Source of the DNA: a virus
DNA length: 64,000 nt
Strand: one strand, 5' to 3'
IMG/VR virus record: IMGVR_UViG_3300043774_000178
Coordinates: 1-64,000 of that record
A program made the translations under genes and the position numbers. Below, piece by piece: positions 1-64,000 of this stretch. The notes beneath the pieces were generated by a model that saw only the letters and a program-made list of their open reading frames with translations, was not told the DNA's origin and did no database searches. Positions within the stretch are counted from its first letter, which is position 1. Every line of letters begins with the position of its first letter.

Positions 1-1
1 C

Positions 2-622
2 AAAAATAACTTCACACTTGACTTGTTCCGTTCTGAGATCTACAACTTCTTCAATGGTAAGGTTGAGTTCCAAGGTCCAGATCCAAAACGTAGCCTAGTT
101 GTACAAACTGGTATGGGTGGTATGCGTATGGTTAATGAAGCTATCAAGAGAGAAGCTATCTCTTCTGGTCTTCTTATCCAAGCTGCTGATATCGGTGCTA
201 TCACTGGTAAAGGTATGGACTTGAACTTTGGATTTGCATACACTTCATATGTTATCCCATTCTTGGCTAACGTGAAGTTTGTATTGAACCCTGCATTTGA
301 CAACGTTCATACTAATGATATTGAGAACCCAATCATTGATGGATTCCCATTGTCTTCTTACTCATTCATTATCTTTGATATCACTGATAACACTAATGAC
401 AACATCTTCTTGTTGAAACTTTCTTGGGATAACCAATTGAAGTGGTGGTATCAAAATGGTACAATGGATTATATGGGTAGAACACAAGGATTCCAGTCTT
501 CTGGACAATTCAATGGGTACCGTGTAATGATGTCTCAAACAATGCCAGCTATCTGGGTTAAGGATCCTACTAAGGTTCTTAAGATTGTTATGAGAAACCC
601 AATTACCGGTGGATCATTCTAA
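2..622 (+). CDS. Major capsid protein, C-terminal part (partial at the left edge)
   Basis: This is the last 206 codons of the phage major capsid protein, which forms the icosahedral shell. The frame is open to the window edge. A TTG at position 23 lies inside the gene and is not the start. The ending (AIWVKDPTKVLKIVMRNPITGG, read here as two adjoining motifs, AIWVKDPTKV and KIVMRNPITGG) and the GMGGM segment are what I recall of crAss-type capsid proteins. Codon use differs from the neighbours: arginine is often CGT, leucine TTG or CTT, and Asn and Phe often AAC and TTC, as in very highly expressed genes. A GC-rich hairpin follows directly, so this gene probably ends its own abundant transcript. 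The upstream genes (protease, portal, terminase) lie outside the window. Confidence 0.88.
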   Translation, partial: KNNFTLDLFRSEIYNFFNGKVEFQGPDPKRSLVVQTGMGGMRMVNEAIKREAISSGLLIQAADIGAITGKGMDLNFGFAYTSYVIPFLANVKFVLNPAFDNVHTNDIENPIIDGFPLSSYSFIIFDITDNTNDNIFLLKLSWDNQLKWWYQNGTMDYMGRTQGFQSSGQFNGYRVMMSQTMPAIWVKDPTKVLKIVMRNPITGGSF

Positions 623-639
623 TATATAAACCAAGAGAT

Positions 640-666
640 GGGGGAGACTAAACACCTCCCCCTTTT
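640..666 (+). terminator. Rho-independent terminator after the capsid gene
   Basis: A perfect 7-bp stem GGGGGAG/CTCCCCC (640-646 with 656-662) and a 9-nt loop are followed by TTTT. It lies 18 bases after the capsid stop codon, where a strong transcript would need to end. Confidence 0.85.
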
Positions 667-681
667 CTTATTAAAATTTTT

Positions 682-711
682 AACCAACAAATAATAAAAC
701 CAACAAACAAA
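682..711 (+). promoter_or_regulatory. A-rich leader with two AACCAACAA copies
   Basis: The 9-mer AACCAACAA occurs at 682-690 and 698-706, just before the ATG at 712. The same word, extended to AAAACCAACAA, precedes the starts at 8211 (plus) and 60948 (minus). No Shine-Dalgarno sequence is present. I infer a translation-enhancing leader or conserved transcript start; the sequence alone does not decide between them. Confidence 0.4.
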
Positions 712-1728
712 ATGGAAAGTACAAATTTTACAATGGTTCAGACTAGTGAGAATAGAAAGACTCCTATATCTATTAAACCATATTTTGACAAATCAGTATC
801 AAACATGGGATTAGAAATCTATAATCTTTCCCTATTTGACGGTGTTAAACACAGTGAGCAATTAGCTTGCATAGAGAGGAATGGAGTAGTTCAGTATCTT
901 ACTGGATTAAATGAATTTGCTCCTGAGATTAAACTATTACCAGAAGAAGAGAGAGTAGCTAGAGTAAAAGAAATCAGAAGAGCTATTGCTGAATTAGAAA
1001 AAGAGTTAGCAGCTAATGTTCTTGATATTGAAGATACTCACTTCTGGAACAATGTAAAATTACTTAAACCAGATAATGCTGAGTTTTGGAATAAGATATC
1101 TATATCTTGTGGCAATGAACCAGTATACTTAGATCCTAAAGATCCATTTGATAGAATTAAACTTTATGCAATTGAAGCAGGAGGTTTCTCAATTGTAGCA
1201 AAAAATTATGATGAAGCTAGATCAAAAGCTGTTCCACCAAAATTCTATCTTGATAAAGAACAAGAAACTGCAGTTGTTAAAACAGAATACAAGAAGCTTA
1301 AAAACAAAGCACTTTCTGAACTTCAAAAACTATTTGATAAGAATAGCACAAAACTTTTCTACATTGCTAAAGCAGTAGACTTAGCTAGTGTACAGTATAA
1401 GAAACATACACCAAATGATATTATCTATGATAACATGGATAGACATATCAATGGTGAAGGTACTGAAGGTAATAAAGAAAGAGCAGCACAAGGCTTCTTA
1501 GATGCAGCTGCTATGGATATGGAAACATTAAAAGTTAAGGCAATTGTAAAAGATTCCATATTTTTTAAGTATATTATTAATAAGACTGATGGACACATCT
1601 ATCATGTAAAAACAAATACAATGATGGGTAGAAACATAAGTGAAGTTATTGAGTACTTGAAGAACCCGCTAAATGAGGATATTCTTAAAGATCTTAATAA
1701 CAAGATTGAAAAGTTATGGAACTCTTAA
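712..1728 (+). CDS. Unrecognised phage protein following the capsid gene (338 aa)
   Basis: I do not recognise a domain. The protein is soluble-looking and largely helical, with a charged helix at about residues 80-105 (EEERVARVKEIRRAIAELEK) and a Lys-rich stretch near residues 185-215. The C-terminal 60 residues are probably an alpha/beta fold (HIYHVKTNTMMGRNISEVIEY). There is no signal peptide or membrane segment. Its place directly after the capsid gene, on the same strand but behind a terminator, suggests a virion or assembly protein. The start is the ATG after the two AACCAACAA words. Codon use is the AT-rich, AGA-dominated type seen in most of the window, so it is probably made in smaller amounts than the capsid protein. 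Confidence 0.75.
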   Translation: MESTNFTMVQTSENRKTPISIKPYFDKSVSNMGLEIYNLSLFDGVKHSEQLACIERNGVVQYLTGLNEFAPEIKLLPEEERVARVKEIRRAIAELEKELAANVLDIEDTHFWNNVKLLKPDNAEFWNKISISCGNEPVYLDPKDPFDRIKLYAIEAGGFSIVAKNYDEARSKAVPPKFYLDKEQETAVVKTEYKKLKNKALSELQKLFDKNSTKLFYIAKAVDLASVQYKKHTPNDIIYDNMDRHINGEGTEGNKERAAQGFLDAAAMDMETLKVKAIVKDSIFFKYIINKTDGHIYHVKTNTMMGRNISEVIEYLKNPLNEDILKDLNNKIEKLWNS

Positions 1729-1740
1729 TTTATATATAAA

Positions 1741-2346
1741 ATGAAAACTAAAATGCAAAAAGGTGGTACTGCCAGAAATAAAAAAATGGAAAACCCACCT
1801 AAGCCTCCTATGAAGAAAGGAGGATCTGTTAGAAAAATGCAAGCAGGTGGGCAATCTGATAAACCTTATACTAGACCTAAAGAATTTCTACCTGAAAAAG
1901 GTCCTATAACGGATATGAAAGAAAGAAAAGATCTAGCAGACCTCTTGCTTAAATATAAAGCGGATCCTAGAGTTACTAGAGAAATAATGAGAACAGGCCA
2001 ACTTGCTCCTGATATAACACTAAAGACTAAACCTTCTTCTGAAATGCGTGTTGGTAAAACCATGAAAAAAGGTGGTGCTATGAAAAAAATGCAAAAAGGT
2101 GGATTACAAAAAGCAGCAACAAAAAGAAGAACAATTGAGAAGATGATGACAGGAGGTATGGTTAATCCTAACTCTTCTGTATCTGTACTAAAAGCTGCAG
2201 GTTCTAAAGGTGTTGCATCTGGAGTTAATCCAAAAGCTTCATCTTCTAAAGTAGCTGGTAGTAGAGGATCTGGTAAAGTAAACACTCCTCCTTCAAAAGC
2301 TGTACCTACTGCAAAGAGAGGAGGTATGGTTAAAAAGAAAAGATAA
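1741..2346 (+). CDS. Basic GG-motif protein (201 aa)
   Basis: This very basic, low-complexity protein is built around short motifs of a Met or Lys-rich run followed by Gly-Gly. At least seven are visible: MQKGG, MKKGG, MQAGG, MKKGG, MQKGG, MTGG and KRGG. A short ordered-looking segment (DMKERKDLADLLLKYKADP, about residues 58-76) separates the two motif-rich halves. It ends in KKKR. It starts 12 bases after the previous stop and is followed by another gene after 1 base. Six more small basic genes follow, making one cassette. I cannot assign a function. Nucleic-acid binding, capsid lining, or a set of processing or docking sites are the possibilities. Confidence 0.75.
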   Translation: MKTKMQKGGTARNKKMENPPKPPMKKGGSVRKMQAGGQSDKPYTRPKEFLPEKGPITDMKERKDLADLLLKYKADPRVTREIMRTGQLAPDITLKTKPSSEMRVGKTMKKGGAMKKMQKGGLQKAATKRRTIEKMMTGGMVNPNSSVSVLKAAGSKGVASGVNPKASSSKVAGSRGSGKVNTPPSKAVPTAKRGGMVKKKR

Positions 2347-2347
2347 T

Positions 2348-2674
2348 ATGAAAAGAATAATTAAATCTACAAAAGACTTCATGAGAATGACTAAGGTTGT
2401 TTCTCAGTACTATACAGTTAGAAACACAATTAAAAATTTTATATCTTCCCCTAAAGAAGAAGTAAAAGAAGAAGAAGTTCCTGCTGAGGTTGTGGTTGAA
2501 GAAACAATAGTTATAGAAGAACCTGTAGCCACTGAAGTAGAACAACCTGTGGAAGTTGTAGTAGAAAAGAAAGTATCAAAACCTAGAGCACCTAGAAAAA
2601 AGGTAGTAAAAGAAGTTACTGAAGAACCGGTAGCTAAGAAAGCTCCAAGGAAAAGAAAAAAGAAAGATGCCTAA
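2348..2674 (+). CDS. Small protein with acidic middle and histone-H1-like basic tail (108 aa)
   Basis: Residues 1-35 are basic and probably helical. Residues 36-75 are strongly acidic (EEVKEEEVPAEVVVEE and similar). The last 30 residues are Lys/Arg/Ala/Pro-rich (KKAPRKRKKK), like the tails of histone H1 or bacterial histone-like proteins. The gene starts 1 base after its upstream neighbour stops and overlaps the next gene by 8 bases, so the cassette is probably translated as a unit. The charge pattern suggests binding to DNA or to the basic neighbours, but no family is recognisable. Confidence 0.7.
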   Translation: MKRIIKSTKDFMRMTKVVSQYYTVRNTIKNFISSPKEEVKEEEVPAEVVVEETIVIEEPVATEVEQPVEVVVEKKVSKPRAPRKKVVKEVTEEPVAKKAPRKRKKKDA

Positions 2675-3005
2675 AGACGCGTGTTATCATAGTGTAAAAG
2701 CAAGGTATGCAGTATTCCCCTCAGCAAGAGCTTCTCAGGCTATTGCTAAGTGTAGGAAGAAATCTGGAACTGTTAGAAAAACAGAGAAAGGTACTGAGCT
2801 TAAAAGATGGCAAGCAGAAAAGTGGCAAGATACAAAATCAGGAAAACCTTGTGGGGCAGGTGGTAAAAATGAATACTGCCGCCCCACTAAAAGGGTTTCT
2901 AGTAAAACACCAAAAACCAAGTATGAACTAACTCCTTCTAAACTAGCTGCTAAGAAAGCTGAAAAGTCTAGAGTAGGTATGGGAAGAAGAGTTAAAAAAG
3001 TATAG
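2667..3005 (+). CDS. DUF5872-like small basic protein (112 aa)
   Basis: The N-terminus (ACYHSVKARYAVFPSARASQ, then AIAKCRKKSG) and the middle (WQDTKSGKPCG, then YCRPTKRVSSKTPKT) match what I recall of the DUF5872 family, short Cys-containing proteins seen in many large phages and in giant eukaryotic viruses. The regularly placed cysteines (C6, C29, and the GKPCG and YCRP cysteines) could bind a metal. The C-terminus is basic (GRRVKKV). The function of the family is unknown. It overlaps the previous gene and is followed after 2 bases by the next, within the basic cassette. The family name comes from memory and needs a profile search. Confidence 0.7.
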   Translation: MPKDACYHSVKARYAVFPSARASQAIAKCRKKSGTVRKTEKGTELKRWQAEKWQDTKSGKPCGAGGKNEYCRPTKRVSSKTPKTKYELTPSKLAAKKAEKSRVGMGRRVKKV

Positions 3006-3007
3006 TT

Positions 3008-3256
3008 ATGGCAGTGAGAAAAACAACAACAACAACTAGAAAAGCTCCAGCTAAGAAATCATCCTCTTCAGTTGGTATTTCTATTATGGGAGGTAGTAAA
3101 GCAGAAATGAGAAAGTGGGAAGTAGAATCTGCTATGTCTACATTAAAGAGAGCAGCAGAGATTCAGAAAAATGCTAAGCTCATGGCTGATGTAAAAAAGA
3201 TGGCTACTGAACAAGCAAGGATGTTTACCAATCTTGCTAATGGTAAAATGAAATAA
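3008..3256 (+). CDS. Small basic helical protein (82 aa)
   Basis: A Thr/Lys/Ser-rich, probably disordered N-terminus (residues 1-22) leads into a single long amphipathic helix (about residues 30-80, MRKWEVESAMSTLKRAAEI onward). One GG lies at the junction (IMGGSKAE). No family is recognised. It sits between the DUF5872-like and DUF6321-like genes with 2-base gaps, so it is almost certainly co-translated with them. Confidence 0.65.
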   Translation: MAVRKTTTTTRKAPAKKSSSSVGISIMGGSKAEMRKWEVESAMSTLKRAAEIQKNAKLMADVKKMATEQARMFTNLANGKMK

Positions 3257-3258
3257 TC

Positions 3259-3609
3259 ATGGCAAGTAGTAGAGCACAACAAGCAGCAATAGCTATCTCA
3301 ATGAAGAAAGCTGGTAAGAAACCTAAGATGGCTAAAGGTGGCTCTACACCTGCATGGACAAGAAAAGAAGGTAAGAATCCTACAGGTGGACTTAATGCTA
3401 AAGGAGTAGCAAGTTATAGAGCAGCTAATCCAGGTTCTAAATTACAGACTGCTGTAACTACTAAACCTTCTAAGCTTAAGCCTGGAAGTAAAGATGCTAA
3501 AAGACGTAAAAGCTTTTGTGCTAGAATGTCAGGTATGCCAGGACCTATGAAAGATGAAAAAGGAAGACCAACAAGAAAAGCTCTTTCATTAAGAAAGTGG
3601 AATTGTTAA
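3259..3609 (+). CDS. DUF6321-like small basic protein (116 aa)
   Basis: The segments TPAWTRKEGKNPTGGLNAKG, KRRKSFCARMSGM and the C-terminal SLRKWNC match the pattern I remember as DUF6321, found in aquatic phages and giant viruses. The conserved Trp, the SFCARM cysteine and the C-terminal WNC are all present, so the protein looks intact. A GG motif of the cassette type (MAKGGS) lies at about residues 25-28. The biochemical role is not known. The gene lies 2 bases after its neighbour, and a TATATAG-containing spacer follows it. Confidence 0.7.
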   Translation: MASSRAQQAAIAISMKKAGKKPKMAKGGSTPAWTRKEGKNPTGGLNAKGVASYRAANPGSKLQTAVTTKPSKLKPGSKDAKRRKSFCARMSGMPGPMKDEKGRPTRKALSLRKWNC

Positions 3610-3622
3610 TTTATATATAGTC

Positions 3623-4222
3623 ATGAAAAAATTAGGATGTGCTAAATGCGGGGGCTCCATGAAAAAAGGAGGACCTGTTAAGATGAAAAAGATGGCAGAG
3701 GGTGGTACTGCTAAAAGAAATATATCTAAACCAGGTGCTGGATTTGCAGCTGCTACTATAGGTAGTAATCAACCTGTAAATGTTTTTGGTATTCCTAATG
3801 CAGGTCAAACAGGACCTAATAGAAGAGTTACTACTGAGACTATGCAGAAAGGAGGAAACTTTGCACCAAACCGTGCAGTGCAATCCTCTTGCAGAAATGG
3901 TATGGTGAGAGATGAGAATGGTAGATGTGTTATGATGCGTACAATGCAGAAAGGAGGTGCATCACTACCTGACTTTAGTAAAGATGGTAAGATTACTCAG
4001 AAAGATGTTCTCATGGGTAGAGGAGTTATTCCTAAAGCTAAGAAAGGTGGTAACTGGATTCAAGGTGCAATTAAAAAACCTGGTGCTTTAAGAGAAGCTC
4101 TTGGAGTAAAAAAAGGTGAGACAATTCCTAAAGGTAAATTAAAAGCTGCTGCAGCAAAAGGAGGTAAGATTGGTCAAAGAGCAAGACTTGCTATCACACT
4201 TGGTAAAATGCGTAAAGGATAA
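3623..4222 (+). CDS. GG-motif protein with conserved WIQGAIKKPGALR module (199 aa)
   Basis: The N-terminal half repeats the cassette motif: CGGS, MKKGG, MAEGG, MQKGG twice, AKKGG. It also has CxxC (CAKC, residues 5-8) and a short Cys loop (SSCRNGMVRDENGRCVM). Residues about 148-199 (WIQGAIKKPGALREALGVKK, ending with RARLAITLGKM) form a compact module that I recall as a recurring tail on small basic virion-associated proteins in diverse phages and large viruses. The start ATG follows TATATAG by 2 bases. Its role is unknown. Context suggests a virion or packaged basic protein. Confidence 0.7.
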   Translation: MKKLGCAKCGGSMKKGGPVKMKKMAEGGTAKRNISKPGAGFAAATIGSNQPVNVFGIPNAGQTGPNRRVTTETMQKGGNFAPNRAVQSSCRNGMVRDENGRCVMMRTMQKGGASLPDFSKDGKITQKDVLMGRGVIPKAKKGGNWIQGAIKKPGALREALGVKKGETIPKGKLKAAAAKGGKIGQRARLAITLGKMRKG

Positions 4223-4226
4223 GATT

Positions 4227-4631
4227 ATGAAAAAGACAAATAAACCTAGTAATCCACTTAAAGTCTTTAATGATAATAGAGCTATGGCTTATAAAAAAGC
4301 TGGTGGTGCTATGAAAGATTTTAAGAAGTCTTTACCTAAAGCTCAGACTGGTAAATCTGTAAAACCCTTGACACTAAAGGATAAAGAAGGATATCAATGG
4401 AATATTGATACTACAGGTTATGCTAAAGGAGTGAAGAATTTTTATCCATACGAAAAACCATATCCTGGAGTTAAAGGTGTTTTGACCAAAGCCGAAATGG
4501 ATAAAGTAATGTCTAATGTTGGTAAAGCTGTAGGTACTGCAAAAGGTCCCGGAGCTTTGGCAAAAGCTGCTGCTAATGCTACTAAATCTAAAAAAGCTAA
4601 AGGAGGCTCAGTTAAATCTAGAAAGAAGTAA
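4227..4631 (+). CDS. Basic GG-motif protein (134 aa)
   Basis: I chose the ATG at 4227. A longer reading from a TTG at 4170 would overlap the conserved end of the upstream gene by more than 50 bases. The protein starts MKKTNKPSNP, has KKAGG and KAKGGS motifs at both ends, an Ala/Lys-rich helix near the C-terminus, and ends KSRKK. A central segment (YQWNIDTTGYAKGVKNFYPY) may be folded. No family is recognised. It is the last of the basic cassette and lies 3 bases before the probable ring protein gene. Confidence 0.65.
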   Translation: MKKTNKPSNPLKVFNDNRAMAYKKAGGAMKDFKKSLPKAQTGKSVKPLTLKDKEGYQWNIDTTGYAKGVKNFYPYEKPYPGVKGVLTKAEMDKVMSNVGKAVGTAKGPGALAKAAANATKSKKAKGGSVKSRKK

Positions 4632-4634
4632 CAA

Positions 4635-5333
4635 ATGCTCAATAGTACAATTACCATAAAGATAAAACAAAGGCTCAATAAACTTGACAGCCAAGACTAT
4701 GACAACATTGAATGTTGGCAAGTAGTTGAGGCATTTAATAAAGCTCAAGTAGAATGGGCTAGAAGACAGCTTCATGGTATTAACATTGTTAAAGAAGGTG
4801 ATGAGCAATCTACTAGAAGAATAGATGACCTTCAGGTATTACTTAATACTCAGAACTTACCTATTGCTGATGAAGAGTATTATTACTCTGGGCCTGTTCC
4901 TGATAATTATCTTCAGTGGAAAAGAGTAGACACCTTTGCAAACAAAGACTGTTGTGATAAAAGACGTATGGTAGTTTACTTAGCAGAAGAAGCTAACTTA
5001 AATAATCTTTTAAGAGATGAAGGTAAGAAACCTAGCTTTGAATGGGCAGAGACTTTTGCTACTCTAAAAGATAATAGAGTTAATGTCTATACAAATGGAG
5101 ACTTTGAAATTGAGTCAGCTTCTCTTACATACTATAGACAACCTGCTAAGATCCAAGTTCAAGGATGTGTGGATCCATATACCGGGGTTGAAACACTAAC
5201 AGAAGTACAGTGTGAGTTTAAAGATGATATAATAGAATTAATAATTGATGAAGCAGCAAGTATTCTAGGTGGAGATATTGAATCAGGTAACCAATTCTCT
5301 AGAGGTACAGAAACTGCAGAACGTAACAATTAA
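4635..5333 (+). CDS. Probable head-tail connector ring protein, crAss type (232 aa)
   Basis: The N-terminal helices (IKIKQRLNKLDSQDYDNI, then CWQVVEAFNKAQVEWARRQL) look like the start of a crAss-type connector protein, a helical-bundle adaptor that forms a ring under the portal. The middle is beta-rich (VNVYTNGDFEIESASLTYYR). A C-terminal helix has DDIIELIIDEAASILGGD, a pattern common in phage head-completion and tail proteins. Its distance from the capsid gene matches the crAss gene order I remember, but the exact ring it forms cannot be told from sequence. It is followed after 5 bases by the next gene. Confidence 0.6.
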   Translation: MLNSTITIKIKQRLNKLDSQDYDNIECWQVVEAFNKAQVEWARRQLHGINIVKEGDEQSTRRIDDLQVLLNTQNLPIADEEYYYSGPVPDNYLQWKRVDTFANKDCCDKRRMVVYLAEEANLNNLLRDEGKKPSFEWAETFATLKDNRVNVYTNGDFEIESASLTYYRQPAKIQVQGCVDPYTGVETLTEVQCEFKDDIIELIIDEAASILGGDIESGNQFSRGTETAERNN

Positions 5334-5338
5334 TAACA

Positions 5339-5857
5339 ATGGAGACAAAATCAAGAATGTTAAAAAGAAATCCAGAACCAGCTAAGACTATAGCAAGACC
5401 TACTGTTACTGTTACACAACCTAAGAGTGAACCTGCTAAACCTCAACCAACTCCAGATACAGGAGTAGGAGGAAGCTCTCTAGATACTATGACTGCAGCA
5501 TGCGCTACTGAATTTATGAATGCTAGAACTAGTTTTCACAAACTACATTTAAAAGTTACTGGACCTGGATCATATGCAGCTCACAAAGCACTTAATGATT
5601 TGTATGATGCTTTACCTGATCACGCTGATTCACTTATAGAAGGTTATCAAGGAGCGGCTGAGAAGTTACTTTCTTATACAGAAACACAACCAAGAGCTCT
5701 AGATGATGTAGCAGATGCAGTTAATTACATAAGAGATCTTACTGCTATGGTTACAAAACTGCAAGGAAAAATGCCTTATTCTGAAATAGTAAATAACTTA
5801 GATACAGCAAAAGATACTTTCAATTCTGCTAAGTACAAATTATTATTCCTGAAATAG
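5339..5857 (+). CDS. Probable Dps/ferritin-like four-helix protein, DUF5856-like (172 aa)
   Basis: After a Pro/Thr-rich, probably flexible N-terminus (residues 1-48), residues 55-172 look like a ferritin-type bundle. FMNARTSFHKLHLKVTGPGS is helix A with its His pair; SYAAHKALNDLYDALPDHAD is helix B; SLIEGYQGAAEKLL follows, with the D/E spacing of Dps-type ferroxidase sites. I recall this as DUF5856, which occurs in phages and large viruses. In Dps proteins these residues bind iron. Whether this protein does so is not shown. Its place among virion genes suggests a packaged or structural use. It ends with TAG. Confidence 0.6.
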   Translation: METKSRMLKRNPEPAKTIARPTVTVTQPKSEPAKPQPTPDTGVGGSSLDTMTAACATEFMNARTSFHKLHLKVTGPGSYAAHKALNDLYDALPDHADSLIEGYQGAAEKLLSYTETQPRALDDVADAVNYIRDLTAMVTKLQGKMPYSEIVNNLDTAKDTFNSAKYKLLFLK

Positions 5858-5924
5858 TTTGGAATTTTAAACAGGATTCCTTATATTATATAGTGTATAT
5901 ATTTATTAATTAAAACAAAAAACA
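5858..5924 (+). promoter_or_regulatory. Short hairpin and AT-rich promoter-like region before the 549-aa gene
   Basis: A 5-bp stem GGAAT/ATTCC (5861-5865 with 5876-5880) with a 10-nt loop containing AAACAGG is followed by TATATAG (5887-5893) and an A-rich leader to the ATG. The downstream gene has the codon use of a very highly expressed protein, so a strong promoter is expected here. Assignment of the elements is tentative. Confidence 0.35.
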
Positions 5925-7574
5925 ATGGCTTATTTTAATCATGCTTTTAGAAAGTCATTTTTAGCTACAGGTTTAGATAACAACAATCTAAACATTACGC
6001 TATTAGATGGCTCTGTTCTATCAGTAGACACAGATGGTGGTTTTTTAACTACAGCTGGAGTTCCTACTTATGGATTGAATCTAATTTCACAAGAGGTTGA
6101 AGCTGGTGCTTCTCCTTATGTTAGTGGTTACATTGGATTATTTAATCCTCAAACTAACCTATCAGTATTTGAACCAACTGGTTGTTGTCCTTTGTATCTT
6201 GCTGGTTCAGCAATTTACTCTAATGACAAAATTGGTAAGTTCCACGGAGGTTACCAAGAGACTAACAAGTCTAAAGTAATCAATCCACGTTACGTATCTA
6301 GATTCTACTCTGTAGCTCCATGTGAGCCTCAGAATGAAGTAGTACACGTAGGTTCTACTTATTACACTGCAGGTGGTGGTGTTACAGGTATAGGTGCAAT
6401 TGGTGGTGTTAATACAGGATATACTTCTGGTATTACAACTGTAACTGGTGGTAATGGAGTTGGATTAGTAGTTCAGTTTACTGCTGCTGCGGGAGTTGTA
6501 ACATCAATTGATGCAATTCTTAATCCTGGTAAAAATTATGATAACGGTGATGTTATTACACTTGTTGGTGGTGGTAACAATGCTACTGTAGTTTTAGTAG
6601 TTGCTGATGAAAATGGTGTTGGTGGTGCTAACTGTTGTAAAGAGTTTTTGTGTGGTGAAAACTACCACTTACGTCTTGACATCAAAGGTTCTCCTGCACT
6701 ACGTTTCTTAGATCACAATGCATACTATACTGCTGATGCTTACACTGGTTGTTGTCCTGAAGGATCAATTGCCCCTACTCCAGTTGACTCAACTCTTGTA
6801 ATGATTCAGTGGGCTACTGCAATCTTGAGATCTCCAATTGTATCTCCTTTTGTACAAGTAGTAGTACAAGATCAAGAAGGTGTACTTTGGTATGCTCCAG
6901 GTACTTCTGCTGCTTTCTTAGCTGCTAACGGAGGTGATACTTGGGATCATTACAATGATGGAATTAATCACACTTCTCCAGGATATATTGAAGGAGCTTG
7001 TGCTGGTTTGATCTTTAATGGTGCTTATGTAGATACTCGTTTTGGAGATTGTACTTTCCAAATCTCTGACTTCTATGAAAAAGAGCCTGTAAAAATCTAC
7101 ATCTCTGAGATGGATCTTAACGGTGACCCGTGTACATTTGATGGTATCTGTGTATACAAAGAGTGTGAAGGTCTTCAAGTTCAAGGTCTTGGTGAAACAG
7201 TTTTACGTGATATGATTCTTTCTGAATCCTACAGACAAAACTTCTTTGCTACTGACTTCAGGATTAGAGAGATTACTCAAGGAAACCAGATTGTTGCTTC
7301 TATTGACCGTACTGCTTTGTACTGGAGATATTACTTGCAACACAGCATTCCACGTCACAATAACCCTACTGGTACTTTTGATTCTGATCAGTATTTGTTA
7401 GAGATCTATTCATTTGACAGATTGACTGCATTTGAAAATGATACAGCTGCTTGGTTAGATGGATGTGGTGTTTGTGAAATAAATGTTGGTGACGATGAGT
7501 ACACTTGTTTGACTCAGTGTGATGTTCCGATTAACTTCCCAGTTATCCCGGCTATCACTCCATCATTGAACTAA
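5925..7574 (+). CDS. Abundant virion protein with inserted glycine-rich beta module (549 aa)
   Basis: It shares the high-expression codon use of the capsid gene (CGT arginine, AAC, TTC), has its own terminator and lies among virion genes, so it is probably a major structural component such as an auxiliary capsid, head-appendage or tail protein. It is beta-rich with CC pairs (TGCCPLY, ANCCKEF, TGCCPEG). Residues about 149-229 are a Gly/Val/Thr-rich insert (GGNGVGLVVQF, then ILNPGKNYDNGDVITLVGGG). I recall this as a mobile surface module of marine phage structural proteins. The flanking sequence resumes cleanly on either side. I do not know the exact virion position. Confidence 0.7.
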   Translation: MAYFNHAFRKSFLATGLDNNNLNITLLDGSVLSVDTDGGFLTTAGVPTYGLNLISQEVEAGASPYVSGYIGLFNPQTNLSVFEPTGCCPLYLAGSAIYSNDKIGKFHGGYQETNKSKVINPRYVSRFYSVAPCEPQNEVVHVGSTYYTAGGGVTGIGAIGGVNTGYTSGITTVTGGNGVGLVVQFTAAAGVVTSIDAILNPGKNYDNGDVITLVGGGNNATVVLVVADENGVGGANCCKEFLCGENYHLRLDIKGSPALRFLDHNAYYTADAYTGCCPEGSIAPTPVDSTLVMIQWATAILRSPIVSPFVQVVVQDQEGVLWYAPGTSAAFLAANGGDTWDHYNDGINHTSPGYIEGACAGLIFNGAYVDTRFGDCTFQISDFYEKEPVKIYISEMDLNGDPCTFDGICVYKECEGLQVQGLGETVLRDMILSESYRQNFFATDFRIREITQGNQIVASIDRTALYWRYYLQHSIPRHNNPTGTFDSDQYLLEIYSFDRLTAFENDTAAWLDGCGVCEINVGDDEYTCLTQCDVPINFPVIPAITPSLN

Positions 7575-7590
7575 TAAAACAACAACTTAA

Positions 7591-7635
7591 GAAAAGGGAG
7601 AGTGGGAGTTAATCTCTCCTCTCCTTTTCTTTTTT
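7591..7635 (+). terminator. Rho-independent terminator after the 549-aa gene
   Basis: GAAAAGGGAGAG pairs with CTCTCC...CCTTTTC, with a bulge, around a short loop, and is followed by six T residues (7630-7635). It uses the same A-rich, GGGAG-type stem as the other terminators in the window. Confidence 0.8.
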
Positions 7636-7647
7636 ATATTATTTCTT

Positions 7648-8190
7648 ATGGCAAATCATGTCTTAAGTCTAGAAGTACCTACAGTAATGAATCCTTGTAT
7701 AATGTCTATACATGATACAAGTGTTTATTCTGATATAGTACCAATTACATGTGAGACCCTTAATGTAACTGTACCTGGATTCCAGTACTCAAATCAGTTT
7801 GATGTTGCTGCAGGATTTACAAAGATTATTACAGCATGTGATTTACAAATACAAGCTGGTGGTTGTGGAGAAACATATGCTAATATACCAGACGGTATTT
7901 ATATTATAAAATACAGTGTGTCTCCAAATGATCTGGTATATGTAGAGTACAATCATTTAAGAATTACTCAAGCTTTAGTGAGGTATAATAAAGCTTTGTG
8001 TAAATTAGATCTTGCAGCATGTGATCCTACAGTTGCTGTAAGAGAAAAGCTAGAAAAACTTAGAATGATAAAGTCATATCTTGATGCGGCTAAAGCAAAA
8101 GTAGAGTACTGCTTAGAGCCTCAGAAAGGAATGAGTTTATATAACTACGCACTCAGACTTCTTGATAAGCTTGATTGCAAAACATGTTAA
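7648..8190 (+). CDS. Probable virion protein, crAss-like conserved type (180 aa)
   Basis: Residues 1-95 look like a small beta-sandwich (LEVPTVMNPCIMSIHDTS at the front, DGIYIIKYSVSPNDLVYVEY at the end). The rest is helical: residues about 130-175 carry VREKLEKLRMIKSYLDAAKA and a Cys-containing C-terminus ending CKTC. The beta domain plus helical tail and the cysteines are shared in style with the next genes, so this is probably part of the same tail or appendage complex. I recall similar proteins in other crAss-like phages but know no function. It starts 12 bases after the terminator's T tract, so it probably has its own promoter. Confidence 0.6.
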   Translation: MANHVLSLEVPTVMNPCIMSIHDTSVYSDIVPITCETLNVTVPGFQYSNQFDVAAGFTKIITACDLQIQAGGCGETYANIPDGIYIIKYSVSPNDLVYVEYNHLRITQALVRYNKALCKLDLAACDPTVAVREKLEKLRMIKSYLDAAKAKVEYCLEPQKGMSLYNYALRLLDKLDCKTC

Positions 8191-8196
8191 ACAAAT

Positions 8197-8210
8197 AAAA
8201 CCAACAAATC
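8197..8210 (+). promoter_or_regulatory. AAAACCAACAA leader
   Basis: AAAACCAACAA at 8197-8207 ends 3 bases before the ATG at 8211. The same 11-mer precedes the starts at 712 and at 60948 (minus). It is probably a leader element for translation initiation. Confidence 0.4.
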
Positions 8211-8432
8211 ATGGCAAAATGTGGAAATTGTGGGAAAGCATTATCCTGCGGATGTCAAAAAAGAAAAGCTTCTAATGGAGCTGCTGTATGTAGTAATTGT
8301 ATAAAGAGTTATGAGCTAACCCTTGTAAACAAAACAGTAAAACCATTAGAGACTAATATTGAAGAAGATGTAAATAAACTGAGCACTCCTCCTTCTTGGA
8401 AGAAAGTGTATCAGAGTAGACAAATAAAATAA
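8211..8432 (+). CDS. Small zinc-ribbon-like Cys protein (73 aa)
   Basis: The N-terminus has CGNCGK, CGCQKRKASN and VCSNC, seven cysteines in the first 30 residues (CxxC plus CxC plus CxxC), consistent with a zinc ribbon or a small metal knuckle. The rest (residues 31-73) is polar and has no recognisable fold. The protein is followed after 1 base by the large Cys-rich repeat protein, suggesting a partner or assembly factor for it. A similar N-terminal pattern (MANCKTCGCG, then DCGC) opens the gene at 11678. Confidence 0.6.
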   Translation: MAKCGNCGKALSCGCQKRKASNGAAVCSNCIKSYELTLVNKTVKPLETNIEEDVNKLSTPPSWKKVYQSRQIK

Positions 8433-8433
8433 A

Positions 8434-10074
8434 ATGGCAGCAGCATTCTATTTAAGATTTACTAGTTGTATTCCTGGGACATCTCTCTCAGGATTTACGA
8501 CAAACATAAATCCTAATATACAACCTGGTTCAATAATTACTTTTATTGACCCTGCTGCACCATTACCTGTAACTGTATTTGGTTGTTACACAGTAGAACT
8601 TATTATTGTACTTGATGGAACACCTCCTGATTATACTGTAAACTGGACTACACAAGAATTCTTTTCAGTAATTGATTGTCCTACATGTATTGACTTAGTA
8701 AGATACATTAGACAATATAAGTTTACTGCATGCTGTGATCCAGAAGACATAGTATACTTCAGAGCAAAAGATCTTATAACAGATGGTACTTATATCTACT
8801 ACGGTTTAGATCCTACTATAGGATTAATAAATCATCATTGCTATCAAGTAGAAGAAGTAGAGATTACAGACTATGCAGAGTTTTATAATCTAAATCCTAT
8901 ATCATTAACTGATATAGAAACTGAAGATTGTGAAAGTCAAACTTGTCAAAATGCATGTGACTCATGTTTCATGCTTGAAGACTGTGAAGGTTTACAAGAT
9001 CCTATTTATACAACCTCTGCTCAGTTCTTACAATATGCTGATACAGGTCAATCAATCATTGTAAATGGATATACTAACTGTTGGACAGTAACAACTACAA
9101 CTACAAATTGTGATTGTTCTATATCTTTAATACCTGTACTTGTTTACCAAAATTGTACATCATGTACTGATCCTAAAGGATACAAACTTACAAGTTGTGC
9201 AGATCCAGAGCATATAATTTACTCTACTGATGATTTAGATCAGTATGTAGGTAAAATAGTTAAAACTGATTGTGATACTTGTTGGTCAGTTGAAGCTATT
9301 GATATAGCACCACCAGATGTACAACCAGTTGTTATTGTAAACTCTTATGATAATTGTAGAGAGTGTACAGCAGTAACTTATGAACTTAGAGACTGTACAG
9401 GAACAGCAGATCCTATATACACCACTACAGATTTATCAGATTACATAGCAACTGTTATTACCCTTAAATATTGTCCTAATATTTGTTGGATTGTTGCTGT
9501 TGCTGAAGAAGAAAATGTAAATACTGGGGATGTATACTTAGATTCAGTCTATGAAGATTGTCCTGAGTGTTATCAAGCAGTTTATCCTATTACTTGTCAG
9601 ACTGCAACTAATACAGGAGACACACCAGTTACATTAACTTATTATGATGCAAATGGTATTCGTCAAATAATAACTCTTCAAGCAGGAGTAACAACAGATA
9701 AAGCATGTTTACTTCTCTTCTTACCTAATGCTGCTGTTACTATAACAAGTTATGGTGAGTGTACTGATGGTCAATGTCCTCCGCTAGATTTAGGTCCTAG
9801 AAGAAAAGTAAAACCAGGATATAATACTAAAGCTTGTACTGCAGATTACTATGAAGAAGTAATGTGTAATTACTCAGAGTGGATGTATAGAGATGTACTA
9901 GAAAGAAGATACGGTATATCTAATTGTTGTCCTGATGAATTAATGAAATGGGAAATAAGAAAAGAAATGCTAGAACTAGATGTACTAATCAATCCTGATT
10001 ATACATGTTTACCTGCACCTGATTGTGGATGCTGCAATCCGGTACAACTAACAGCTAGGTCTTGCGGGTCTTAA
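8434..10074 (+). CDS. Cys-rich repeat virion protein (546 aa)
   Basis: Residues 1-395 are about five copies of one beta repeat of 65-95 residues. Each reads roughly Tyr-x-Leu-x-x-Cys, then an aspartate/isoleucine strand (DPIYTT), then a strand ending in Cys-Trp-x-Val, and closes with CxxC. Clear examples are YKLTSCADPEHIIYS with CDTCWSV, and YELRDCTGTADPIYT with CPNICWIV. Residues 400-450 look like a further beta domain, and the end (residues 470-546) is helical with CNYSEWMY, NCCPDE and a CGCC cluster. The architecture suits an exposed fibre or tail appendage. Which one is unknown. The paired cysteines could form disulphides outside the cell or bind metal. Confidence 0.6.
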   Translation: MAAAFYLRFTSCIPGTSLSGFTTNINPNIQPGSIITFIDPAAPLPVTVFGCYTVELIIVLDGTPPDYTVNWTTQEFFSVIDCPTCIDLVRYIRQYKFTACCDPEDIVYFRAKDLITDGTYIYYGLDPTIGLINHHCYQVEEVEITDYAEFYNLNPISLTDIETEDCESQTCQNACDSCFMLEDCEGLQDPIYTTSAQFLQYADTGQSIIVNGYTNCWTVTTTTTNCDCSISLIPVLVYQNCTSCTDPKGYKLTSCADPEHIIYSTDDLDQYVGKIVKTDCDTCWSVEAIDIAPPDVQPVVIVNSYDNCRECTAVTYELRDCTGTADPIYTTTDLSDYIATVITLKYCPNICWIVAVAEEENVNTGDVYLDSVYEDCPECYQAVYPITCQTATNTGDTPVTLTYYDANGIRQIITLQAGVTTDKACLLLFLPNAAVTITSYGECTDGQCPPLDLGPRRKVKPGYNTKACTADYYEEVMCNYSEWMYRDVLERRYGISNCCPDELMKWEIRKEMLELDVLINPDYTCLPAPDCGCCNPVQLTARSCGS

Positions 10075-10109
10075 TATTATTTAGTATATTATAATATATT
10101 GTATATAGC
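10075..10109 (+). promoter_or_regulatory. AT-only spacer with TATATAG before the fibre-like gene
   Basis: The 35-base gap is almost entirely A and T, with TATATAG at 10102-10108 one base before the ATG. It may carry a promoter further upstream in the AT run. The TATATAG copy itself is too close to the start to act as a normal -10 element unless the transcript is leaderless. Confidence 0.3.
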
Positions 10110-11669
10110 ATGAAGCCTTTAAATTTAGATCATTCTCCTTGTAGTCCAATATCATCTAACTGTGTGATATGGCAAGGACCAGATATTCCATGTATTAAAC
10201 TTTGTAAGGGTGATACGATAACTGATGTAGTATTCAAACTTGCTACTGAGTTATGTACTATAATGGATACTCTCAAAGTAACAAGTTATGATCTAGCGTG
10301 TTTCAATCTTGCAGAGTGTGCACCAAATACATTTCAAGAGCTTATTCAGTTTCTTATTACTAGAATCTGTGCTCTTGAGAATATTGATCCAGCTACAGTA
10401 GTTACTACAACAACATCAACTACAGGAACTAAATCTCCTGCAGTAAGTAACTTTCTTCTTACAGCAGCACCATGTTTTGGTGGAGGAACTGTTACTCTAA
10501 TAGAGTATGTAGATCTAATTGCTAATAGAGTATGTAGCATTGTAGATGATATTGCTCAGTTAAACATTGACATCTCTTCATTAGATATTAGAGTTAGTGC
10601 ACTAGAAGCTGCAGTACCTCCTGTATATACTACACCTACATTTACATTAACTTGTGCTATAGGAACAACTCCTCCTTTAGCAGCAGGAACAACTCAGGCT
10701 ATCAATACAGTACTTGAGAAGTTTATAAATGAAGAGTGGTGTCCAATGAAAACTGCATTGGGTACACCAGCTGATATATCAGCAGCAATTGCAACACAGT
10801 GTGTAGCCGGAACAGATTTAGCATTAGCTGTGCAATATACTTCTCCAGGAACAATTATGCAAGTAGCATATCCTACATATGTTGCTGCTCCTGTTTCTCT
10901 TGCTGACTTTATTAATAATACTTGGCTCGCATTATGTGACCTTAGAGATAGAGTTGAAAACTGGGAGAAAGAATCAGTTGTAGCTGCTGGTAATAATGTT
11001 ACAGTATCTTCATCTACAGTAGCTAATGTTACTACATATACTGTAAATGCATTAAACACTGTAATAGTAGCAGCTGATGATATAACAGTAACACCATCTG
11101 GACCAGTAGCAGGAGTCACAACTTATACAATAGGTAGAACTCCAGCAATCAATTTTTATGCTGAAGCATTAACTCCTGTAAATATAGTAGCAGATCCTGG
11201 ATTTGCAGACTTAGTATATTTTCAGCCTACAGGTTATACAGGATTAACTTATACTAATGCATCTGGTGTGACTAAGGATTTCATTGTACACGTTTCATAT
11301 CAAACAGAATCATCCTTTACATCATCTCCCCCTATTGGAGGTTTAACAAACTGGGTAGACGGAGCAATAGTAAAAAATCTAGCAACAGTTGAGTATGAGA
11401 ATTTATCTAGACCAAGTATATCATTCTCAATGTTTGACACTGTAACAAATTCAGTTGTTACATCAATAACAGCAGAAACTGTAAACACAAGTCCTAGTAG
11501 TGATCCTATTGACTTAACTGCAAGTGATAATTCAGTTCTAAGAGAAACGGTAAATTTCTTTAATAAGATAACTCTTAATGCTGCTGAAAGCGCATCACTA
11601 TTTTTTAGAAGTAGAGTAGGTACTACAGGGAATCTACTTAAAGCTCAAATTTTTGTTCAAGAATTATAA
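10110..11669 (+). CDS. Fibre-like virion protein (519 aa)
   Basis: The N-terminal 60 residues are Cys-rich and compact (NCVIWQGPDIPCIKLCKGD), a pattern I recall from anchoring ends of fibre proteins in Bacteroidota phages. A Thr/Ser linker follows (VVTTTTSTTGTKS, about residues 97-109). The middle has helical, coiled-coil-like segments (DDIAQLNIDISSLDIRVSALE, given here as two adjoining parts, DDIAQLNIDI and SSLDIRVSALE) and Thr/Val-rich beta repeats (NNVTVSSSTVANVTTYTV, then DDITVTPSGPVAGVTTYTI). The last 170 residues look like a beta-sandwich suited to receptor binding. I infer a trimeric head or tail fibre. No enzymatic motif is visible. Confidence 0.6.
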   Translation: MKPLNLDHSPCSPISSNCVIWQGPDIPCIKLCKGDTITDVVFKLATELCTIMDTLKVTSYDLACFNLAECAPNTFQELIQFLITRICALENIDPATVVTTTTSTTGTKSPAVSNFLLTAAPCFGGGTVTLIEYVDLIANRVCSIVDDIAQLNIDISSLDIRVSALEAAVPPVYTTPTFTLTCAIGTTPPLAAGTTQAINTVLEKFINEEWCPMKTALGTPADISAAIATQCVAGTDLALAVQYTSPGTIMQVAYPTYVAAPVSLADFINNTWLALCDLRDRVENWEKESVVAAGNNVTVSSSTVANVTTYTVNALNTVIVAADDITVTPSGPVAGVTTYTIGRTPAINFYAEALTPVNIVADPGFADLVYFQPTGYTGLTYTNASGVTKDFIVHVSYQTESSFTSSPPIGGLTNWVDGAIVKNLATVEYENLSRPSISFSMFDTVTNSVVTSITAETVNTSPSSDPIDLTASDNSVLRETVNFFNKITLNAAESASLFFRSRVGTTGNLLKAQIFVQEL

Positions 11670-11677
11670 CTAGTAAA

Positions 11678-12166
11678 ATGGCAAATTGTAAAACCTGTGG
11701 ATGTGGTAATAATATAGATTGTGGATGTAAAGATTCTTATCTTACAACTCCACCACCATGTCCTACTCCAGTAGACTGTCCAGAGGCACAACCTTGTTCA
11801 GAAGTATTTGATTCTCAATGTATCATATACTCAGCTACAGATATTGTATGTTTACAAGATACAATTGTAAATCAAGATGATACTGTACAGACAGCATTAC
11901 AAAATATTGCAGATTACTTTTGCCAAGAAGTAAATGCAAGAACAAGTAAGTATTCTACTTTACAAACATTAGTAACTGAGACACCAACAACAATTACACA
12001 CAACTTAAATACTACAAATATTGTAGTTTCAGTTACATCAAATTCAACATTACCATATACAGCATATGTACATGGTACTGATTATAACTATACAGTTGAT
12101 ACTAGTAATACTATCTCAGTAACCCTAGTTACAGGAGCTACAGTGAACATTACTGTTATTGGCTAA
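11678..12166 (+). CDS. Small fibre-like protein with Cys-rich N-terminus (162 aa)
   Basis: Residues 1-50 are Cys/Pro-rich (CKTCGCG, DCGCKDS, PPPCPTPVDCPEAQPC), probably an anchoring or metal-binding region. Residues 50-85 (CIIYSATDIVCLQDTIVNQ onward) are helical. The C-terminal 70 residues (TITHNLNTTNIVVSVTSNS, ending VTLVTGATVNITVIG) resemble the terminal beta domains of phage fibres. It follows the larger fibre-like gene after 8 bases and ends just before a strong terminator, closing this transcription unit. Confidence 0.6.
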   Translation: MANCKTCGCGNNIDCGCKDSYLTTPPPCPTPVDCPEAQPCSEVFDSQCIIYSATDIVCLQDTIVNQDDTVQTALQNIADYFCQEVNARTSKYSTLQTLVTETPTTITHNLNTTNIVVSVTSNSTLPYTAYVHGTDYNYTVDTSNTISVTLVTGATVNITVIG

Positions 12167-12202
12167 AGATGTCGCAGTTTGTTGGTTTCTGTGACTAACA
12201 AA

Positions 12203-12240
12203 AAACCCTGGGTGCTACCTCTGCCCAGGGTTTGTATTTT
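12203..12240 (+). terminator. Strong hairpin terminator
   Basis: A perfect 10-bp stem AAACCCTGGG/CCCAGGGTTT (12203-12212 with 12224-12233) and an 11-nt loop are followed by GTATTTT. It ends the structural/fibre operon 37 bases after its last stop codon. Confidence 0.88.
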
Positions 12241-12289
12241 CTGTATATTTGCTATAGTAGATAATTTTTTGTATATTAAATAGTATGTA
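12241..12289 (+). promoter_or_regulatory. Candidate promoter for the tail operon
   Basis: TATATTTG at 12244-12251 fits the Bacteroidota -7 consensus TAnnTTTG and would place the transcript start about 30-40 bases before the ATG at 12290. The matching -33 TTTG is not at the expected distance (the nearest, 12231-12234, is too close). The position right after a terminator and before a long overlapping operon argues for a promoter here. Confidence 0.45.
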
Positions 12290-12871
12290 ATGCATAACAA
12301 GTATAATTTACCAGATGTTAAAGCCCCAAGATTTAGACAAAATGGTTTTGATGTTTTGACAAAAAAGTTCTTTGATAATTTTAGAAGTAAGTATCCTAAG
12401 CATAAGAATATAACAGATTCTGAAATTAGGAATATAGTAAAAAGGTTTAATGAGCTTATGTGGGAAAACATAATAGAATATAGAGATGGTGTTCAGTTTC
12501 CAGAAGGTATAGGTACACTCTTTATTGCAACATGTCAAAATGCAAAAAGTAAAAACATTGACCATGTAAAATCTAAGAAGTATGGAGTTAGTGTAAGTAA
12601 TACTAATTGGGAAACAGATGGTAAACTAGCTAAAATATTCTATACAAGTTATGCAAGTAAATACAAGTTTGAATACAGAGAATGTTGGGGATTCAGAGCT
12701 TGTAGAAATTTTAAAAGGGCAGTTGCAAAAACATACCCTGAAAACTGGACAATGTATGTTCAGGTTGACCCAGTTAAAAAACTTAGAAAACTTTATCTAA
12801 AAGATACTTCTAAACATTATTTTAGAAAGCTTGACAAGAACTTAGAAGGCTATAATGATTTTGAAATATGA
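12290..12871 (+). CDS. IHF/HU-like protein, crAss type (193 aa)
   Basis: Residues about 40-85 (ITDSEIRNIVKRFNELMWEN, then GVQFPEGIGTLFIATC) follow the HU/IHF pattern of two helices, then a short loop ending in a G-x-G-T-[LF] turn. crAss-like phages are described as carrying IHF-type subunits in this part of the map, and I assign it on that basis. The second half is basic and aromatic (ECWGFRACRNFKRAVAKT). Known IHF proteins bend DNA. A virion or packaging role here is inferred. The start ATG is preceded by a T-rich leader. The stop overlaps the next start (ATGA), giving translational coupling. Confidence 0.5.
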   Translation: MHNKYNLPDVKAPRFRQNGFDVLTKKFFDNFRSKYPKHKNITDSEIRNIVKRFNELMWENIIEYRDGVQFPEGIGTLFIATCQNAKSKNIDHVKSKKYGVSVSNTNWETDGKLAKIFYTSYASKYKFEYRECWGFRACRNFKRAVAKTYPENWTMYVQVDPVKKLRKLYLKDTSKHYFRKLDKNLEGYNDFEI

Positions 12872-13542
12872 CAACTGTAGCACAAGCAATATCAAGAGTT
12901 AGAGCAACTCTAAAAGCTGTTAAGGAAGACCCATTCTTGACTGATAGAAACATTTACTTTTCTATTGTTAAGTACGGTAAGACTCTTTTAAAGAGAGAAG
13001 ATAACATGAACAAGCTTATGAGAATAAGCTCGTTGTTTTCTGTACTCCCTTATATGGAGCTTATTGATGTTGACAAAGTAGAAGCAGGTTGCACAGGAGT
13101 TTACTCAGGATGTTATTTTAAAAGAACAAAAGAGAAACTACCTCAACTATTTGAAGGAATGTTTGGACCGTTATTAAGATCTGTATCTTCTATAGATTCA
13201 ACTATAAGAATGTTTAGAACAGAACCAGCAACATATGTTTCTATAACTAGATCTACAAACTACAAGTATAATAACAAGATATACTTTTGGTATAGAGATG
13301 GTTATATCTATGTAGGTAATGTTGATTGGGATGCTATAAAAATAGAAGGAATATTTGAAGGAAATAAAGCTGACTTTTTATGTCCAGCTCCTGACAATGA
13401 ATGTAAGACAAATCAAGATTTAGCTTTACCATTCCCAGAATATTTATTTTCTGAGATTGAGCAGTTTGTTATAAAAGATCTTACTACAGCATTACAAGTT
13501 CCTCCTAACGGACCAGATGATTCACAAAATGCACTTAGATAA
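12868..13542 (+). CDS. Probable ring/tail adaptor protein, crAss type (224 aa)
   Basis: The N-terminal half is helical (MTTVAQAISRVRATLKAVKE, then RNIYFSIVKYGKTLLKRE). The middle is a beta region with a YFWYRDGYIYVGNVDWDAI signature that I recall from crAss-type structural proteins beside the tubular protein. The C-terminal helix (FSEIEQFVIKDLTTALQVP) is typical of phage head-tail adaptors. It overlaps the upstream gene by 4 bases and the downstream gene by 1 base (TAATG). No catalytic motif is seen. I infer one of the dodecameric rings linking portal and tail. Confidence 0.6.
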   Translation: MTTVAQAISRVRATLKAVKEDPFLTDRNIYFSIVKYGKTLLKREDNMNKLMRISSLFSVLPYMELIDVDKVEAGCTGVYSGCYFKRTKEKLPQLFEGMFGPLLRSVSSIDSTIRMFRTEPATYVSITRSTNYKYNNKIYFWYRDGYIYVGNVDWDAIKIEGIFEGNKADFLCPAPDNECKTNQDLALPFPEYLFSEIEQFVIKDLTTALQVPPNGPDDSQNALR

Positions 13543-14582
13543 TGGACTTTAATTATACACTCAAATATAGAACGTTTGATACTCTACTTGAAGATATTCT
13601 TGTGGACTTTCAAAACTATGCATTAGAAAATATGATTGAGCCACAGACTCTAATCAAAGTGGCAAGAAAATTGAATTATGACTTAGGTCTAAGGATAAAC
13701 CAGCAGAAGGAAATAATACTTGAAATAGAACACGGAAAAGCTAAACTACCTGATGATTTCTACACTTTTAATTACGCTCTTATTTGTGGTGATTTTGCTG
13801 TTGATACTGGATATAACATAGGTGGTACTAATATACAAGAAGTACCATACAGAGAAGTTCCATCAACAGTTGATCAGTGTGCAGTACCTACAGTAAATTG
13901 TTCTGTGTGTAATTCTCATCCATGCAATAATACTGCAGCATGTCAAGGTCAGGTACGTCCTCCTCAAAACTATCTACCTGGTGAGTATGATCCTAATAAT
14001 CCATATGGAGATACTTGTATAAGACCGCGAGTATTCATGAACTGTAAAGGTGAGAATTATGAATTAATTCAAATACTAGGTACAGGTCAGAGGAGGACAT
14101 ACACTGTTCTCATTCCACTTAGAATGAAAGCTAGTCAGAATATAGATTGTGAATGTCCTAATCTATATTGGAATACTCCTAATGAAGGATGGATTAAAAA
14201 TGGTTTTCTATATACTACATTTAACTGTGGTAAAGTATATCTTAATTATCAAGGAGCATTAGAAGATGAGAATGGTGATTTACTTGTACCGGATCATGAG
14301 CTCATAAATGAGTATTATGAGTATGCACTTAAAGCTAGATTGCTTGAGAACTTACTTATGAATGGAGAAGATGTATCTCAGAAAGTACAGCTTATTGAAG
14401 GTAGATTAAGAGCAGCTAGAAATCAAGCACTTAATGTAGTTAACACTCCTAACTTTGCAGAAATGAAAAAACTCTGGTGGGCAAACAGAGTTGCAATGTA
14501 CGGGAAGTATTACAATATGTTTAAGAGTTATCCAATTGACGCAAGGTACTATAGATACAATGCTGGAATGAGAGTTATCTGA
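13542..14582 (+). CDS. Probable tail tubular/ring protein, crAss type (346 aa)
   Basis: An N-terminal helical part (FDTLLEDILVDFQNYALEN, then KVARKLNYDLGLRI) runs into a beta domain with KAKLPDDFYTFNYAL, a pattern found in phage tubular and gp4-like connector proteins. A Cys/Asn/Pro-rich insert (CSVCNSHPCNNTAACQ, about residues 125-140) interrupts it. The C-terminal helices (ELINEYYEYALKARLLENLL) pack the ring in related proteins. Its place between the adaptor and the very large stabilisation protein is the usual crAss order. The start overlaps the previous stop by 1 base. Confidence 0.6.
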   Translation: MDFNYTLKYRTFDTLLEDILVDFQNYALENMIEPQTLIKVARKLNYDLGLRINQQKEIILEIEHGKAKLPDDFYTFNYALICGDFAVDTGYNIGGTNIQEVPYREVPSTVDQCAVPTVNCSVCNSHPCNNTAACQGQVRPPQNYLPGEYDPNNPYGDTCIRPRVFMNCKGENYELIQILGTGQRRTYTVLIPLRMKASQNIDCECPNLYWNTPNEGWIKNGFLYTTFNCGKVYLNYQGALEDENGDLLVPDHELINEYYEYALKARLLENLLMNGEDVSQKVQLIEGRLRAARNQALNVVNTPNFAEMKKLWWANRVAMYGKYYNMFKSYPIDARYYRYNAGMRVI

Positions 14583-14583
14583 T

Positions 14584-17500
14584 ATGGCAAAGCAACAACA
14601 AGATCTAAGTCAAGATAAGAGTAACACTTTTATAAAGGGTCTAAACAAAGACTCTGATCCTTCTTTTGTACAAGAAGGAATGTGGACTCATGCGCGTAAT
14701 GCAACTAATAATACTTTTGAGGGAGACTTAGGTACATTATCAAATGAGTCATCAAATAAGTTCTGTGTACTTACAGCACCTACTGTAAATGGATCTGCTT
14801 ATATAATAGGTTCAGTACATCTTTATAGTGACAAGTGGATTTTATTTACTGCTATACACGGACCTGATCAAACTCTTCCATCAATTAATTCTGAAATAGG
14901 TTTGTTTGAAGAAGGTTTATGTAGATACAGACCTATTGTATTAGATCCTTGTTTAAACTTTAGCAAGTGGGATTTAATTACAGGAGCTGCTAGAGAGAAA
15001 GAAGATTGTACTTGGCAAGTATATTGGTCTGATGGATTAAACCCAGATAGATATCTAAATGTAGGTGATCCCCAAACATGGCCTACAGATAACTTTGTGT
15101 GGCAAGGTGATAACACTTATGCTAATCCAGCAGGAGATGTTATCCAGTGGCCTGGTGTAACATGGCAACAGATATGTACAGATTCATCAGGAGTATCTCA
15201 GACATCTCCAGGAGTGTGGCCTACAGGTCATCCAGTAGATGATTCATGTATAACTTGTGAGAATACAACAGATCTAGATTGTGATGCTTTAAGATTAGCT
15301 AGGCTAATGAAGACACCATGTATTCATGTATCTCCTGGTAAAGCAGGTGGTACATTACGTAATGGATCTTACATGGCTACTCTTGCTTATTCTATCAAGG
15401 GACAGAAAGTAACAGACTGGTTTTCATTAAGTAATGTACAACCAATATGGTTATTACCTGAACCCCAAGGTGCATTAGAGCTTGACATAGAAGCAGACAA
15501 TGATAACTTTGATGAGTTCATCTTAGTAATAGTTCAGAATATAAATCAAGGTGCTGTTGCAAAACAGATGGGTATCTATTCTACTAGTACTACTAAAGTT
15601 TATATAGATCAGATTAAAGAAGATTTAATCTCTGTACCAATTGGTCAGCTACCTATTCAGACTCCTGTGTTTGAGAAGTCTGATATAATGCTAGAAGTAA
15701 ATAACTATCTCTTAAGAGTAGGACCTACTTCAAGATTTGATTTTAACTATCAACCTCTAGCAAACCTAATAACAACTAACTGGGTATCTACAGAGTATCC
15801 TGCAAACTATTATACTCAAGGTGGATATAAACCTAGTTATCTAAGAGATGAAGTTTATGCTTTCTTTATTAGATGGATATACAATACAGGGGATAAATCT
15901 TCTGTATATCATATTCCAGGAAGAAAAGCTACAGATTATAGAATACCACAGACAGGACAGTTTTTATTTGAAAATGATGATTTAAATAACTTTGATTCAA
16001 TCTTTGCTCCGGAAAAAGTATTTGAAGTATATAATACTGCTACTGGATCCCCTGTTCCACCAGAAGTTCTTGATGATGGTGGAGTAATAATAGGTAGAGG
16101 TCCTATGGCATACTGGGAGTCATCAGAAAGATATCCTGACAATAAACCTGAAGTATGGAATGCATCAGAGCATTGTTGGACAGGTACACCACTTGATCCT
16201 AATACAGGATTGCCAATATCTGATCCAAGTTATGATTTATGCGGGCTACCAATTAGACATCATAAGTTTCCAGAAAATATTATATATAGTCCTAATGGTA
16301 TAGAACTTTCTATTACAAAACATTTTGCATCTTCTTTTGGAGTTAATGCTCAACCCAATAAAATAAGATTACTTGGTATAGAGTTTAATAATATTATTAT
16401 TCCAAAAGATAATCAAGGTAATGACATTCCTGGAATAGTAGGTTATGAAATTCTAAGAGGTTCAAGAGAAGGTAACAAGTCTATCATTGCAAAAGGAATG
16501 GTAAACAACTTAAGACCATATGATCTTAAAGTAGACCAGATTAACCCACAGCAACCATTAAAAGGATTGTATCCTAACCATCCATTTAATACTATTAGAA
16601 CTCTTAATCCTGATAATGCAATTAACGGTCCTTTAAATCCTAACTCAACAACTGGTATAAATGATCCTTACATAAAAGGTACAGATGAGAATGATGTTGA
16701 GATTAATTATACTATTGATGATATGCCTAAAAATATCATCACATTCCATTCACCAGATACAAACTTTAGAACACCTTTCTTATCAGCAACAGAATTAAAA
16801 GTTTATGGATACCTAAGAGGTAATTCTGAACAATTCTTTATTGAACCTAATGAACAACCTCAACAGAAAATACTTAAGAATATAATAGTAACTACAATGT
16901 TCTTAGGAGGTATTGTAGAAGGTTTGATTAGCTTACTTGGTAAAAGAACTATTAATTCTCCTAAAGGTGGATTCCAAAGTTTCTTTGAACTTCCAACTGC
17001 ACAAGGAACATCAGTAGGTCCTCCTTATATAGGAGTAAAAATATTTCCAAGACCGACTCAATTAGCACTAGCAAATAATACATTAAATACATATAATGCA
17101 GCGTTAAATACTTATTTTGCATCAGGTGGAGGTTCATTTGCAGATGCCTTTGCTCAAGGTATAACACTAAGTACGGGTACTAACACATTTACAAATACAA
17201 TGCTAGCTAGGGGTGGATATAAAGAAGCAGCTTCAGTATCTACAGAAGTTGGACCAGGAGGTATTCTTGGAATAGCAGGTGCAGTAGGTAACTTCTTATA
17301 CTACTTTTCAGAAGGAGCTGATCTTACACTTAGAACTATATATGCATTAGTGCCATATAGGCAATATGCTTTACAAATGTTAGGTCATGGTTTCTATAGA
17401 AGGTTTTTTGCTCATGATTTAAATCAAAGAAGAAGATTTAAAATAGAAGAAAGTTTTTACTTAAGAGATACTATTCAAGAACTTCCTCCTTATGTAAATG

Positions 17501-20031
17501 GTGCAGTAGTCGAGAAGTATAGAGTAAATAATCTTAAAAGACAAAACTCTGTTATTGTAAGAACTACAAATAATGTTAACCAGAATGATGGACCTCATTT
17601 TATTTTAAATCAAGGTAGTGTAGATAATAGTTTAGTTACTATAGGAACAGCAAGAGGTAACTTAGGTGAAGTTGGATTTTCTCAAAGAGATAAAATAAAA
17701 CCATTTAATGCTACAATTTCAAGTCACTATGCTGGATTAAAACTTAGAATAGTAAATCAGTATGGTCAACTTGATTCAATAAAACAAATACCTGTAACAC
17801 CTTGTGAGCAAAAGTTATCTGTCAGACCTTCTGGAGATAATTACCCTGCACCTAATAACACAGGTATACAGTGTTCATATGAGAATCTTGATGGGTCCTC
17901 AACATCTTATATACTTCAACAAAAGAAAATTGCTAAGACACCTGTATTCTTTGGAGGAGATACTTATATAAGTAGATACACAGAAAAGAATGTAATGCTC
18001 TTTTTCTATGATTGGTTATATGGACAACCAGATGGATTTGAATTTAATTACTTTACTAGACAGTTAATACCTGAACCAAGATTCTGGATTAACTCTGAGA
18101 AATATGATATTGGTAATCTTGCACCTAGCAGTGGTAACTGGTCTTTAAACGCACCAACATTAGGTACAGGACTTTTACCAAGTGCTTACTATAGACTTGA
18201 TAATGATGACTATAATTATTTCATAGATCAAAATGTACCTACAGGTTTACCAGAAGTACGATTCTCAGAAAAGGATGCATACTTCTATTTAGCTACTTGT
18301 GTAGTAAGAGACTTCTTTGTAGAGAGTGATATCATAGTTGATTTTAGAATAGATGGGTTAGAGCCATTCCAAAAGTCTTACAACCCTTATACCTATACTG
18401 ATCTACAAACAATGTTTAATATAAACCCTGATACAATAGAGAGGGGTAACTATTACGCATATGATTACTCACTAGCAATATCAAAACTATTTACTCAGTA
18501 TTTCTCACAGGGTAATTTACAATCTAGATACTATGACCCAGAAGTATCCAAGTTATGTTATACTTATTATCCTGATAGAATAATATACTCTTTACCTCAA
18601 CAAGATGAATCAGCAAAAGACTCTTGGTTTGTATATCTTGTAAATAACTATAAAGAGTTTAAAGATCAGATCTCTGGAGTAAAGAACTTTGCTAAGACTG
18701 GTATCTTTATTACATTCAAGAATTCTAGTCCTCTAGCATTCCAAGGAGTAGATCAGTTACAAACAGACTTTGGTACAAAGATTACTATAGGTGATGGAGG
18801 ATTGTTTGCTCAAACACCACAGAGTGTAGTAATTGCAGATAAACCTTTTGAGTACGGATCTTCTCAAGATTCTAGAAGTGTTATTTCTACTCCTGCAGGA
18901 CTTTACTATGTATCTCAGAACCAGGGTAAGATATTTGCTTATGCACAAGGTTTAACAGAGATATCTCAGTCAGGTATGAAGTGGTGGTTTAATAACTTCT
19001 TACCATTTAAACTACTAGAAGATTTCCCTGAGTATCCTCACATAGATAATCCGGTAGCAGGTATTGGTTGTCAATCAAGTTATGATAATGAAAACTCAGT
19101 ATTGTACTTTACTAAGAAAGACTACAAGCTGAGAGATGATATGAAGGGTACATTGTCTTATGACAGAAGACAAAATAAATTCTTTACTATAAACTCTTTA
19201 GGACAAGTAACAAAGACTTCTGTAGATCTTGGTAACCCATTATACTTTGAAGATGCCTCTTGGACAGTTAGTTATGATCCAAAAACTAAGTTCTGGATTT
19301 CATTCCATGACTGGCATCCAAGTCTTTTTATACCTACTAAGAATACATTCTGTACCACGGTATTTAATCAAGTGTGGAAACACAATGCTAACTGTGATGA
19401 CTTCTGTAACTTCTATGGAGTTAATTACCCATTTGAGATTGAGTTCCCATTCATAACTGGTCAGACTGTTACTACAACAAGATCAATGGAGTATATCTTA
19501 GAGTGCTATAGAAGAGCAAGATATAATTGTGTTGATCAGTTCCATGTATTAGATTATAACTTTGATAAAGCTGTAGTGTTTAATTCTGAACAAGTATCAG
19601 GATACCTTAATCTAAATCTATTCCCTAAAAACAATGTCACACTTAGCCTTGACTATCCACAAGTAAACTTGAACAGTATTGATATACTATTCTCTAAAGA
19701 AGAAAATAAATATAGATTCAATCAGTTTTGGGATATAACAAAAGACAGAGGTGAATTTCCAGTTGGTTCAGACTATCCTCCAACAGGTCCTGTAATTCCA
19801 GGATCAACTATTCTAGATGGTCCATATGAAGAACAGAACATTTGGATAACAGCACCTAATGGGTATAGTAAAATACTAAATCCTAATAATCTTGATTATC
19901 AAAAACCTGAGCTACAAAGAAAAAGATTCAGACACTATCTTAACTTCTTAAACTTAAGTAAGACAGTATCGGGTGAAACAAACATGATTGTTAAGATAAT
20001 GAATGTTAAGAACACATATTCACCAAGGTAA
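14584..20031 (+). CDS. Tail stabilisation (muzzle-like) protein, crAss type (1815 aa)
   Basis: The opening (SNTFIKGLNKDSDPSFVQEG, then MWTHARNATNNTFEGDLGTL) is the typical start of P22-like stabilisation proteins in crAss-like phages, beta-propeller-rich proteins that form the short tail's distal body. At 1815 aa it is longer than the P22 type and in the range expected for crAss-like phages. It is beta-rich and aromatic throughout, with a hydrophobic stretch at about residues 765-785 and a Gly/Ala-rich region at about 890-905 (GPGGILGIAGAVGNFLYYF). The end (FLNLSKTVSGETNMIVKIMN) is a beta closure. The stop overlaps the next start (TAATG). Confidence 0.75.
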   Translation: MAKQQQDLSQDKSNTFIKGLNKDSDPSFVQEGMWTHARNATNNTFEGDLGTLSNESSNKFCVLTAPTVNGSAYIIGSVHLYSDKWILFTAIHGPDQTLPSINSEIGLFEEGLCRYRPIVLDPCLNFSKWDLITGAAREKEDCTWQVYWSDGLNPDRYLNVGDPQTWPTDNFVWQGDNTYANPAGDVIQWPGVTWQQICTDSSGVSQTSPGVWPTGHPVDDSCITCENTTDLDCDALRLARLMKTPCIHVSPGKAGGTLRNGSYMATLAYSIKGQKVTDWFSLSNVQPIWLLPEPQGALELDIEADNDNFDEFILVIVQNINQGAVAKQMGIYSTSTTKVYIDQIKEDLISVPIGQLPIQTPVFEKSDIMLEVNNYLLRVGPTSRFDFNYQPLANLITTNWVSTEYPANYYTQGGYKPSYLRDEVYAFFIRWIYNTGDKSSVYHIPGRKATDYRIPQTGQFLFENDDLNNFDSIFAPEKVFEVYNTATGSPVPPEVLDDGGVIIGRGPMAYWESSERYPDNKPEVWNASEHCWTGTPLDPNTGLPISDPSYDLCGLPIRHHKFPENIIYSPNGIELSITKHFASSFGVNAQPNKIRLLGIEFNNIIIPKDNQGNDIPGIVGYEILRGSREGNKSIIAKGMVNNLRPYDLKVDQINPQQPLKGLYPNHPFNTIRTLNPDNAINGPLNPNSTTGINDPYIKGTDENDVEINYTIDDMPKNIITFHSPDTNFRTPFLSATELKVYGYLRGNSEQFFIEPNEQPQQKILKNIIVTTMFLGGIVEGLISLLGKRTINSPKGGFQSFFELPTAQGTSVGPPYIGVKIFPRPTQLALANNTLNTYNAALNTYFASGGGSFADAFAQGITLSTGTNTFTNTMLARGGYKEAASVSTEVGPGGILGIAGAVGNFLYYFSEGADLTLRTIYALVPYRQYALQMLGHGFYRRFFAHDLNQRRRFKIEESFYLRDTIQELPPYVNGAVVEKYRVNNLKRQNSVIVRTTNNVNQNDGPHFILNQGSVDNSLVTIGTARGNLGEVGFSQRDKIKPFNATISSHYAGLKLRIVNQYGQLDSIKQIPVTPCEQKLSVRPSGDNYPAPNNTGIQCSYENLDGSSTSYILQQKKIAKTPVFFGGDTYISRYTEKNVMLFFYDWLYGQPDGFEFNYFTRQLIPEPRFWINSEKYDIGNLAPSSGNWSLNAPTLGTGLLPSAYYRLDNDDYNYFIDQNVPTGLPEVRFSEKDAYFYLATCVVRDFFVESDIIVDFRIDGLEPFQKSYNPYTYTDLQTMFNINPDTIERGNYYAYDYSLAISKLFTQYFSQGNLQSRYYDPEVSKLCYTYYPDRIIYSLPQQDESAKDSWFVYLVNNYKEFKDQISGVKNFAKTGIFITFKNSSPLAFQGVDQLQTDFGTKITIGDGGLFAQTPQSVVIADKPFEYGSSQDSRSVISTPAGLYYVSQNQGKIFAYAQGLTEISQSGMKWWFNNFLPFKLLEDFPEYPHIDNPVAGIGCQSSYDNENSVLYFTKKDYKLRDDMKGTLSYDRRQNKFFTINSLGQVTKTSVDLGNPLYFEDASWTVSYDPKTKFWISFHDWHPSLFIPTKNTFCTTVFNQVWKHNANCDDFCNFYGVNYPFEIEFPFITGQTVTTTRSMEYILECYRRARYNCVDQFHVLDYNFDKAVVFNSEQVSGYLNLNLFPKNNVTLSLDYPQVNLNSIDILFSKEENKYRFNQFWDITKDRGEFPVGSDYPPTGPVIPGSTILDGPYEEQNIWITAPNGYSKILNPNNLDYQKPELQRKRFRHYLNFLNLSKTVSGETNMIVKIMNVKNTYSPR

Positions 20032-21005
20032 TGGGATTCAATAAGAAAGAACTTTCTAAAGCTACAGCAAACTTAGATGCAAGAAAAGCTCAAAGTAAAC
20101 CTAGAGATATAATCTATGACCCAGCAGGTCAGTGGAAACATCCTGGACAACCTACTAGAATTCCAGGAGGTAATATTACTATGCAAGGTGTACCTTATCC
20201 AGTGATGGCTTATCCTAATGTAGGACAACCACAGATGATGTACCCAGAGCAAGATTATAACTTTGCAGGAGCAGATTATGTAGATGAGTATCCTCAAATG
20301 AAAAGAGGAGGGTCTAAGAAGTTCTCTAGAGATATAAGAGCAACTAATGTACTCTTTACAAAGAATCCATATCTAAAAAAGAAAAAGTCAAAGAAGAAAA
20401 AAATCTTTGATCCTAATGCTGCATATTATAAAAACGGTGGTGACTTTAGTGATGATATAAATAAACGCAGACAAGTTTTACGTGACTGGACTTATGGTAA
20501 ATCTATAGGTATGTTACAAGAACAAGATGGTGGGGAACTTCCTGCAGACTACCAAGAATTTATAAATTATTCAGAAACAGCTCCAGAGAATAGAAGACCT
20601 GCTCCAAATGCTGTATATGGTGATCCAAATGATTATGATCATTATGGTATGTGGGAAGCATTGGGTAAACCTAAGAACTTTGAAGAAGCTCTTCAAATGA
20701 ATCCTGATTGGACACCAGATGAGTATGATGGTATGTATCACGGATTTAGTGTTAATCCTAACACAGGAGTATTTCTTAAAGCAGGTAAACCAGGGTTTAA
20801 AGAAGGTGATACAACATGGATGGAAGTAGCTGGTCATTATCTTAGTCCAAGAGCACAAGTAGACACACCTGTATTTGACATAGACTTACAAAGATTTAGA
20901 TATATACCAAATGAAAATCAAGAAGAGTATATAGAAACAGAACTTACTCCAGAAGAAATAGAAGTATACAGACAAGGTGGGTATATAGTAGAAGAATTAG
21001 ATTAA
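20031..21005 (+). CDS. GG-motif virion/cargo-type protein (324 aa)
   Basis: Residues 90-130 hold a basic segment conserved in style among crAss-like phages (MKRGGSKKFSRDIRATNVLF, then KKKKSKKKKIFDPNAAYYKN). Five GG motifs are present: IPGGN, KRGGS, KNGGD, QDGGE and RQGGY. Residues about 195-265 (NDYDHYGMWEALGKPKNF, then YDGMYHGFSVNP) resemble the Tyr-Asp/Trp/His module of many phage internal virion proteins. The C-terminus is acidic. It is the last gene of the tight operon from 12290. It ends within a hairpin element that is shared with 28334. I infer a tail-lumen or capsid cargo protein. Confidence 0.6.
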   Translation: MGFNKKELSKATANLDARKAQSKPRDIIYDPAGQWKHPGQPTRIPGGNITMQGVPYPVMAYPNVGQPQMMYPEQDYNFAGADYVDEYPQMKRGGSKKFSRDIRATNVLFTKNPYLKKKKSKKKKIFDPNAAYYKNGGDFSDDINKRRQVLRDWTYGKSIGMLQEQDGGELPADYQEFINYSETAPENRRPAPNAVYGDPNDYDHYGMWEALGKPKNFEEALQMNPDWTPDEYDGMYHGFSVNPNTGVFLKAGKPGFKEGDTTWMEVAGHYLSPRAQVDTPVFDIDLQRFRYIPNENQEEYIETELTPEEIEVYRQGGYIVEELD

Positions 21006-21064
21006 ACTTAACAGGTTTACTAAAGAAGTTAAAATTTATTATATTTAGTATATAGCGCGCTAAT
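21003..21064 (+). promoter_or_regulatory. Stop-codon hairpin and AT-rich promoter-like spacer (copy 1)
   Basis: TAAAC/GTTTA (21003-21007 with 21015-21019) with loop TTAACAG begins at the stop codon of the 324-aa gene. AT-rich sequence follows, with TATATAG at 21049-21055, 9 bases before the next ATG. The same arrangement occurs at 28334. Confidence 0.45.
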
Positions 21065-24000
21065 ATGAAAAAAAGAGTTAGACTTTATAAAGCTCAAATG
21101 GGAGGGTATAATGCTGGGCAACAAGTACAACAGCAGCAACAAGCTCCTACAGAACAACAGTTGTATGATTATGTATTAGCTTCTTTGGGAGATGGAAAAG
21201 AGGCTGAACAAATACATGCTGAGTTAGTCCAGTCTGGTATTCCAGAAGAGATGTCTAAAAAGGTTATTGAAGATAGTGTAACTTATCTTGAAGAACAACA
21301 AGCTGATGAAGAAGCTGCTCAAACTCCTAATGATGAAGATAGTCAGAAAAGACTAGAAGCAGAAGAAATGGAGATGAGAAGAAGACAAGAAGATGACGAA
21401 GCAGACAGACAATATAATCAGCAGTTACAAGAAATGTATTCTGATTATAATGAGCATGACTACTCGGATGATGATGCTATAGCTTCTGATATCACAATGA
21501 GATATGGTGGTAAAGTACCTTCTAAAAGAACCTTTGTAAAAAATGTAATGAAGCTTACAAAGAAGCAATTAGGAGGAGAAGAAACTAAAGACAAAAATAC
21601 AGCAGACGGTACTGATACAGGACAGAGACAAAATATCCTAAAGTCATTTATAGGTAATGTACAAGGTACAGCTAATAATGCTTTGATGAAGGAAGATGCT
21701 GAGATGATGTACAATCAGTATTTTCAAAATGGTGGTGATACAGAATCAGGAATAATGGATTTTGATCCTTACCATAATCTAGCTCACTACAGTGATACCT
21801 TTGAGCATGCTATGCCAGTAGATCAAACTAGTATGATGAAAGCTCAAGATGGTGGTCTCACTCCTGGTCAAACTAGAAGAATGGAAAGAAGAACTAATAG
21901 GATGATTAGAAACATTCCTGTTGGTTATGGTGGTTATGGTGCAGGATTATTTCCACAAGGAATTAATATTCTAAACATAGCACAACCTCAAATGATGGCA
22001 GCATCTAATGCTAACCCTTTATCTAACTACATGAGTGGTGTAAAAATGGCCAACATAGATGTTAGAAGAGTAGGTTTATTTGGTAGACCAAAAGAGTACA
22101 CAATAAACTTTGCAAATGATGTAGCTAATAATCCTCAACTCCAAAAAGAATTAATGGAGCAGGAAGCTAGAAATACAAGACAGACTGTTAAAGATATAAC
22201 TGATGCTGGATATACAACAACTGTAACAGACTCAGGCATTAAAGGTAGTTCAAGTTCTGTACCTACAGAAGGTCAAGCTACAGACTTCTTTAAGAAAGAT
22301 GATAATAAAAATAATATTCCTGACTATCTAGAAGTAACAGGAGCATCTAGTACAACACCAGGAGGAGTAGCTTCAAGTACAACACCGGGAGCAGGTGGAA
22401 CTTCTTCAGGTGTAGGAGGTGGTGGTTCGCGTTCAGGTTCAGGATCTGGTTCAGGAAGTAGCAGTCAAGAATCTAACTTAGGTGTAGATGAATCAGGAGA
22501 AGAACTTGTAGTAGATGAAACTACTGGAGTAGTGGTACCAGTATCTATGAGTGCTCAAGCTTTACAATATGCTAATAGAAATATAGGTGAAAACAGTTTT
22601 AAAAATAATTTAATAGAAAAGTACGCTCATGGAATGTTTCCGACAACAGGATTAAGTAAGTTAACTCTTGATGATAAAAAAGGATATTATTATGTTCCTA
22701 ATTCTTATGGTACTATAGAAAAGTATAAAGGTGACCCTAAAGATTATACCCAATTTTCAAAGCCTGTTGAAATTATACAAGATCAAGGTAGAATTAACTA
22801 TATTATAAATAAAGGTACAATATATAAAAAACCTTCTTCTAAGGCTCCAAGTAAACCAAATGCTAATAAAACATTATATGGTGATAAAGCAGTTTCTTCT
22901 AATGCTAGTGTAGCTGCTCTAAATAAAGTTACTGCCCCAACAAAAGCTAGCACCCCTGTAAAAACTTATACAAAGAATGGAGTAAAAGTTCAGGTATATA
23001 ATAAGTATTCTACAGATGCTGAAACAGGAGAAAAGTATCCTATTAAGATTGTTAAAAGATTTGACACTAAAGGTAAACTTCTTCCATCTAGTTATGTAGA
23101 ATTTACTCCTTATGCTGATTATAAACCAGTTCAAGTATCTTACAGTCAGTACTTTAGAAAAAAACAAGAAGGTGGTGTAATATCTAATCCTTTTGAAGAC
23201 CCATATGGTAATCTACAAAAGTTTATCTATGGTGGAGGAGATGATATATCTATTCCACAAGTAGCAGGTAAACTAACTGATGATGCATACTTTGCATATG
23301 GTGGATTAACTAGCTATCAAGATGGAGCAAATGTAACAGCAGGAGCAGAACCTAAAACAGGTCAGACAAAAGCTGAGTGGGAAAAATCTTCTGGTTACGG
23401 TTCTACAGGTGAAGGTAGTGATTTAGTTTGGAATGGAAAGTCTTGGGTAAAAGCAGGTGACTATAAACCTGCAGAAACTAAAAGTAAAGAAAGTACAACA
23501 AGTAATAAAACTACCACAACTACTACAACTTCAAATCCTAGAACTACTAATACACAAGTTATAGGTAACTATGGAGCTCCAATCTATCCACCATTATTTG
23601 GAGGCAGAGGGTTACGTGGTATATTAGGAGCAACAGCTTTATCAGCTAATCCTTTTATTCAGTATGCTGGATCATGGACTCAACAAAGAGGTCAAGCATT
23701 TGATCCTGCAACAGGTAAACCTATTGATATTACAGGAATGGAGAATACTCCACTTTCTAGAATTAAAATAGATAAAGTAGGATTGCTTTCTGGTAGACCA
23801 AAAAAGTATACAATGTATTTTGGTGAACCAGTTGAAGAGGGTACTTCATCAACTGGTGCTGCAGCAGCAACTAGTCAAGAAACAAGAGATGAAAAAGGTA
23901 AAAGAAAAATGGCTCCTGGGTTAGAGAAAGCTCTTTTAAAAATACCTGGTATGTCTAGAGTTCTTTATCCTTATGGTGATGAAGAAGAAGCAGCAGCTGC

Positions 24001-26080
24001 TGTGACTACTCCTGCTACACCAACACCTGTAGATGAGAATGATGAACTTGCAGGGCTATACTGGGGGCATCCTACATTAAATACTTATGCTGCTGATAAA
24101 GCAAAATTAACAAGTAAAGAAGGACCTCTTAGCATGCCTATTAGACCTTCTTCTGGAATGACTATACCTACATCATTAGGAGATCAAGAATTAGCTGGAG
24201 ATTATACTAGTAATGAAATACCAGTATTACCACTAAGACCTCCTGGAGAAGTGATGGGTACAGATAGACAACAGGCTCTTGCTTTACAACAGTATATGCA
24301 AAGTCCTGGAGCAAGAGAATCTCTTATGCAGTTTATTCCTGAAGAGGAACAAATGCAAATGATGGAAGCTAATCCTCAATTAGCATTTGGACAAAATATG
24401 TCTGGACCAATAAATACGGAGATGATGCCAGAGTTATCTTCTGAAGAACAAGATGCAGAATACTTAGCTCAAAGAGATTTAGAGATTGCACAGAATCCTA
24501 TGCTTAATCCAAATGTGAGAGCTATGTATGAGTCTTTAGGACAAGATATTCCACAAGGAATGACTCCACAAGAAGCATTAGGTTATGAGACTGGTGAAAT
24601 ATACCCGGGTATGGAATATAACCCTGATGAGTTTACTAACTATGATATACAAGGTTTACCAGCTCCTTTAATCTCTGAAGCAAATTTAGCTGGACAAGAT
24701 GCAGGTAGAGCTTTAACAAATATTGCTGATGAAGCTGAGAGAAGAAGACTAGAGATACAAAGACAAAAATTAGCAGCATTACAAAGACAAAGAGCTCTTC
24801 AACAACAAAATCAAAAACCTGTTGCAAATTCTTCCTCTAGTAAAGTAAGAAAAGTTAAAGACTTGACTTTCAAACAAGGAACAGATAATGTCAAATTGTA
24901 TGACATGCAGGAAAAGTTATACAATCAGTATGATAAATATGGAGCAACCAATCATGTTCAATTAGTTAAAGATGCTAAATCTAGAATTAATAAACAGTAT
25001 GGTTCTGAGATGTTGAAACATTGGAGTAATATGGATCCGTCTAGAAGACTTAAATGGATTAACTCTCAACCTAAAAATTTTAGAAATGACTTTATATTAC
25101 TGAGTACTCTTAAAGCAGGAGGACAATTACCTAAAGCTCAAATAGGTATGGGTAATGTATACACAACTAATCCTGACATGATAGGATTAAGTGATATAGA
25201 TCTTGTATCTTCACAAACAGCTCCTATAGCTAACATGCCAGGAAGTATGAGTACTTGGTCAGATCAAATGCCAACTAGGTTTAATCAACAGAAAGATCCT
25301 ACTATGCTTTCTCTTGATCCTGGTCAAATGAATAGACAAACTCAGAAGAAGCAGTTTGATTTAAGTTTCCAACCAGGGCAAGGTGTTGACTTTGCAACAG
25401 GTGAGTTTCCTGAGATTAATGAGGGTACTAATGATTTCTCATTCCAACCTGGAGAACCACTTGACTTTAATCAAGTATTAGAAGATGTAGGAGGTCCTAA
25501 TGAACCAGCTGCTGATGCAACAGCAAATAAGAAAAAAGGTTTTGCTGCAAAGTTCAAAGACAAAAACATGTATAACATTGATCCTAGAATGGGATTAAAC
25601 CTCTTTAACAAGTTTGCTAACATGGGTCTTCAAGGTTTGGAAAACAGAGAAGCTAGAAAACAAGAAAAAGAAAACTACAAACAACTCATAGGTGATAACC
25701 TGTATGGTTCTACTAATATTATGAGTAGAGGTACATACAATGTAAACTCAGGTTTACTAGATGAAAGTACTATGGGTTCTGTAGGTGTAGTTAAGTATGG
25801 TGGTAATGTATATCAAGATGGTGGTTATATAATAGATGAGGAATCTGCATATGAAGTAACACCGATGACTAATAACTGGATGGATGGTAGCACACTTCAG
25901 AATACTTATCTAAATCAAAACTCTATGAATGCATCACCAGAGTATCTTAACTCTATGATTTCTCAAGGTGTAGTGGATGAGGAGGAAGATCAAGAATATG
26001 CAGAAGGTGGAGAAACCTGGATGTCTGAAGATCAAATAAATAGATTTTTGGCAGAAGGTGGAGAACTAGAATTTATTTAA
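21065..26080 (+). CDS. Large GG-motif cargo-type protein with internal duplication (1671 aa)
   Basis: A low-complexity, probably extended protein with Gln/Glu-rich, Gly/Ser-rich and Thr-rich stretches. At least a dozen motifs end in Gly-Gly at intervals (AQMGG, MRYGG, KQLGG, YQNGGD, KAQDGG, KQEGG, LKAGG, VKYGG, YQDGG, AEGGE). A module appears twice: residues about 293-350, with VGLFGRPKEYTINF, and about 836-925, with VGLLSGRPKKYTMYF. No catalytic site is visible. The position between tail and RNA polymerase genes suggests an internal virion protein. It starts with a basic KKRVRLYKAQ and ends in GGELEFI. Confidence 0.6.
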   Translation: MKKRVRLYKAQMGGYNAGQQVQQQQQAPTEQQLYDYVLASLGDGKEAEQIHAELVQSGIPEEMSKKVIEDSVTYLEEQQADEEAAQTPNDEDSQKRLEAEEMEMRRRQEDDEADRQYNQQLQEMYSDYNEHDYSDDDAIASDITMRYGGKVPSKRTFVKNVMKLTKKQLGGEETKDKNTADGTDTGQRQNILKSFIGNVQGTANNALMKEDAEMMYNQYFQNGGDTESGIMDFDPYHNLAHYSDTFEHAMPVDQTSMMKAQDGGLTPGQTRRMERRTNRMIRNIPVGYGGYGAGLFPQGINILNIAQPQMMAASNANPLSNYMSGVKMANIDVRRVGLFGRPKEYTINFANDVANNPQLQKELMEQEARNTRQTVKDITDAGYTTTVTDSGIKGSSSSVPTEGQATDFFKKDDNKNNIPDYLEVTGASSTTPGGVASSTTPGAGGTSSGVGGGGSRSGSGSGSGSSSQESNLGVDESGEELVVDETTGVVVPVSMSAQALQYANRNIGENSFKNNLIEKYAHGMFPTTGLSKLTLDDKKGYYYVPNSYGTIEKYKGDPKDYTQFSKPVEIIQDQGRINYIINKGTIYKKPSSKAPSKPNANKTLYGDKAVSSNASVAALNKVTAPTKASTPVKTYTKNGVKVQVYNKYSTDAETGEKYPIKIVKRFDTKGKLLPSSYVEFTPYADYKPVQVSYSQYFRKKQEGGVISNPFEDPYGNLQKFIYGGGDDISIPQVAGKLTDDAYFAYGGLTSYQDGANVTAGAEPKTGQTKAEWEKSSGYGSTGEGSDLVWNGKSWVKAGDYKPAETKSKESTTSNKTTTTTTTSNPRTTNTQVIGNYGAPIYPPLFGGRGLRGILGATALSANPFIQYAGSWTQQRGQAFDPATGKPIDITGMENTPLSRIKIDKVGLLSGRPKKYTMYFGEPVEEGTSSTGAAAATSQETRDEKGKRKMAPGLEKALLKIPGMSRVLYPYGDEEEAAAAVTTPATPTPVDENDELAGLYWGHPTLNTYAADKAKLTSKEGPLSMPIRPSSGMTIPTSLGDQELAGDYTSNEIPVLPLRPPGEVMGTDRQQALALQQYMQSPGARESLMQFIPEEEQMQMMEANPQLAFGQNMSGPINTEMMPELSSEEQDAEYLAQRDLEIAQNPMLNPNVRAMYESLGQDIPQGMTPQEALGYETGEIYPGMEYNPDEFTNYDIQGLPAPLISEANLAGQDAGRALTNIADEAERRRLEIQRQKLAALQRQRALQQQNQKPVANSSSSKVRKVKDLTFKQGTDNVKLYDMQEKLYNQYDKYGATNHVQLVKDAKSRINKQYGSEMLKHWSNMDPSRRLKWINSQPKNFRNDFILLSTLKAGGQLPKAQIGMGNVYTTNPDMIGLSDIDLVSSQTAPIANMPGSMSTWSDQMPTRFNQQKDPTMLSLDPGQMNRQTQKKQFDLSFQPGQGVDFATGEFPEINEGTNDFSFQPGEPLDFNQVLEDVGGPNEPAADATANKKKGFAAKFKDKNMYNIDPRMGLNLFNKFANMGLQGLENREARKQEKENYKQLIGDNLYGSTNIMSRGTYNVNSGLLDESTMGSVGVVKYGGNVYQDGGYIIDEESAYEVTPMTNNWMDGSTLQNTYLNQNSMNASPEYLNSMISQGVVDEEEDQEYAEGGETWMSEDQINRFLAEGGELEFI

Positions 26081-26089
26081 CAATACGTT

Positions 26090-28336
26090 ATGTATAGAGT
26101 AAAAATAAAAAGATTACCTCAAGCTAGATTTGGTAGAGGTGTAAAGACAGGTCAGCAAATGGATGGTGCACTAGCTATCCAACCTACAGCAATGGGTGGA
26201 GCTGATATTGATCAATACATAGGAGAGAAGCCTTTAAAGACAGTTAATACATTAAGTGCTGTTCCAAGAGAAGAAGCTAACCTAGAAGCAGAAGGAGGTG
26301 AGACTGCATACGGAGATCTCAATGGAGATGGTATGGCAGAACACGCTAAGATTGTAGGACCAAGACATCACAGTGGAGGTGTACCTTTAAATCTTCCTGA
26401 TGATACTTTTATCTATAGTGACACAAGTTCAATGAAGATAAAAGATCCTAAGATACTATCTATGTTTGGTAAAGCTACTGCTAAAGGTAAAAAGTCAAAA
26501 GGATTTACTCCAGCAGAACTAGCTAAGCAGTATGACTTAAATAAGTATAGAAAGATTCTTCAAGATCCTAACTCTGATAAGATTGATAAGAAGACAGCAG
26601 AGTTAATGATTCAAAACTACACTATGAAGCTTGGAGCTTTAGCATTAGCTCAAGAGTCTAAGAAAGGTTTCCCACAAGGTATACCTGTAGTAGCACAACC
26701 TTATATGGATGCTAATAAGATATCTGAACAAGATATCATGCCTACATATAAGTCTGTATCTCAAGGTGGTCAACAACAACAAGCTGATCAGATGTATGAG
26801 CAGGAGCAAGAAGGTATGCCAACAGAAATGCCTAATGGAGAACCTATTGCTATGTCACCAGAGATGCAAGGTCAGGAACAACCTATGCCTCCTATGGAAT
26901 CAATGCCTCCTATGGCTCAGTATGGTATGATGATGGGTGGATATGATATGCCTTACTATCCTGAGATGGCTTACGGTGGTATCCCAAGATTTAATGATGG
27001 AGGACGAAAAATGACTACAGCAGAACTTCAAGCAAAAGCAAAAAAAGATGCTGCAAAAAAAGTAAAAGAAGTCCCTGCAGGTTATGAAAATATAGGTGGA
27101 GGTTATTATGCTACGGGCACTATTAATCAACAAGAAGTAGAAAGTGGATTAGGTACAGCTAAACCTGGTTCAGGAGGTGGAGGTAGAAGTGTTGGATATG
27201 AAAGAACAATGTGTGATGAGTTGAGAAGAGGAGTTACCCCTGAACAATTAGCTGCAAAAGGACATGGTACCGCTGCTGGTTTAAAAAATAGGTTTAAAGA
27301 TTGTTATGAAGAAGGAAAAGCTAAGCTTCAACAAGGGTCAGAAAATATTGATGTATTACAACTAGAAGAACCAACTGATACACCATGTAATCCTTGTCCA
27401 GACGGAAGTGTTCCTCCAAGAACTCCTGATGGCAAGTGTCCATGTGAAGAAAAGAAATGTAATGCATGTCCTGATGGTACAGTACCTGAGATGACAGCTG
27501 ATGGTAAATGTCCTTGTGGTGAGACAACAGAAACTACAGAAACTACAGATACTGTTACACCTCCTCAACCTACTATGACAGCAGCAGGATGGACAGCACC
27601 TGATATTAGAAACTACTATGGAGCATTTAAAGATAAGTATTCATTAAACCGTTACTATCCTTGGGCAGCAAGAGCAGATCTAGAAGAACCTACAAATATT
27701 CTTTATGATCCAACAAGAGAGTTAGCTCAACAATCTGAGCAGACTAATATTCTTACACAGGGTCTAGGACAGTTTGCGGGACCACAAGCATTATCTGCCA
27801 GAGCATCTCAGATACAAGGTAATGCTGCACAGCAAGCTGCAGATACCCTATCTAGATATAATAATCTAAATGTAGGTTTAGAAAATCAGTTTGCATTAAC
27901 TCAGAACCAGATTAGAAATCAAGAGAAGATGCTTAATCAGGCAACAGCAAAAGAGTTGTATGATAAAACTATGATGACTAAACAGCAGTATGATAATGCT
28001 AAGAGACAAGCTGATGCAAATGTAAGGCAATCATTTGCTACAGGATGGAAGAATGCTTCTGATATTGCTATGCTTAATTCAATGCAGGAGCAGTATAAAG
28101 TAGACCCATACTCAGGTACAGTATTCCATACAGGAGTAGGTAAAACACCAACAACTGATAAACCTAGTATGTCTCCAACAGAATATTGGAACTCTCCTGA
28201 ACTTAGAGGATTAACAGATAAAGCTAAAGAAACTTTAGTAGCTAAAAAGTTTAGTACTGGTAAGTATGGAGGTAACATGAAAGATGGTGGTATATATGTA
28301 ATGGGTTCTAATGTATTCCCATTCATGTTTTACTAA
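26090..28336 (+). CDS. Conserved crAss-type cargo/structural protein (748 aa)
   Basis: The N-terminal 210 residues are the recognisable part: VPREEANLEAEGGETAYGD, then GPRHHSGGVPLNLPDDTF, and IKDPKILSMFGKATAKGKKS. I recall this block as strongly conserved among crAss-like and other Bacteroidota phages. D76-x-N-x-D80-G resembles a calcium loop. Residues about 433-480 hold two copies of a Cys module (CNPCPDGSVPPRTPDGKCPC and CNACPDGTVPEMTADGKCPC). The C-terminal third is helical and Gln-rich, ending with KDGGIYVMGS. GG motifs recur as in its neighbours. It probably works as an ejected or packaged virion protein. Confidence 0.65.
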   Translation: MYRVKIKRLPQARFGRGVKTGQQMDGALAIQPTAMGGADIDQYIGEKPLKTVNTLSAVPREEANLEAEGGETAYGDLNGDGMAEHAKIVGPRHHSGGVPLNLPDDTFIYSDTSSMKIKDPKILSMFGKATAKGKKSKGFTPAELAKQYDLNKYRKILQDPNSDKIDKKTAELMIQNYTMKLGALALAQESKKGFPQGIPVVAQPYMDANKISEQDIMPTYKSVSQGGQQQQADQMYEQEQEGMPTEMPNGEPIAMSPEMQGQEQPMPPMESMPPMAQYGMMMGGYDMPYYPEMAYGGIPRFNDGGRKMTTAELQAKAKKDAAKKVKEVPAGYENIGGGYYATGTINQQEVESGLGTAKPGSGGGGRSVGYERTMCDELRRGVTPEQLAAKGHGTAAGLKNRFKDCYEEGKAKLQQGSENIDVLQLEEPTDTPCNPCPDGSVPPRTPDGKCPCEEKKCNACPDGTVPEMTADGKCPCGETTETTETTDTVTPPQPTMTAAGWTAPDIRNYYGAFKDKYSLNRYYPWAARADLEEPTNILYDPTRELAQQSEQTNILTQGLGQFAGPQALSARASQIQGNAAQQAADTLSRYNNLNVGLENQFALTQNQIRNQEKMLNQATAKELYDKTMMTKQQYDNAKRQADANVRQSFATGWKNASDIAMLNSMQEQYKVDPYSGTVFHTGVGKTPTTDKPSMSPTEYWNSPELRGLTDKAKETLVAKKFSTGKYGGNMKDGGIYVMGSNVFPFMFY

Positions 28337-28401
28337 ACTTAATAGGTTTAATAAACTTATTTGATTTTAATATTTTTACAATATATAGAATTTAAGAAAA
28401 T
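28334..28401 (+). promoter_or_regulatory. Stop-codon hairpin and AT-rich promoter-like spacer (copy 2)
   Basis: TAAAC/GTTTA (28334-28338 with 28346-28350) with loop TTAATAG begins at the stop codon, as at 21003. The AT-rich spacer has TATATAG at 28382-28388, 13 bases before the ATG. The two copies differ by a single loop base over the first 17 bases. Confidence 0.45.
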
Positions 28402-31317
28402 ATGGCAACGTATTTACAAGGTGTAACAGACTATGTACCACAGATTCAACCATTTCAACCTGACTTGAATCTGTATGCTAATGTGTTACAGACAAAACAG
28501 ACTCAGTATGATACTGCATGGAAAGCTCTAAACAATGTTTACAGTCAATACTTCTATGCAGATTTAACTAGAGACGGTAATATAAAAAGAAAGGAAGAGT
28601 TACTTAAGAATATTGATTTCAATCTAAGAAGAGTATCTGGATTAGATTTATCACTAGATCAAAACGTATCTCAAGCAACTCAAGTATTTAAACCTTTCTA
28701 TGAGGATAATAACTTAATGAAAGACATGGCTTGGACCAAAAACTATAATGGTGAAAAAGGTAGAGCTATGAGTTTCAAAAATTCTTCAGAAGCAGCAAGA
28801 AGAGAACAGTACTGGGATGCTGGTGTAAGAGAACTTGACTACAAACGTGAAGAGTTTAAAACTGCTACAGATGAAGAAGCAATGTCTTTTGATAATGTAT
28901 CATATACACCATATGTAAATGTAACTAAGAAAGCTAGAGAGATTGCAAAAGATGCTGGCTTATCTATAGAAACAGTTGACTTTAGTCCTGATGGTAAATG
29001 GATTGTAAAAACAAGAAATGGTGAAAACCTAATGGAGCCTCTAAGTAAATTGTTTGAGGCTGAGTTAGGTAGTGATCCTGCAGTGCAAGATGTTTATAAA
29101 TCACAAGCATATGTAAATCGTAAAGACTACGCTTACTCTAATGCTGCTCAATTCAATGGAGACAAGAATGCAGCAGAGATGAAGTATCTTGAAAATAACT
29201 TTAATGTACTTAAAGAAAAACAAGTACAGAGATATGAAGCTATGCAGGAGCAGTCAACTGTATATGATAATAAAATAAAAGATATAGAAGCTCAGATTGC
29301 TAAAGGTGATAAATCTCCATCATTGCAGAGAGCTCTATCTGAATTAAAACAAGGTAGAGATATAAACAACAAAGTTCTAGAAAGAGTAAGAACTGAAGTA
29401 GAAGATTTAGAAGACAGAAGTAAAACTCCTGGAACAAGTGGTTCATTTGTTAATCCATTTGGTGACTTAAAGTCTTTAAGATATAAAGTAGATAATGGTG
29501 TAGCAGGTATGCTCATGGAAAAAGACATGAATGAAGCTGCACAAATATTTGCATATAGAGATCATAAGAAAGATATACAAGCTAATCCATATGCAGTTAA
29601 TGAGCAGAAGCACGGATTTGCAATGCAAGAAATTGCATCAAGAAATGCAGGACTTGCAAGAGCTGCTCAGATTAGAAATGAAGGTGAGAGAAAAAACAAC
29701 AGAGAAAAGTATCTTGCTGAAAATGGATATGGATTCTATGATGCAGATGGAAACTTCCAGATGAAACAAAGTCTTCAAACAATGTTCTTGTCTAATAAAA
29801 ATGATGGTAATGTTACAGGAGAAATAAATCTTAAAAACTTTGCAAGGACAACAACTAATGAAATGCTTAATGATAAGGCACTACCTTATTTGCAACAGAC
29901 ATTAAACATGTTTGATAAACTACAAAAAGCTGGTACAATATCTCAAAAAGAAATAAGTAAACTTCTTACAGGGTCATATGATAAAACTATGACTATTGAA
30001 ACATTTAATAAAAAGTTGCAAGCGAATCCTGAAAAATACATGAAGCAACTTGGTTGGCAGAATCTAAGAAAGCTTCAAATGAGAGCTGACTGGTGGATAA
30101 AAAATAATAACCAAGTAAAAGCTGTAAAAGATGAAATTGCTGGTTATGATAAAATGAGTAGAGAATATGAGACTACAGCTCATCATTTAAGAGATCTAAA
30201 TAACTGGTATAAAACAAGTTCTAAATGGGTAGAGCAACAGATAGCTACAGCACTTCCAGCTGAATTAAAATGGACGGCAAAATTTGCATATGATGAAAAT
30301 GGTAATTTTAGATCTAAAGAAGATTTTGCTAAAGTAACAGGATTAAAAGTTCTAGATGAAAAATCAAAAGCTAAATTTAACCAATACTCACAAATGGAAA
30401 ACATAATGAGTAGAGGAGTTAATCCACAATATAAAACTAGTAACCGTGTAGGTGATATTTATGATCAAATACAAAAAGCTGCAGCAAAAGCATACTCATC
30501 TACAAGTACAGTAAAAGGATTAAAGGCTCCTCCAGGAGTTACTGGTTATGGAAAATTAGATCCTGGAACAGGACTATTTACCGCAGGTAGGAGTGGTATT
30601 GAAGTAGCACCAAGAGCAAAAGGTACACCAAGTTATTTCTACTTTAATGAATTTATGAATGACCTTAGAGGTCTTGATATGGGTGATATAAATAAAGTTA
30701 AACTTAGTGTAGCAGGAACAAGTAAAACAGGATTAAGTTATTCTAATGCAGAAAAGAATAGAGTTCTACAATCTATATTAGAAGCTGCTTATTCTGAAAT
30801 GCAAGATCCTAAAACTAAATTTAAAAACTTCTTGCTTGAATCTCAGAGAATTGCAGGAGGTGATGCTAGCAAAAGTGCAATGGTTGTCCATCTTGACCCT
30901 TTATGGTTAAAGAAATATGTAAAAACTAAAGATGGAACAGGTGGTGTATTATCTCAAGCCCAGTTTGAAAATGCTATTAAAAATGGTATATCTGTAGTAG
31001 CAGATGATAACATGTTTAATAACACTATGTTAAAGTCTATGGACATGACACCATTGGAGTCTACAATTGAGTATAATGGTTACTATGAAAAAGAAAGTCT
31101 TTATGGTAATGGTAAATATAGAATTGAAAAAAATCCAATACTAGGTGGTTATAGGGAAACTCTTACAACTAAGTTTGAAGATCCTAGAAGTGGAGAAGTT
31201 TATACAGGTAAGGAAACATGGGATAGTAATGTTAAACCTGATGTAGCTCTAAATAATGTAATGAACAACTTGAATCAGTTACAAGAACAATTTTCAAATA
31301 TAGGCTATGGCTACTAA
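28402..31317 (+). CDS. Cargo protein, crAss type (971 aa)
   Basis: The start (VTDYVPQIQPFQPDLNLYAN, then YDTAWKALNNVYSQYFYADL) is the conserved opening of the first cargo protein of crAss-like phages as I remember it, and it lies directly before the giant genes as expected. The protein is mainly helical and charged, with coiled-coil-like stretches at about residues 260-345, and has no GG-motif series, unlike its upstream neighbours. It is thought to occupy the capsid or tail lumen and leave with the DNA. The stop overlaps the next start by 11 bases, so the giant downstream gene is probably translated by reinitiation. Confidence 0.65.
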   Translation: MATYLQGVTDYVPQIQPFQPDLNLYANVLQTKQTQYDTAWKALNNVYSQYFYADLTRDGNIKRKEELLKNIDFNLRRVSGLDLSLDQNVSQATQVFKPFYEDNNLMKDMAWTKNYNGEKGRAMSFKNSSEAARREQYWDAGVRELDYKREEFKTATDEEAMSFDNVSYTPYVNVTKKAREIAKDAGLSIETVDFSPDGKWIVKTRNGENLMEPLSKLFEAELGSDPAVQDVYKSQAYVNRKDYAYSNAAQFNGDKNAAEMKYLENNFNVLKEKQVQRYEAMQEQSTVYDNKIKDIEAQIAKGDKSPSLQRALSELKQGRDINNKVLERVRTEVEDLEDRSKTPGTSGSFVNPFGDLKSLRYKVDNGVAGMLMEKDMNEAAQIFAYRDHKKDIQANPYAVNEQKHGFAMQEIASRNAGLARAAQIRNEGERKNNREKYLAENGYGFYDADGNFQMKQSLQTMFLSNKNDGNVTGEINLKNFARTTTNEMLNDKALPYLQQTLNMFDKLQKAGTISQKEISKLLTGSYDKTMTIETFNKKLQANPEKYMKQLGWQNLRKLQMRADWWIKNNNQVKAVKDEIAGYDKMSREYETTAHHLRDLNNWYKTSSKWVEQQIATALPAELKWTAKFAYDENGNFRSKEDFAKVTGLKVLDEKSKAKFNQYSQMENIMSRGVNPQYKTSNRVGDIYDQIQKAAAKAYSSTSTVKGLKAPPGVTGYGKLDPGTGLFTAGRSGIEVAPRAKGTPSYFYFNEFMNDLRGLDMGDINKVKLSVAGTSKTGLSYSNAEKNRVLQSILEAAYSEMQDPKTKFKNFLLESQRIAGGDASKSAMVVHLDPLWLKKYVKTKDGTGGVLSQAQFENAIKNGISVVADDNMFNNTMLKSMDMTPLESTIEYNGYYEKESLYGNGKYRIEKNPILGGYRETLTTKFEDPRSGEVYTGKETWDSNVKPDVALNNVMNNLNQLQEQFSNIGYGY

Positions 31318-34300
31318 TGATGAATTATTTAGCCCATTAGATGGATTGGGTACTGGGTATGGAAAATTTGATGCACCTACACCTGATGTTACAGGGTATA
31401 CTCCTTTTGAAGGAGATAGACTTAAAGATCCATCTATAAACTTTCCACAAACTTTTTTTCCACCAGCACCTAATATTGGTAGCTTAACTGTTCCTAATCA
31501 ACAGATTAGAACTAATGTAACTGGAGCACCACCTAGAAAAGCAGGACCAGCAAGAGGAGCAAGTCCAAAAGATATTGTGACATCATTTAATAAAATGATA
31601 AAGGCTCAGTCTCAAGCTAATCCTGATAATAATTATTATGCAAAAATTCATTCATATGATGCAGGTCCAGCAGGACCTAACTTTTACAAAAGGTATCAAG
31701 CATATGGACAAGAGACTTTTGATAAAATAGGATTTCATCCTCTAAGAAATAATGAAGCTGTATTTACAGAACAAACAAGTGGATGGGATGACTTTACTAG
31801 AATGCTGAAACACTCTGCTTGGCCACTATTCTCAAGAGGATTTGTCTCAGCACCTAAGAGTTTATTTAAAGCTTTTCAAGGAGACTTTAGTGCAGACACA
31901 GAAGATGCAAGAGTATATGAAGAAGCTGCAGCTATAGGACAATCTTCTAGAGGTGGTATAGGTGCTTTTACTTCTAACTTAGCTATGAACTTTGCATACA
32001 CAGCAGGTATTATATCTGAAGCTATTATAGAAGAAGCAGGTTTAGGTTTATTAACTGCTGCTACTGGAGGAGGTGCTGCTCCTGCTTGGATGGCATCACT
32101 TGCTAATAAAGGTAATCAATTTAAAAACTTATTTAGAACCTTATCTAAAGCTGACAATGTTGTTGATGCTTCAAATATATATAGGAAGTCATTGAAAGCA
32201 ATGGATAATGTTGATGATACTAGAAGAATTTGGAGTGCTCAAAAAGCAGACAAAGCATTAAACTCTGGTATAGGTAGATTCTTTAACCCAGTAGAAAATA
32301 CTGCAAATGCTATAATGAAAGGTATAAAGAATGAAGATAACCTAACAGGATTAGCAAGAGCATATACTACAGGATACAATACAGTAGGTGGATTATACCG
32401 TGATGTTAGATCAATTAACATGGCTCTTGCAGAAGCAAGACTTGAAGGAGGTATGACCCAGAATGATGTCTATAAAGAATTATATAATAGATATTATGAA
32501 AAGACTGGTAGAGCCCCGTCAGATGCAGAACAAGAGTTGATGATTAAGCAGTCTAAAGATGCTGCTACAACATCAATGATGTGGAACACAGGTCTTATAT
32601 ATTTGTCAAACAAAGTTGTACTTGATAATATAGTAGGTGCGGGAAAAGGAATTACTGGTTGGACAAGAGGCAAGATTGATGATATACTAGATTTAAAAAC
32701 AGGTAAGGTAATTAAAGAAACTGAGGAAGTTGTATTAAAGTCTGGTAAGAAATTTCAGAAACCTAAGTATAAGTGGGAAGAAAATACTTTTAAAAACAAA
32801 CTACTTAATATAAAGAAGAATCCAGTAAGTGGTACACTCAGTTTTGCAGGAACATACTTGAAAGGAAACATAATGGAAGCGGGGCAGGAAGTTGCTCAAG
32901 AAGTTATTGGTGATGCTACTAAAAAGTATTATGTTTCTACATTTAAGAATGAACACTTAAGAACTCAACAGTATGCAACCGGTTTAGCAAAGTCTGCATT
33001 TGATGACTTATTTAGTACTTCAAGAGGATGGGAAACAGCAGCTTCTGGTTTCTTTATGGGTATGTTTGCTGGACCATTAAATAAGTCAGTAGAACTTATG
33101 TCTGTAGGATATGATAAATACTTCAATCCTGAACAGTACAATGAGTATAAAAAAGTAAGAGATGAGTATGGCAAGAGGATTGTCAATACCCTATCTAGTG
33201 TAGACATGAATGAATTCTTTAATTCAAGAATTTGGAATTATGGTGTTCAAGGTTCTATGAGTGATTTAAGATTAGCAGACAGTGAAAAACTACAGAGAGA
33301 TGCGCAGGATCAAGCCTTCATAACTCAAATGAACACTGTACTTGAGAATGACATGATGAATCACTTTATAGAAAACTTAGAGTCTTATAAAGGATTAACT
33401 GCTGAAGAATTTGAAGAAGCCTTCCCTAATGTGCCTCAAGGAGAAGGAGCTAAATACATTGCTAAGCTAGATGAGACAATAGACAGAGCAAAAAATCTAG
33501 AGAAGAAATATAACTTCTATAAAGAAAGATTTCCAGATCCTGTTAGTGCAAAAGATCTAGAGGGATTGGCTCCTGAATCTAAAGAGTATCAAAATGCTCA
33601 GTTACTAAATGAGGCTTGGAAGGTTGCAAGATACAATGGTATATTCTTTAGTGAGACATTTGAGAATGTAACAAAAAGAATGTCAGGTATACTAGATTCT
33701 GTAGCATCACAAAAACTACTTAAGAATGCATCAGCTAGTGATATAACTGTATTGTTTGATCCTAAGTTACTTGCTAATCAAGCAGACATACTTAGAGATG
33801 AGATAGACATGATGTCTAAGACAGAAGGTACAAGACCTAAAGATCTCTTAGAAAGAAAACAAAAGCTTGAGGCTCTAGATAATTATGACAAAGCTGTAAA
33901 TACTTACTTGTCATTTACTATGACAAAAGAAGCTATAGCTGAGAAGTTTATTAACCGTGCTAAGATGCAGGGTAAAGAACTTTCTGATGAGGAGTTAGAT
34001 TCACTTGTAGAATCTGAAATGAGTAAGAGATCCGAATCAGACCAAGTAGAAGCAGCTAAACAATTAGAGATTGCTTACAAAGACTATCTTAAAACTCTTG
34101 CTGGTCAAACTGGTGACTATGTATTTGATGAGCAAATAGATGACTCATTCATAAAACTAATAGACTATTATAAGCTAAGTGATGAAGCTAAGCTTATGAA
34201 TACATATGCAAACTTATTAATGAATCCTGCAGGATATCTAGAACAAGTAGAGAAGAACCAGGAGTGGATGAGTGAGCTTTACAATAATAGAAAGGAGTAC

Positions 34301-37300
34301 TATCAAGAGATGGTACAAGAAGCTATAAAAGCAAAAGAGTCTAATGATCTTTTAAACTTTCTTGCTTCTAGAAACATCTATGTAAGTTTAGATGACTTTC
34401 AAAGATTCTTAGAAACAGGTATCCTACCTGATGAATTCTATAATGACACTAATAATACCGTAATAAAAAGATCTAATCCTGAATACATTGAGCTAGCTAG
34501 AGCATTTATAAAGTTTAATGAACTAAACAAACAAGTTATAAAAGCTCAGTCAGCAGATGAAACTCTTAGAGAGACTCTGAAGAATCTTGATGAGAAGATG
34601 ATGGATGAGATTGAGGCTCTTGAAAAATCAGAAGTAAGAAATGAACTTGGTCCAATACCTACAAAGAAAAAGGGTATAGGTATTTCTGATGTGATGGCTA
34701 ATGTAGAAGATGGTCAATATGCAGACCTTATCTACATGGAAGGTAAAGATGAAACACAGATTACTGTATACAGAGATGGTGATGTCTTAAAGTATAATAA
34801 CAAAGAAGGAGAAGAAGTTAATCCTAAACTTAAGACAAAGTTTATCTCTGGAGTAAAGTATGAAATAAAACTAGAACCAGACGCAGCTGAAGTAGAAGCT
34901 ATTAAAGAAAAGTATAGAGCAATAAAAGACCTTAAGGTAGAAGAAGCTTTAGCAGAAAAAGAAAAGGAACAGTTTGAAGAAGATAAGTTTGTAGAGATAA
35001 CTCCTAGTACTCCTATTGAAGAGTTTCCAGCTGATTTATATAATGAACTATATCTCATGTTTGAAGACTATATTGATAAAACAAATATAGAAGTTCAGGA
35101 TGATGAGTTTACTGACAGATTAGCTAACTTCATAAGAACCAACTCTTTAGCTGCTGAAGTAATAGCTGAGTATAATAAAAACAAAAAGTTAGAAATAGCT
35201 ACAGCTCCTACTGGTGAAGTTATTGTACCCACTATAACTACAAGAGATGGTAAAGAAGTTTCTGTAGATGAGTTACCTGAAGAAGAAGTAAGGTCATATC
35301 TGAACTCTTTCTTATCTGAATTAAAAGTATTAGAAACAAAAGATAAACTAGAACCACAAGAACAGAACAGACTCTATCAAATAAAAAGAGTAGCAGATGA
35401 TCTACAGAAGTATGTGGATAGTCTAGATAAAACTCAGTTTACGGAAGCACAGCTTGCCACTATTGAAGTACTAAATCAGATAAAACTTAAGAATGAACAG
35501 TTAGTAAGAACTCCTAATGGGTATATCATAGATGATACACTTCATAAAAGAGTTACTACTGAGATTCAAAAGCTAGTATCTAAAGGTTACCAGTATACAG
35601 ATATTGGTAAAATACGTATTGCATTTAATAGTACACTAGGTAAAACAGGACTTACTGTAGATTCAGTAGATGCATTTATAAATAAGCTAAGAGAGGAATC
35701 TCCAAAAGGATTCAGTGAGTATACATATACAGAATTAGACCAAGAGCTTAAAGCATTAGCTGGTCAACCTACTACTGCTGGTACTCAAGCTGATATAGAA
35801 AGAAAATCTAATGAGTCTGTAAAAGACTTTATAGAAAGATTGTTTTCTAATAATTACTTTTCAGAAGTAGATGGAAAACAAATATTTAGTTTGACACAAG
35901 GAAGATGGGGTGTTGTAGTTAATATAAATGGTGTACAAGTACCTTTTTATCAATCTACTTCTGGTACAGACACTAAAGTTACAGGCCAATGGTACCCATT
36001 CTTTGGAGACTTAGGTAATTGGGTTATAAAAGGGAATAGCGATGATTCTAATATAGGGTATGGGTTTAAAGCTATACAAAATGTTCAAAAGTTTTTAAAT
36101 GATAATATAAAAGAAACAGATGCTATAGCTTTAAGCGGTATTATATCTACAGACGTTAATCAAAATAAAGAAAGTTTAAGAAGCTTAGATGAATCTAAAA
36201 TAAAAGGTAATGAAAAAATATCTTTAAATAAAGAAGCAACTGCAAAAAGATTAGCTGATGTAGCAGGTTACTCACTTGAAGAAGGTAGGAAAACTAAATC
36301 AGATTTAGAATTATTTGAGTTAGCATCTAAAAAAATATTTGCAGAACTAGCTGCATTAGAACCTAAAGCAACTGAAAACCAAGTAGATAGAAAAGCTGCA
36401 GTCATAGAAGCTGGTTTAGGTAGAGAGTTAGAAAATATAGTTAGAGATAGACTAAGAAATGAAGGTGTCACCCAAGCAGAAAGAAATAAATTAACTCTTA
36501 CCCAAGAACAATCTATTTCATTAGCAACAGAAGCTGATTACAAAACTCTTTTAGAAAATAATAAGAGGAAACTCAAAGAAGAAGAAGCTAAGTTTGAAGC
36601 ATCTCAGAAAGAAGATTTTGATCCTACAACTGGAGAATTTGAAACTGGGGAGAATGTTGCTTTCTATCAGAATAAGATAAAATCTATTGAAGGTATAATC
36701 AATATTAAACCTACAGCTAAACCACAGTTTCTTACAAAAGCTGAGCTTAGAGAACTTGTTGAAAATCTAGTCCAGGAGAAAACATATGAAGATGCTAGAA
36801 TAGCAGGTAATTATGTAGATAGAGCCATAAGAGATTTCTTTGCAGGTAGAACTCCTGAGTTCAATGAAAAATATATTACTAAGGAAGCTTATGATAGTTT
36901 ATTTGGTGACTCATCTGCAGTAGATGCATCAGGTAATAGAACTTCAATAGGTTATTTAGAACTAGCAAAACAAAGACTTGAAGAGCAAGGTCTATATCTA
37001 TACTCAGAAGGGTTAGTATTAAATGATGTTGATGCTGTTGTTGCTGGTGAGATTGACCTTATAATGGTAGATAGACAAGGTAGGGTATTTATAGTTGATG
37101 TCAAAACAGGAGACGCAACAAAATGGGGGAATTTCAATGACCCTAAAAATCAATACTCTAAAAAAGAAGACTATGAGTTGCAACAAACTACATACTCTAA
37201 TCTTCTGTTTAACATGACAGGATTAAATTCATTAGTATCTCTTATGCCAATTGAGATAACTAAAGATAAAGAAACAGGAAAAATCCTTACTGCCTCAGCA

Positions 37301-38455
37301 CCTAAAGCTAAAGACTTACTTAAACCGGAATCATTTAGAATACCATTAAGTAAAGAAACTAAATCTATTGGTGCTGTTAAAACTATTACAGATACTCAGA
37401 GAGCTGAGATTAAAGGATTTGGTATTACTGATTCTCAAATTGAGCTAATGACTCAAAGAGAAATTGACTTACTTCTAAACCCAGAATTAAGGTCTGAGGT
37501 AATGATTGAAGACTTAAAGAAGAAATATAAAAATGCAGATACAGTTTTAGGAAAAACTATTCAAGAAAGAGTAGATACTATAGTACCAAGAAAAGATAGA
37601 GAAGCATCTATCATTCAAACAGGAAGACCTGTGTCAGAAGAAACAGTTAAGAAACTAAAGAGTCTAGGTTTTACTGATGAGATGATTGGTATAATGAGTG
37701 CAGAAGATATAGAAGAAGCTAAAAAGATCCGTAGAAAAGCAGATGCAAAAACTCTTATAGATAAGTATGCAGAACTTTTACCAAAAGAAGGATCTGAGGG
37801 TGACCAAGCTCCTCCTAAAAATTCTACTAATGCTAATCAGAATGTAGAAGAAAGTGCTGAACTAAGACAGTTTAGAGAAGGCTTAAGAGGACACCTAGCA
37901 AAAATGGATCTTATTGCACTAGATAAGTATGAAGCTGAGACTGTTGCAAACCTTATTAAAAACAAACAGATTACTGCTGAGTTTGCTATCATAGCGTCAG
38001 AAGAAATTCAAGCTAGAAGAGAAGAACTAAAACAAGGTGCACCATCTGAAGTAACTCCAGTTACTATTGAAAAAGGATCTGAATATGCGGTAGAAGTTAC
38101 TATCTTTGAAACAAGAAATCCTAATAATATTTTTGCAAAGCCTGGTGATGTTGTAAGAGTTGTAAGCTCTACTGAAAATAAAGTAGTAGTAAAGAACAGT
38201 AATAACAAACAAAAGACTTTAAGCTTTGAAGAGTTCAATAAAATGCTTATATTAAAAGAGAACGTAATGCAACCTAGTACTGATACAAGTGAAACTTTAA
38301 CTCCAGAAGAATCCTCTATAGTAGACGAATCTAATTCTGCAGCAATGGATCTATTAGATAGTCCAACTAGAATGGCAGAATTACAAAAAGAAGCTGAAGA
38401 TTCTAAAATAGAAGATCTGGAAAAAGATTTCTTAGACAGTATTGATGAATGTTAG
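31307..38455 (+). CDS. Giant virion protein with PD-(D/E)XK nuclease domain (2382 aa)
   Basis: Giant ORF of the set that includes the virion RNA polymerase. Residues about 215-265 are hydrophobic and Gly/Ala-rich (LLTAATGGGAAPAWMASLAN) and could insert in a membrane during ejection. Residues about 1840-1975 form a PD-(D/E)XK nuclease: GEIDLIMVD with D1917, then IVDVKTG with D1931 and K1933, then YELQQTTYSNLL, the order of Cas4/RecB-type nucleases. The rest is helical and charged, with two short related helical units at about 2032 (GFGITDSQIELMTQREIDLL) and 2118 (SLGFTDEMIGIMSAEDIEEA). Its stop lies 4 bases before the best ATG of the polymerase gene. A role in host DNA damage or genome processing is inference. 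Confidence 0.72.
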   Translation: MATNDELFSPLDGLGTGYGKFDAPTPDVTGYTPFEGDRLKDPSINFPQTFFPPAPNIGSLTVPNQQIRTNVTGAPPRKAGPARGASPKDIVTSFNKMIKAQSQANPDNNYYAKIHSYDAGPAGPNFYKRYQAYGQETFDKIGFHPLRNNEAVFTEQTSGWDDFTRMLKHSAWPLFSRGFVSAPKSLFKAFQGDFSADTEDARVYEEAAAIGQSSRGGIGAFTSNLAMNFAYTAGIISEAIIEEAGLGLLTAATGGGAAPAWMASLANKGNQFKNLFRTLSKADNVVDASNIYRKSLKAMDNVDDTRRIWSAQKADKALNSGIGRFFNPVENTANAIMKGIKNEDNLTGLARAYTTGYNTVGGLYRDVRSINMALAEARLEGGMTQNDVYKELYNRYYEKTGRAPSDAEQELMIKQSKDAATTSMMWNTGLIYLSNKVVLDNIVGAGKGITGWTRGKIDDILDLKTGKVIKETEEVVLKSGKKFQKPKYKWEENTFKNKLLNIKKNPVSGTLSFAGTYLKGNIMEAGQEVAQEVIGDATKKYYVSTFKNEHLRTQQYATGLAKSAFDDLFSTSRGWETAASGFFMGMFAGPLNKSVELMSVGYDKYFNPEQYNEYKKVRDEYGKRIVNTLSSVDMNEFFNSRIWNYGVQGSMSDLRLADSEKLQRDAQDQAFITQMNTVLENDMMNHFIENLESYKGLTAEEFEEAFPNVPQGEGAKYIAKLDETIDRAKNLEKKYNFYKERFPDPVSAKDLEGLAPESKEYQNAQLLNEAWKVARYNGIFFSETFENVTKRMSGILDSVASQKLLKNASASDITVLFDPKLLANQADILRDEIDMMSKTEGTRPKDLLERKQKLEALDNYDKAVNTYLSFTMTKEAIAEKFINRAKMQGKELSDEELDSLVESEMSKRSESDQVEAAKQLEIAYKDYLKTLAGQTGDYVFDEQIDDSFIKLIDYYKLSDEAKLMNTYANLLMNPAGYLEQVEKNQEWMSELYNNRKEYYQEMVQEAIKAKESNDLLNFLASRNIYVSLDDFQRFLETGILPDEFYNDTNNTVIKRSNPEYIELARAFIKFNELNKQVIKAQSADETLRETLKNLDEKMMDEIEALEKSEVRNELGPIPTKKKGIGISDVMANVEDGQYADLIYMEGKDETQITVYRDGDVLKYNNKEGEEVNPKLKTKFISGVKYEIKLEPDAAEVEAIKEKYRAIKDLKVEEALAEKEKEQFEEDKFVEITPSTPIEEFPADLYNELYLMFEDYIDKTNIEVQDDEFTDRLANFIRTNSLAAEVIAEYNKNKKLEIATAPTGEVIVPTITTRDGKEVSVDELPEEEVRSYLNSFLSELKVLETKDKLEPQEQNRLYQIKRVADDLQKYVDSLDKTQFTEAQLATIEVLNQIKLKNEQLVRTPNGYIIDDTLHKRVTTEIQKLVSKGYQYTDIGKIRIAFNSTLGKTGLTVDSVDAFINKLREESPKGFSEYTYTELDQELKALAGQPTTAGTQADIERKSNESVKDFIERLFSNNYFSEVDGKQIFSLTQGRWGVVVNINGVQVPFYQSTSGTDTKVTGQWYPFFGDLGNWVIKGNSDDSNIGYGFKAIQNVQKFLNDNIKETDAIALSGIISTDVNQNKESLRSLDESKIKGNEKISLNKEATAKRLADVAGYSLEEGRKTKSDLELFELASKKIFAELAALEPKATENQVDRKAAVIEAGLGRELENIVRDRLRNEGVTQAERNKLTLTQEQSISLATEADYKTLLENNKRKLKEEEAKFEASQKEDFDPTTGEFETGENVAFYQNKIKSIEGIINIKPTAKPQFLTKAELRELVENLVQEKTYEDARIAGNYVDRAIRDFFAGRTPEFNEKYITKEAYDSLFGDSSAVDASGNRTSIGYLELAKQRLEEQGLYLYSEGLVLNDVDAVVAGEIDLIMVDRQGRVFIVDVKTGDATKWGNFNDPKNQYSKKEDYELQQTTYSNLLFNMTGLNSLVSLMPIEITKDKETGKILTASAPKAKDLLKPESFRIPLSKETKSIGAVKTITDTQRAEIKGFGITDSQIELMTQREIDLLLNPELRSEVMIEDLKKKYKNADTVLGKTIQERVDTIVPRKDREASIIQTGRPVSEETVKKLKSLGFTDEMIGIMSAEDIEEAKKIRRKADAKTLIDKYAELLPKEGSEGDQAPPKNSTNANQNVEESAELRQFREGLRGHLAKMDLIALDKYEAETVANLIKNKQITAEFAIIASEEIQARREELKQGAPSEVTPVTIEKGSEYAVEVTIFETRNPNNIFAKPGDVVRVVSSTENKVVVKNSNNKQKTLSFEEFNKMLILKENVMQPSTDTSETLTPEESSIVDESNSAAMDLLDSPTRMAELQKEAEDSKIEDLEKDFLDSIDEC

Positions 38456-38459
38456 TAAT

Positions 38460-41400
38460 ATGAAAATTACCTGTGCACTTTCACCCACTCAATTAGAGAA
38501 GTTATATAAACTTGTTTATAAAAATATAATCACTGCAGTAGAAAAAGGGGATACTACATTTGACCCTAATGTCTATATGCAGGATCTGTTTACTAAGATG
38601 GCTGATAATTCCTCAGAGGATAATGCCGCCAAGTTTATTCAACAGGTACCCATACTTTTAGTATCAATACAAGCTACTCCTAAAGTATTTAGAAGTGGTA
38701 TAAAGTTTCCTGAAGGCACAGACTTAAGAGAATTAGATTCTAGATATACTAATTCTGAAACAGGTATAGGTGAAATACTTAAAGACTTTGGATCATCAAA
38801 CATTAATGATCTTAGATCAAAGGTTCAAATGAATGCAAGGACTCAGTTTGATCCTACAGAAAGAGATCTTGAAGAACAAGAGATTCCAAGTGCACCAAGA
38901 CTAACATCATTCAACCCTAATACAGGAACCCTAATTGAGTTTCAACCTGTAAAGCCTGGTAAGAAAGCAGAAGATGTTCTGTTCCAAGAATCTATAAATG
39001 AAAATAGAACTACTATTTATACTACTATAAATAGATTAAGAGATGCTGTTGATCCTACTACACAACTAGTAAAAGATTTAGTATATCAAAATAGAACACT
39101 TAGATTAAAAGCAGTTCCTCTTGAAACTATTGACAGAGATTTACTTGATCAGACTACTTTAAAAGCAATTGAAAGATCACAAGTACTAAGAGCTGATAAA
39201 AAAACTCAAGCTGGTGTAGTTCAAACAGATAGTATGGTAGCATTAGTTGTTATTGATGCTGAAACAGGAGATTTTGTAAAGTTTGATGAGACCGGTGACA
39301 TAACAGATAATGTTGAAGGTAAGATAGTATATCAGTTCTTAAGACCTATAGCAAAGGATTCTAATGGAAAATATGTTGTTACTGATTTCTTTGCAAAAGA
39401 AAGAAGAATAGCTAAGCCTGACCTAGTTGCAACTAAGACATACTTTCCTGAAATGGGTATATCTTATGAGGAGTATCTTAAGCAAGTAGATAAAGAACAG
39501 CAAGAAGACTTTAAAAAAATAGAAGAACTTAGAAAAAAAGTTTTATCTGGAGAAGATATAGAACTTTCTATAATAAGTGTTACTGATGGTATTGCTCCTT
39601 CAGAAACTGGTATAAGACTTACTATACAAAAAATTAACGATAACTATTATGGTGATCTTAATTGGGAATCTATATTTAAAACAACAAGGATATTAAACAA
39701 GAAAGAAAAGGGATTAGGAGAAGGTGTTGCTGTTGTAGAAATAAAAGGTAAAGAATACGCAATAGATAGAAAAGACATACCTAATGATAAGGCAGAAGAA
39801 ATATCTTATGTATTAACAAATCCTAATATTCCTTTTGAAACAAGACTATCATTTTATCATCAGTTCTTTGGAGATAAGATATCACCTTCAGCTGTAAGTC
39901 ATAAGATAACTTATGATGTAGATACTAAAGAATTTAAGATCTTCATATATAATGAAACTTATGCTCAAAATAAAAACAGAAAAGAACCTAGAGGAATTGA
40001 TATATCGGATGCAGCATTAAAGAAAGCATCACCTGAGTTTTTAGAAAAATTAAGATATAATATAGAACAAAGATTAAAAAAAGGTAAGTCATCTGTTTCA
40101 GGAACAATGTATGCTGCTAAGATGAGTTATGTATCTGATTTATTTAAAGGTAATAAAGCATTCTTTACTTATGATATAAACACTCAGGAGTTTACACCAA
40201 CTAACTATACTAAGTTTATTACATCTCTTAACCCAGAAATTACTACAGCTCTGGAAGGAACTGAGAACTTTAATGCATCTATAGTATTTAACATGCCCTC
40301 ATCTATTGAGAGTAAGATTGAACAGACTAATAAAAATTTAAAAGCAGAAAAAGAAGATCCTGAATTAAGTGTAAAAGAAAACAAAGATGATTTAGTATCT
40401 TATCTTAAGACTGTTGGTGATGCTGAAACAGCATTAGTAGATACTCTTAATATTACAGAAAGTAAAAGTGGTAGCACTCTAACTTTTACATCTCCTTCTA
40501 ATGGATCTGAAATAACTGTAGGACTAGATCCAAAAGCTATTGATGAAAATTTAATACCTGAAAAAGAAGGTATAATTACATTAGGATTAGCTACAGTTGA
40601 AACAGATGACATATATGTAGAAGATGCAATAGAGGTTTTTCACAATGGTCAATTAATTGGATACGTTAGAGAAACTAGTACTCCTCAAGAAAGAGTAGAA
40701 AGAGAAAAATTTTACAAAGACAAAAAGAAAGAAATTCTAGCTCAGAGATTAGCAGAGCAAAATCAAATTCTTAACCCTACAAATGTTACTCAACCATCTG
40801 ATACAAAACAGAAGCCAGGTAAGAAAACAAAAATAGATCCTAGTAAATTCTCAGGTTTAAATAGAAGTAACTTACTAGATAATGGTGTCACTCAAGAGCA
40901 GATTACTGCTGCAGAGAAATGGTGGTCTTCACATCCACTAAATAAAGTTATTGGATTAGAGCACCTTACTAACATTGTTAATTCAAATGCTTTTGCAAGA
41001 TTTACTTCTTCTGCGCAGAAACTAACTGACCCTTCTTTACTAGGTAAAATAACTTTTTATAAAGGTGGTAGTTTAGTAGATATCTATCATGAAGCATGGC
41101 ATGCATTCTCTCAATTATATTTAACTAGAGATGAGAAGATAAAACTCTATGAGGAAGTAAGAAGAGCTACTCCAAAACTTGCTGATGCAAGCCAACGAGA
41201 AATAGAAGAAGAACTTGCAGAAGACTTTAGAACTTATGCTAAAAATCAAAAGGTAAAGAAAGACTCTCCTGTAAGAAACTCTTTGTTTAGAAAAATACTA
41301 AACTTTATAAGATCCTTTTTTGGAAAGAATCCTGCTAGTCAAGAAGTATCTAATAATCTATCTGATAATACAGTAGTAAAAGAACTGTATGATAAACTAT

Positions 41401-44400
41401 TTTTTGCTAATCAAAATCCTAGTTTATTAAATGACTATACTCCTCTTATTGACAATGTCATGTTTGACTCGCTAAATAGAGGTCCTCAGAGAGTAGATAA
41501 TAGAAAAGAACAAGCTTTGAGTAAAGCAGATGCAGATAAAGCAGTAGAAAGCTTAGATTCTATATTATCTGACTATATAGATGAGATCCATGACGTAAGA
41601 AAAAGTCAAGGAGATGCAAACTTAAAGTCTGGTAGTATTGCATTACTTTCAAGTCAAGTTGGTGAAGATGGTATAACTAATAAAGAAAGACTTTATGATT
41701 ATGCTAAATCAGAGTTTCAAGACAAACTCGAATATTGGCAAGATCAGCTAGGTGAAATATCTGGAGCTAACTTTAACAAGTTAAATTCTGTAGAAGAAAT
41801 AGAAAGAAATGCTATAGGTATAATTAGAAGTGAAAAAGGAAAACACAAATACTTTTTCTTAACTTCTCAAGTAGAAAATTTTGATAACCTAATACCTGAG
41901 TTAAAACGAGGTCAGAGAGTAAAAGGACAAGCATACTATAATATAAATGTAGTATCAGACTTCTATTCACATAAAAATATAAAAGTAGGTGACAGACCAA
42001 TAACTATTGCACTTGTATCAGATGTAAGAGATGCTGAGATACAATATGATAACTACATAAAAGGTGGAAATCAGGACGTTACTATTTTTGAGCAAAAAAA
42101 TCAACCGAACTTAGTACCTCTAACTCCTGAGCAACAAGCTATACAAAACAAAGTAAGATTGCTTGAGAAAGTTTTAGAGAACTGGGGTGATGCAAATACT
42201 GGTTTTGTAAAATATCATATGGAGAATAGTGACTTTGATATTATCAAAGAAACATTTGTTGAAGTAGAATATGATGAGGCTGGTGTAGAAGTAGATGAAA
42301 CAAGTCCTGAAGATGGTAAAGGTTCTGATGATACCTTCAATGATAAGACAGGTAAAGTATCATTAGAGAAACTAGCAAACAAAGAAACTGTATACCTACT
42401 AAAAAGTCTTTTTAAGATTGATAGAAAGACTGGTGAAACAATAGAAGATTCACTTGGATTTAAACAACGTGCAGACTATAGAGAAGTATGGAATGCAGTT
42501 GTAAGAGCAATGGGTGGAGAAAAGAATAGAGTTAAAGCTTATGAAAAACTAAAAAAAGCAGTATCTCATACTCCTGAATTAAAACAACTTATAGAGAAGA
42601 AGTTTCCTATGCCAGAGGGTATTACAAACCCATATGAGTTTAACATAAGCTCTTCATTCTGGCAAACATTCTCAAGACCAAGAGTACCTTATTTGCAGCT
42701 TACTGCATATATGAATGTAGAAAAAGTTTATGATCCTATATCAGGTTCAGAAACTTCAAAAGTTAGATCAGTAAACACTGAAGTTACTACAGCTTCTGTT
42801 GAGGTAAGTTCTACATTAAGAAAGTTTGAGACTAAATTTAAGACTGATCTTAATAATCCATATGTTACAAGAACAGCAAGTAATGAAACTCTATTAAAAG
42901 TACAGGAGGTAGCTAAAGCTTTTGCAAATAAGAAAACAGCAGATCTTAATGTTGCTGACTCATTTAATTTTGCAAGAGCTATAGGTTTCTATGTTGATGA
43001 TTTACTATCTATAAAGAAAGAACTTAAAGATAATCCGGGTCAATATGGGTTGCAATATATCTATGATGTTGTAAAAGGGTTTGCTGCAATAGAAGCTAAA
43101 GGTGCAGAAGCTACAGTAGAACAATCTAAGAAGTTATTAGAATTCAAAAGAAATCCTGTACAAGTATTATCTAGTGAGATTCCTAAAGGTATACTAGGAG
43201 ATAAGTCTGTTAACATGAGTACTAATGTTGATAGATTAGCTAAGCTACAAATTAACCTTGGTGTAGATTCTTCTAACTATTCAGTGTTTAGTGCTGATAG
43301 AAATAAGGTATTTGAGTTTATCAATGACCACTCTATAAGTAGAATGGTTGATGCTATAAATGATGTAAATAAGTTAACTGAGCTTTGGACAGAGTCAGAG
43401 TATAAGTACATGAGCTACTTGGATTGGAACAAAAATACATTTACTCAAAAGTCACAAATACTTAAAAGTCTATTTGATTTTACTGATCCAGAATTTGAGA
43501 AAAGAGAAGGTAAGTCACTCAAGTTATTTAATGACTCTGGTACTCAAGCTGTTATAAATGAAAATGGTAGGACTGAGTTTTTTACAGGAACTAATACTAC
43601 TTCACAAGATATCAATGGTAAGTTCATTCAAGAACTACACATGATGTTAAAAGGTGGTGTCCAAGAGTTTATTAGACACGCATCAAAGAAAACAGCACAA
43701 GGTGTAAAGGTAGATGGTGGAATAATAGGTGGTATTGAAAAAGGTATAGACCCTAATCTATATGTAGATATATCTATGTTCAAACCTGATGGTGCAGGTG
43801 TAAGCTATGCATTCAATCAAATACTATTACCATATATTACTGTAGAGTTTGATAGGATACAAAAGTTTAAAGCTAACAAAGAGAAGTATCTTAACTTCCT
43901 CGGATATAATAATAGAGTTGGTGGTACTAAAGAAAATCCTATTTATGCAGGAGAAGTATTCACAGCTTTTGATAATGTTATTACTGATAGTGTAAAACAA
44001 AAGTTGTATAATCTACCACTAGGTACAGATCTTAATGCGTACTTAAGAAGTAATCCTTCACTGAGATTAGAACTACAAAGAGATGTTGAACAGTACTTTA
44101 AAGAACAGACTCTTGATAATATCAGCATGCTTGAAGAGAACAAGTTTATAGACAGCTCTCTCTTTGATAAGTTAGGTATGCCTGCCCCTGTTAATGAAAC
44201 TCGTGAACAAAAACTAACAAGAGAAAAAGAGGCTGAAGCTTTGCTTGTAAAAGCATATACATACAACTCCTGGATACATAACTTTGAGACAATACATCTT
44301 TTCTATGGTGATATGGCTCAGTACAATCACATAAAAGAAGAGTTGCATAAGAGAAATACAGGATCTACTTCAGGTGGTATTAAGTTCTTATCAGATAAGC

Positions 44401-47400
44401 CTGCTCAAGACTTTATCAATAATAGTTTTAATCTTAAAACTTACGGTGCAAAGCTTGCTAAAGATTTAAAAGATGATAACTATAACTCTTTCTTCTTTGA
44501 CGGTACTTTAAACTCAGCAGTAATTCAGGATATAGAAAGAGAATCCGTTTACTTAACTGAGATAGAAGAAGCATTAAGAGAAGACTATACTGAGAGTCTT
44601 AAAAAGTTTAATTATACTGACAAGCAAGTTAAAGAAATAGTAGATAAGAGAATTAAGGAAGAGATAAAAGCATACAAGAAAATGACTGAAGGTGATGGTG
44701 CTGGATACATTACTCTTGATGCATATAGAACTCTTAAGAAATTATCTAATGAGTGGACTGATGATGTTCAGGAAAAGATTTATCAAGACATCATTAATGG
44801 AAGACCGGTTAAAGCAAAAGATATAAAAGAATTCTTCCCTGTATACAAACTTCAGTATTTTGGAAATATAGATACAGGAAAAGATAATCTTCCTGTTACA
44901 GCAATGCATAAGTTTGCACTTACTCCTTTGATACCAAGTGTATTTAAAGGTACAGAGTTAGAGAAGATGCATAAAGAAATGTTGAGAAACAATGTTCAGT
45001 ATGTAACATTCCAATCTGGTTCTAAAGTATCTGGTGTAACAAGCAATGGTAAAGTTGATGATATCTATGCAGACAGTGAGAGAAAGACTCTAAAAGATAA
45101 AATGGAGTTCACTCCTAACAAAATCTATTTAGAATATCTTAAAGATGTAACTAAAGTACCTAATAAGTTTAAAGAAACAATTACATATCCTACTCAGCTT
45201 AGAGGACTTCTTTTAGATGGTATCTATAATGAAGGAAACATAATTGATAAAGTATTTACAGAACCTGCAAATCAGTATAAGAATGCAGTTGATGGTTATT
45301 CAGAGTTGCTTAAGATTGAGTTGCTCAATGAAATAGGATATGAGTACGATGAGAAAACAGGTAAGTACACAGGGAATCTTCAGGACTTCCTTGAAATGGT
45401 TCAGAAAGAGTTAGAGAAAAGAGATCTTCCTGAACAACTTGTTAAGTTCGTAGGAGTAAATTTGGACAAGAGTCTAAGAACAGACTTATCTCTACACTTA
45501 GAAGCAGATACAATAGAAAAGATTCTTTTATCTGTAGTTCAGAAAAGACTTATTAAGCAGAAAGTAAAAGGAGAAGCTTTTGTACAGATACCTAGCTCTA
45601 TGACTAATGGGGGTTGGGGAAGTAAATTTAAGCTAGGTACAGTAGAGGACAGAAAGAAATTTATGGGTTCCAATACTCTTCCTTTCTATAAAAGAAATAA
45701 AGGAGGAAAGACATCTGCTATGAAAGTAGCTGTGGCTTTGCAAGGTGACTTTGAAAATTTACTTAAGCTTAAATATAATGATGAGGTAATAGGTGATATC
45801 AATACTCTAAATGAGGCAATTAAGGATGATGCTTGGTTAGAAAAACATAGAGAAGCTATAACACTTGCTGGAGCACGTATTCCTATTCAGAACCTTAACT
45901 CAATGGAATTTGCAGAGGTCTATCACTTCTTAGATCCTACTGCAGGTAACATGATTATAGTACCTACTGAGATTGTAGCTAAAGCAGGATCTGACTTTGA
46001 CGTTGATAAAATCTTCTTTAGTTTACCACACATTGATAAGAAAGGTAGATTTATTAAGACTAAGCTGACTAACCAAGAGTTAGAAGCTAAAATAAAAGCT
46101 GCAAAGAAACCTAAAGAAAAAGCTGCAGTTAAAGCTTTGATTAAAGAACAGAAACAAGCTTTAGAAAATAACCTCATAAGTACAACAAGAGGTATCCTAG
46201 AAGTAGATAAAAACTATTCAAACCTTGTAAGACCTAATGCTACATATCTAATGCAGGATATGGTAGAGTCCTTAGAAGATTATGTAGTTGACTACAGTAG
46301 GTATAATACTATGCACGATGAGGGTATAAGAATGTTTACTGATAATGACGGTAAACAGAAAAGAGTTATTAGTCCAACAAGAACACTTGAAGCTAGATAT
46401 AATTTACAGAAGCATCAGGTAAACATGGTAGGTAAAGATACTCTTGGTATTGTAGCTCTTGAAAACAAACAGCATCCTATTTGGAAATCTATAATGGCTA
46501 AGATGCCTCTTTTTTACAAAGAAGCAGTTTGGAGTAATGGATTAGGTAAGTATGTTGAAATACCTGAGATAGACAAGTTTATGTATCTCAGAATGAATCA
46601 TAATAAGATAGGTGATAATATCTCTATGTCATCCATGTATTCAAAAGATGGAGACAGAATATCAGATCTTATATCTCATATGATGAATGGTCTTTTAGAT
46701 GTAGAAAAAGATCCTTGGGTATTCTTTATTCAAGCTAACTTAGAACAGATACCTGTAATTAACTATTTACTTCAAGCAGGTGTACCTAAAAAAGAAGCAA
46801 TATACTTTGCTGCTCAACCTGCAGTAAGAGAGTATGCTAAAGTACAGAGAAACCTTAAGAGTACATTCTCTGCATTCAATAGTGCAACACCTATCAATGA
46901 AGCAATGATAGCAGCACAAGCTGCAAAAATTGTATTTGAAAATAATTTTGGTAATAGCTCTTTAGGTGAACAAGCTAGAGATGAGCGTCTTGGTCAAGTA
47001 TTTGACAAGTTTAAAAACAAAGATGTTTATATAACTTATGGTGTAAAAGGTACAAGTGAAGTTTATGAGGGTCCTCTTAAAGGTTTTGAAGACTTTTATT
47101 TTACATATAATGTAGCTAATAAAGTTCCAATTTTTATTAAAGGTATCAATGAAGCAAAAACAGGAAGAATATTATTTCAGCCTTCAGTAAATCCTGTAGC
47201 ATCAAGTAACATTTACTATAGTTCAAAAATTGTAAATGGTGCAAAAAACTTTACAGAAGAAGAGTTATATGATAATATTAAGAATAACAGATTTGATCTA
47301 GGATCATTCTTACATTTCTTAGAAATTGAGCAACAAATAAAAGGTATCCAAGCTGTTAAAAGACAAGCTAATCCAGATACTAAACTTGTAAAAACTGCAT

Positions 47401-50400
47401 ATCAAATTAACAAGCAAGAACTTGCATATGAGAATGTAGTTGATTCTTCTAAAGTAGATAATGATTTACCAGTAGCTATTAGGGAAAGATCTATCTTAAG
47501 CTCATTCTATGCTAGTAAACTAACAAAAGATTTAGTAACTCCTGTATTTCCTTTAAGATTAAATAATGAGATAAATGACTTTATCACAAATAGATTAAAT
47601 TTTGGAAGTCAGAGAATCAAGAAAAGATTTGGTGCAGGAGTAGATGGTCAAGAGAAGTTTACATCTAGCTTTAACAATGGTGTAGTTAATTATATATTCC
47701 AGAACTATCTTTCTAACTATATAGATAATAGTGGTAAAGCTACAGTTCTCCCAACTGTTTATAGGGAGATGACAGTAATCAGTGCTCCATTTAAAGAAGG
47801 AGACAATGAGTACTTTATACATGTAGACAAAGCAAATAAAACTATTAACGTAGACCTTGAGGAGTTAAAAGATATCTATGATAATGGTTTATACTTAAGA
47901 AGCAATAGAGAAGAAGGTAGCTACAATGATATAGGTTTATATAGCTTTATTGATGCTAACAATCCTTTTGATACATTTGAGTCCTTTGTACGATACACTA
48001 TTGAAGAAGCACACCTTAGAAGCATATATACTCCTGAGAGTCTTAAGGGTAATAAAACTTATGAAAGATATGAGAAAATAGTTAAGAGAGGTCTTAAAGA
48101 TGCAAAGCAATCAGAAATAGATGCTAAAGCATTTAATGCATATATAGCACAGAGAGCATTACTAAATGTTTACAATCCTAATGCTATAATGAAAACAGAT
48201 CTCTTCTCATACTCAGATCAAATCATGAGTGTAATAGAAGACTATCAAGGAACATCTCTCATGGATACGTATCCTATACTAAATCAATTTGAGATAGCAC
48301 AGTTCCCAGCAAAAAGAGGAGTTAAACTTATTACACTAAAAGATAAGAGTTTAGCAGAAGGTGATGTAGCATTTGGATACTATCAACAACTAAGACAACT
48401 TGGTGATATAAATATCAGAAAAGTAAATGACCCAGTAGAGAACAAAAGAATCAGTGATCTATTTAAGGTCTTTACTAATATGATGATATATCAACATGGT
48501 ATAGGATATAGTCCATATGGATTCCCTAAAGTACTAGACCCGGACCCATTTGTAGAAGTAATGAGAAATGCCAGTGCTAGATTTATGCAGGGTAATCTAA
48601 ACAATGATACTTTATCTAGTATATATGAAACAGTAGTATCTGATAGTCCATTACAAAAAGACTTTAGAAACTATGTAAAAACTGTTGAAGAGTTTAATAA
48701 AGGTGTTAAAGAAATAGATAACAGTTCTGAAAACCCAGAAGAGATAGAAGGAGAAAGTGAAGGTACATCTACTCAACCAACAGCCCAACCTGCTACAGGA
48801 GGAACAATTAGTTCCACTATATATGAACTTAATCCTAATATTACAGAAAAAGAAATTAAGAAGATATATAACAACTATGTTGCTCTAATGAATCTTAGGA
48901 GAGAAGGTAAACAGATAAGTTATAAAACTTTTAAAAGTCTTCTGGACTCTTACCAAGTATATAAATATAAAGACACTTATATATTTGGACAGTATGATAA
49001 TAAGAATGCGGTGTTTATTACAAGGATGAATAGTTCTCCAACTAGTAAAGAATTGCTAGCAGAAGCTATACCAAATCTTGTAAGTAAGGGATTAGACTTT
49101 ATGTCTTTTGTACCTAAAGATTATGCAGAAAAATTAGTAAGAAGTGGATATACATCTTCTACTGACTCATATTCTTATAATTTCAAGGGAGAAAAGATGC
49201 AAAAGTTTGCTGTAGCATCCAATCCTTTAATCTTCCAAAAAGTATTTAACAAGAAGTTTGATGAAGTAACTGCAGAAGAAATAGAAGATTATGCTGACTC
49301 AGTTGAGTTAAAGTATAAACCGGTTGAAATAAATGCTGATCTTATACAACAAGCAGGTAATGATCTTTCTAAAGTCTTAGAAACTTATCTTGGACAATTT
49401 GGAATACGTGTTGATGACATAAATGTTATAAAGGATAAACTAAAAGTTGATGAATTAGGTTTTGCAGATATACTATCTAAAGTTGCATATGTAAAAGATA
49501 AAAAAGATTTACCACCAATAGCTGGAGAATTCATTGCTTACATGATGCAGTATAATCCTTTAGTTCAGAGTATTGTAAATGATCTGATTCAGACTAATGC
49601 TATACTTATACCTAAAGACAGTTATACATTTAACGAGCAAGGGAATAAAGTTTATAACTATAAGTCTCTTGATAAAACAGAGTTCTTTAAATACATAGGT
49701 AAGTTAATCTCAGAAGATCTACAAAACAAACTTGAGGGTAACTATAATAAGTCTCTAGTACAGAAAATCAAAGACTTGATAAAAACATTCTTTGACTACA
49801 TTAATAGAACTCATATTGATAGGATAAATACTAATGTAGGTATCATATCAAATAACATCCTTCAACAGAACAAGAAGTTGATCACTTCATCTTTATATAA
49901 ACCTGGAGCATTTGGGCAACCAACTCAACAGGTAGATATTGAGTTTGCATTAAAACAAGATCAATTTGGAGCATCTATTATATACTCTTTAGCAAATGAA
50001 GGATTCATACTTACAGGAAGTACTGCACTATCAGAACAAGGTACAATCCTAAGACCTGATGAGAATCCTCTCCATGATATTGATTGGGTAAGTCCATTTA
50101 ATAGAAAGGAAACTGAAGAGAAGTTCTTAAAAGTATATCCAGATGCTGTTAAAGTAAGAGACATATATGGGGAAGGTTATATAACTGATAGCTATCTTAT
50201 TGCACCTGAAGGACACTCAATAGCTAATTATAAAGCTGATAACTTTAACGGTAAAATAATTATGAATTCCTATGATGTACTAGATAGTAGTGGTGCTGTA
50301 GTAGGTACATACCGACTACAGAAACAAGAGAATAATAATCAAATGGAAGAAGTTGTTACAGGTGTAGAAGGTAAAGTTATTGACTTCTTTAGTTATGAAA

Positions 50401-50672
50401 ACTATAATGACTTTAACAGAGGAAAAGCTTTTGAGTATACTTCAAAACAAGGTACAGTAATTAAGCTTGCAAACTGGAAAGACATCTTTGGTGCCAAGTT
50501 AGCATGGGCTAGATATAAGGACATATGGGATTACAATAGATTTATTCCAAATGAAAATATAGAAAAGATAACTGGTAACCAGCCTGGTGCAAATTTAAGT
50601 TCTTATGAAAATAAAAATGCTCCTGATGGACTTCCTCCAATTGATAGAACATCCCCTTCATGTGGAGGGTAA
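38460..50672 (+). CDS. Giant single-chain virion RNA polymerase with zincin and NTase-like domains (4070 aa)
   Basis: I start at the ATG at 38460, 4 bases after the previous stop. A TTG at 38442 and an ATG at 38445 are in frame. Domain evidence, numbered from 38460: a zincin-like HEAWH at 877-881 with EELAEDF downstream; the polymerase core, with GGWGSKFKLG at about 2384, GARIPIQNLNSMEF at about 2470, and DFDVD at 2512-2516, the metal motif equivalent to the DFDGD of cellular RNA polymerase beta-prime and the DxDxD of the phi14:2 enzyme; and a C-terminal nucleotidyltransferase-like patch, TGSTALSEQG at 3852 and HDIDWV with D3873 and D3875. It probably transcribes early phage genes after ejection. 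The ORF is much longer than the roughly 2200-residue phi14:2 enzyme. Confidence 0.82.
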   Translation: MKITCALSPTQLEKLYKLVYKNIITAVEKGDTTFDPNVYMQDLFTKMADNSSEDNAAKFIQQVPILLVSIQATPKVFRSGIKFPEGTDLRELDSRYTNSETGIGEILKDFGSSNINDLRSKVQMNARTQFDPTERDLEEQEIPSAPRLTSFNPNTGTLIEFQPVKPGKKAEDVLFQESINENRTTIYTTINRLRDAVDPTTQLVKDLVYQNRTLRLKAVPLETIDRDLLDQTTLKAIERSQVLRADKKTQAGVVQTDSMVALVVIDAETGDFVKFDETGDITDNVEGKIVYQFLRPIAKDSNGKYVVTDFFAKERRIAKPDLVATKTYFPEMGISYEEYLKQVDKEQQEDFKKIEELRKKVLSGEDIELSIISVTDGIAPSETGIRLTIQKINDNYYGDLNWESIFKTTRILNKKEKGLGEGVAVVEIKGKEYAIDRKDIPNDKAEEISYVLTNPNIPFETRLSFYHQFFGDKISPSAVSHKITYDVDTKEFKIFIYNETYAQNKNRKEPRGIDISDAALKKASPEFLEKLRYNIEQRLKKGKSSVSGTMYAAKMSYVSDLFKGNKAFFTYDINTQEFTPTNYTKFITSLNPEITTALEGTENFNASIVFNMPSSIESKIEQTNKNLKAEKEDPELSVKENKDDLVSYLKTVGDAETALVDTLNITESKSGSTLTFTSPSNGSEITVGLDPKAIDENLIPEKEGIITLGLATVETDDIYVEDAIEVFHNGQLIGYVRETSTPQERVEREKFYKDKKKEILAQRLAEQNQILNPTNVTQPSDTKQKPGKKTKIDPSKFSGLNRSNLLDNGVTQEQITAAEKWWSSHPLNKVIGLEHLTNIVNSNAFARFTSSAQKLTDPSLLGKITFYKGGSLVDIYHEAWHAFSQLYLTRDEKIKLYEEVRRATPKLADASQREIEEELAEDFRTYAKNQKVKKDSPVRNSLFRKILNFIRSFFGKNPASQEVSNNLSDNTVVKELYDKLFFANQNPSLLNDYTPLIDNVMFDSLNRGPQRVDNRKEQALSKADADKAVESLDSILSDYIDEIHDVRKSQGDANLKSGSIALLSSQVGEDGITNKERLYDYAKSEFQDKLEYWQDQLGEISGANFNKLNSVEEIERNAIGIIRSEKGKHKYFFLTSQVENFDNLIPELKRGQRVKGQAYYNINVVSDFYSHKNIKVGDRPITIALVSDVRDAEIQYDNYIKGGNQDVTIFEQKNQPNLVPLTPEQQAIQNKVRLLEKVLENWGDANTGFVKYHMENSDFDIIKETFVEVEYDEAGVEVDETSPEDGKGSDDTFNDKTGKVSLEKLANKETVYLLKSLFKIDRKTGETIEDSLGFKQRADYREVWNAVVRAMGGEKNRVKAYEKLKKAVSHTPELKQLIEKKFPMPEGITNPYEFNISSSFWQTFSRPRVPYLQLTAYMNVEKVYDPISGSETSKVRSVNTEVTTASVEVSSTLRKFETKFKTDLNNPYVTRTASNETLLKVQEVAKAFANKKTADLNVADSFNFARAIGFYVDDLLSIKKELKDNPGQYGLQYIYDVVKGFAAIEAKGAEATVEQSKKLLEFKRNPVQVLSSEIPKGILGDKSVNMSTNVDRLAKLQINLGVDSSNYSVFSADRNKVFEFINDHSISRMVDAINDVNKLTELWTESEYKYMSYLDWNKNTFTQKSQILKSLFDFTDPEFEKREGKSLKLFNDSGTQAVINENGRTEFFTGTNTTSQDINGKFIQELHMMLKGGVQEFIRHASKKTAQGVKVDGGIIGGIEKGIDPNLYVDISMFKPDGAGVSYAFNQILLPYITVEFDRIQKFKANKEKYLNFLGYNNRVGGTKENPIYAGEVFTAFDNVITDSVKQKLYNLPLGTDLNAYLRSNPSLRLELQRDVEQYFKEQTLDNISMLEENKFIDSSLFDKLGMPAPVNETREQKLTREKEAEALLVKAYTYNSWIHNFETIHLFYGDMAQYNHIKEELHKRNTGSTSGGIKFLSDKPAQDFINNSFNLKTYGAKLAKDLKDDNYNSFFFDGTLNSAVIQDIERESVYLTEIEEALREDYTESLKKFNYTDKQVKEIVDKRIKEEIKAYKKMTEGDGAGYITLDAYRTLKKLSNEWTDDVQEKIYQDIINGRPVKAKDIKEFFPVYKLQYFGNIDTGKDNLPVTAMHKFALTPLIPSVFKGTELEKMHKEMLRNNVQYVTFQSGSKVSGVTSNGKVDDIYADSERKTLKDKMEFTPNKIYLEYLKDVTKVPNKFKETITYPTQLRGLLLDGIYNEGNIIDKVFTEPANQYKNAVDGYSELLKIELLNEIGYEYDEKTGKYTGNLQDFLEMVQKELEKRDLPEQLVKFVGVNLDKSLRTDLSLHLEADTIEKILLSVVQKRLIKQKVKGEAFVQIPSSMTNGGWGSKFKLGTVEDRKKFMGSNTLPFYKRNKGGKTSAMKVAVALQGDFENLLKLKYNDEVIGDINTLNEAIKDDAWLEKHREAITLAGARIPIQNLNSMEFAEVYHFLDPTAGNMIIVPTEIVAKAGSDFDVDKIFFSLPHIDKKGRFIKTKLTNQELEAKIKAAKKPKEKAAVKALIKEQKQALENNLISTTRGILEVDKNYSNLVRPNATYLMQDMVESLEDYVVDYSRYNTMHDEGIRMFTDNDGKQKRVISPTRTLEARYNLQKHQVNMVGKDTLGIVALENKQHPIWKSIMAKMPLFYKEAVWSNGLGKYVEIPEIDKFMYLRMNHNKIGDNISMSSMYSKDGDRISDLISHMMNGLLDVEKDPWVFFIQANLEQIPVINYLLQAGVPKKEAIYFAAQPAVREYAKVQRNLKSTFSAFNSATPINEAMIAAQAAKIVFENNFGNSSLGEQARDERLGQVFDKFKNKDVYITYGVKGTSEVYEGPLKGFEDFYFTYNVANKVPIFIKGINEAKTGRILFQPSVNPVASSNIYYSSKIVNGAKNFTEEELYDNIKNNRFDLGSFLHFLEIEQQIKGIQAVKRQANPDTKLVKTAYQINKQELAYENVVDSSKVDNDLPVAIRERSILSSFYASKLTKDLVTPVFPLRLNNEINDFITNRLNFGSQRIKKRFGAGVDGQEKFTSSFNNGVVNYIFQNYLSNYIDNSGKATVLPTVYREMTVISAPFKEGDNEYFIHVDKANKTINVDLEELKDIYDNGLYLRSNREEGSYNDIGLYSFIDANNPFDTFESFVRYTIEEAHLRSIYTPESLKGNKTYERYEKIVKRGLKDAKQSEIDAKAFNAYIAQRALLNVYNPNAIMKTDLFSYSDQIMSVIEDYQGTSLMDTYPILNQFEIAQFPAKRGVKLITLKDKSLAEGDVAFGYYQQLRQLGDINIRKVNDPVENKRISDLFKVFTNMMIYQHGIGYSPYGFPKVLDPDPFVEVMRNASARFMQGNLNNDTLSSIYETVVSDSPLQKDFRNYVKTVEEFNKGVKEIDNSSENPEEIEGESEGTSTQPTAQPATGGTISSTIYELNPNITEKEIKKIYNNYVALMNLRREGKQISYKTFKSLLDSYQVYKYKDTYIFGQYDNKNAVFITRMNSSPTSKELLAEAIPNLVSKGLDFMSFVPKDYAEKLVRSGYTSSTDSYSYNFKGEKMQKFAVASNPLIFQKVFNKKFDEVTAEEIEDYADSVELKYKPVEINADLIQQAGNDLSKVLETYLGQFGIRVDDINVIKDKLKVDELGFADILSKVAYVKDKKDLPPIAGEFIAYMMQYNPLVQSIVNDLIQTNAILIPKDSYTFNEQGNKVYNYKSLDKTEFFKYIGKLISEDLQNKLEGNYNKSLVQKIKDLIKTFFDYINRTHIDRINTNVGIISNNILQQNKKLITSSLYKPGAFGQPTQQVDIEFALKQDQFGASIIYSLANEGFILTGSTALSEQGTILRPDENPLHDIDWVSPFNRKETEEKFLKVYPDAVKVRDIYGEGYITDSYLIAPEGHSIANYKADNFNGKIIMNSYDVLDSSGAVVGTYRLQKQENNNQMEEVVTGVEGKVIDFFSYENYNDFNRGKAFEYTSKQGTVIKLANWKDIFGAKLAWARYKDIWDYNRFIPNENIEKITGNQPGANLSSYENKNAPDGLPPIDRTSPSCGG

Positions 50673-50702
50673 TTAGTATCTTAGTATAATAATCTTTAAG
50701 AA

Positions 50703-53700
50703 ATGCCTTGCAGAATACAAATTGAAGAAAAAATAAGGACTCAAGCAGAAGATGCTATCAGACCTTATAGAGGAAGAGACTACATAAAGCTAAGAGTAGA
50801 AGCTAGTAACGTAAATAAAAGATATGGTTACCCTGTTGTACAAGTATCACAATGGGAAGCTGACATCTATGATGTAAATGTAAATGTTCCTGAGCCTTTG
50901 ATTGAAGAGTACTATCAGAATGAACTCAGAAAAGAAGAGGAAGAAGCAAGACAAAGTCAGATAGAAGATGCTGAAAGAGCAGGTGAAATATATAATGATA
51001 GATACCTGTTTGATAATAAACAACTTGTCTTAAAGACAATGGCAGAGCAAGGGGTTGATGACTATGATGAAGTCATGAGATCTCTTAAAGAAGATAGAAT
51101 AATGCAAGTAGCCAAACTCCTGGGAGAAAGATTCCAGAAAGCATTTGGTATACCACATGAAGTTATCACAGCAGCACAAGCAAGAGAGTTATTAAGAGGT
51201 ACTAATATACCTTACACAGGTGAGGCAGCATTCTATTATGGGAATGTTATATATGTAGTAGAAGGTAATATGAAACCTAGTGCAATACTTCATGAGTATG
51301 CACACCCTTTTATTCAAGCATTAGAAAAAGATAATCCACAGTTATTTGAAAGATTGTTTTACAATCTAGCTACCTATGATGTAGGTCAACAAATCATTCA
51401 AGAGATAGAGTCTAAGTACCCTGAGCTTGAAGGAGATACGCAAAGATTTAAACAAGAAGTTTTAGTTACTGCACTTGAGAGAGCAGCACTAGATAACTTA
51501 GCTGAAATAGAAAAGAATGATCCTGACTTTGACAACTTCATTTCTCAGTTATTATATGCTATAAAGAAGATAATAAGAAAGCTTGTAGATAAAGTAAACT
51601 TAAAAGAGCTTAGTCCTAATACTACAATGGAAGAGCTTGCTGATATGTTTCTTGATCCACAGTTTGTAATTGAAGTTCCTAAGTTCTCAGAAGATTCCTT
51701 TGTATACTTTAAAAAGAATCTTAGTGATTTTACTACACAGCTTCAAGACATAAAGTATGATTCTCTAATTGATACAATTAATAGAGTACATCAGGAAGCT
51801 AAGTATGAGATTGCAGCAATTAAAGCAGCACCTTTTAGATTAACAAAAGAACTTTCTGGTAAGGATGGTATAAAATTATTAAGAGGTGTAGAAGGAAGTT
51901 TAAAAAACTTTCAGACATATGAAAAAGATCCATCAAAAGCTGATCCTCAAGTAGTAGCTGATGCTATGTTAGACCATACGGAAGAGTTTAATAAAAGAGC
52001 ATTAGCATTGATTAACAGCATGAATGAGATGGAAGTCTTTGCTGAGAATATTGAGAAGGTTCTTGATGAGATGAAAGAAAACAAGGAGCACTTTACTTCT
52101 GTAGGTATCTCCAAGATAATGTACTTCAAAGATTTTATAGCAAGACAAAGTGAGTTCATAGATGAGATAAAGGAAATATCCGGGCTCAAGAAAACAAATG
52201 AGTTCTATAAGAAACTTAACTCTATTGACAATACACTACAGGGTGCATCAAAACAGATTAAGAGATTACAAAGAGAGTTTGTAACAGACTTCTTTGGTAA
52301 ATCTACTAATCTTATGACTACTAATCTGGAAGAAGGTATAAAGGAAAGGATTACTAAGGTATTTAAAGCAGATGGTCTTAGTGATGAGATGATTAATGAG
52401 TTTTACAAAACAGTAATTAATACTCCAAACGGTAAAACTATTACAATTAAAGATGCAAACTATCCTCTCAATCCTAAGAGAGCTCAGAGACTAATCAATG
52501 AAGTAAATGAATACTTTGCTAAAAGACTTGGTAAAGAACAGATAGATGATTTTATAGAAGGGAGAAGAGATGACTTAGGTTTCTTTAGTGCATGGATTAC
52601 TCCTTATGCAAATATTGATGATCCTCTAGTAGGTTCATTTGCAAACTTTATAAAAAGAGAACTAAAGAAAGCAGAGAATAAAAGTTTAAGACAAGCAAAT
52701 GATATTGCTCAAAGAACTTTTCAGTTACTTAAGGATGTAGGATATAATCCTAATAGTACAGGGCAGCTAGCTAAGATGGTTTTATTTACAGATAAGGTAG
52801 GTACCTTAAATGATAAAGGAGAGTATGAAGAGTTTGAGGTTAGAAGTTTCATGGACAAGTTTAAAAACTGGAGATATGAAAGAGGAAAACTTCAGCATGA
52901 GTTTGATGAGGCTAGAGAATCTAAAGATAAAGATGCAATTAAAAAAGCTTATGATGCTCTTTTAGAGTTTGATGAGAAGTACATGCATAGAAGGTATAAG
53001 AAAGAGTACTATGATTTACAAAAGATTTGGAAAGAAGGAGCAAGAGTAATTGACCCCTTTACAAAGGAAGAGATAGTTGTTTCTAAAGAAGATGCATTTC
53101 AGGCATGGTTAGAAAGACAAACAGCACTAGATAAGTTATCAGTTGTAAAGAATGTACACTTTACTGAGTTAGAAGATGTAGAAGGTTTCTCAATGGCTGA
53201 TGCAGCTAATGCTGAATACCAAAGATTATTTGATGTATATAATCCAGACAATACACCTAAGACTGGTGAAGAGCTTAGAAAAACTTTATTAAGAAGATTC
53301 TACAGATCTGAATCAAGAAAGTTCTATGAGTATCCTATAAGTATGGATAGAGTACAGCAAGATCTAGATAACTTTATAATTAAACTTGCTGGTGAAGGCA
53401 TCACATTAGAAAACAATGAAGAAAAGTTTAATGAAAAACTTGAGAAGTTTATAAGCGTAAACTTCAGAACAGCATATACAGATGAGTACTATTCTGAAAA
53501 AAGAAGAATACTATCTGATATTAGAGCAATCAACAATAGAGCAAAAGCTAATCAAGATATTCTAGATAAAAGAGAAGACTTAAGTAAACAGTTATTTGAG
53601 TTAGTAAATCTTGTACTTGATAAGAATGGTCAACCTAATGGTATTGAGTTTACTCCTGAGCAGATAAAAAGAGTTAAGACACTAGAAGAAGAAATAGCTA

Positions 53701-56564
53701 CTATTGATGCTCTGTATGATAAGAAGAGTGGATTAGCATTTGATGACTTAGATAGATACAGAAAGTATGAGTATAAGCTTGCTAATAACAAAAGTCTAAC
53801 TGAATCAGAAGAAATAGATTATCAGAATTTATTAAAAGCAAAGAATGAATTTGGTCTAAGTGCTGTTGAAAAAGCTAGTTTAGATGCTTTGTGGATTGAG
53901 TATAGGGGATTAGCTCAGAAACAACCTACTGAATATTACTTAGAAGCATTTGAGTATGCACTAGGTGGTTTAAATGTAGATCCGATTACTATGGATAATG
54001 CTGATGAATGGATCAATGGTCCAGAAGTAATAAAAGCATTAGCTGAAAATCCTAAGTTTAAAAACTGGTTTCTTAGAAATCATATTGTTAAAGAAGTATT
54101 TGATGCCTCTGTTTCTGAAATGGTGCCTAAATATTTTAGAACATCTGTTTGGAGTGTATCAAGACCTTCCTCAGAAAGTAGTTACAAGAAAACAACTTTG
54201 GTACATCCTGTAACTGGAGAACCTTTAGTTATTCCTGGAGTACCTGCTGGTAAATACTCATATCAAAAAATAAAAGATCAGTATCTAACAATTCCTAAAG
54301 GTTCAGATAAAAAACAATATGTAGGAAAAATCATAGATAACATGGGTAACTTTCTACCTAGAGAGTATAACCCTAATGATCCTGATTCTGCATATGATAA
54401 AGCTTTTATTAACGAAGAGTATGAAGCTCTAGATAAAAATAGCTCTCAGTTTAAACTTCTTGAAGAACTTAAAAAGATATTCTTAGAAATTCAAGAGGAG
54501 ACAACTAATTCAACTAAACTGTATTTAGATCTTCCTAGGATGAGGATGGTATCTAATTTAGAGTATGTTCAATCTGGTCAAGGAAGGGAAGACTTTAAAA
54601 CTAAGTTAGAGGGAGTTACATCTGTCATAAAGGCAATGGCAGGTAAAGATAGAGCTGCTGATGCTGCAGAAGATGGATTTAATGCTGATGTTGAAAGACA
54701 GTATTTAATAACTACTGATATGCAAGGTAAACCTCTCAGCAGAATTCCTGTAAGAGGTTTGTATAAACTCAAAACAAGTGAAGCTTCTCAAGATGTATTA
54801 AAAGTACTTTATGATTATTTATACTCTATAAATGAGAGCTCAGCATTAAGAGAATCAGAACCATTGGTAAATGCAGTTAGTGATGTATTAAATGATCCAG
54901 CTAATGCTATCAAGAAAATGGATGGTATTAGTAAGCAAATTAGAAAAGCTACTGGTAAACTTCAGTTTATTCCTAAAGGTAAGGGTAATCTTAGAGCTCA
55001 ATCTATTGATTATCTTATAGATAAAGTATACTACGGTCAAGGAAATGATACTCTTACAGAAGAGAATCCATTACTTGCTAAGTTTAGTAACTTCTTAATG
55101 AGAGCTGCAAGTAGATCTTTCATTGCATTAGATGTACCATCTGCACTTAAAAACAGATTTGGTATGATCTTCCAAAGTCTTATTGAAACTGCTGGTGGAA
55201 AGTTTGTTACACCTATGACTCTAGCTAAAGGTAGAGCAAAGTCTTTTACTACAATAGTTGAGTTAAGTTCTAAAGGTATCTATGATAGAGGACCAAAAAG
55301 TCTTGACTTACAGATTATGGAATACTTTGATCCTATAACCGGTAAGACTAAGAAAGACTTTGGTAAATCTTCTTCTAGAACTTTTATGAAAGATATGATG
55401 GACTTCAGTTTTCTATATGACTTTAGAAGACTAGCTGAAGTTGAAGCATCGTTACAAGTATTCTGGGGGATGATGTACCATAAAAAGGTAACTCAAGTAC
55501 AAGCAGATGGTACAGAAAAACAATTAGACTACGCTGATGCATTTGAACTTGATCCAGAGACTAAGCAAATAAAACTTAAAGAAGGTATTGATCCTGAGTT
55601 TGCTCCATATGAAGTAAACCATACATTCACAGAAGGAGATACTATGAGTAGTATAGCTAAGAAGTATGGGATTACAGAAGATGACTTAGCAGCTAGAATA
55701 AGAAGAGATGATCTTTCTGATGTAGAACCAGGAACAACTTTAGAAATAGGTAAGAGTACCAAGTTTTTAGATTTCCAACAACAGGTTACTAATATAGGTA
55801 AGATGTTGAATGGTCAGGTAAACTCACTTGATAGTTCACAAGCAGATAAGTTTCTTCTCTATAGACTCTTCACCTTCTATAAGAAGTTTGCTACAGGTAT
55901 GTTCCTAAATAGATTCCAAGCAGACCTAGCTAAAGATAATAGATGGGGTCATGTATATAACTGGGATTTAGGTACTACCTCAAAAGGTTATTATATATCT
56001 GCATACCAAGGTATATATAAAACTCTAAGAGATTGGGGAGCTTACTATCCTATGATGACAGATGAAGAAAAGATAGCTATTAGAAAAGTTGTTACTGAAA
56101 TTGCTGGAGTAATTGTACTAGGACTAGCTATAGGAATGTTATTTGGATATGATAAAGGAGATGAAGAAAGGTTTGAGAAAATGAGACTCCGTAATGAGAA
56201 GTATGGAGAACTAGGTGGTAAAATCACTAATCATATTCTCTATCAGTTAATGATGGTTAAGCAGGAGAATGAGGCCTTTGTACCAATACTAGGTACATCA
56301 GAGATGGTTAAGTATGGAGATAAGACATCAATTGTATTTGGACCTACCATCAATCTCTATGTTAAAATACTAGCTGACTTATGGAATACTGCTACAGGAA
56401 ATCCTAAAGCACTTTATAGAAATGATGCTGGACCATATCCTTGGCAAGAAGAAGGTAGATATAAACTATGGAACCACTTGTTCTCATTGTATGGTATTAA
56501 AGGTAAAACTTATGATCCTATACATGCTATCAAATCAGCTGAGACATTCCAAAATCTGAAGTAA
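50703..56564 (+). CDS. Giant virion protein with HEYAH metallopeptidase motif, LysM-like insert and hydrophobic helix (1953 aa)
   Basis: Residues 155-260 look like a zincin metallopeptidase: KPSAILHEYAHPFIQAL with H197, E198 and H201, and a helix with acidic residues after it that may supply the third ligand. The middle is long, helical and charged. Near the C-terminus a LysM-like motif (HTFTEGDTMSSIAKKYGI, ending DVEPGTTLEIG, residues about 1639-1682) interrupts an otherwise continuous helical domain. A hydrophobic segment (EIAGVIVLGLAIGMLFGY) lies at about 1797-1816. It may help cross the cell wall and membrane during ejection, with the polymerase. It is the last gene of the plus-strand block. 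Confidence 0.65.
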   Translation: MPCRIQIEEKIRTQAEDAIRPYRGRDYIKLRVEASNVNKRYGYPVVQVSQWEADIYDVNVNVPEPLIEEYYQNELRKEEEEARQSQIEDAERAGEIYNDRYLFDNKQLVLKTMAEQGVDDYDEVMRSLKEDRIMQVAKLLGERFQKAFGIPHEVITAAQARELLRGTNIPYTGEAAFYYGNVIYVVEGNMKPSAILHEYAHPFIQALEKDNPQLFERLFYNLATYDVGQQIIQEIESKYPELEGDTQRFKQEVLVTALERAALDNLAEIEKNDPDFDNFISQLLYAIKKIIRKLVDKVNLKELSPNTTMEELADMFLDPQFVIEVPKFSEDSFVYFKKNLSDFTTQLQDIKYDSLIDTINRVHQEAKYEIAAIKAAPFRLTKELSGKDGIKLLRGVEGSLKNFQTYEKDPSKADPQVVADAMLDHTEEFNKRALALINSMNEMEVFAENIEKVLDEMKENKEHFTSVGISKIMYFKDFIARQSEFIDEIKEISGLKKTNEFYKKLNSIDNTLQGASKQIKRLQREFVTDFFGKSTNLMTTNLEEGIKERITKVFKADGLSDEMINEFYKTVINTPNGKTITIKDANYPLNPKRAQRLINEVNEYFAKRLGKEQIDDFIEGRRDDLGFFSAWITPYANIDDPLVGSFANFIKRELKKAENKSLRQANDIAQRTFQLLKDVGYNPNSTGQLAKMVLFTDKVGTLNDKGEYEEFEVRSFMDKFKNWRYERGKLQHEFDEARESKDKDAIKKAYDALLEFDEKYMHRRYKKEYYDLQKIWKEGARVIDPFTKEEIVVSKEDAFQAWLERQTALDKLSVVKNVHFTELEDVEGFSMADAANAEYQRLFDVYNPDNTPKTGEELRKTLLRRFYRSESRKFYEYPISMDRVQQDLDNFIIKLAGEGITLENNEEKFNEKLEKFISVNFRTAYTDEYYSEKRRILSDIRAINNRAKANQDILDKREDLSKQLFELVNLVLDKNGQPNGIEFTPEQIKRVKTLEEEIATIDALYDKKSGLAFDDLDRYRKYEYKLANNKSLTESEEIDYQNLLKAKNEFGLSAVEKASLDALWIEYRGLAQKQPTEYYLEAFEYALGGLNVDPITMDNADEWINGPEVIKALAENPKFKNWFLRNHIVKEVFDASVSEMVPKYFRTSVWSVSRPSSESSYKKTTLVHPVTGEPLVIPGVPAGKYSYQKIKDQYLTIPKGSDKKQYVGKIIDNMGNFLPREYNPNDPDSAYDKAFINEEYEALDKNSSQFKLLEELKKIFLEIQEETTNSTKLYLDLPRMRMVSNLEYVQSGQGREDFKTKLEGVTSVIKAMAGKDRAADAAEDGFNADVERQYLITTDMQGKPLSRIPVRGLYKLKTSEASQDVLKVLYDYLYSINESSALRESEPLVNAVSDVLNDPANAIKKMDGISKQIRKATGKLQFIPKGKGNLRAQSIDYLIDKVYYGQGNDTLTEENPLLAKFSNFLMRAASRSFIALDVPSALKNRFGMIFQSLIETAGGKFVTPMTLAKGRAKSFTTIVELSSKGIYDRGPKSLDLQIMEYFDPITGKTKKDFGKSSSRTFMKDMMDFSFLYDFRRLAEVEASLQVFWGMMYHKKVTQVQADGTEKQLDYADAFELDPETKQIKLKEGIDPEFAPYEVNHTFTEGDTMSSIAKKYGITEDDLAARIRRDDLSDVEPGTTLEIGKSTKFLDFQQQVTNIGKMLNGQVNSLDSSQADKFLLYRLFTFYKKFATGMFLNRFQADLAKDNRWGHVYNWDLGTTSKGYYISAYQGIYKTLRDWGAYYPMMTDEEKIAIRKVVTEIAGVIVLGLAIGMLFGYDKGDEERFEKMRLRNEKYGELGGKITNHILYQLMMVKQENEAFVPILGTSEMVKYGDKTSIVFGPTINLYVKILADLWNTATGNPKALYRNDAGPYPWQEEGRYKLWNHLFSLYGIKGKTYDPIHAIKSAETFQNLK

Positions 56565-56567
56565 AAA

Positions 56568-56600
56568 AAAAGGGGAGCTCAATTAAGAACTCCCCTTTAA
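56568..56600. terminator. Convergent-boundary hairpin terminator
   Basis: AAAGGGGAG (56568-56576) pairs with CTCCCCTTT (56590-56598) across a 13-nt loop. Read on the minus strand it is followed by nine T residues, a strong terminator for the replication block. On the plus strand the T tract is weak. It lies between the last virion gene and the first minus-strand gene, so it probably insulates both. Confidence 0.8.
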
Positions 56601-56628
56601 ACTTTAATCATTTATAAACTACACAAGT

Positions 56629-56802
56629 TTATTCTCCTTTTACAAACTTCAGTGCATCAATGAATTTGTCAACATCTTCAATGTGTACTGTGTTATCTCT
56701 TTTATCTACTTGGTTTTCACCACCTACAGTAATATATAATTCTGAATCTTCATAATCAATAGATACTGTAGTACCATTTGCATCTGTAAATACTATTGTC
56801 AT
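56629..56802 (-). CDS. Small unrecognised protein (57 aa)
   Basis: This short gene is read from ATG at 56802 to TAA at 56629. Its sequence starts MTIVFTDANGTTVSIDYEDS and ends KFIDALKFVKGE. It looks like a small alpha/beta protein: a beta hairpin followed by an acidic loop (VHIEDVDKF) and a helix. The start overlaps the stop of the MazG-like gene by 4 bases (ATGA), strong support that it is real and co-translated. I do not recognise the family. A terminator follows at 56600. Confidence 0.7.
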   Translation of the reverse strand: MTIVFTDANGTTVSIDYEDSELYITVGGENQVDKRDNTVHIEDVDKFIDALKFVKGE

Positions 56803-57176
56803 AAGAATTGATTTAAGTTTGGTCTAAAATAGTTTGGACCTTTAGTTATCTTTCCATCTGCTCTCAAGATAGGTTTTCCATCTTCTCCAAGTTTACTCAT
56901 ATTACTGGAATGGATCTCATCAAATACGTCCTCAATTATGTGATGCATTCCGTGTTTTAGGATTGTACCACATAGGATATATAACATATCTCCTAGAGCA
57001 TCAGCAATTTCTTCAAGAGATTGTTTAGCACATGCTTCTAAATACTCACCATTCTCTTCATCCATTAATCTGTATCTTAGTTGACTTTCAGGCCACTTAA
57101 TTTTATCTGGAGTTTTTCCATTCTCTTGTCCAAAAGCATTATGGAATTCTTCTACTTTCTCAATTTGTTTTTTCAT
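56799..57176 (-). CDS. MazG-like NTP pyrophosphohydrolase (125 aa)
   Basis: The sequence follows the all-alpha NTP-pyrophosphohydrolase pattern: RLMDEENGEYLEA (E40, E41 and E44) is the first metal-binding helix and LEEIADALGDMLYI (E56, D59 and D63) the second. The ending SSNMSKLGEDGKPI with KGPNYFRPNL is typical of phage members of this family. Such enzymes hydrolyse NTPs or dNTPs to the monophosphate and pyrophosphate, and in phages they probably adjust nucleotide pools or remove altered nucleotides. The order MazG-like gene, then 57-aa gene suggests a small two-gene unit behind its own terminator at 57195-57225. Confidence 0.82.
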   Translation of the reverse strand: MKKQIEKVEEFHNAFGQENGKTPDKIKWPESQLRYRLMDEENGEYLEACAKQSLEEIADALGDMLYILCGTILKHGMHHIIEDVFDEIHSSNMSKLGEDGKPILRADGKITKGPNYFRPNLNQFL

Positions 57177-57186
57177 GGTGCGAATT

Positions 57187-57225
57187 TAAAAAAAAATAGG
57201 AGAGACTACAAGAGCCCCTCCTATT
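57187..57225 (-). terminator. Hairpin terminator after the DUF932-like gene (minus strand)
   Basis: Minus-strand stem AATAGGAG/CTCCTATT (57225-57218 with 57202-57195) is followed by T-rich sequence. It lies 22 bases after the DUF932-like stop codon and separates that gene from the MazG-like gene. A promoter for the latter must overlap or follow it in the short gap. Confidence 0.75.
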
Positions 57226-57246
57226 ATGCTAACCTAACTGCAATGG

Positions 57247-58503
57247 TTATAAGAATAAATTAGACCCGTTAGAGTCATCATCATCTTTAAAATCTAAATC
57301 AAAATCAAAGAAGTCAGTATCTTTTTTTTCTTCTTCAAGTTTCAGTTCATTCTCCATAGCTACATGATCTTCAGGAGTAGGAGTTATTGAATCACCTTCC
57401 CAAGCAAATGGTTCTTGCTCTTCAGTAACTTCTGTTTCCCATACTATAGCTTCTAGAACTTTAGTATCTTCTTCAACTTTTTCTATCATAGCCTCCTCAT
57501 GAACTTCTACAAATGTTTTATCTTCAGGGATAACTATAGAAACTTCACTAGCAATAACATCATCTTCATATTCACCATCCTCAAGATCTTCCATAAATGC
57601 TTCCCGCATCATTTCAAAATCTTCATCCATACCAATAAATGCATCAGATACTTTAGGATCTGTTACTTCTGCTGACTGAGCATTTGTAATTTCTTCTATC
57701 TGATCTAGTATATTTGTTTGACCTGGATATGCATACAAAGGATCTATTGGTAAAACCACATCTCCTACTACAGAAACAGATACACCTGGGGTATCTAATT
57801 CTTCTGTAAGTACAAAGTGCAATACTCTCTGATCCTCCATCCACGTTCTAGGATGAGATTGTTGCAAAGCTAGAGTAACATGATTATAGAATGCCCATAG
57901 GGTATTCTTACCACCATTATAGAAAAAGCTAGGTTTAGTCATCTGATTCCTTACAAAGCTAGCTTGCTCAGTATTAAGTACCTCATACTCAGCAAATAGG
58001 ATACCTAGTATCTCAGCTTGTCTTCTATCAGTAAGTTGGATAGACTTCATTTCATTCTTTGCATCTACTAACTGATCATAATACATCATAGCATTAGTAA
58101 TCTGAGCTTGCATACTTGCAATTGTATCAGCATCTGCAGAACCAGTATGCTTACGATTATAGCTACCCATATCACCTGAAATCATAACTGCACCACTAGC
58201 ATTTATATAAGTACCAATAGCACATTTAAACCTCATTTGTTTATTATAACTGTTTGCCCATGCAAACATCAATGACAACTCGGGATCACTATTATACTCT
58301 AACTTGTATATACCCTGTGCAATTTGTCCATCATGAGTACATCTGTACTCTTCTTCTACAATTCCAAAACCTTGACTAGTAAGCTCTTGAAAAGCATAGT
58401 CAATAATAGATTCATGAGATATAACAGTGTAAGTGTCCGCATGATTAGGTAGCGGAACATTTACAATATAATCTCTAGTTACGTTTTTAATTTTTCTTGG
58501 CAT
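57247..58503 (-). CDS. DUF932-like phage protein with acidic tail (418 aa)
   Basis: The first 260 residues contain SHESIIDYAFQELTSQGF, FKCAIGTYINASGAVMISGD and KNTLWAFYNHVTLALQQSHP, which resemble the DUF932/phage-plasmid-like family seen in replication regions. The match is from memory and moderate. Residues 270-418 are strongly acidic and probably disordered (EEVEDTKVLEAI-like stretches, EEEKKDTDFFDFDL), ending in FDLDFKDDDDSNGSNLFL. This is an SSB-like acidic C-terminal pattern that often recruits other replication proteins. The start overlaps the stop of the DNA polymerase gene by 1 base (TAATG), linking it to replication. Confidence 0.5.
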   Translation of the reverse strand: MPRKIKNVTRDYIVNVPLPNHADTYTVISHESIIDYAFQELTSQGFGIVEEEYRCTHDGQIAQGIYKLEYNSDPELSLMFAWANSYNKQMRFKCAIGTYINASGAVMISGDMGSYNRKHTGSADADTIASMQAQITNAMMYYDQLVDAKNEMKSIQLTDRRQAEILGILFAEYEVLNTEQASFVRNQMTKPSFFYNGGKNTLWAFYNHVTLALQQSHPRTWMEDQRVLHFVLTEELDTPGVSVSVVGDVVLPIDPLYAYPGQTNILDQIEEITNAQSAEVTDPKVSDAFIGMDEDFEMMREAFMEDLEDGEYEDDVIASEVSIVIPEDKTFVEVHEEAMIEKVEEDTKVLEAIVWETEVTEEQEPFAWEGDSITPTPEDHVAMENELKLEEEKKDTDFFDFDLDFKDDDDSNGSNLFL

Positions 58504-60500
58504 TAGAATAAACTTAATTGTGATTTATTTGGTTCTAGATTATGTATCTCTTTCATAATCTTTTCTAAATAGAATTCATAGTTCAAATCATATTCACCTA
58601 TATCTTTCTTGACATAATCAATAAAGAGAGTCTGCAACCACTTACCAGCAACAACCTGAGTAGTTCTCTTATCCAGATAATTATACTTTATAATCTTAGA
58701 GCCCTTGTTAGATACATAGTACCTAATAGTATTCTGCAGTTTATCTTTCTTATGTACGTGATTTACAACATATTCCTGATTAAACTGCCAGTCACCCTTT
58801 ATCTTTTTACCTGCACAGAAGTCATAGATATTTCTCTGATTAGCTAAAAACTCTATAGGATCAACACCATGAACAAAATAATAGAAGATAGCTTTAGGAA
58901 TAACTAAAAAGCTTTTGTTCTTGTGTAATGCTAGACCGTGGAATTCAAATCTACCTTTACACTTTACTGCATTGTAATAATACTTTTTATCATCAGTCTT
59001 ATAGAATACATAATGAGGATTATCTTTCTTGATTCCTCTTAATGTTTCTAAATCAACTTCTTTAGGAGTATTTACAGCTATGTAGTTATTCACATCACCA
59101 ATAATCATTTTATCATAGGTATCATGCTCTAGTTCTAGATTAGTAATCTGTTCCCATTCTTTACAGATCTCATAGTATTTATCTTCATACTCTCTTGGGA
59201 TCATAGTCTCAAGACCATCAGTATTCTGCATCAACGGAATAGCACCAGGAATCCTTTCACTTACCATCTCATACAGTAATGCTAGACTAAGTTGACCATT
59301 AATAGTAATCCTCATAGTAAACTCAGGATCATATAGAAAACTGTTCTCATCATTACTAAGACCATAAGTAGAATTCAGAATAATCTTGTATACATAATTT
59401 CTGACATCTTTCTTACTGATCTTTCTTCTCTCATTAAAGAACCATTCATACTGCTCACAGAAATCTTCTTTAGGTAAATGTGCAGGAGACCATCTGTTTC
59501 TAATAGCAAGATTAGGATAGAAACTTACAACATCTGATGTCATAATTATTACATCCTTATCTGACTTATAGATACCAGCTTTCCTAGCACCATGAATACC
59601 ACCTAATCCAAAGTCTGTCTTAACTCCTTTGTACTGTATTGAATATTTAAAGCCACCTTTAGTCTGATCAGGATATACTATTATCTCCCGGAATCTACTA
59701 ATTAGTTTTTGAAAGGTAGCTGTTTTGAAATCAAGATAGTCAAGTAGTATATCTTTTACATGTATCTCTGTTCTCCTAGTTCTAAGTTGTCTTATCTCAT
59801 TTTTCTTATAGCCCATTTTCTGACTCAAGAAATGAAGAAACAAGTCTTTAGATATCTTAGTTTCAGAAGCACTGAAAAGATTAATGTTATACTCTTCTGT
59901 AAGTGTCTTACGTAAAGCAATCTGACTCTTACTAAGTTGCATAATTTTCTTAGTAGAGTTAACATCATTCTTACAATACTTGATTATCTCTTTTATCTGA
60001 TCAAGAGTTTTTATCTCAGTACTATGATGAATAGGCATATCAACTATGTTGTCCCAGTCCATTGTGTACTGTATCCACTTTAATGAACTTCTCTTAGCTG
60101 CATTATCCCAGTGATTAAGTTTGAATACATCTACCTGGTTAATTTGAATATCCCAAGGATTAAATTCCAGAAACTTATCTTCATTCTGTCTTTGAATAAT
60201 ATCTTGAGCTTTTCCATATATCCATCTAGCTACTTCTTCTGGATTCATATGTACTAGTTGCTCATGACTTCTAAGAATGTATTCAGTTATCTGACTATCA
60301 AACCCTAGTCCATTAAAGCTTACATGCCACTCATCTAGTTCTATATTTCTGATAAGAAATTCTATCAGTTTTTCTGTGTCATTTTGAAGCCTATGTATTA
60401 CAAAAACTTCTGTATCATCTGTTTTAATATCCTGAAACACAGCAACAAAGCAGTTGCTCAAAGTTTCATAGTCCATGACGTAATGTGTACGTTGATGCAT
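58503..60500 (-). CDS. Family B DNA polymerase with 3'-5' exonuclease (665 aa)
   Basis: The exonuclease motifs are complete: MDYET (D10, E12), FNGLGFD (N63, D68) and YCKND (Y175, D179). The polymerase motifs are SDVVSFYPN (motif A, D323), KIILNSTYG (motif B, K372, N376, Y379) and QNTDG (motif C, D428). In motif C the usual first Asp is Asn and the Ser after the catalytic Asp is Gly. The metal-binding Asp remains, so activity is expected. A GGIHG segment (300-304) precedes motif A. It replicates the phage genome. No terminal-protein domain is visible. A T-rich TATATATC leader precedes the ATG. Confidence 0.9.
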   Translation of the reverse strand: MHQRTHYVMDYETLSNCFVAVFQDIKTDDTEVFVIHRLQNDTEKLIEFLIRNIELDEWHVSFNGLGFDSQITEYILRSHEQLVHMNPEEVARWIYGKAQDIIQRQNEDKFLEFNPWDIQINQVDVFKLNHWDNAAKRSSLKWIQYTMDWDNIVDMPIHHSTEIKTLDQIKEIIKYCKNDVNSTKKIMQLSKSQIALRKTLTEEYNINLFSASETKISKDLFLHFLSQKMGYKKNEIRQLRTRRTEIHVKDILLDYLDFKTATFQKLISRFREIIVYPDQTKGGFKYSIQYKGVKTDFGLGGIHGARKAGIYKSDKDVIIMTSDVVSFYPNLAIRNRWSPAHLPKEDFCEQYEWFFNERRKISKKDVRNYVYKIILNSTYGLSNDENSFLYDPEFTMRITINGQLSLALLYEMVSERIPGAIPLMQNTDGLETMIPREYEDKYYEICKEWEQITNLELEHDTYDKMIIGDVNNYIAVNTPKEVDLETLRGIKKDNPHYVFYKTDDKKYYYNAVKCKGRFEFHGLALHKNKSFLVIPKAIFYYFVHGVDPIEFLANQRNIYDFCAGKKIKGDWQFNQEYVVNHVHKKDKLQNTIRYYVSNKGSKIIKYNYLDKRTTQVVAGKWLQTLFIDYVKKDIGEYDLNYEFYLEKIMKEIHNLEPNKSQLSLF

Positions 60501-60524
60501 GATATATAGTTTTATTATATAAGA

Positions 60525-60553
60525 AAGGGAGAGCTACCGCATAACCCTCCCTT
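60525..60553 (-). terminator. Candidate hairpin between the 124-aa gene and DNA polymerase
   Basis: A 7-bp stem AAGGGAG/CTCCCTT with a 15-nt loop lies downstream of the 60574-60948 gene on the minus strand. The T tract is poor (TTTCTTAT), so it may only attenuate transcription into the polymerase gene. Confidence 0.5.
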
Positions 60554-60573
60554 GTCTTATTTTGACAGAGTAA

Positions 60574-60948
60574 TTACTTTTTCATAAAGGACTCGAAGTC
60601 AAACTCCTTACAGTTTACCCCAAAAGTAGTAACAAGTCCTTTAATAGCCTCATGATCTTCAAGATAGAATTCTTGAAAGGTTTCAATGGTTCTTCTTTCT
60701 TCTTTAACTGATCTTCCATTTGGTCTTTTAGTTTTAAGAGGAGCAGGATCACCATTATCATCTAGCTTAGGAAGCATGTGTAAAGTTGTCTTAGTAATCC
60801 TACTAATAACAACAAATACTTTTGTTCCTGGATCCCATATACATTCTACATATGGACAATCCATTGATAAAGGAATCATTCTAAATGTTTGGTCTTCATT
60901 CCAAGAAGACTTAACTAGGAGCATATTGCCTCCAATGTTTGAACTCAT
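60574..60948 (-). CDS. Unrecognised conserved-type phage protein (124 aa)
   Basis: A small alpha/beta protein. N-terminal strands (MLLVKSSWNEDQTFRMIPLS, then CPYVECIWDPGTKVFVVISR) are followed by a basic loop and a C-terminal helix (HEAIKGLVTTFGVNCKEFDF). No catalytic motif is visible. Its place beside DNA polymerase and its strong A-rich AAAAAAACCAACAA leader suggest an abundant early replication-associated protein, for example a small nucleic-acid-binding protein. That is inference. A weak hairpin follows. Confidence 0.65.
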   Translation of the reverse strand: MSSNIGGNMLLVKSSWNEDQTFRMIPLSMDCPYVECIWDPGTKVFVVISRITKTTLHMLPKLDDNGDPAPLKTKRPNGRSVKEERRTIETFQEFYLEDHEAIKGLVTTFGVNCKEFDFESFMKK

Positions 60949-60965
60949 AATTGTTGGTTTTTTTA
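60949..60965 (-). promoter_or_regulatory. AAAACCAACAA leader (minus strand)
   Basis: AAAACCAACAA (60961 down to 60951) ends 2 bases before the ATG of the 124-aa gene. It is identical to the words before 712 and 8211 on the plus strand, so it serves genes of both strands. Confidence 0.4.
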
Positions 60966-60976
60966 ATGTTTACAAA

Positions 60977-61543
60977 TTAACCTAGAATTTTTTTGTTTTG
61001 CAAATCTTTGATATCTACAGTTAGTCTTTCCTTTTCTAGGTCTGGTTTACTACAAAGTTCACCTACGGATCTTAGTAAATCTTCTGAAGTTCCTAAGAGT
61101 TCTGCATAAAGACTAAAATAGTTTTCTGGAAACATATAACTGTTTACATAAACATATGTACTACTACTCTTGTCAAAATGATCTCTTACTTTGCGCCTTA
61201 TTTGCATACTTAGCTGACTATACTTACCATTAATGAACTTCATCCAATCAGATTTTAAATCAGCAAAATCAAATATTACAACTGTTCTACCATCTGCAAG
61301 TTTGAAATAATCACTTATTCTTTTATGCCCTAGTAACACAGTTTTCTCAAACTTGTGATACTCAGCATCTTCTCTTGCAGGATATACAGCTATAAATTTA
61401 GCATCCTCAGAGGATACATGTCCATCCCAGTGAACATAAGTCTGTTCTGGAATAGCTACAGCACCTCTTTTAATACCAAGGAGCGGATACCACAACACCT
61501 TGGATTTTTGAAAATAGCTTTTATAAAGCGCATCAATTGCCAT
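60977..61543 (-). CDS. Unrecognised replication-region protein (188 aa)
   Basis: Alpha/beta protein with a beta-rich first half (KSKVLWYPLLGIKRGAVAIP, then TVVIFDFADLKSDWMKFIN) and a helical second half ending KDLQNKKILG. The motif YPLLGIKRG and the aspartates in IFDFADLK give no sure family assignment. It starts 5 bases after the exonuclease stop codon, so both are probably made from one transcript and may act on the same DNA ends. There is no signal or membrane segment. Confidence 0.65.
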   Translation of the reverse strand: MAIDALYKSYFQKSKVLWYPLLGIKRGAVAIPEQTYVHWDGHVSSEDAKFIAVYPAREDAEYHKFEKTVLLGHKRISDYFKLADGRTVVIFDFADLKSDWMKFINGKYSQLSMQIRRKVRDHFDKSSSTYVYVNSYMFPENYFSLYAELLGTSEDLLRSVGELCSKPDLEKERLTVDIKDLQNKKILG

Positions 61544-61548
61544 AAAGC

Positions 61549-62577
61549 TTAAAGTTTTAAGTTACCCAATGCAAGCTCATAAGGAAGAGTATAATCTCTT
61601 TGTTTGTAGTGATAGTCTAAGACTTCCAATACATGTTTGAAATTATTCTCCCATACTTTCAGAGTTTGTTCTGATACTTGATAAGGATAAATCTGGTTAT
61701 ATTTATCTACTACAATGAACGTGAACACCACTTTCCAATATTCAGCATCAGGTCTGTGTCTAATAAAGTTATTTATTGTCAAGCCTAAGTACATCATAGC
61801 TTGAATATCATAACGATAATAGTCAACAGATTTTGGGAAATCTTGAATCAGCTTACCGGTTAGCTTAAGGTCATTGATAAATATAGTTCTAGATGATTCT
61901 TCTATAACTAGATTATCAACAACTCCTTTTAAACCAAAATCATGATTTTCTAAATCAGTTTTCAACATGAGTTCATTCATACAGGACATGGATTGCGGAC
62001 CACTTGTCCCTAATTGGAGAAGAGCTTTTACTCTGTCATCTGCTCTTATTATTCCAACAACTTCTTCTGCTTGCATTTTTACTGCAGCATCTATTACAGT
62101 TTTGTTTTTCTTAATCTTAAGAAAGTTAAAGTACTCTTTGTTATTATCTGTAAGAATCTTCTCTAACCTCTGAGCATCAGTCTTAAGACTCTGGTACAAG
62201 TTTACAGATAGCAAGTATGTTAGTATCTCATTACTAAAATCTCCAAGATCCAGTGCAGGGTTATTCATCTGAAGATAATAATTATTAAAGATATGATCTA
62301 ACAATAGTCTATTACTATCTGTAGGAATTTTACCAGGGAGCATAATAAACTGTTCATCAAAACTTTCTGGTTCAAGTAACAAACAGTGTGTTGCCCTACC
62401 TGCTACTAGGTGGGCATCAACACTATCTTCTCTTTGCTTAAGTATATAATGGCTATAGAATAACCTAGGTGAGAATAAAAGCTTATTTATGCTTGAGTAA
62501 CTAAAATAAAACTTCTCTTCATAAAATTTCTGAATCTCTTCAGATGAAATCAAAATTGATTGTGTTTGTATTGACAT
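61549..62577 (-). CDS. PD-(D/E)XK exonuclease, RecE/Cas4-RecB-like (342 aa)
   Basis: The N-terminus has FYFSYSSINKLLFSPRLFYS and VAGRATHCLLLEPESFDEQF, typical of phage exonucleases of the RecE (exonuclease VIII)/YqaJ-like PD-(D/E)XK group. The core is LKGVVDNLVIEESSRTIFIN followed by DLKLTGK, matching the G-x-x-D, then D-x-K pattern. The YYRYDIQAMMYL helix gives the Q-x-x-x-Y-type end. It probably digests DNA ends for recombination or for host DNA breakdown. The start codon lies within the end of the upstream gene, a 38-base overlap, suggesting coupled translation. Confidence 0.78.
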   Translation of the reverse strand: MSIQTQSILISSEEIQKFYEEKFYFSYSSINKLLFSPRLFYSHYILKQREDSVDAHLVAGRATHCLLLEPESFDEQFIMLPGKIPTDSNRLLLDHIFNNYYLQMNNPALDLGDFSNEILTYLLSVNLYQSLKTDAQRLEKILTDNNKEYFNFLKIKKNKTVIDAAVKMQAEEVVGIIRADDRVKALLQLGTSGPQSMSCMNELMLKTDLENHDFGLKGVVDNLVIEESSRTIFINDLKLTGKLIQDFPKSVDYYRYDIQAMMYLGLTINNFIRHRPDAEYWKVVFTFIVVDKYNQIYPYQVSEQTLKVWENNFKHVLEVLDYHYKQRDYTLPYELALGNLKL

Positions 62578-63703
62578 GTTCTACCTCCTGTGTATAATTA
62601 TCTTTTAGGTTTACTATTAATTCTTCATTCATGAGTTTATCAAACTCTTCACTCATAGTCACAGCTTTTACTTGAAAGTGTTTTGAATAAGATCCTGGAA
62701 TATTATTCTGAAACTTATTAAGTAAATGCATTAGATTGTCTCTTGTAAGAGCATTCTTATCTCTAAGAATCTCTACACAGTCATCCATACCGGGTGATAG
62801 ATGTCTATCAAATCCCATATAACTTTTAAGAGCTTTAAAGTTTACATGATTCCTACTAGGCATATCAGATATCCTACTACCAAAATCATAAAACAAATCT
62901 ACTAGATAAAGTATGCTACCTACATAATCACAGTTTGCCATAATCTCCATAGCAACAGTCCAGTTCTCTTTATCTGAGCTCATGAACATATCACTAATAG
63001 CTTTATGCATATCAGCATCAATTACTACAGCTTCTGGACCATTGATATAAGGCATAAGAGCTACTTCTTGAGTAAGTTGTTTACTAACAATAGAATCATA
63101 TAAATCCTTATGTGCATCAGCTACTTTATAAAAAGTTTGTCTGTTTCTAGTTACTCCTTTATCTCCATAATAAACTTTAGCAAGACGAAAAGGTAAATTA
63201 ACTTCTGTGAATACTTTAGCAGTAAAGTTATCACCTAAGATTACTACATTTTCTGTATAAAATTCTAGAGCTGTCTTAAGTTTATCATAATAGTAACTAT
63301 CAATATGGTTACCTTCTTTACAAGATTCTATAAACTCTGTGAATGATTGCGTATCACAGGTATGATACCAGTTATCATCAAATAAATTAAACCCAGTCTT
63401 TCTACCTGCAAAGATATGACTTGCTTTATCAGGATCTCTTACTATTTTGATACCATACTGAGAACCTAGATCTTTCAGTTTAACTCTTGGAATACTAACA
63501 CCAGGTAGAAAATAGAAAGTATCCCCTTTTTGAGGGGAATAACTTTCTAATACATCATTCTGAGTAAAAGACAAATCACCTATAGCATTAAAGCTACCAG
63601 TTATCATATCTACAGAAGTTTCAATATAAAACTTAAAGCAGTCGTTTACAAAGTTATCTGCTTCTGTTAATCTAATTACTAAATAATTTTTCAAAGAACT
63701 CAT
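62540..63703 (-). CDS. Unrecognised conserved-type phage protein (387 aa)
   Basis: Soluble alpha/beta protein with an aromatic N-terminal part (SLKNYLVIRLTEADNFVND, FYFLPGVSIPRVKLKDLGS) and a helical, acidic C-terminal part. DPDKASHIFAGRKTGFNLFD and NVVILGDNFTAKVFTE are the most distinctive segments but give me no family. It overlaps the PD-(D/E)XK exonuclease by 38 bases and sits 5 bases after the next upstream gene, so it belongs to the same early transcript. A DNA-processing or replication role is possible from context alone. Confidence 0.65.
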   Translation of the reverse strand: MSSLKNYLVIRLTEADNFVNDCFKFYIETSVDMITGSFNAIGDLSFTQNDVLESYSPQKGDTFYFLPGVSIPRVKLKDLGSQYGIKIVRDPDKASHIFAGRKTGFNLFDDNWYHTCDTQSFTEFIESCKEGNHIDSYYYDKLKTALEFYTENVVILGDNFTAKVFTEVNLPFRLAKVYYGDKGVTRNRQTFYKVADAHKDLYDSIVSKQLTQEVALMPYINGPEAVVIDADMHKAISDMFMSSDKENWTVAMEIMANCDYVGSILYLVDLFYDFGSRISDMPSRNHVNFKALKSYMGFDRHLSPGMDDCVEILRDKNALTRDNLMHLLNKFQNNIPGSYSKHFQVKAVTMSEEFDKLMNEELIVNLKDNYTQEVEHVNTNTINFDFI

Positions 63704-63708
63704 AACTA

Positions 63709-64000
63709 TTATTTTACAGCCATTTTAACTACAGCAGGATTCATCATCAACTTAGCCCATTTAGTCTTATTACCATTTACAATCTCCTTGATAATAAAAT
63801 ACTTAAGGTCATCTGTGAATACATCACATCCTGTAGTAAGTTTAATTACTCTATTTATCATTTGATCACTAACTGGTTTTGTCTCAGAATGAACAAGACA
63901 ATAGTTAATCATCCTAGTTGCAATTACACTAGAGATATCTGCTCTAAAGTTACCTCCTTGATTTACAGAAGAGTTAAGAGCTCCTACTACATATGCTTCA
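63709..64000 (-). CDS. Partial gene of unknown function, cut by the right edge
   Basis: The frame is open to the window end, so the true start lies outside. The ATG at 63912 is internal. The 96 visible residues (EAYVVGALNSSVNQGGNF, then IATRMINYCLVHSETKPVSD, ending WAKLMMNPAVVKMAVK) look helical. No motif is recognised. It is the upstream neighbour of the 387-aa gene, 5 bases away. Confidence 0.7.
   Translation of the reverse strand, partial: EAYVVGALNSSVNQGGNFRADISSVIATRMINYCLVHSETKPVSDQMINRVIKLTTGCDVFTDDLKYFIIKEIVNGNKTKWAKLMMNPAVVKMAVK

Follow-up and report, generated by a model that had tools for sequence, protein, structure and literature searches.

Two blocks of genes in a crAss-like phage encode proteins that share a short element, Φ-x-x-G-G, in which M, F, Y or L stands three residues before the first glycine. 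The observations described here establish the motif and its offset, show that it is confined to the two blocks and lies at module joints in several phage groups, and reveal a leader common to unrelated modules. We propose, with a confidence that stops a little short of even, that the element, written more generally as Phi-x-x-G-[G/S/T], is a sorting or junction signal for proteins that travel within the phage head. The signal would end N-terminal leaders, join small basic modules into chains and recur in the large ejected cargo encoded after the muzzle; its recognition during head assembly by the scaffold, the portal or the capsid interior would gather otherwise unrelated proteins into the particle. 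That the small proteins lie inside the head, that there is a receptor and that targeting takes place are our inferences.

The window, the whole stretch of 64,000 nucleotides analysed here, belongs to a virus record of 114,090 bases. The MCP gene crosses the record end into positions 1-622 of the window and the gene order closes across the ends, which suggests a circular, complete genome. Pfam matches to CrAss_Ring_2, CrAss_Ring_1 and the muzzle mark the phage as crAss-like (Table 1). TerL, the portal, a scaffold-like protein and the MCP are encoded upstream, and the small basic cluster (1741-4631), which contains DUF5872 and DUF6321, follows the MCP and a conserved 338-aa protein. Comparison of gene order places the 324-, 1671- and 748-aa proteins, encoded after the muzzle, where crAss001 has its cargo and RNA polymerase genes; in that phage the muzzle is followed by virion cargo genes, C1, C2 and RNA polymerase subunits (PMC10172136). 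GG748 lies among these cargo genes in the position of C1 (gp45; PMC10172136), and the likeness to the crAss001 cargo zone extends to the location right after the muzzle, the richness in GG and an HxxGG...SD signature, recognized by eye, which GG748 shares with the C1-position proteins of other crAss-like phages. In contrast with GG748, however, gp45 displays no excess of the Φ form, and homology between the two proteins is not significant (hhalign profile comparison, probability 0.1%).

Table 1. Features of the window (positions in the 64,000-nt stretch).
Feature	Position	Strand	Basis or remark
GG201, small basic protein	1741..2346	+	ΦxxGG count; codons vary among copies
GG201 ΦxxGG sites	1753-1767, 1810-1824, 1837-1851, 2062-2076, 2089-2103, 2143-2157	+	
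GG201 AKRGG	2311-2325	+	
DUF5872 small basic protein, same cluster, without ΦxxGG	2667..3005	+	PF19197, 4.7e-13
DUF6321 protein: leader MASSRAQQAAIAISMKKAGKKPKMAKGG, then ST-PAW... DUF6321 module	3259..3609	+	PF19846, 1.1e-24
MAKGG in leader of DUF6321 protein	3328-3342	+	
GG199, module chain joined by ΦxxGG / AKKGG	3623..4222	+	modules and joints compared in relatives
GG199 joints	3659-3673, 3692-3706, 3842-3856, 3944-3958, 4037-4051	+	
GG199 EF-hand/dockerin-like loop	3968-4006	+	NWIQGAI module after 4051
GG153, small basic protein with KKAGG, LPKAQTG, KAKGG	4170..4631	+	Φ form without excess
CrAss_Ring_2	12868-13542		Pfam
CrAss_Ring_1	13542-14582		Pfam
Muzzle	14584-20031		PF25731
GG324, first protein past muzzle; MKRGG, YKNGG, YRQGG	20031..21005	+	
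GG324 C-terminal tag LTPEEIEVYRQGGYIVEELD	20943-21002	+	tag in unrelated neighbours and relatives
GG1671, eight ΦxxGG sites	21065..26080	+	leader and tag common to relatives
GG1671 leader MKKRVRLYKAQMGG	21065-21106	+	
GG1671 C-terminal tag MSEDQINRFLAEGGELEFI	26021-26077	+	
GG748, in cargo C1 (crAss001 gp45) position	26090..28336	+	homologues L005, L006, L007
GG748 leader MYRVKIKRLPQARFGRG	26090-26140	+	
GG748 conserved domain with GPRHHSGGVPL	26261-26704	+	
HExxH (HEAWH), zincin-like domain, 4076-aa protein	41088..41102	+	context ...IYHEAWHAFSQLYL...EEELAEDF
HExxH (HEYAH), zincin-like domain, 1953-aa protein	51291..51305	+	context ...ILHEYAHPFIQAL...

An earlier note on this DNA had described a series of motifs ending in Gly-Gly that was limited to the two blocks, and had suggested comparison with shuffled sequences. 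Its counts of GG are correct (7 in the 201-aa, 7 in the 199-aa, 22 in the 1671-aa and 14 in the 748-aa protein; the 324-aa protein has 5). Against composition shuffles, the bare pair is in excess in GG201 (7 versus 2.5, p=0.006), GG748 (14 versus 7.4, p=0.009) and GG1671 (22 versus 14.5, p=0.03), less clearly in GG324 (5 versus 2.4, p=0.07) and not in GG199 (7 versus 5.6, p=0.32), while the muzzle (11), the 4076-aa protein (12) and the 549-aa protein (10) contain as many pairs at chance level. Bare GG was thus dropped as a criterion, its excess being mild or absent. The series contains a real motif, but the element is ΦxxGG and not GG as such. When the motif searched was [MFYLIW]xxGG (Φ, or Phi, being M, F, Y, L, I or W), shuffles were exceeded in GG201 (6 versus 0.34, p=5e-5), GG199 (4 versus 0.80, p=0.005), GG1671 (8 versus 2.9, p=0.006), GG324 (3 versus 0.53, p=0.013) and, marginally, GG748 (4 versus 1.4, p=0.048); the seven block proteins together contain 26 sites where about 6 are expected. 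No other window protein has such an excess, and the ring, fibre and muzzle proteins are at chance. The observation of the earlier note is confirmed in part.

The offset of the hydrophobic residue is specific. With GG positions fixed and all other residues shuffled locally in blocks of 40, Φ at -3 was over-represented in the small basic proteins (11 versus 3.0, z=5.0), in the large proteins (14 versus 8.2, z=2.5) and, in statistics that ignore phylogeny, in the cargo of relatives (55 versus 31, z=5.1), where Φ at -2 was depleted (z=-3.8). Position -2 favours K, Q, A or R and avoids hydrophobics. The same test revealed no comparable Φ pattern in other virion proteins of these phages, and no single protein of T7, P-SSP7, HTVC010P, HMO-2011, phi14:2 or Fpv1 has an excess of ΦxxGG. 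In contrast, gp040 of the cultured crAss-like Cellulophaga phage phi4:1 is rich in the motif (6 versus 1.2 expected). Synonymous codons vary among the motif copies, ruling out a DNA-repeat artefact. The relatives were obtained with the muzzle and DUF6321 as queries; searches via the 1671-aa protein, by megablast and by tblastn of the 748- and 971-aa proteins found none.

The GG series as a whole is a mixture of ΦxxGG joints, a C-terminal tag, N-terminal leaders, the conserved domain of GG748 and plain GGGG runs. The tag, [LM][TS]xEE[IV]xxPhixxxG[YG]xPhiE, lies at the C-terminus of the 324- and 1671-aa proteins, with 3-4 residues left before the stop; unrelated neighbours in relatives have it in the same place, and there its second Gly alternates with Tyr. 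It is common to unrelated post-muzzle cargo proteins and matched 18 times in 2589 ORFs, against 1 match in shuffles. An N-terminal leader, MKIRIIGLPKAQIGM, is also present in Leptolyngbya phage Lbo-JY46.

A scan of viral contigs with the DUF6321 protein yielded 80 loci in which ΦxxGG occupies joints between small basic modules. These modules, which also occur alone, comprise DUF6321, an EF-hand/dockerin-like loop (FPDLTGDGKVTRADVLKGRGV), NWIxGAI, DUF6496 (PF20106) and short C-terminal trailers; the regular expressions that define them were picked by eye. The arrangement of leader, GG and module in the window's DUF6321 protein recurs in relatives L021, L022, L027 and L034. Among 52 DUF6321 proteins, which represent few phage groups so that the counts overstate independence, ΦxxGG lies no more than 2 residues before the module in 23, against 0.7 expected at random positions in the same proteins, and the module starts at its own Met in 11. 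Strict [LI]xE precedes DUF6321 in 8/52 (0.26 expected) and a looser form in 11/52 (0.48 expected); the ΦxxGG and LxE sets of N-flanks do not overlap. In a separate scan with an EF/DUF6496 protein, from which repeat contigs were excluded, 9 of 15 EF modules follow ΦxxGG and the other six follow ΦxxG-S/T, and the motif is thus better written Phi-x-x-G-[G/S/T]; 15 of 49 DUF6496 modules follow GG, most others starting at their own Met. Within single phages (L075, L077, L084, L091, L092 and L036) one leader ending in GG precedes different, unrelated modules. ΦxxGG is used by crAss-like phages and by at least two further groups whose portal and capsid families differ, and leader sequences vary from group to group. 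In the close relatives L026, L030, L037 and L093 DUF6321 has no leader (MAKT-AAW...), indicating that there the signal is dispensable in cis.

Where a locus has T4-type myovirus genes, [LI]xE stands at the joint that ΦxxGG occupies in others. LxE loci L028, L031, L038, L048 and L071 jointly encode terminase (TerL), head-closure, sheath-stabiliser and baseplate proteins, and Peptidase_S77 is present in the long LxE contigs of L031 (6e-34) and L053 (4e-36). No S77 match was found in the LxE contigs of L045 (57 kb) and L071 (71 kb); most other LxE contigs are short, and a survey of S77 in 39 further contigs, mostly fragments, carried little information. In T4 itself the gp21 protease cleaves behind L/I-x-E, and no more than the ten N-terminal residues of IPIII are required to direct a protein into the head (PMC9026906). 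Similar to the T4 internal proteins with their capsid-targeting sequence, the present phages place a short element right before small basic modules, here probably head-internal, and one leader before unrelated proteins; DUF6321 itself occurs with [LI]xE in T4-type phages. In contrast with T4, the sequence is ΦxxG[G/S/T] rather than LxE, it is often repeated many times, and no gp21-family protease was found in the genome. The element may therefore be likened to the T4 capsid-targeting propeptide in its action, as it lies directly N-terminal to the module and presumably serves packaging, but was not assigned to that class, because the L/I-x-E joint and an encoded S77/S78 protease were both lacking.

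Several lines of evidence speak for a sorting signal. The offset-specific enrichment is confined to the two blocks and the orthologous cargo of relatives, and ring, fibre and muzzle proteins are at chance; ΦxxGG marks DUF6321, EF and DUF6496 joints, while a non-overlapping set carries the T4-type element [LI]xE; the element is detachable as a leader that stands before different modules, and the C-terminal tag spans unrelated cargo. The reading also draws on the virion cargo encoded by the post-muzzle genes of crAss001 (PMC10172136) and on the sufficiency of a ten-residue T4 propeptide for head targeting (PMC9026906). By analogy, the signal would do in this phage what that propeptide does in T4. 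Weighing against sorting, many copies of the motif lie mid-chain, leaders differ by group, C1 of crAss001 has no Φ excess, and the DUF6321 proteins of close relatives manage without a leader.

It could be argued that the joints are cut. A phage, cargo or host protease would then cleave within or after ΦxxG-G, freeing leaders and splitting chains in the head, which we consider unlikely but deserving of serious attention. Maturation cleavage at GG, as the earlier note had suggested, gains from the match between the joint and the [LI]xE (gp21) site of T4-type relatives, two of whose long contigs encode Peptidase_S77, and from leaderless orthologues whose start coincides with that expected of a cut product; the separation of modules also found alone and the tolerance of G, S or T at the second position point the same way. 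T4 and giant phages cut very short motifs, and long propeptides several times (PMC9026906, PMC10052503). Indeed, in SPN3US/phiKZ-type head proteolysis many proteins, there packaged, carry short motifs, some of them multiple, although those motifs end in Glu and are cut by a known protease (PMC10052503, PMC9026906). The proposal loses from the failure to recognise a protease: the complete-looking 114-kb genome contains no Pfam match to S78 or ClpP, for which controls were positive, or to S77 or C48, whose models lacked a positive control there (the S77 model matches the L031 and L053 contigs); the contigs of L020 (107 kb) and L098 (71 kb) have no S77 or S78; and the head-gene blocks of further ΦxxGG phage groups revealed no protease either. 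In addition, INEGG at 447 of crAss001 C1 falls within a resolved domain (425-552), N-terminal peptides of C1 remain in virions, and cutting GG201 at every site would generate several 9-residue pieces. Docking or sorting, the former also raised by the earlier note, fits about as well as cleavage. In a broader version, ΦxxG|[G/S/T] would direct both cleavage and targeting in a second, undescribed head-maturation system of crAss-like and other tailed phages, with its own putative protease, replacing T4 gp21/LxE for packaging and processing chains of small basic modules; this we regard as slightly less likely again. The earlier note had also pointed to two HExxH sites in the window. Both are present where 0.08 are expected in the window proteome, which makes the zincin-like domains plausible peptidases, judged by sequence, although no tie to the GG sites was found. 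Other Pfam scans identified only zincin-like motifs, an amidase/glucosaminidase and, outside the virion genes, a DUF2201-type metallopeptidase. As a hidden protease, p338, beside the cluster, was rejected (model pLDDT 60, best PDB matches being non-significant RecA fragments).

Explanations that involve neither cutting nor sorting fare less well. Low-complexity linkers, in which Gly pairs would serve disordered proteins as flexible hinges, neither bound by a partner nor cut, are consistent with the weak enrichment of bare GG, with the plain GGGG runs and with a low-confidence AlphaFold model of GG748 (mean pLDDT 37) that predicts little stable structure. Hinges, however, have no need for Φ at exactly -3, depletion at -2 or shared leaders, and this alternative, also listed in the earlier note, is disfavoured and in our view quite unlikely. 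We give even less weight to condensation, whereby Met/Lys/Tyr-GG repeats would neutralise packaged DNA or condense with acidic cargo: the small proteins are strongly basic and some relatives have dense repeats (KKMMYGGDMKKKKMMYGGKMDKK in L072), but Φ at -3 also occurs with acidic neighbours in the large cargo (YAEGGE, LAEGGE) as well as where a single joint precedes a conserved module. Known Gly-Gly recognition systems differ in spacing. Double-glycine leaders have a hydrophobic residue at -2 and are single N-terminal peptides ending in GG, and the PLpro consensus likewise places the hydrophobic residue two before Gly-Gly. Double-glycine (C39) leader peptides are ruled out by Φ at -3 and by the many internal copies. 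Adenain cleaves (M/I/L)xGG|x and (M/I/L)xGx|G (PMC4246237), and the combination of a hydrophobic residue and Gly-Gly in small basic proteins recalls its sites in the adenovirus virion core. For adenain the hydrophobic residue must stand at -2 from the GG, whereas here it is at -3 and, in relatives, depleted at -2, an offset that rules out adenain/C48/PLpro-type specificity.

No description of a ΦxxGG head-cargo signal was found in the open-access literature searched, and the element has the appearance of a so far undescribed signal by which packaged proteins are sorted or processed. We know of no account of how proteins are chosen for the heads of crAss-like phages and of many tailed phages from the environment. 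The crAss001 head can accommodate about 5.5 MDa of cargo (PMC10172136). Should the same signal prove common to unrelated phages and modules, sequence could be used to predict which proteins are packaged and ejected. The signal would also offer a handle for loading reporter proteins into such phages and a defined starting point for finding a cargo receptor or a new viral protease, and it provides a context for DUF6321, DUF5872 and DUF6496 as candidate head-internal modules common to T4-type and other phages.

In five T4-type myovirus loci (L028, L029, L031, L038 and L046), proteins of ~390–640 aa consist of chains of the small modules found in other loci (DUF5872, CWxGYxxxGMKKKxGKxxPNC and DUF6321), some of which are joined by sites resembling [LI]xE, the consensus of the T4 prohead protease gp21. 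These chains look like polyprotein-style internal proteins. The EF-hand/dockerin-like loop recurs directly downstream of PhixxG[G/S/T] in numerous phages, and locus L084 gave a weak Dockerin_1 match. The twin-arginine-like segment in L091 is mid-protein, immediately downstream of a PhixxGG site.

The two HExxH motifs in the giant proteins far exceed the 0.08 expected. The gene for the DUF2201-type protein lies among this phage's replication genes and adjoins an ATPase-like gene. Counterparts of the 338-aa protein in relatives share 60–84% identity with it, and fold comparison returned only a weak, non-significant RecA-like match.

Features and their coordinates
Feature	Protein	Position
C-terminal tag LTPEEIEVYRQGGYIVEELD	324 aa	window 20943-21002
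C-terminal tag MSEDQINRFLAEGGELEFI	1671 aa	window 26021-26077
EF-hand/dockerin-like loop PDFSKDGKITQKD	GG199 (199-aa module chain)	window 3968-4006
Zincin-like HExxH, HEAWH...EEELAEDF	4076 aa	window 41088-41102
Zincin-like HExxH, HEYAH	1953 aa	window 51291-51305
HELLH metallopeptidase motif, VWA-like domain	DUF2201-type	L002:1544-2842
Twin-arginine-like segment LKDGGGPKISRRGFLGFLAGAASAPFVGK	922 aa	L091:2-2770 (protein)
Immediately downstream of major capsid protein	338 aa	window 712-1728

Both in this phage and in its relatives, post-muzzle proteins that are unrelated to one another have the C-terminal tag in common, and it is present also in a 674-aa protein of Lbo-JY46; it is possibly a separate cargo tag.
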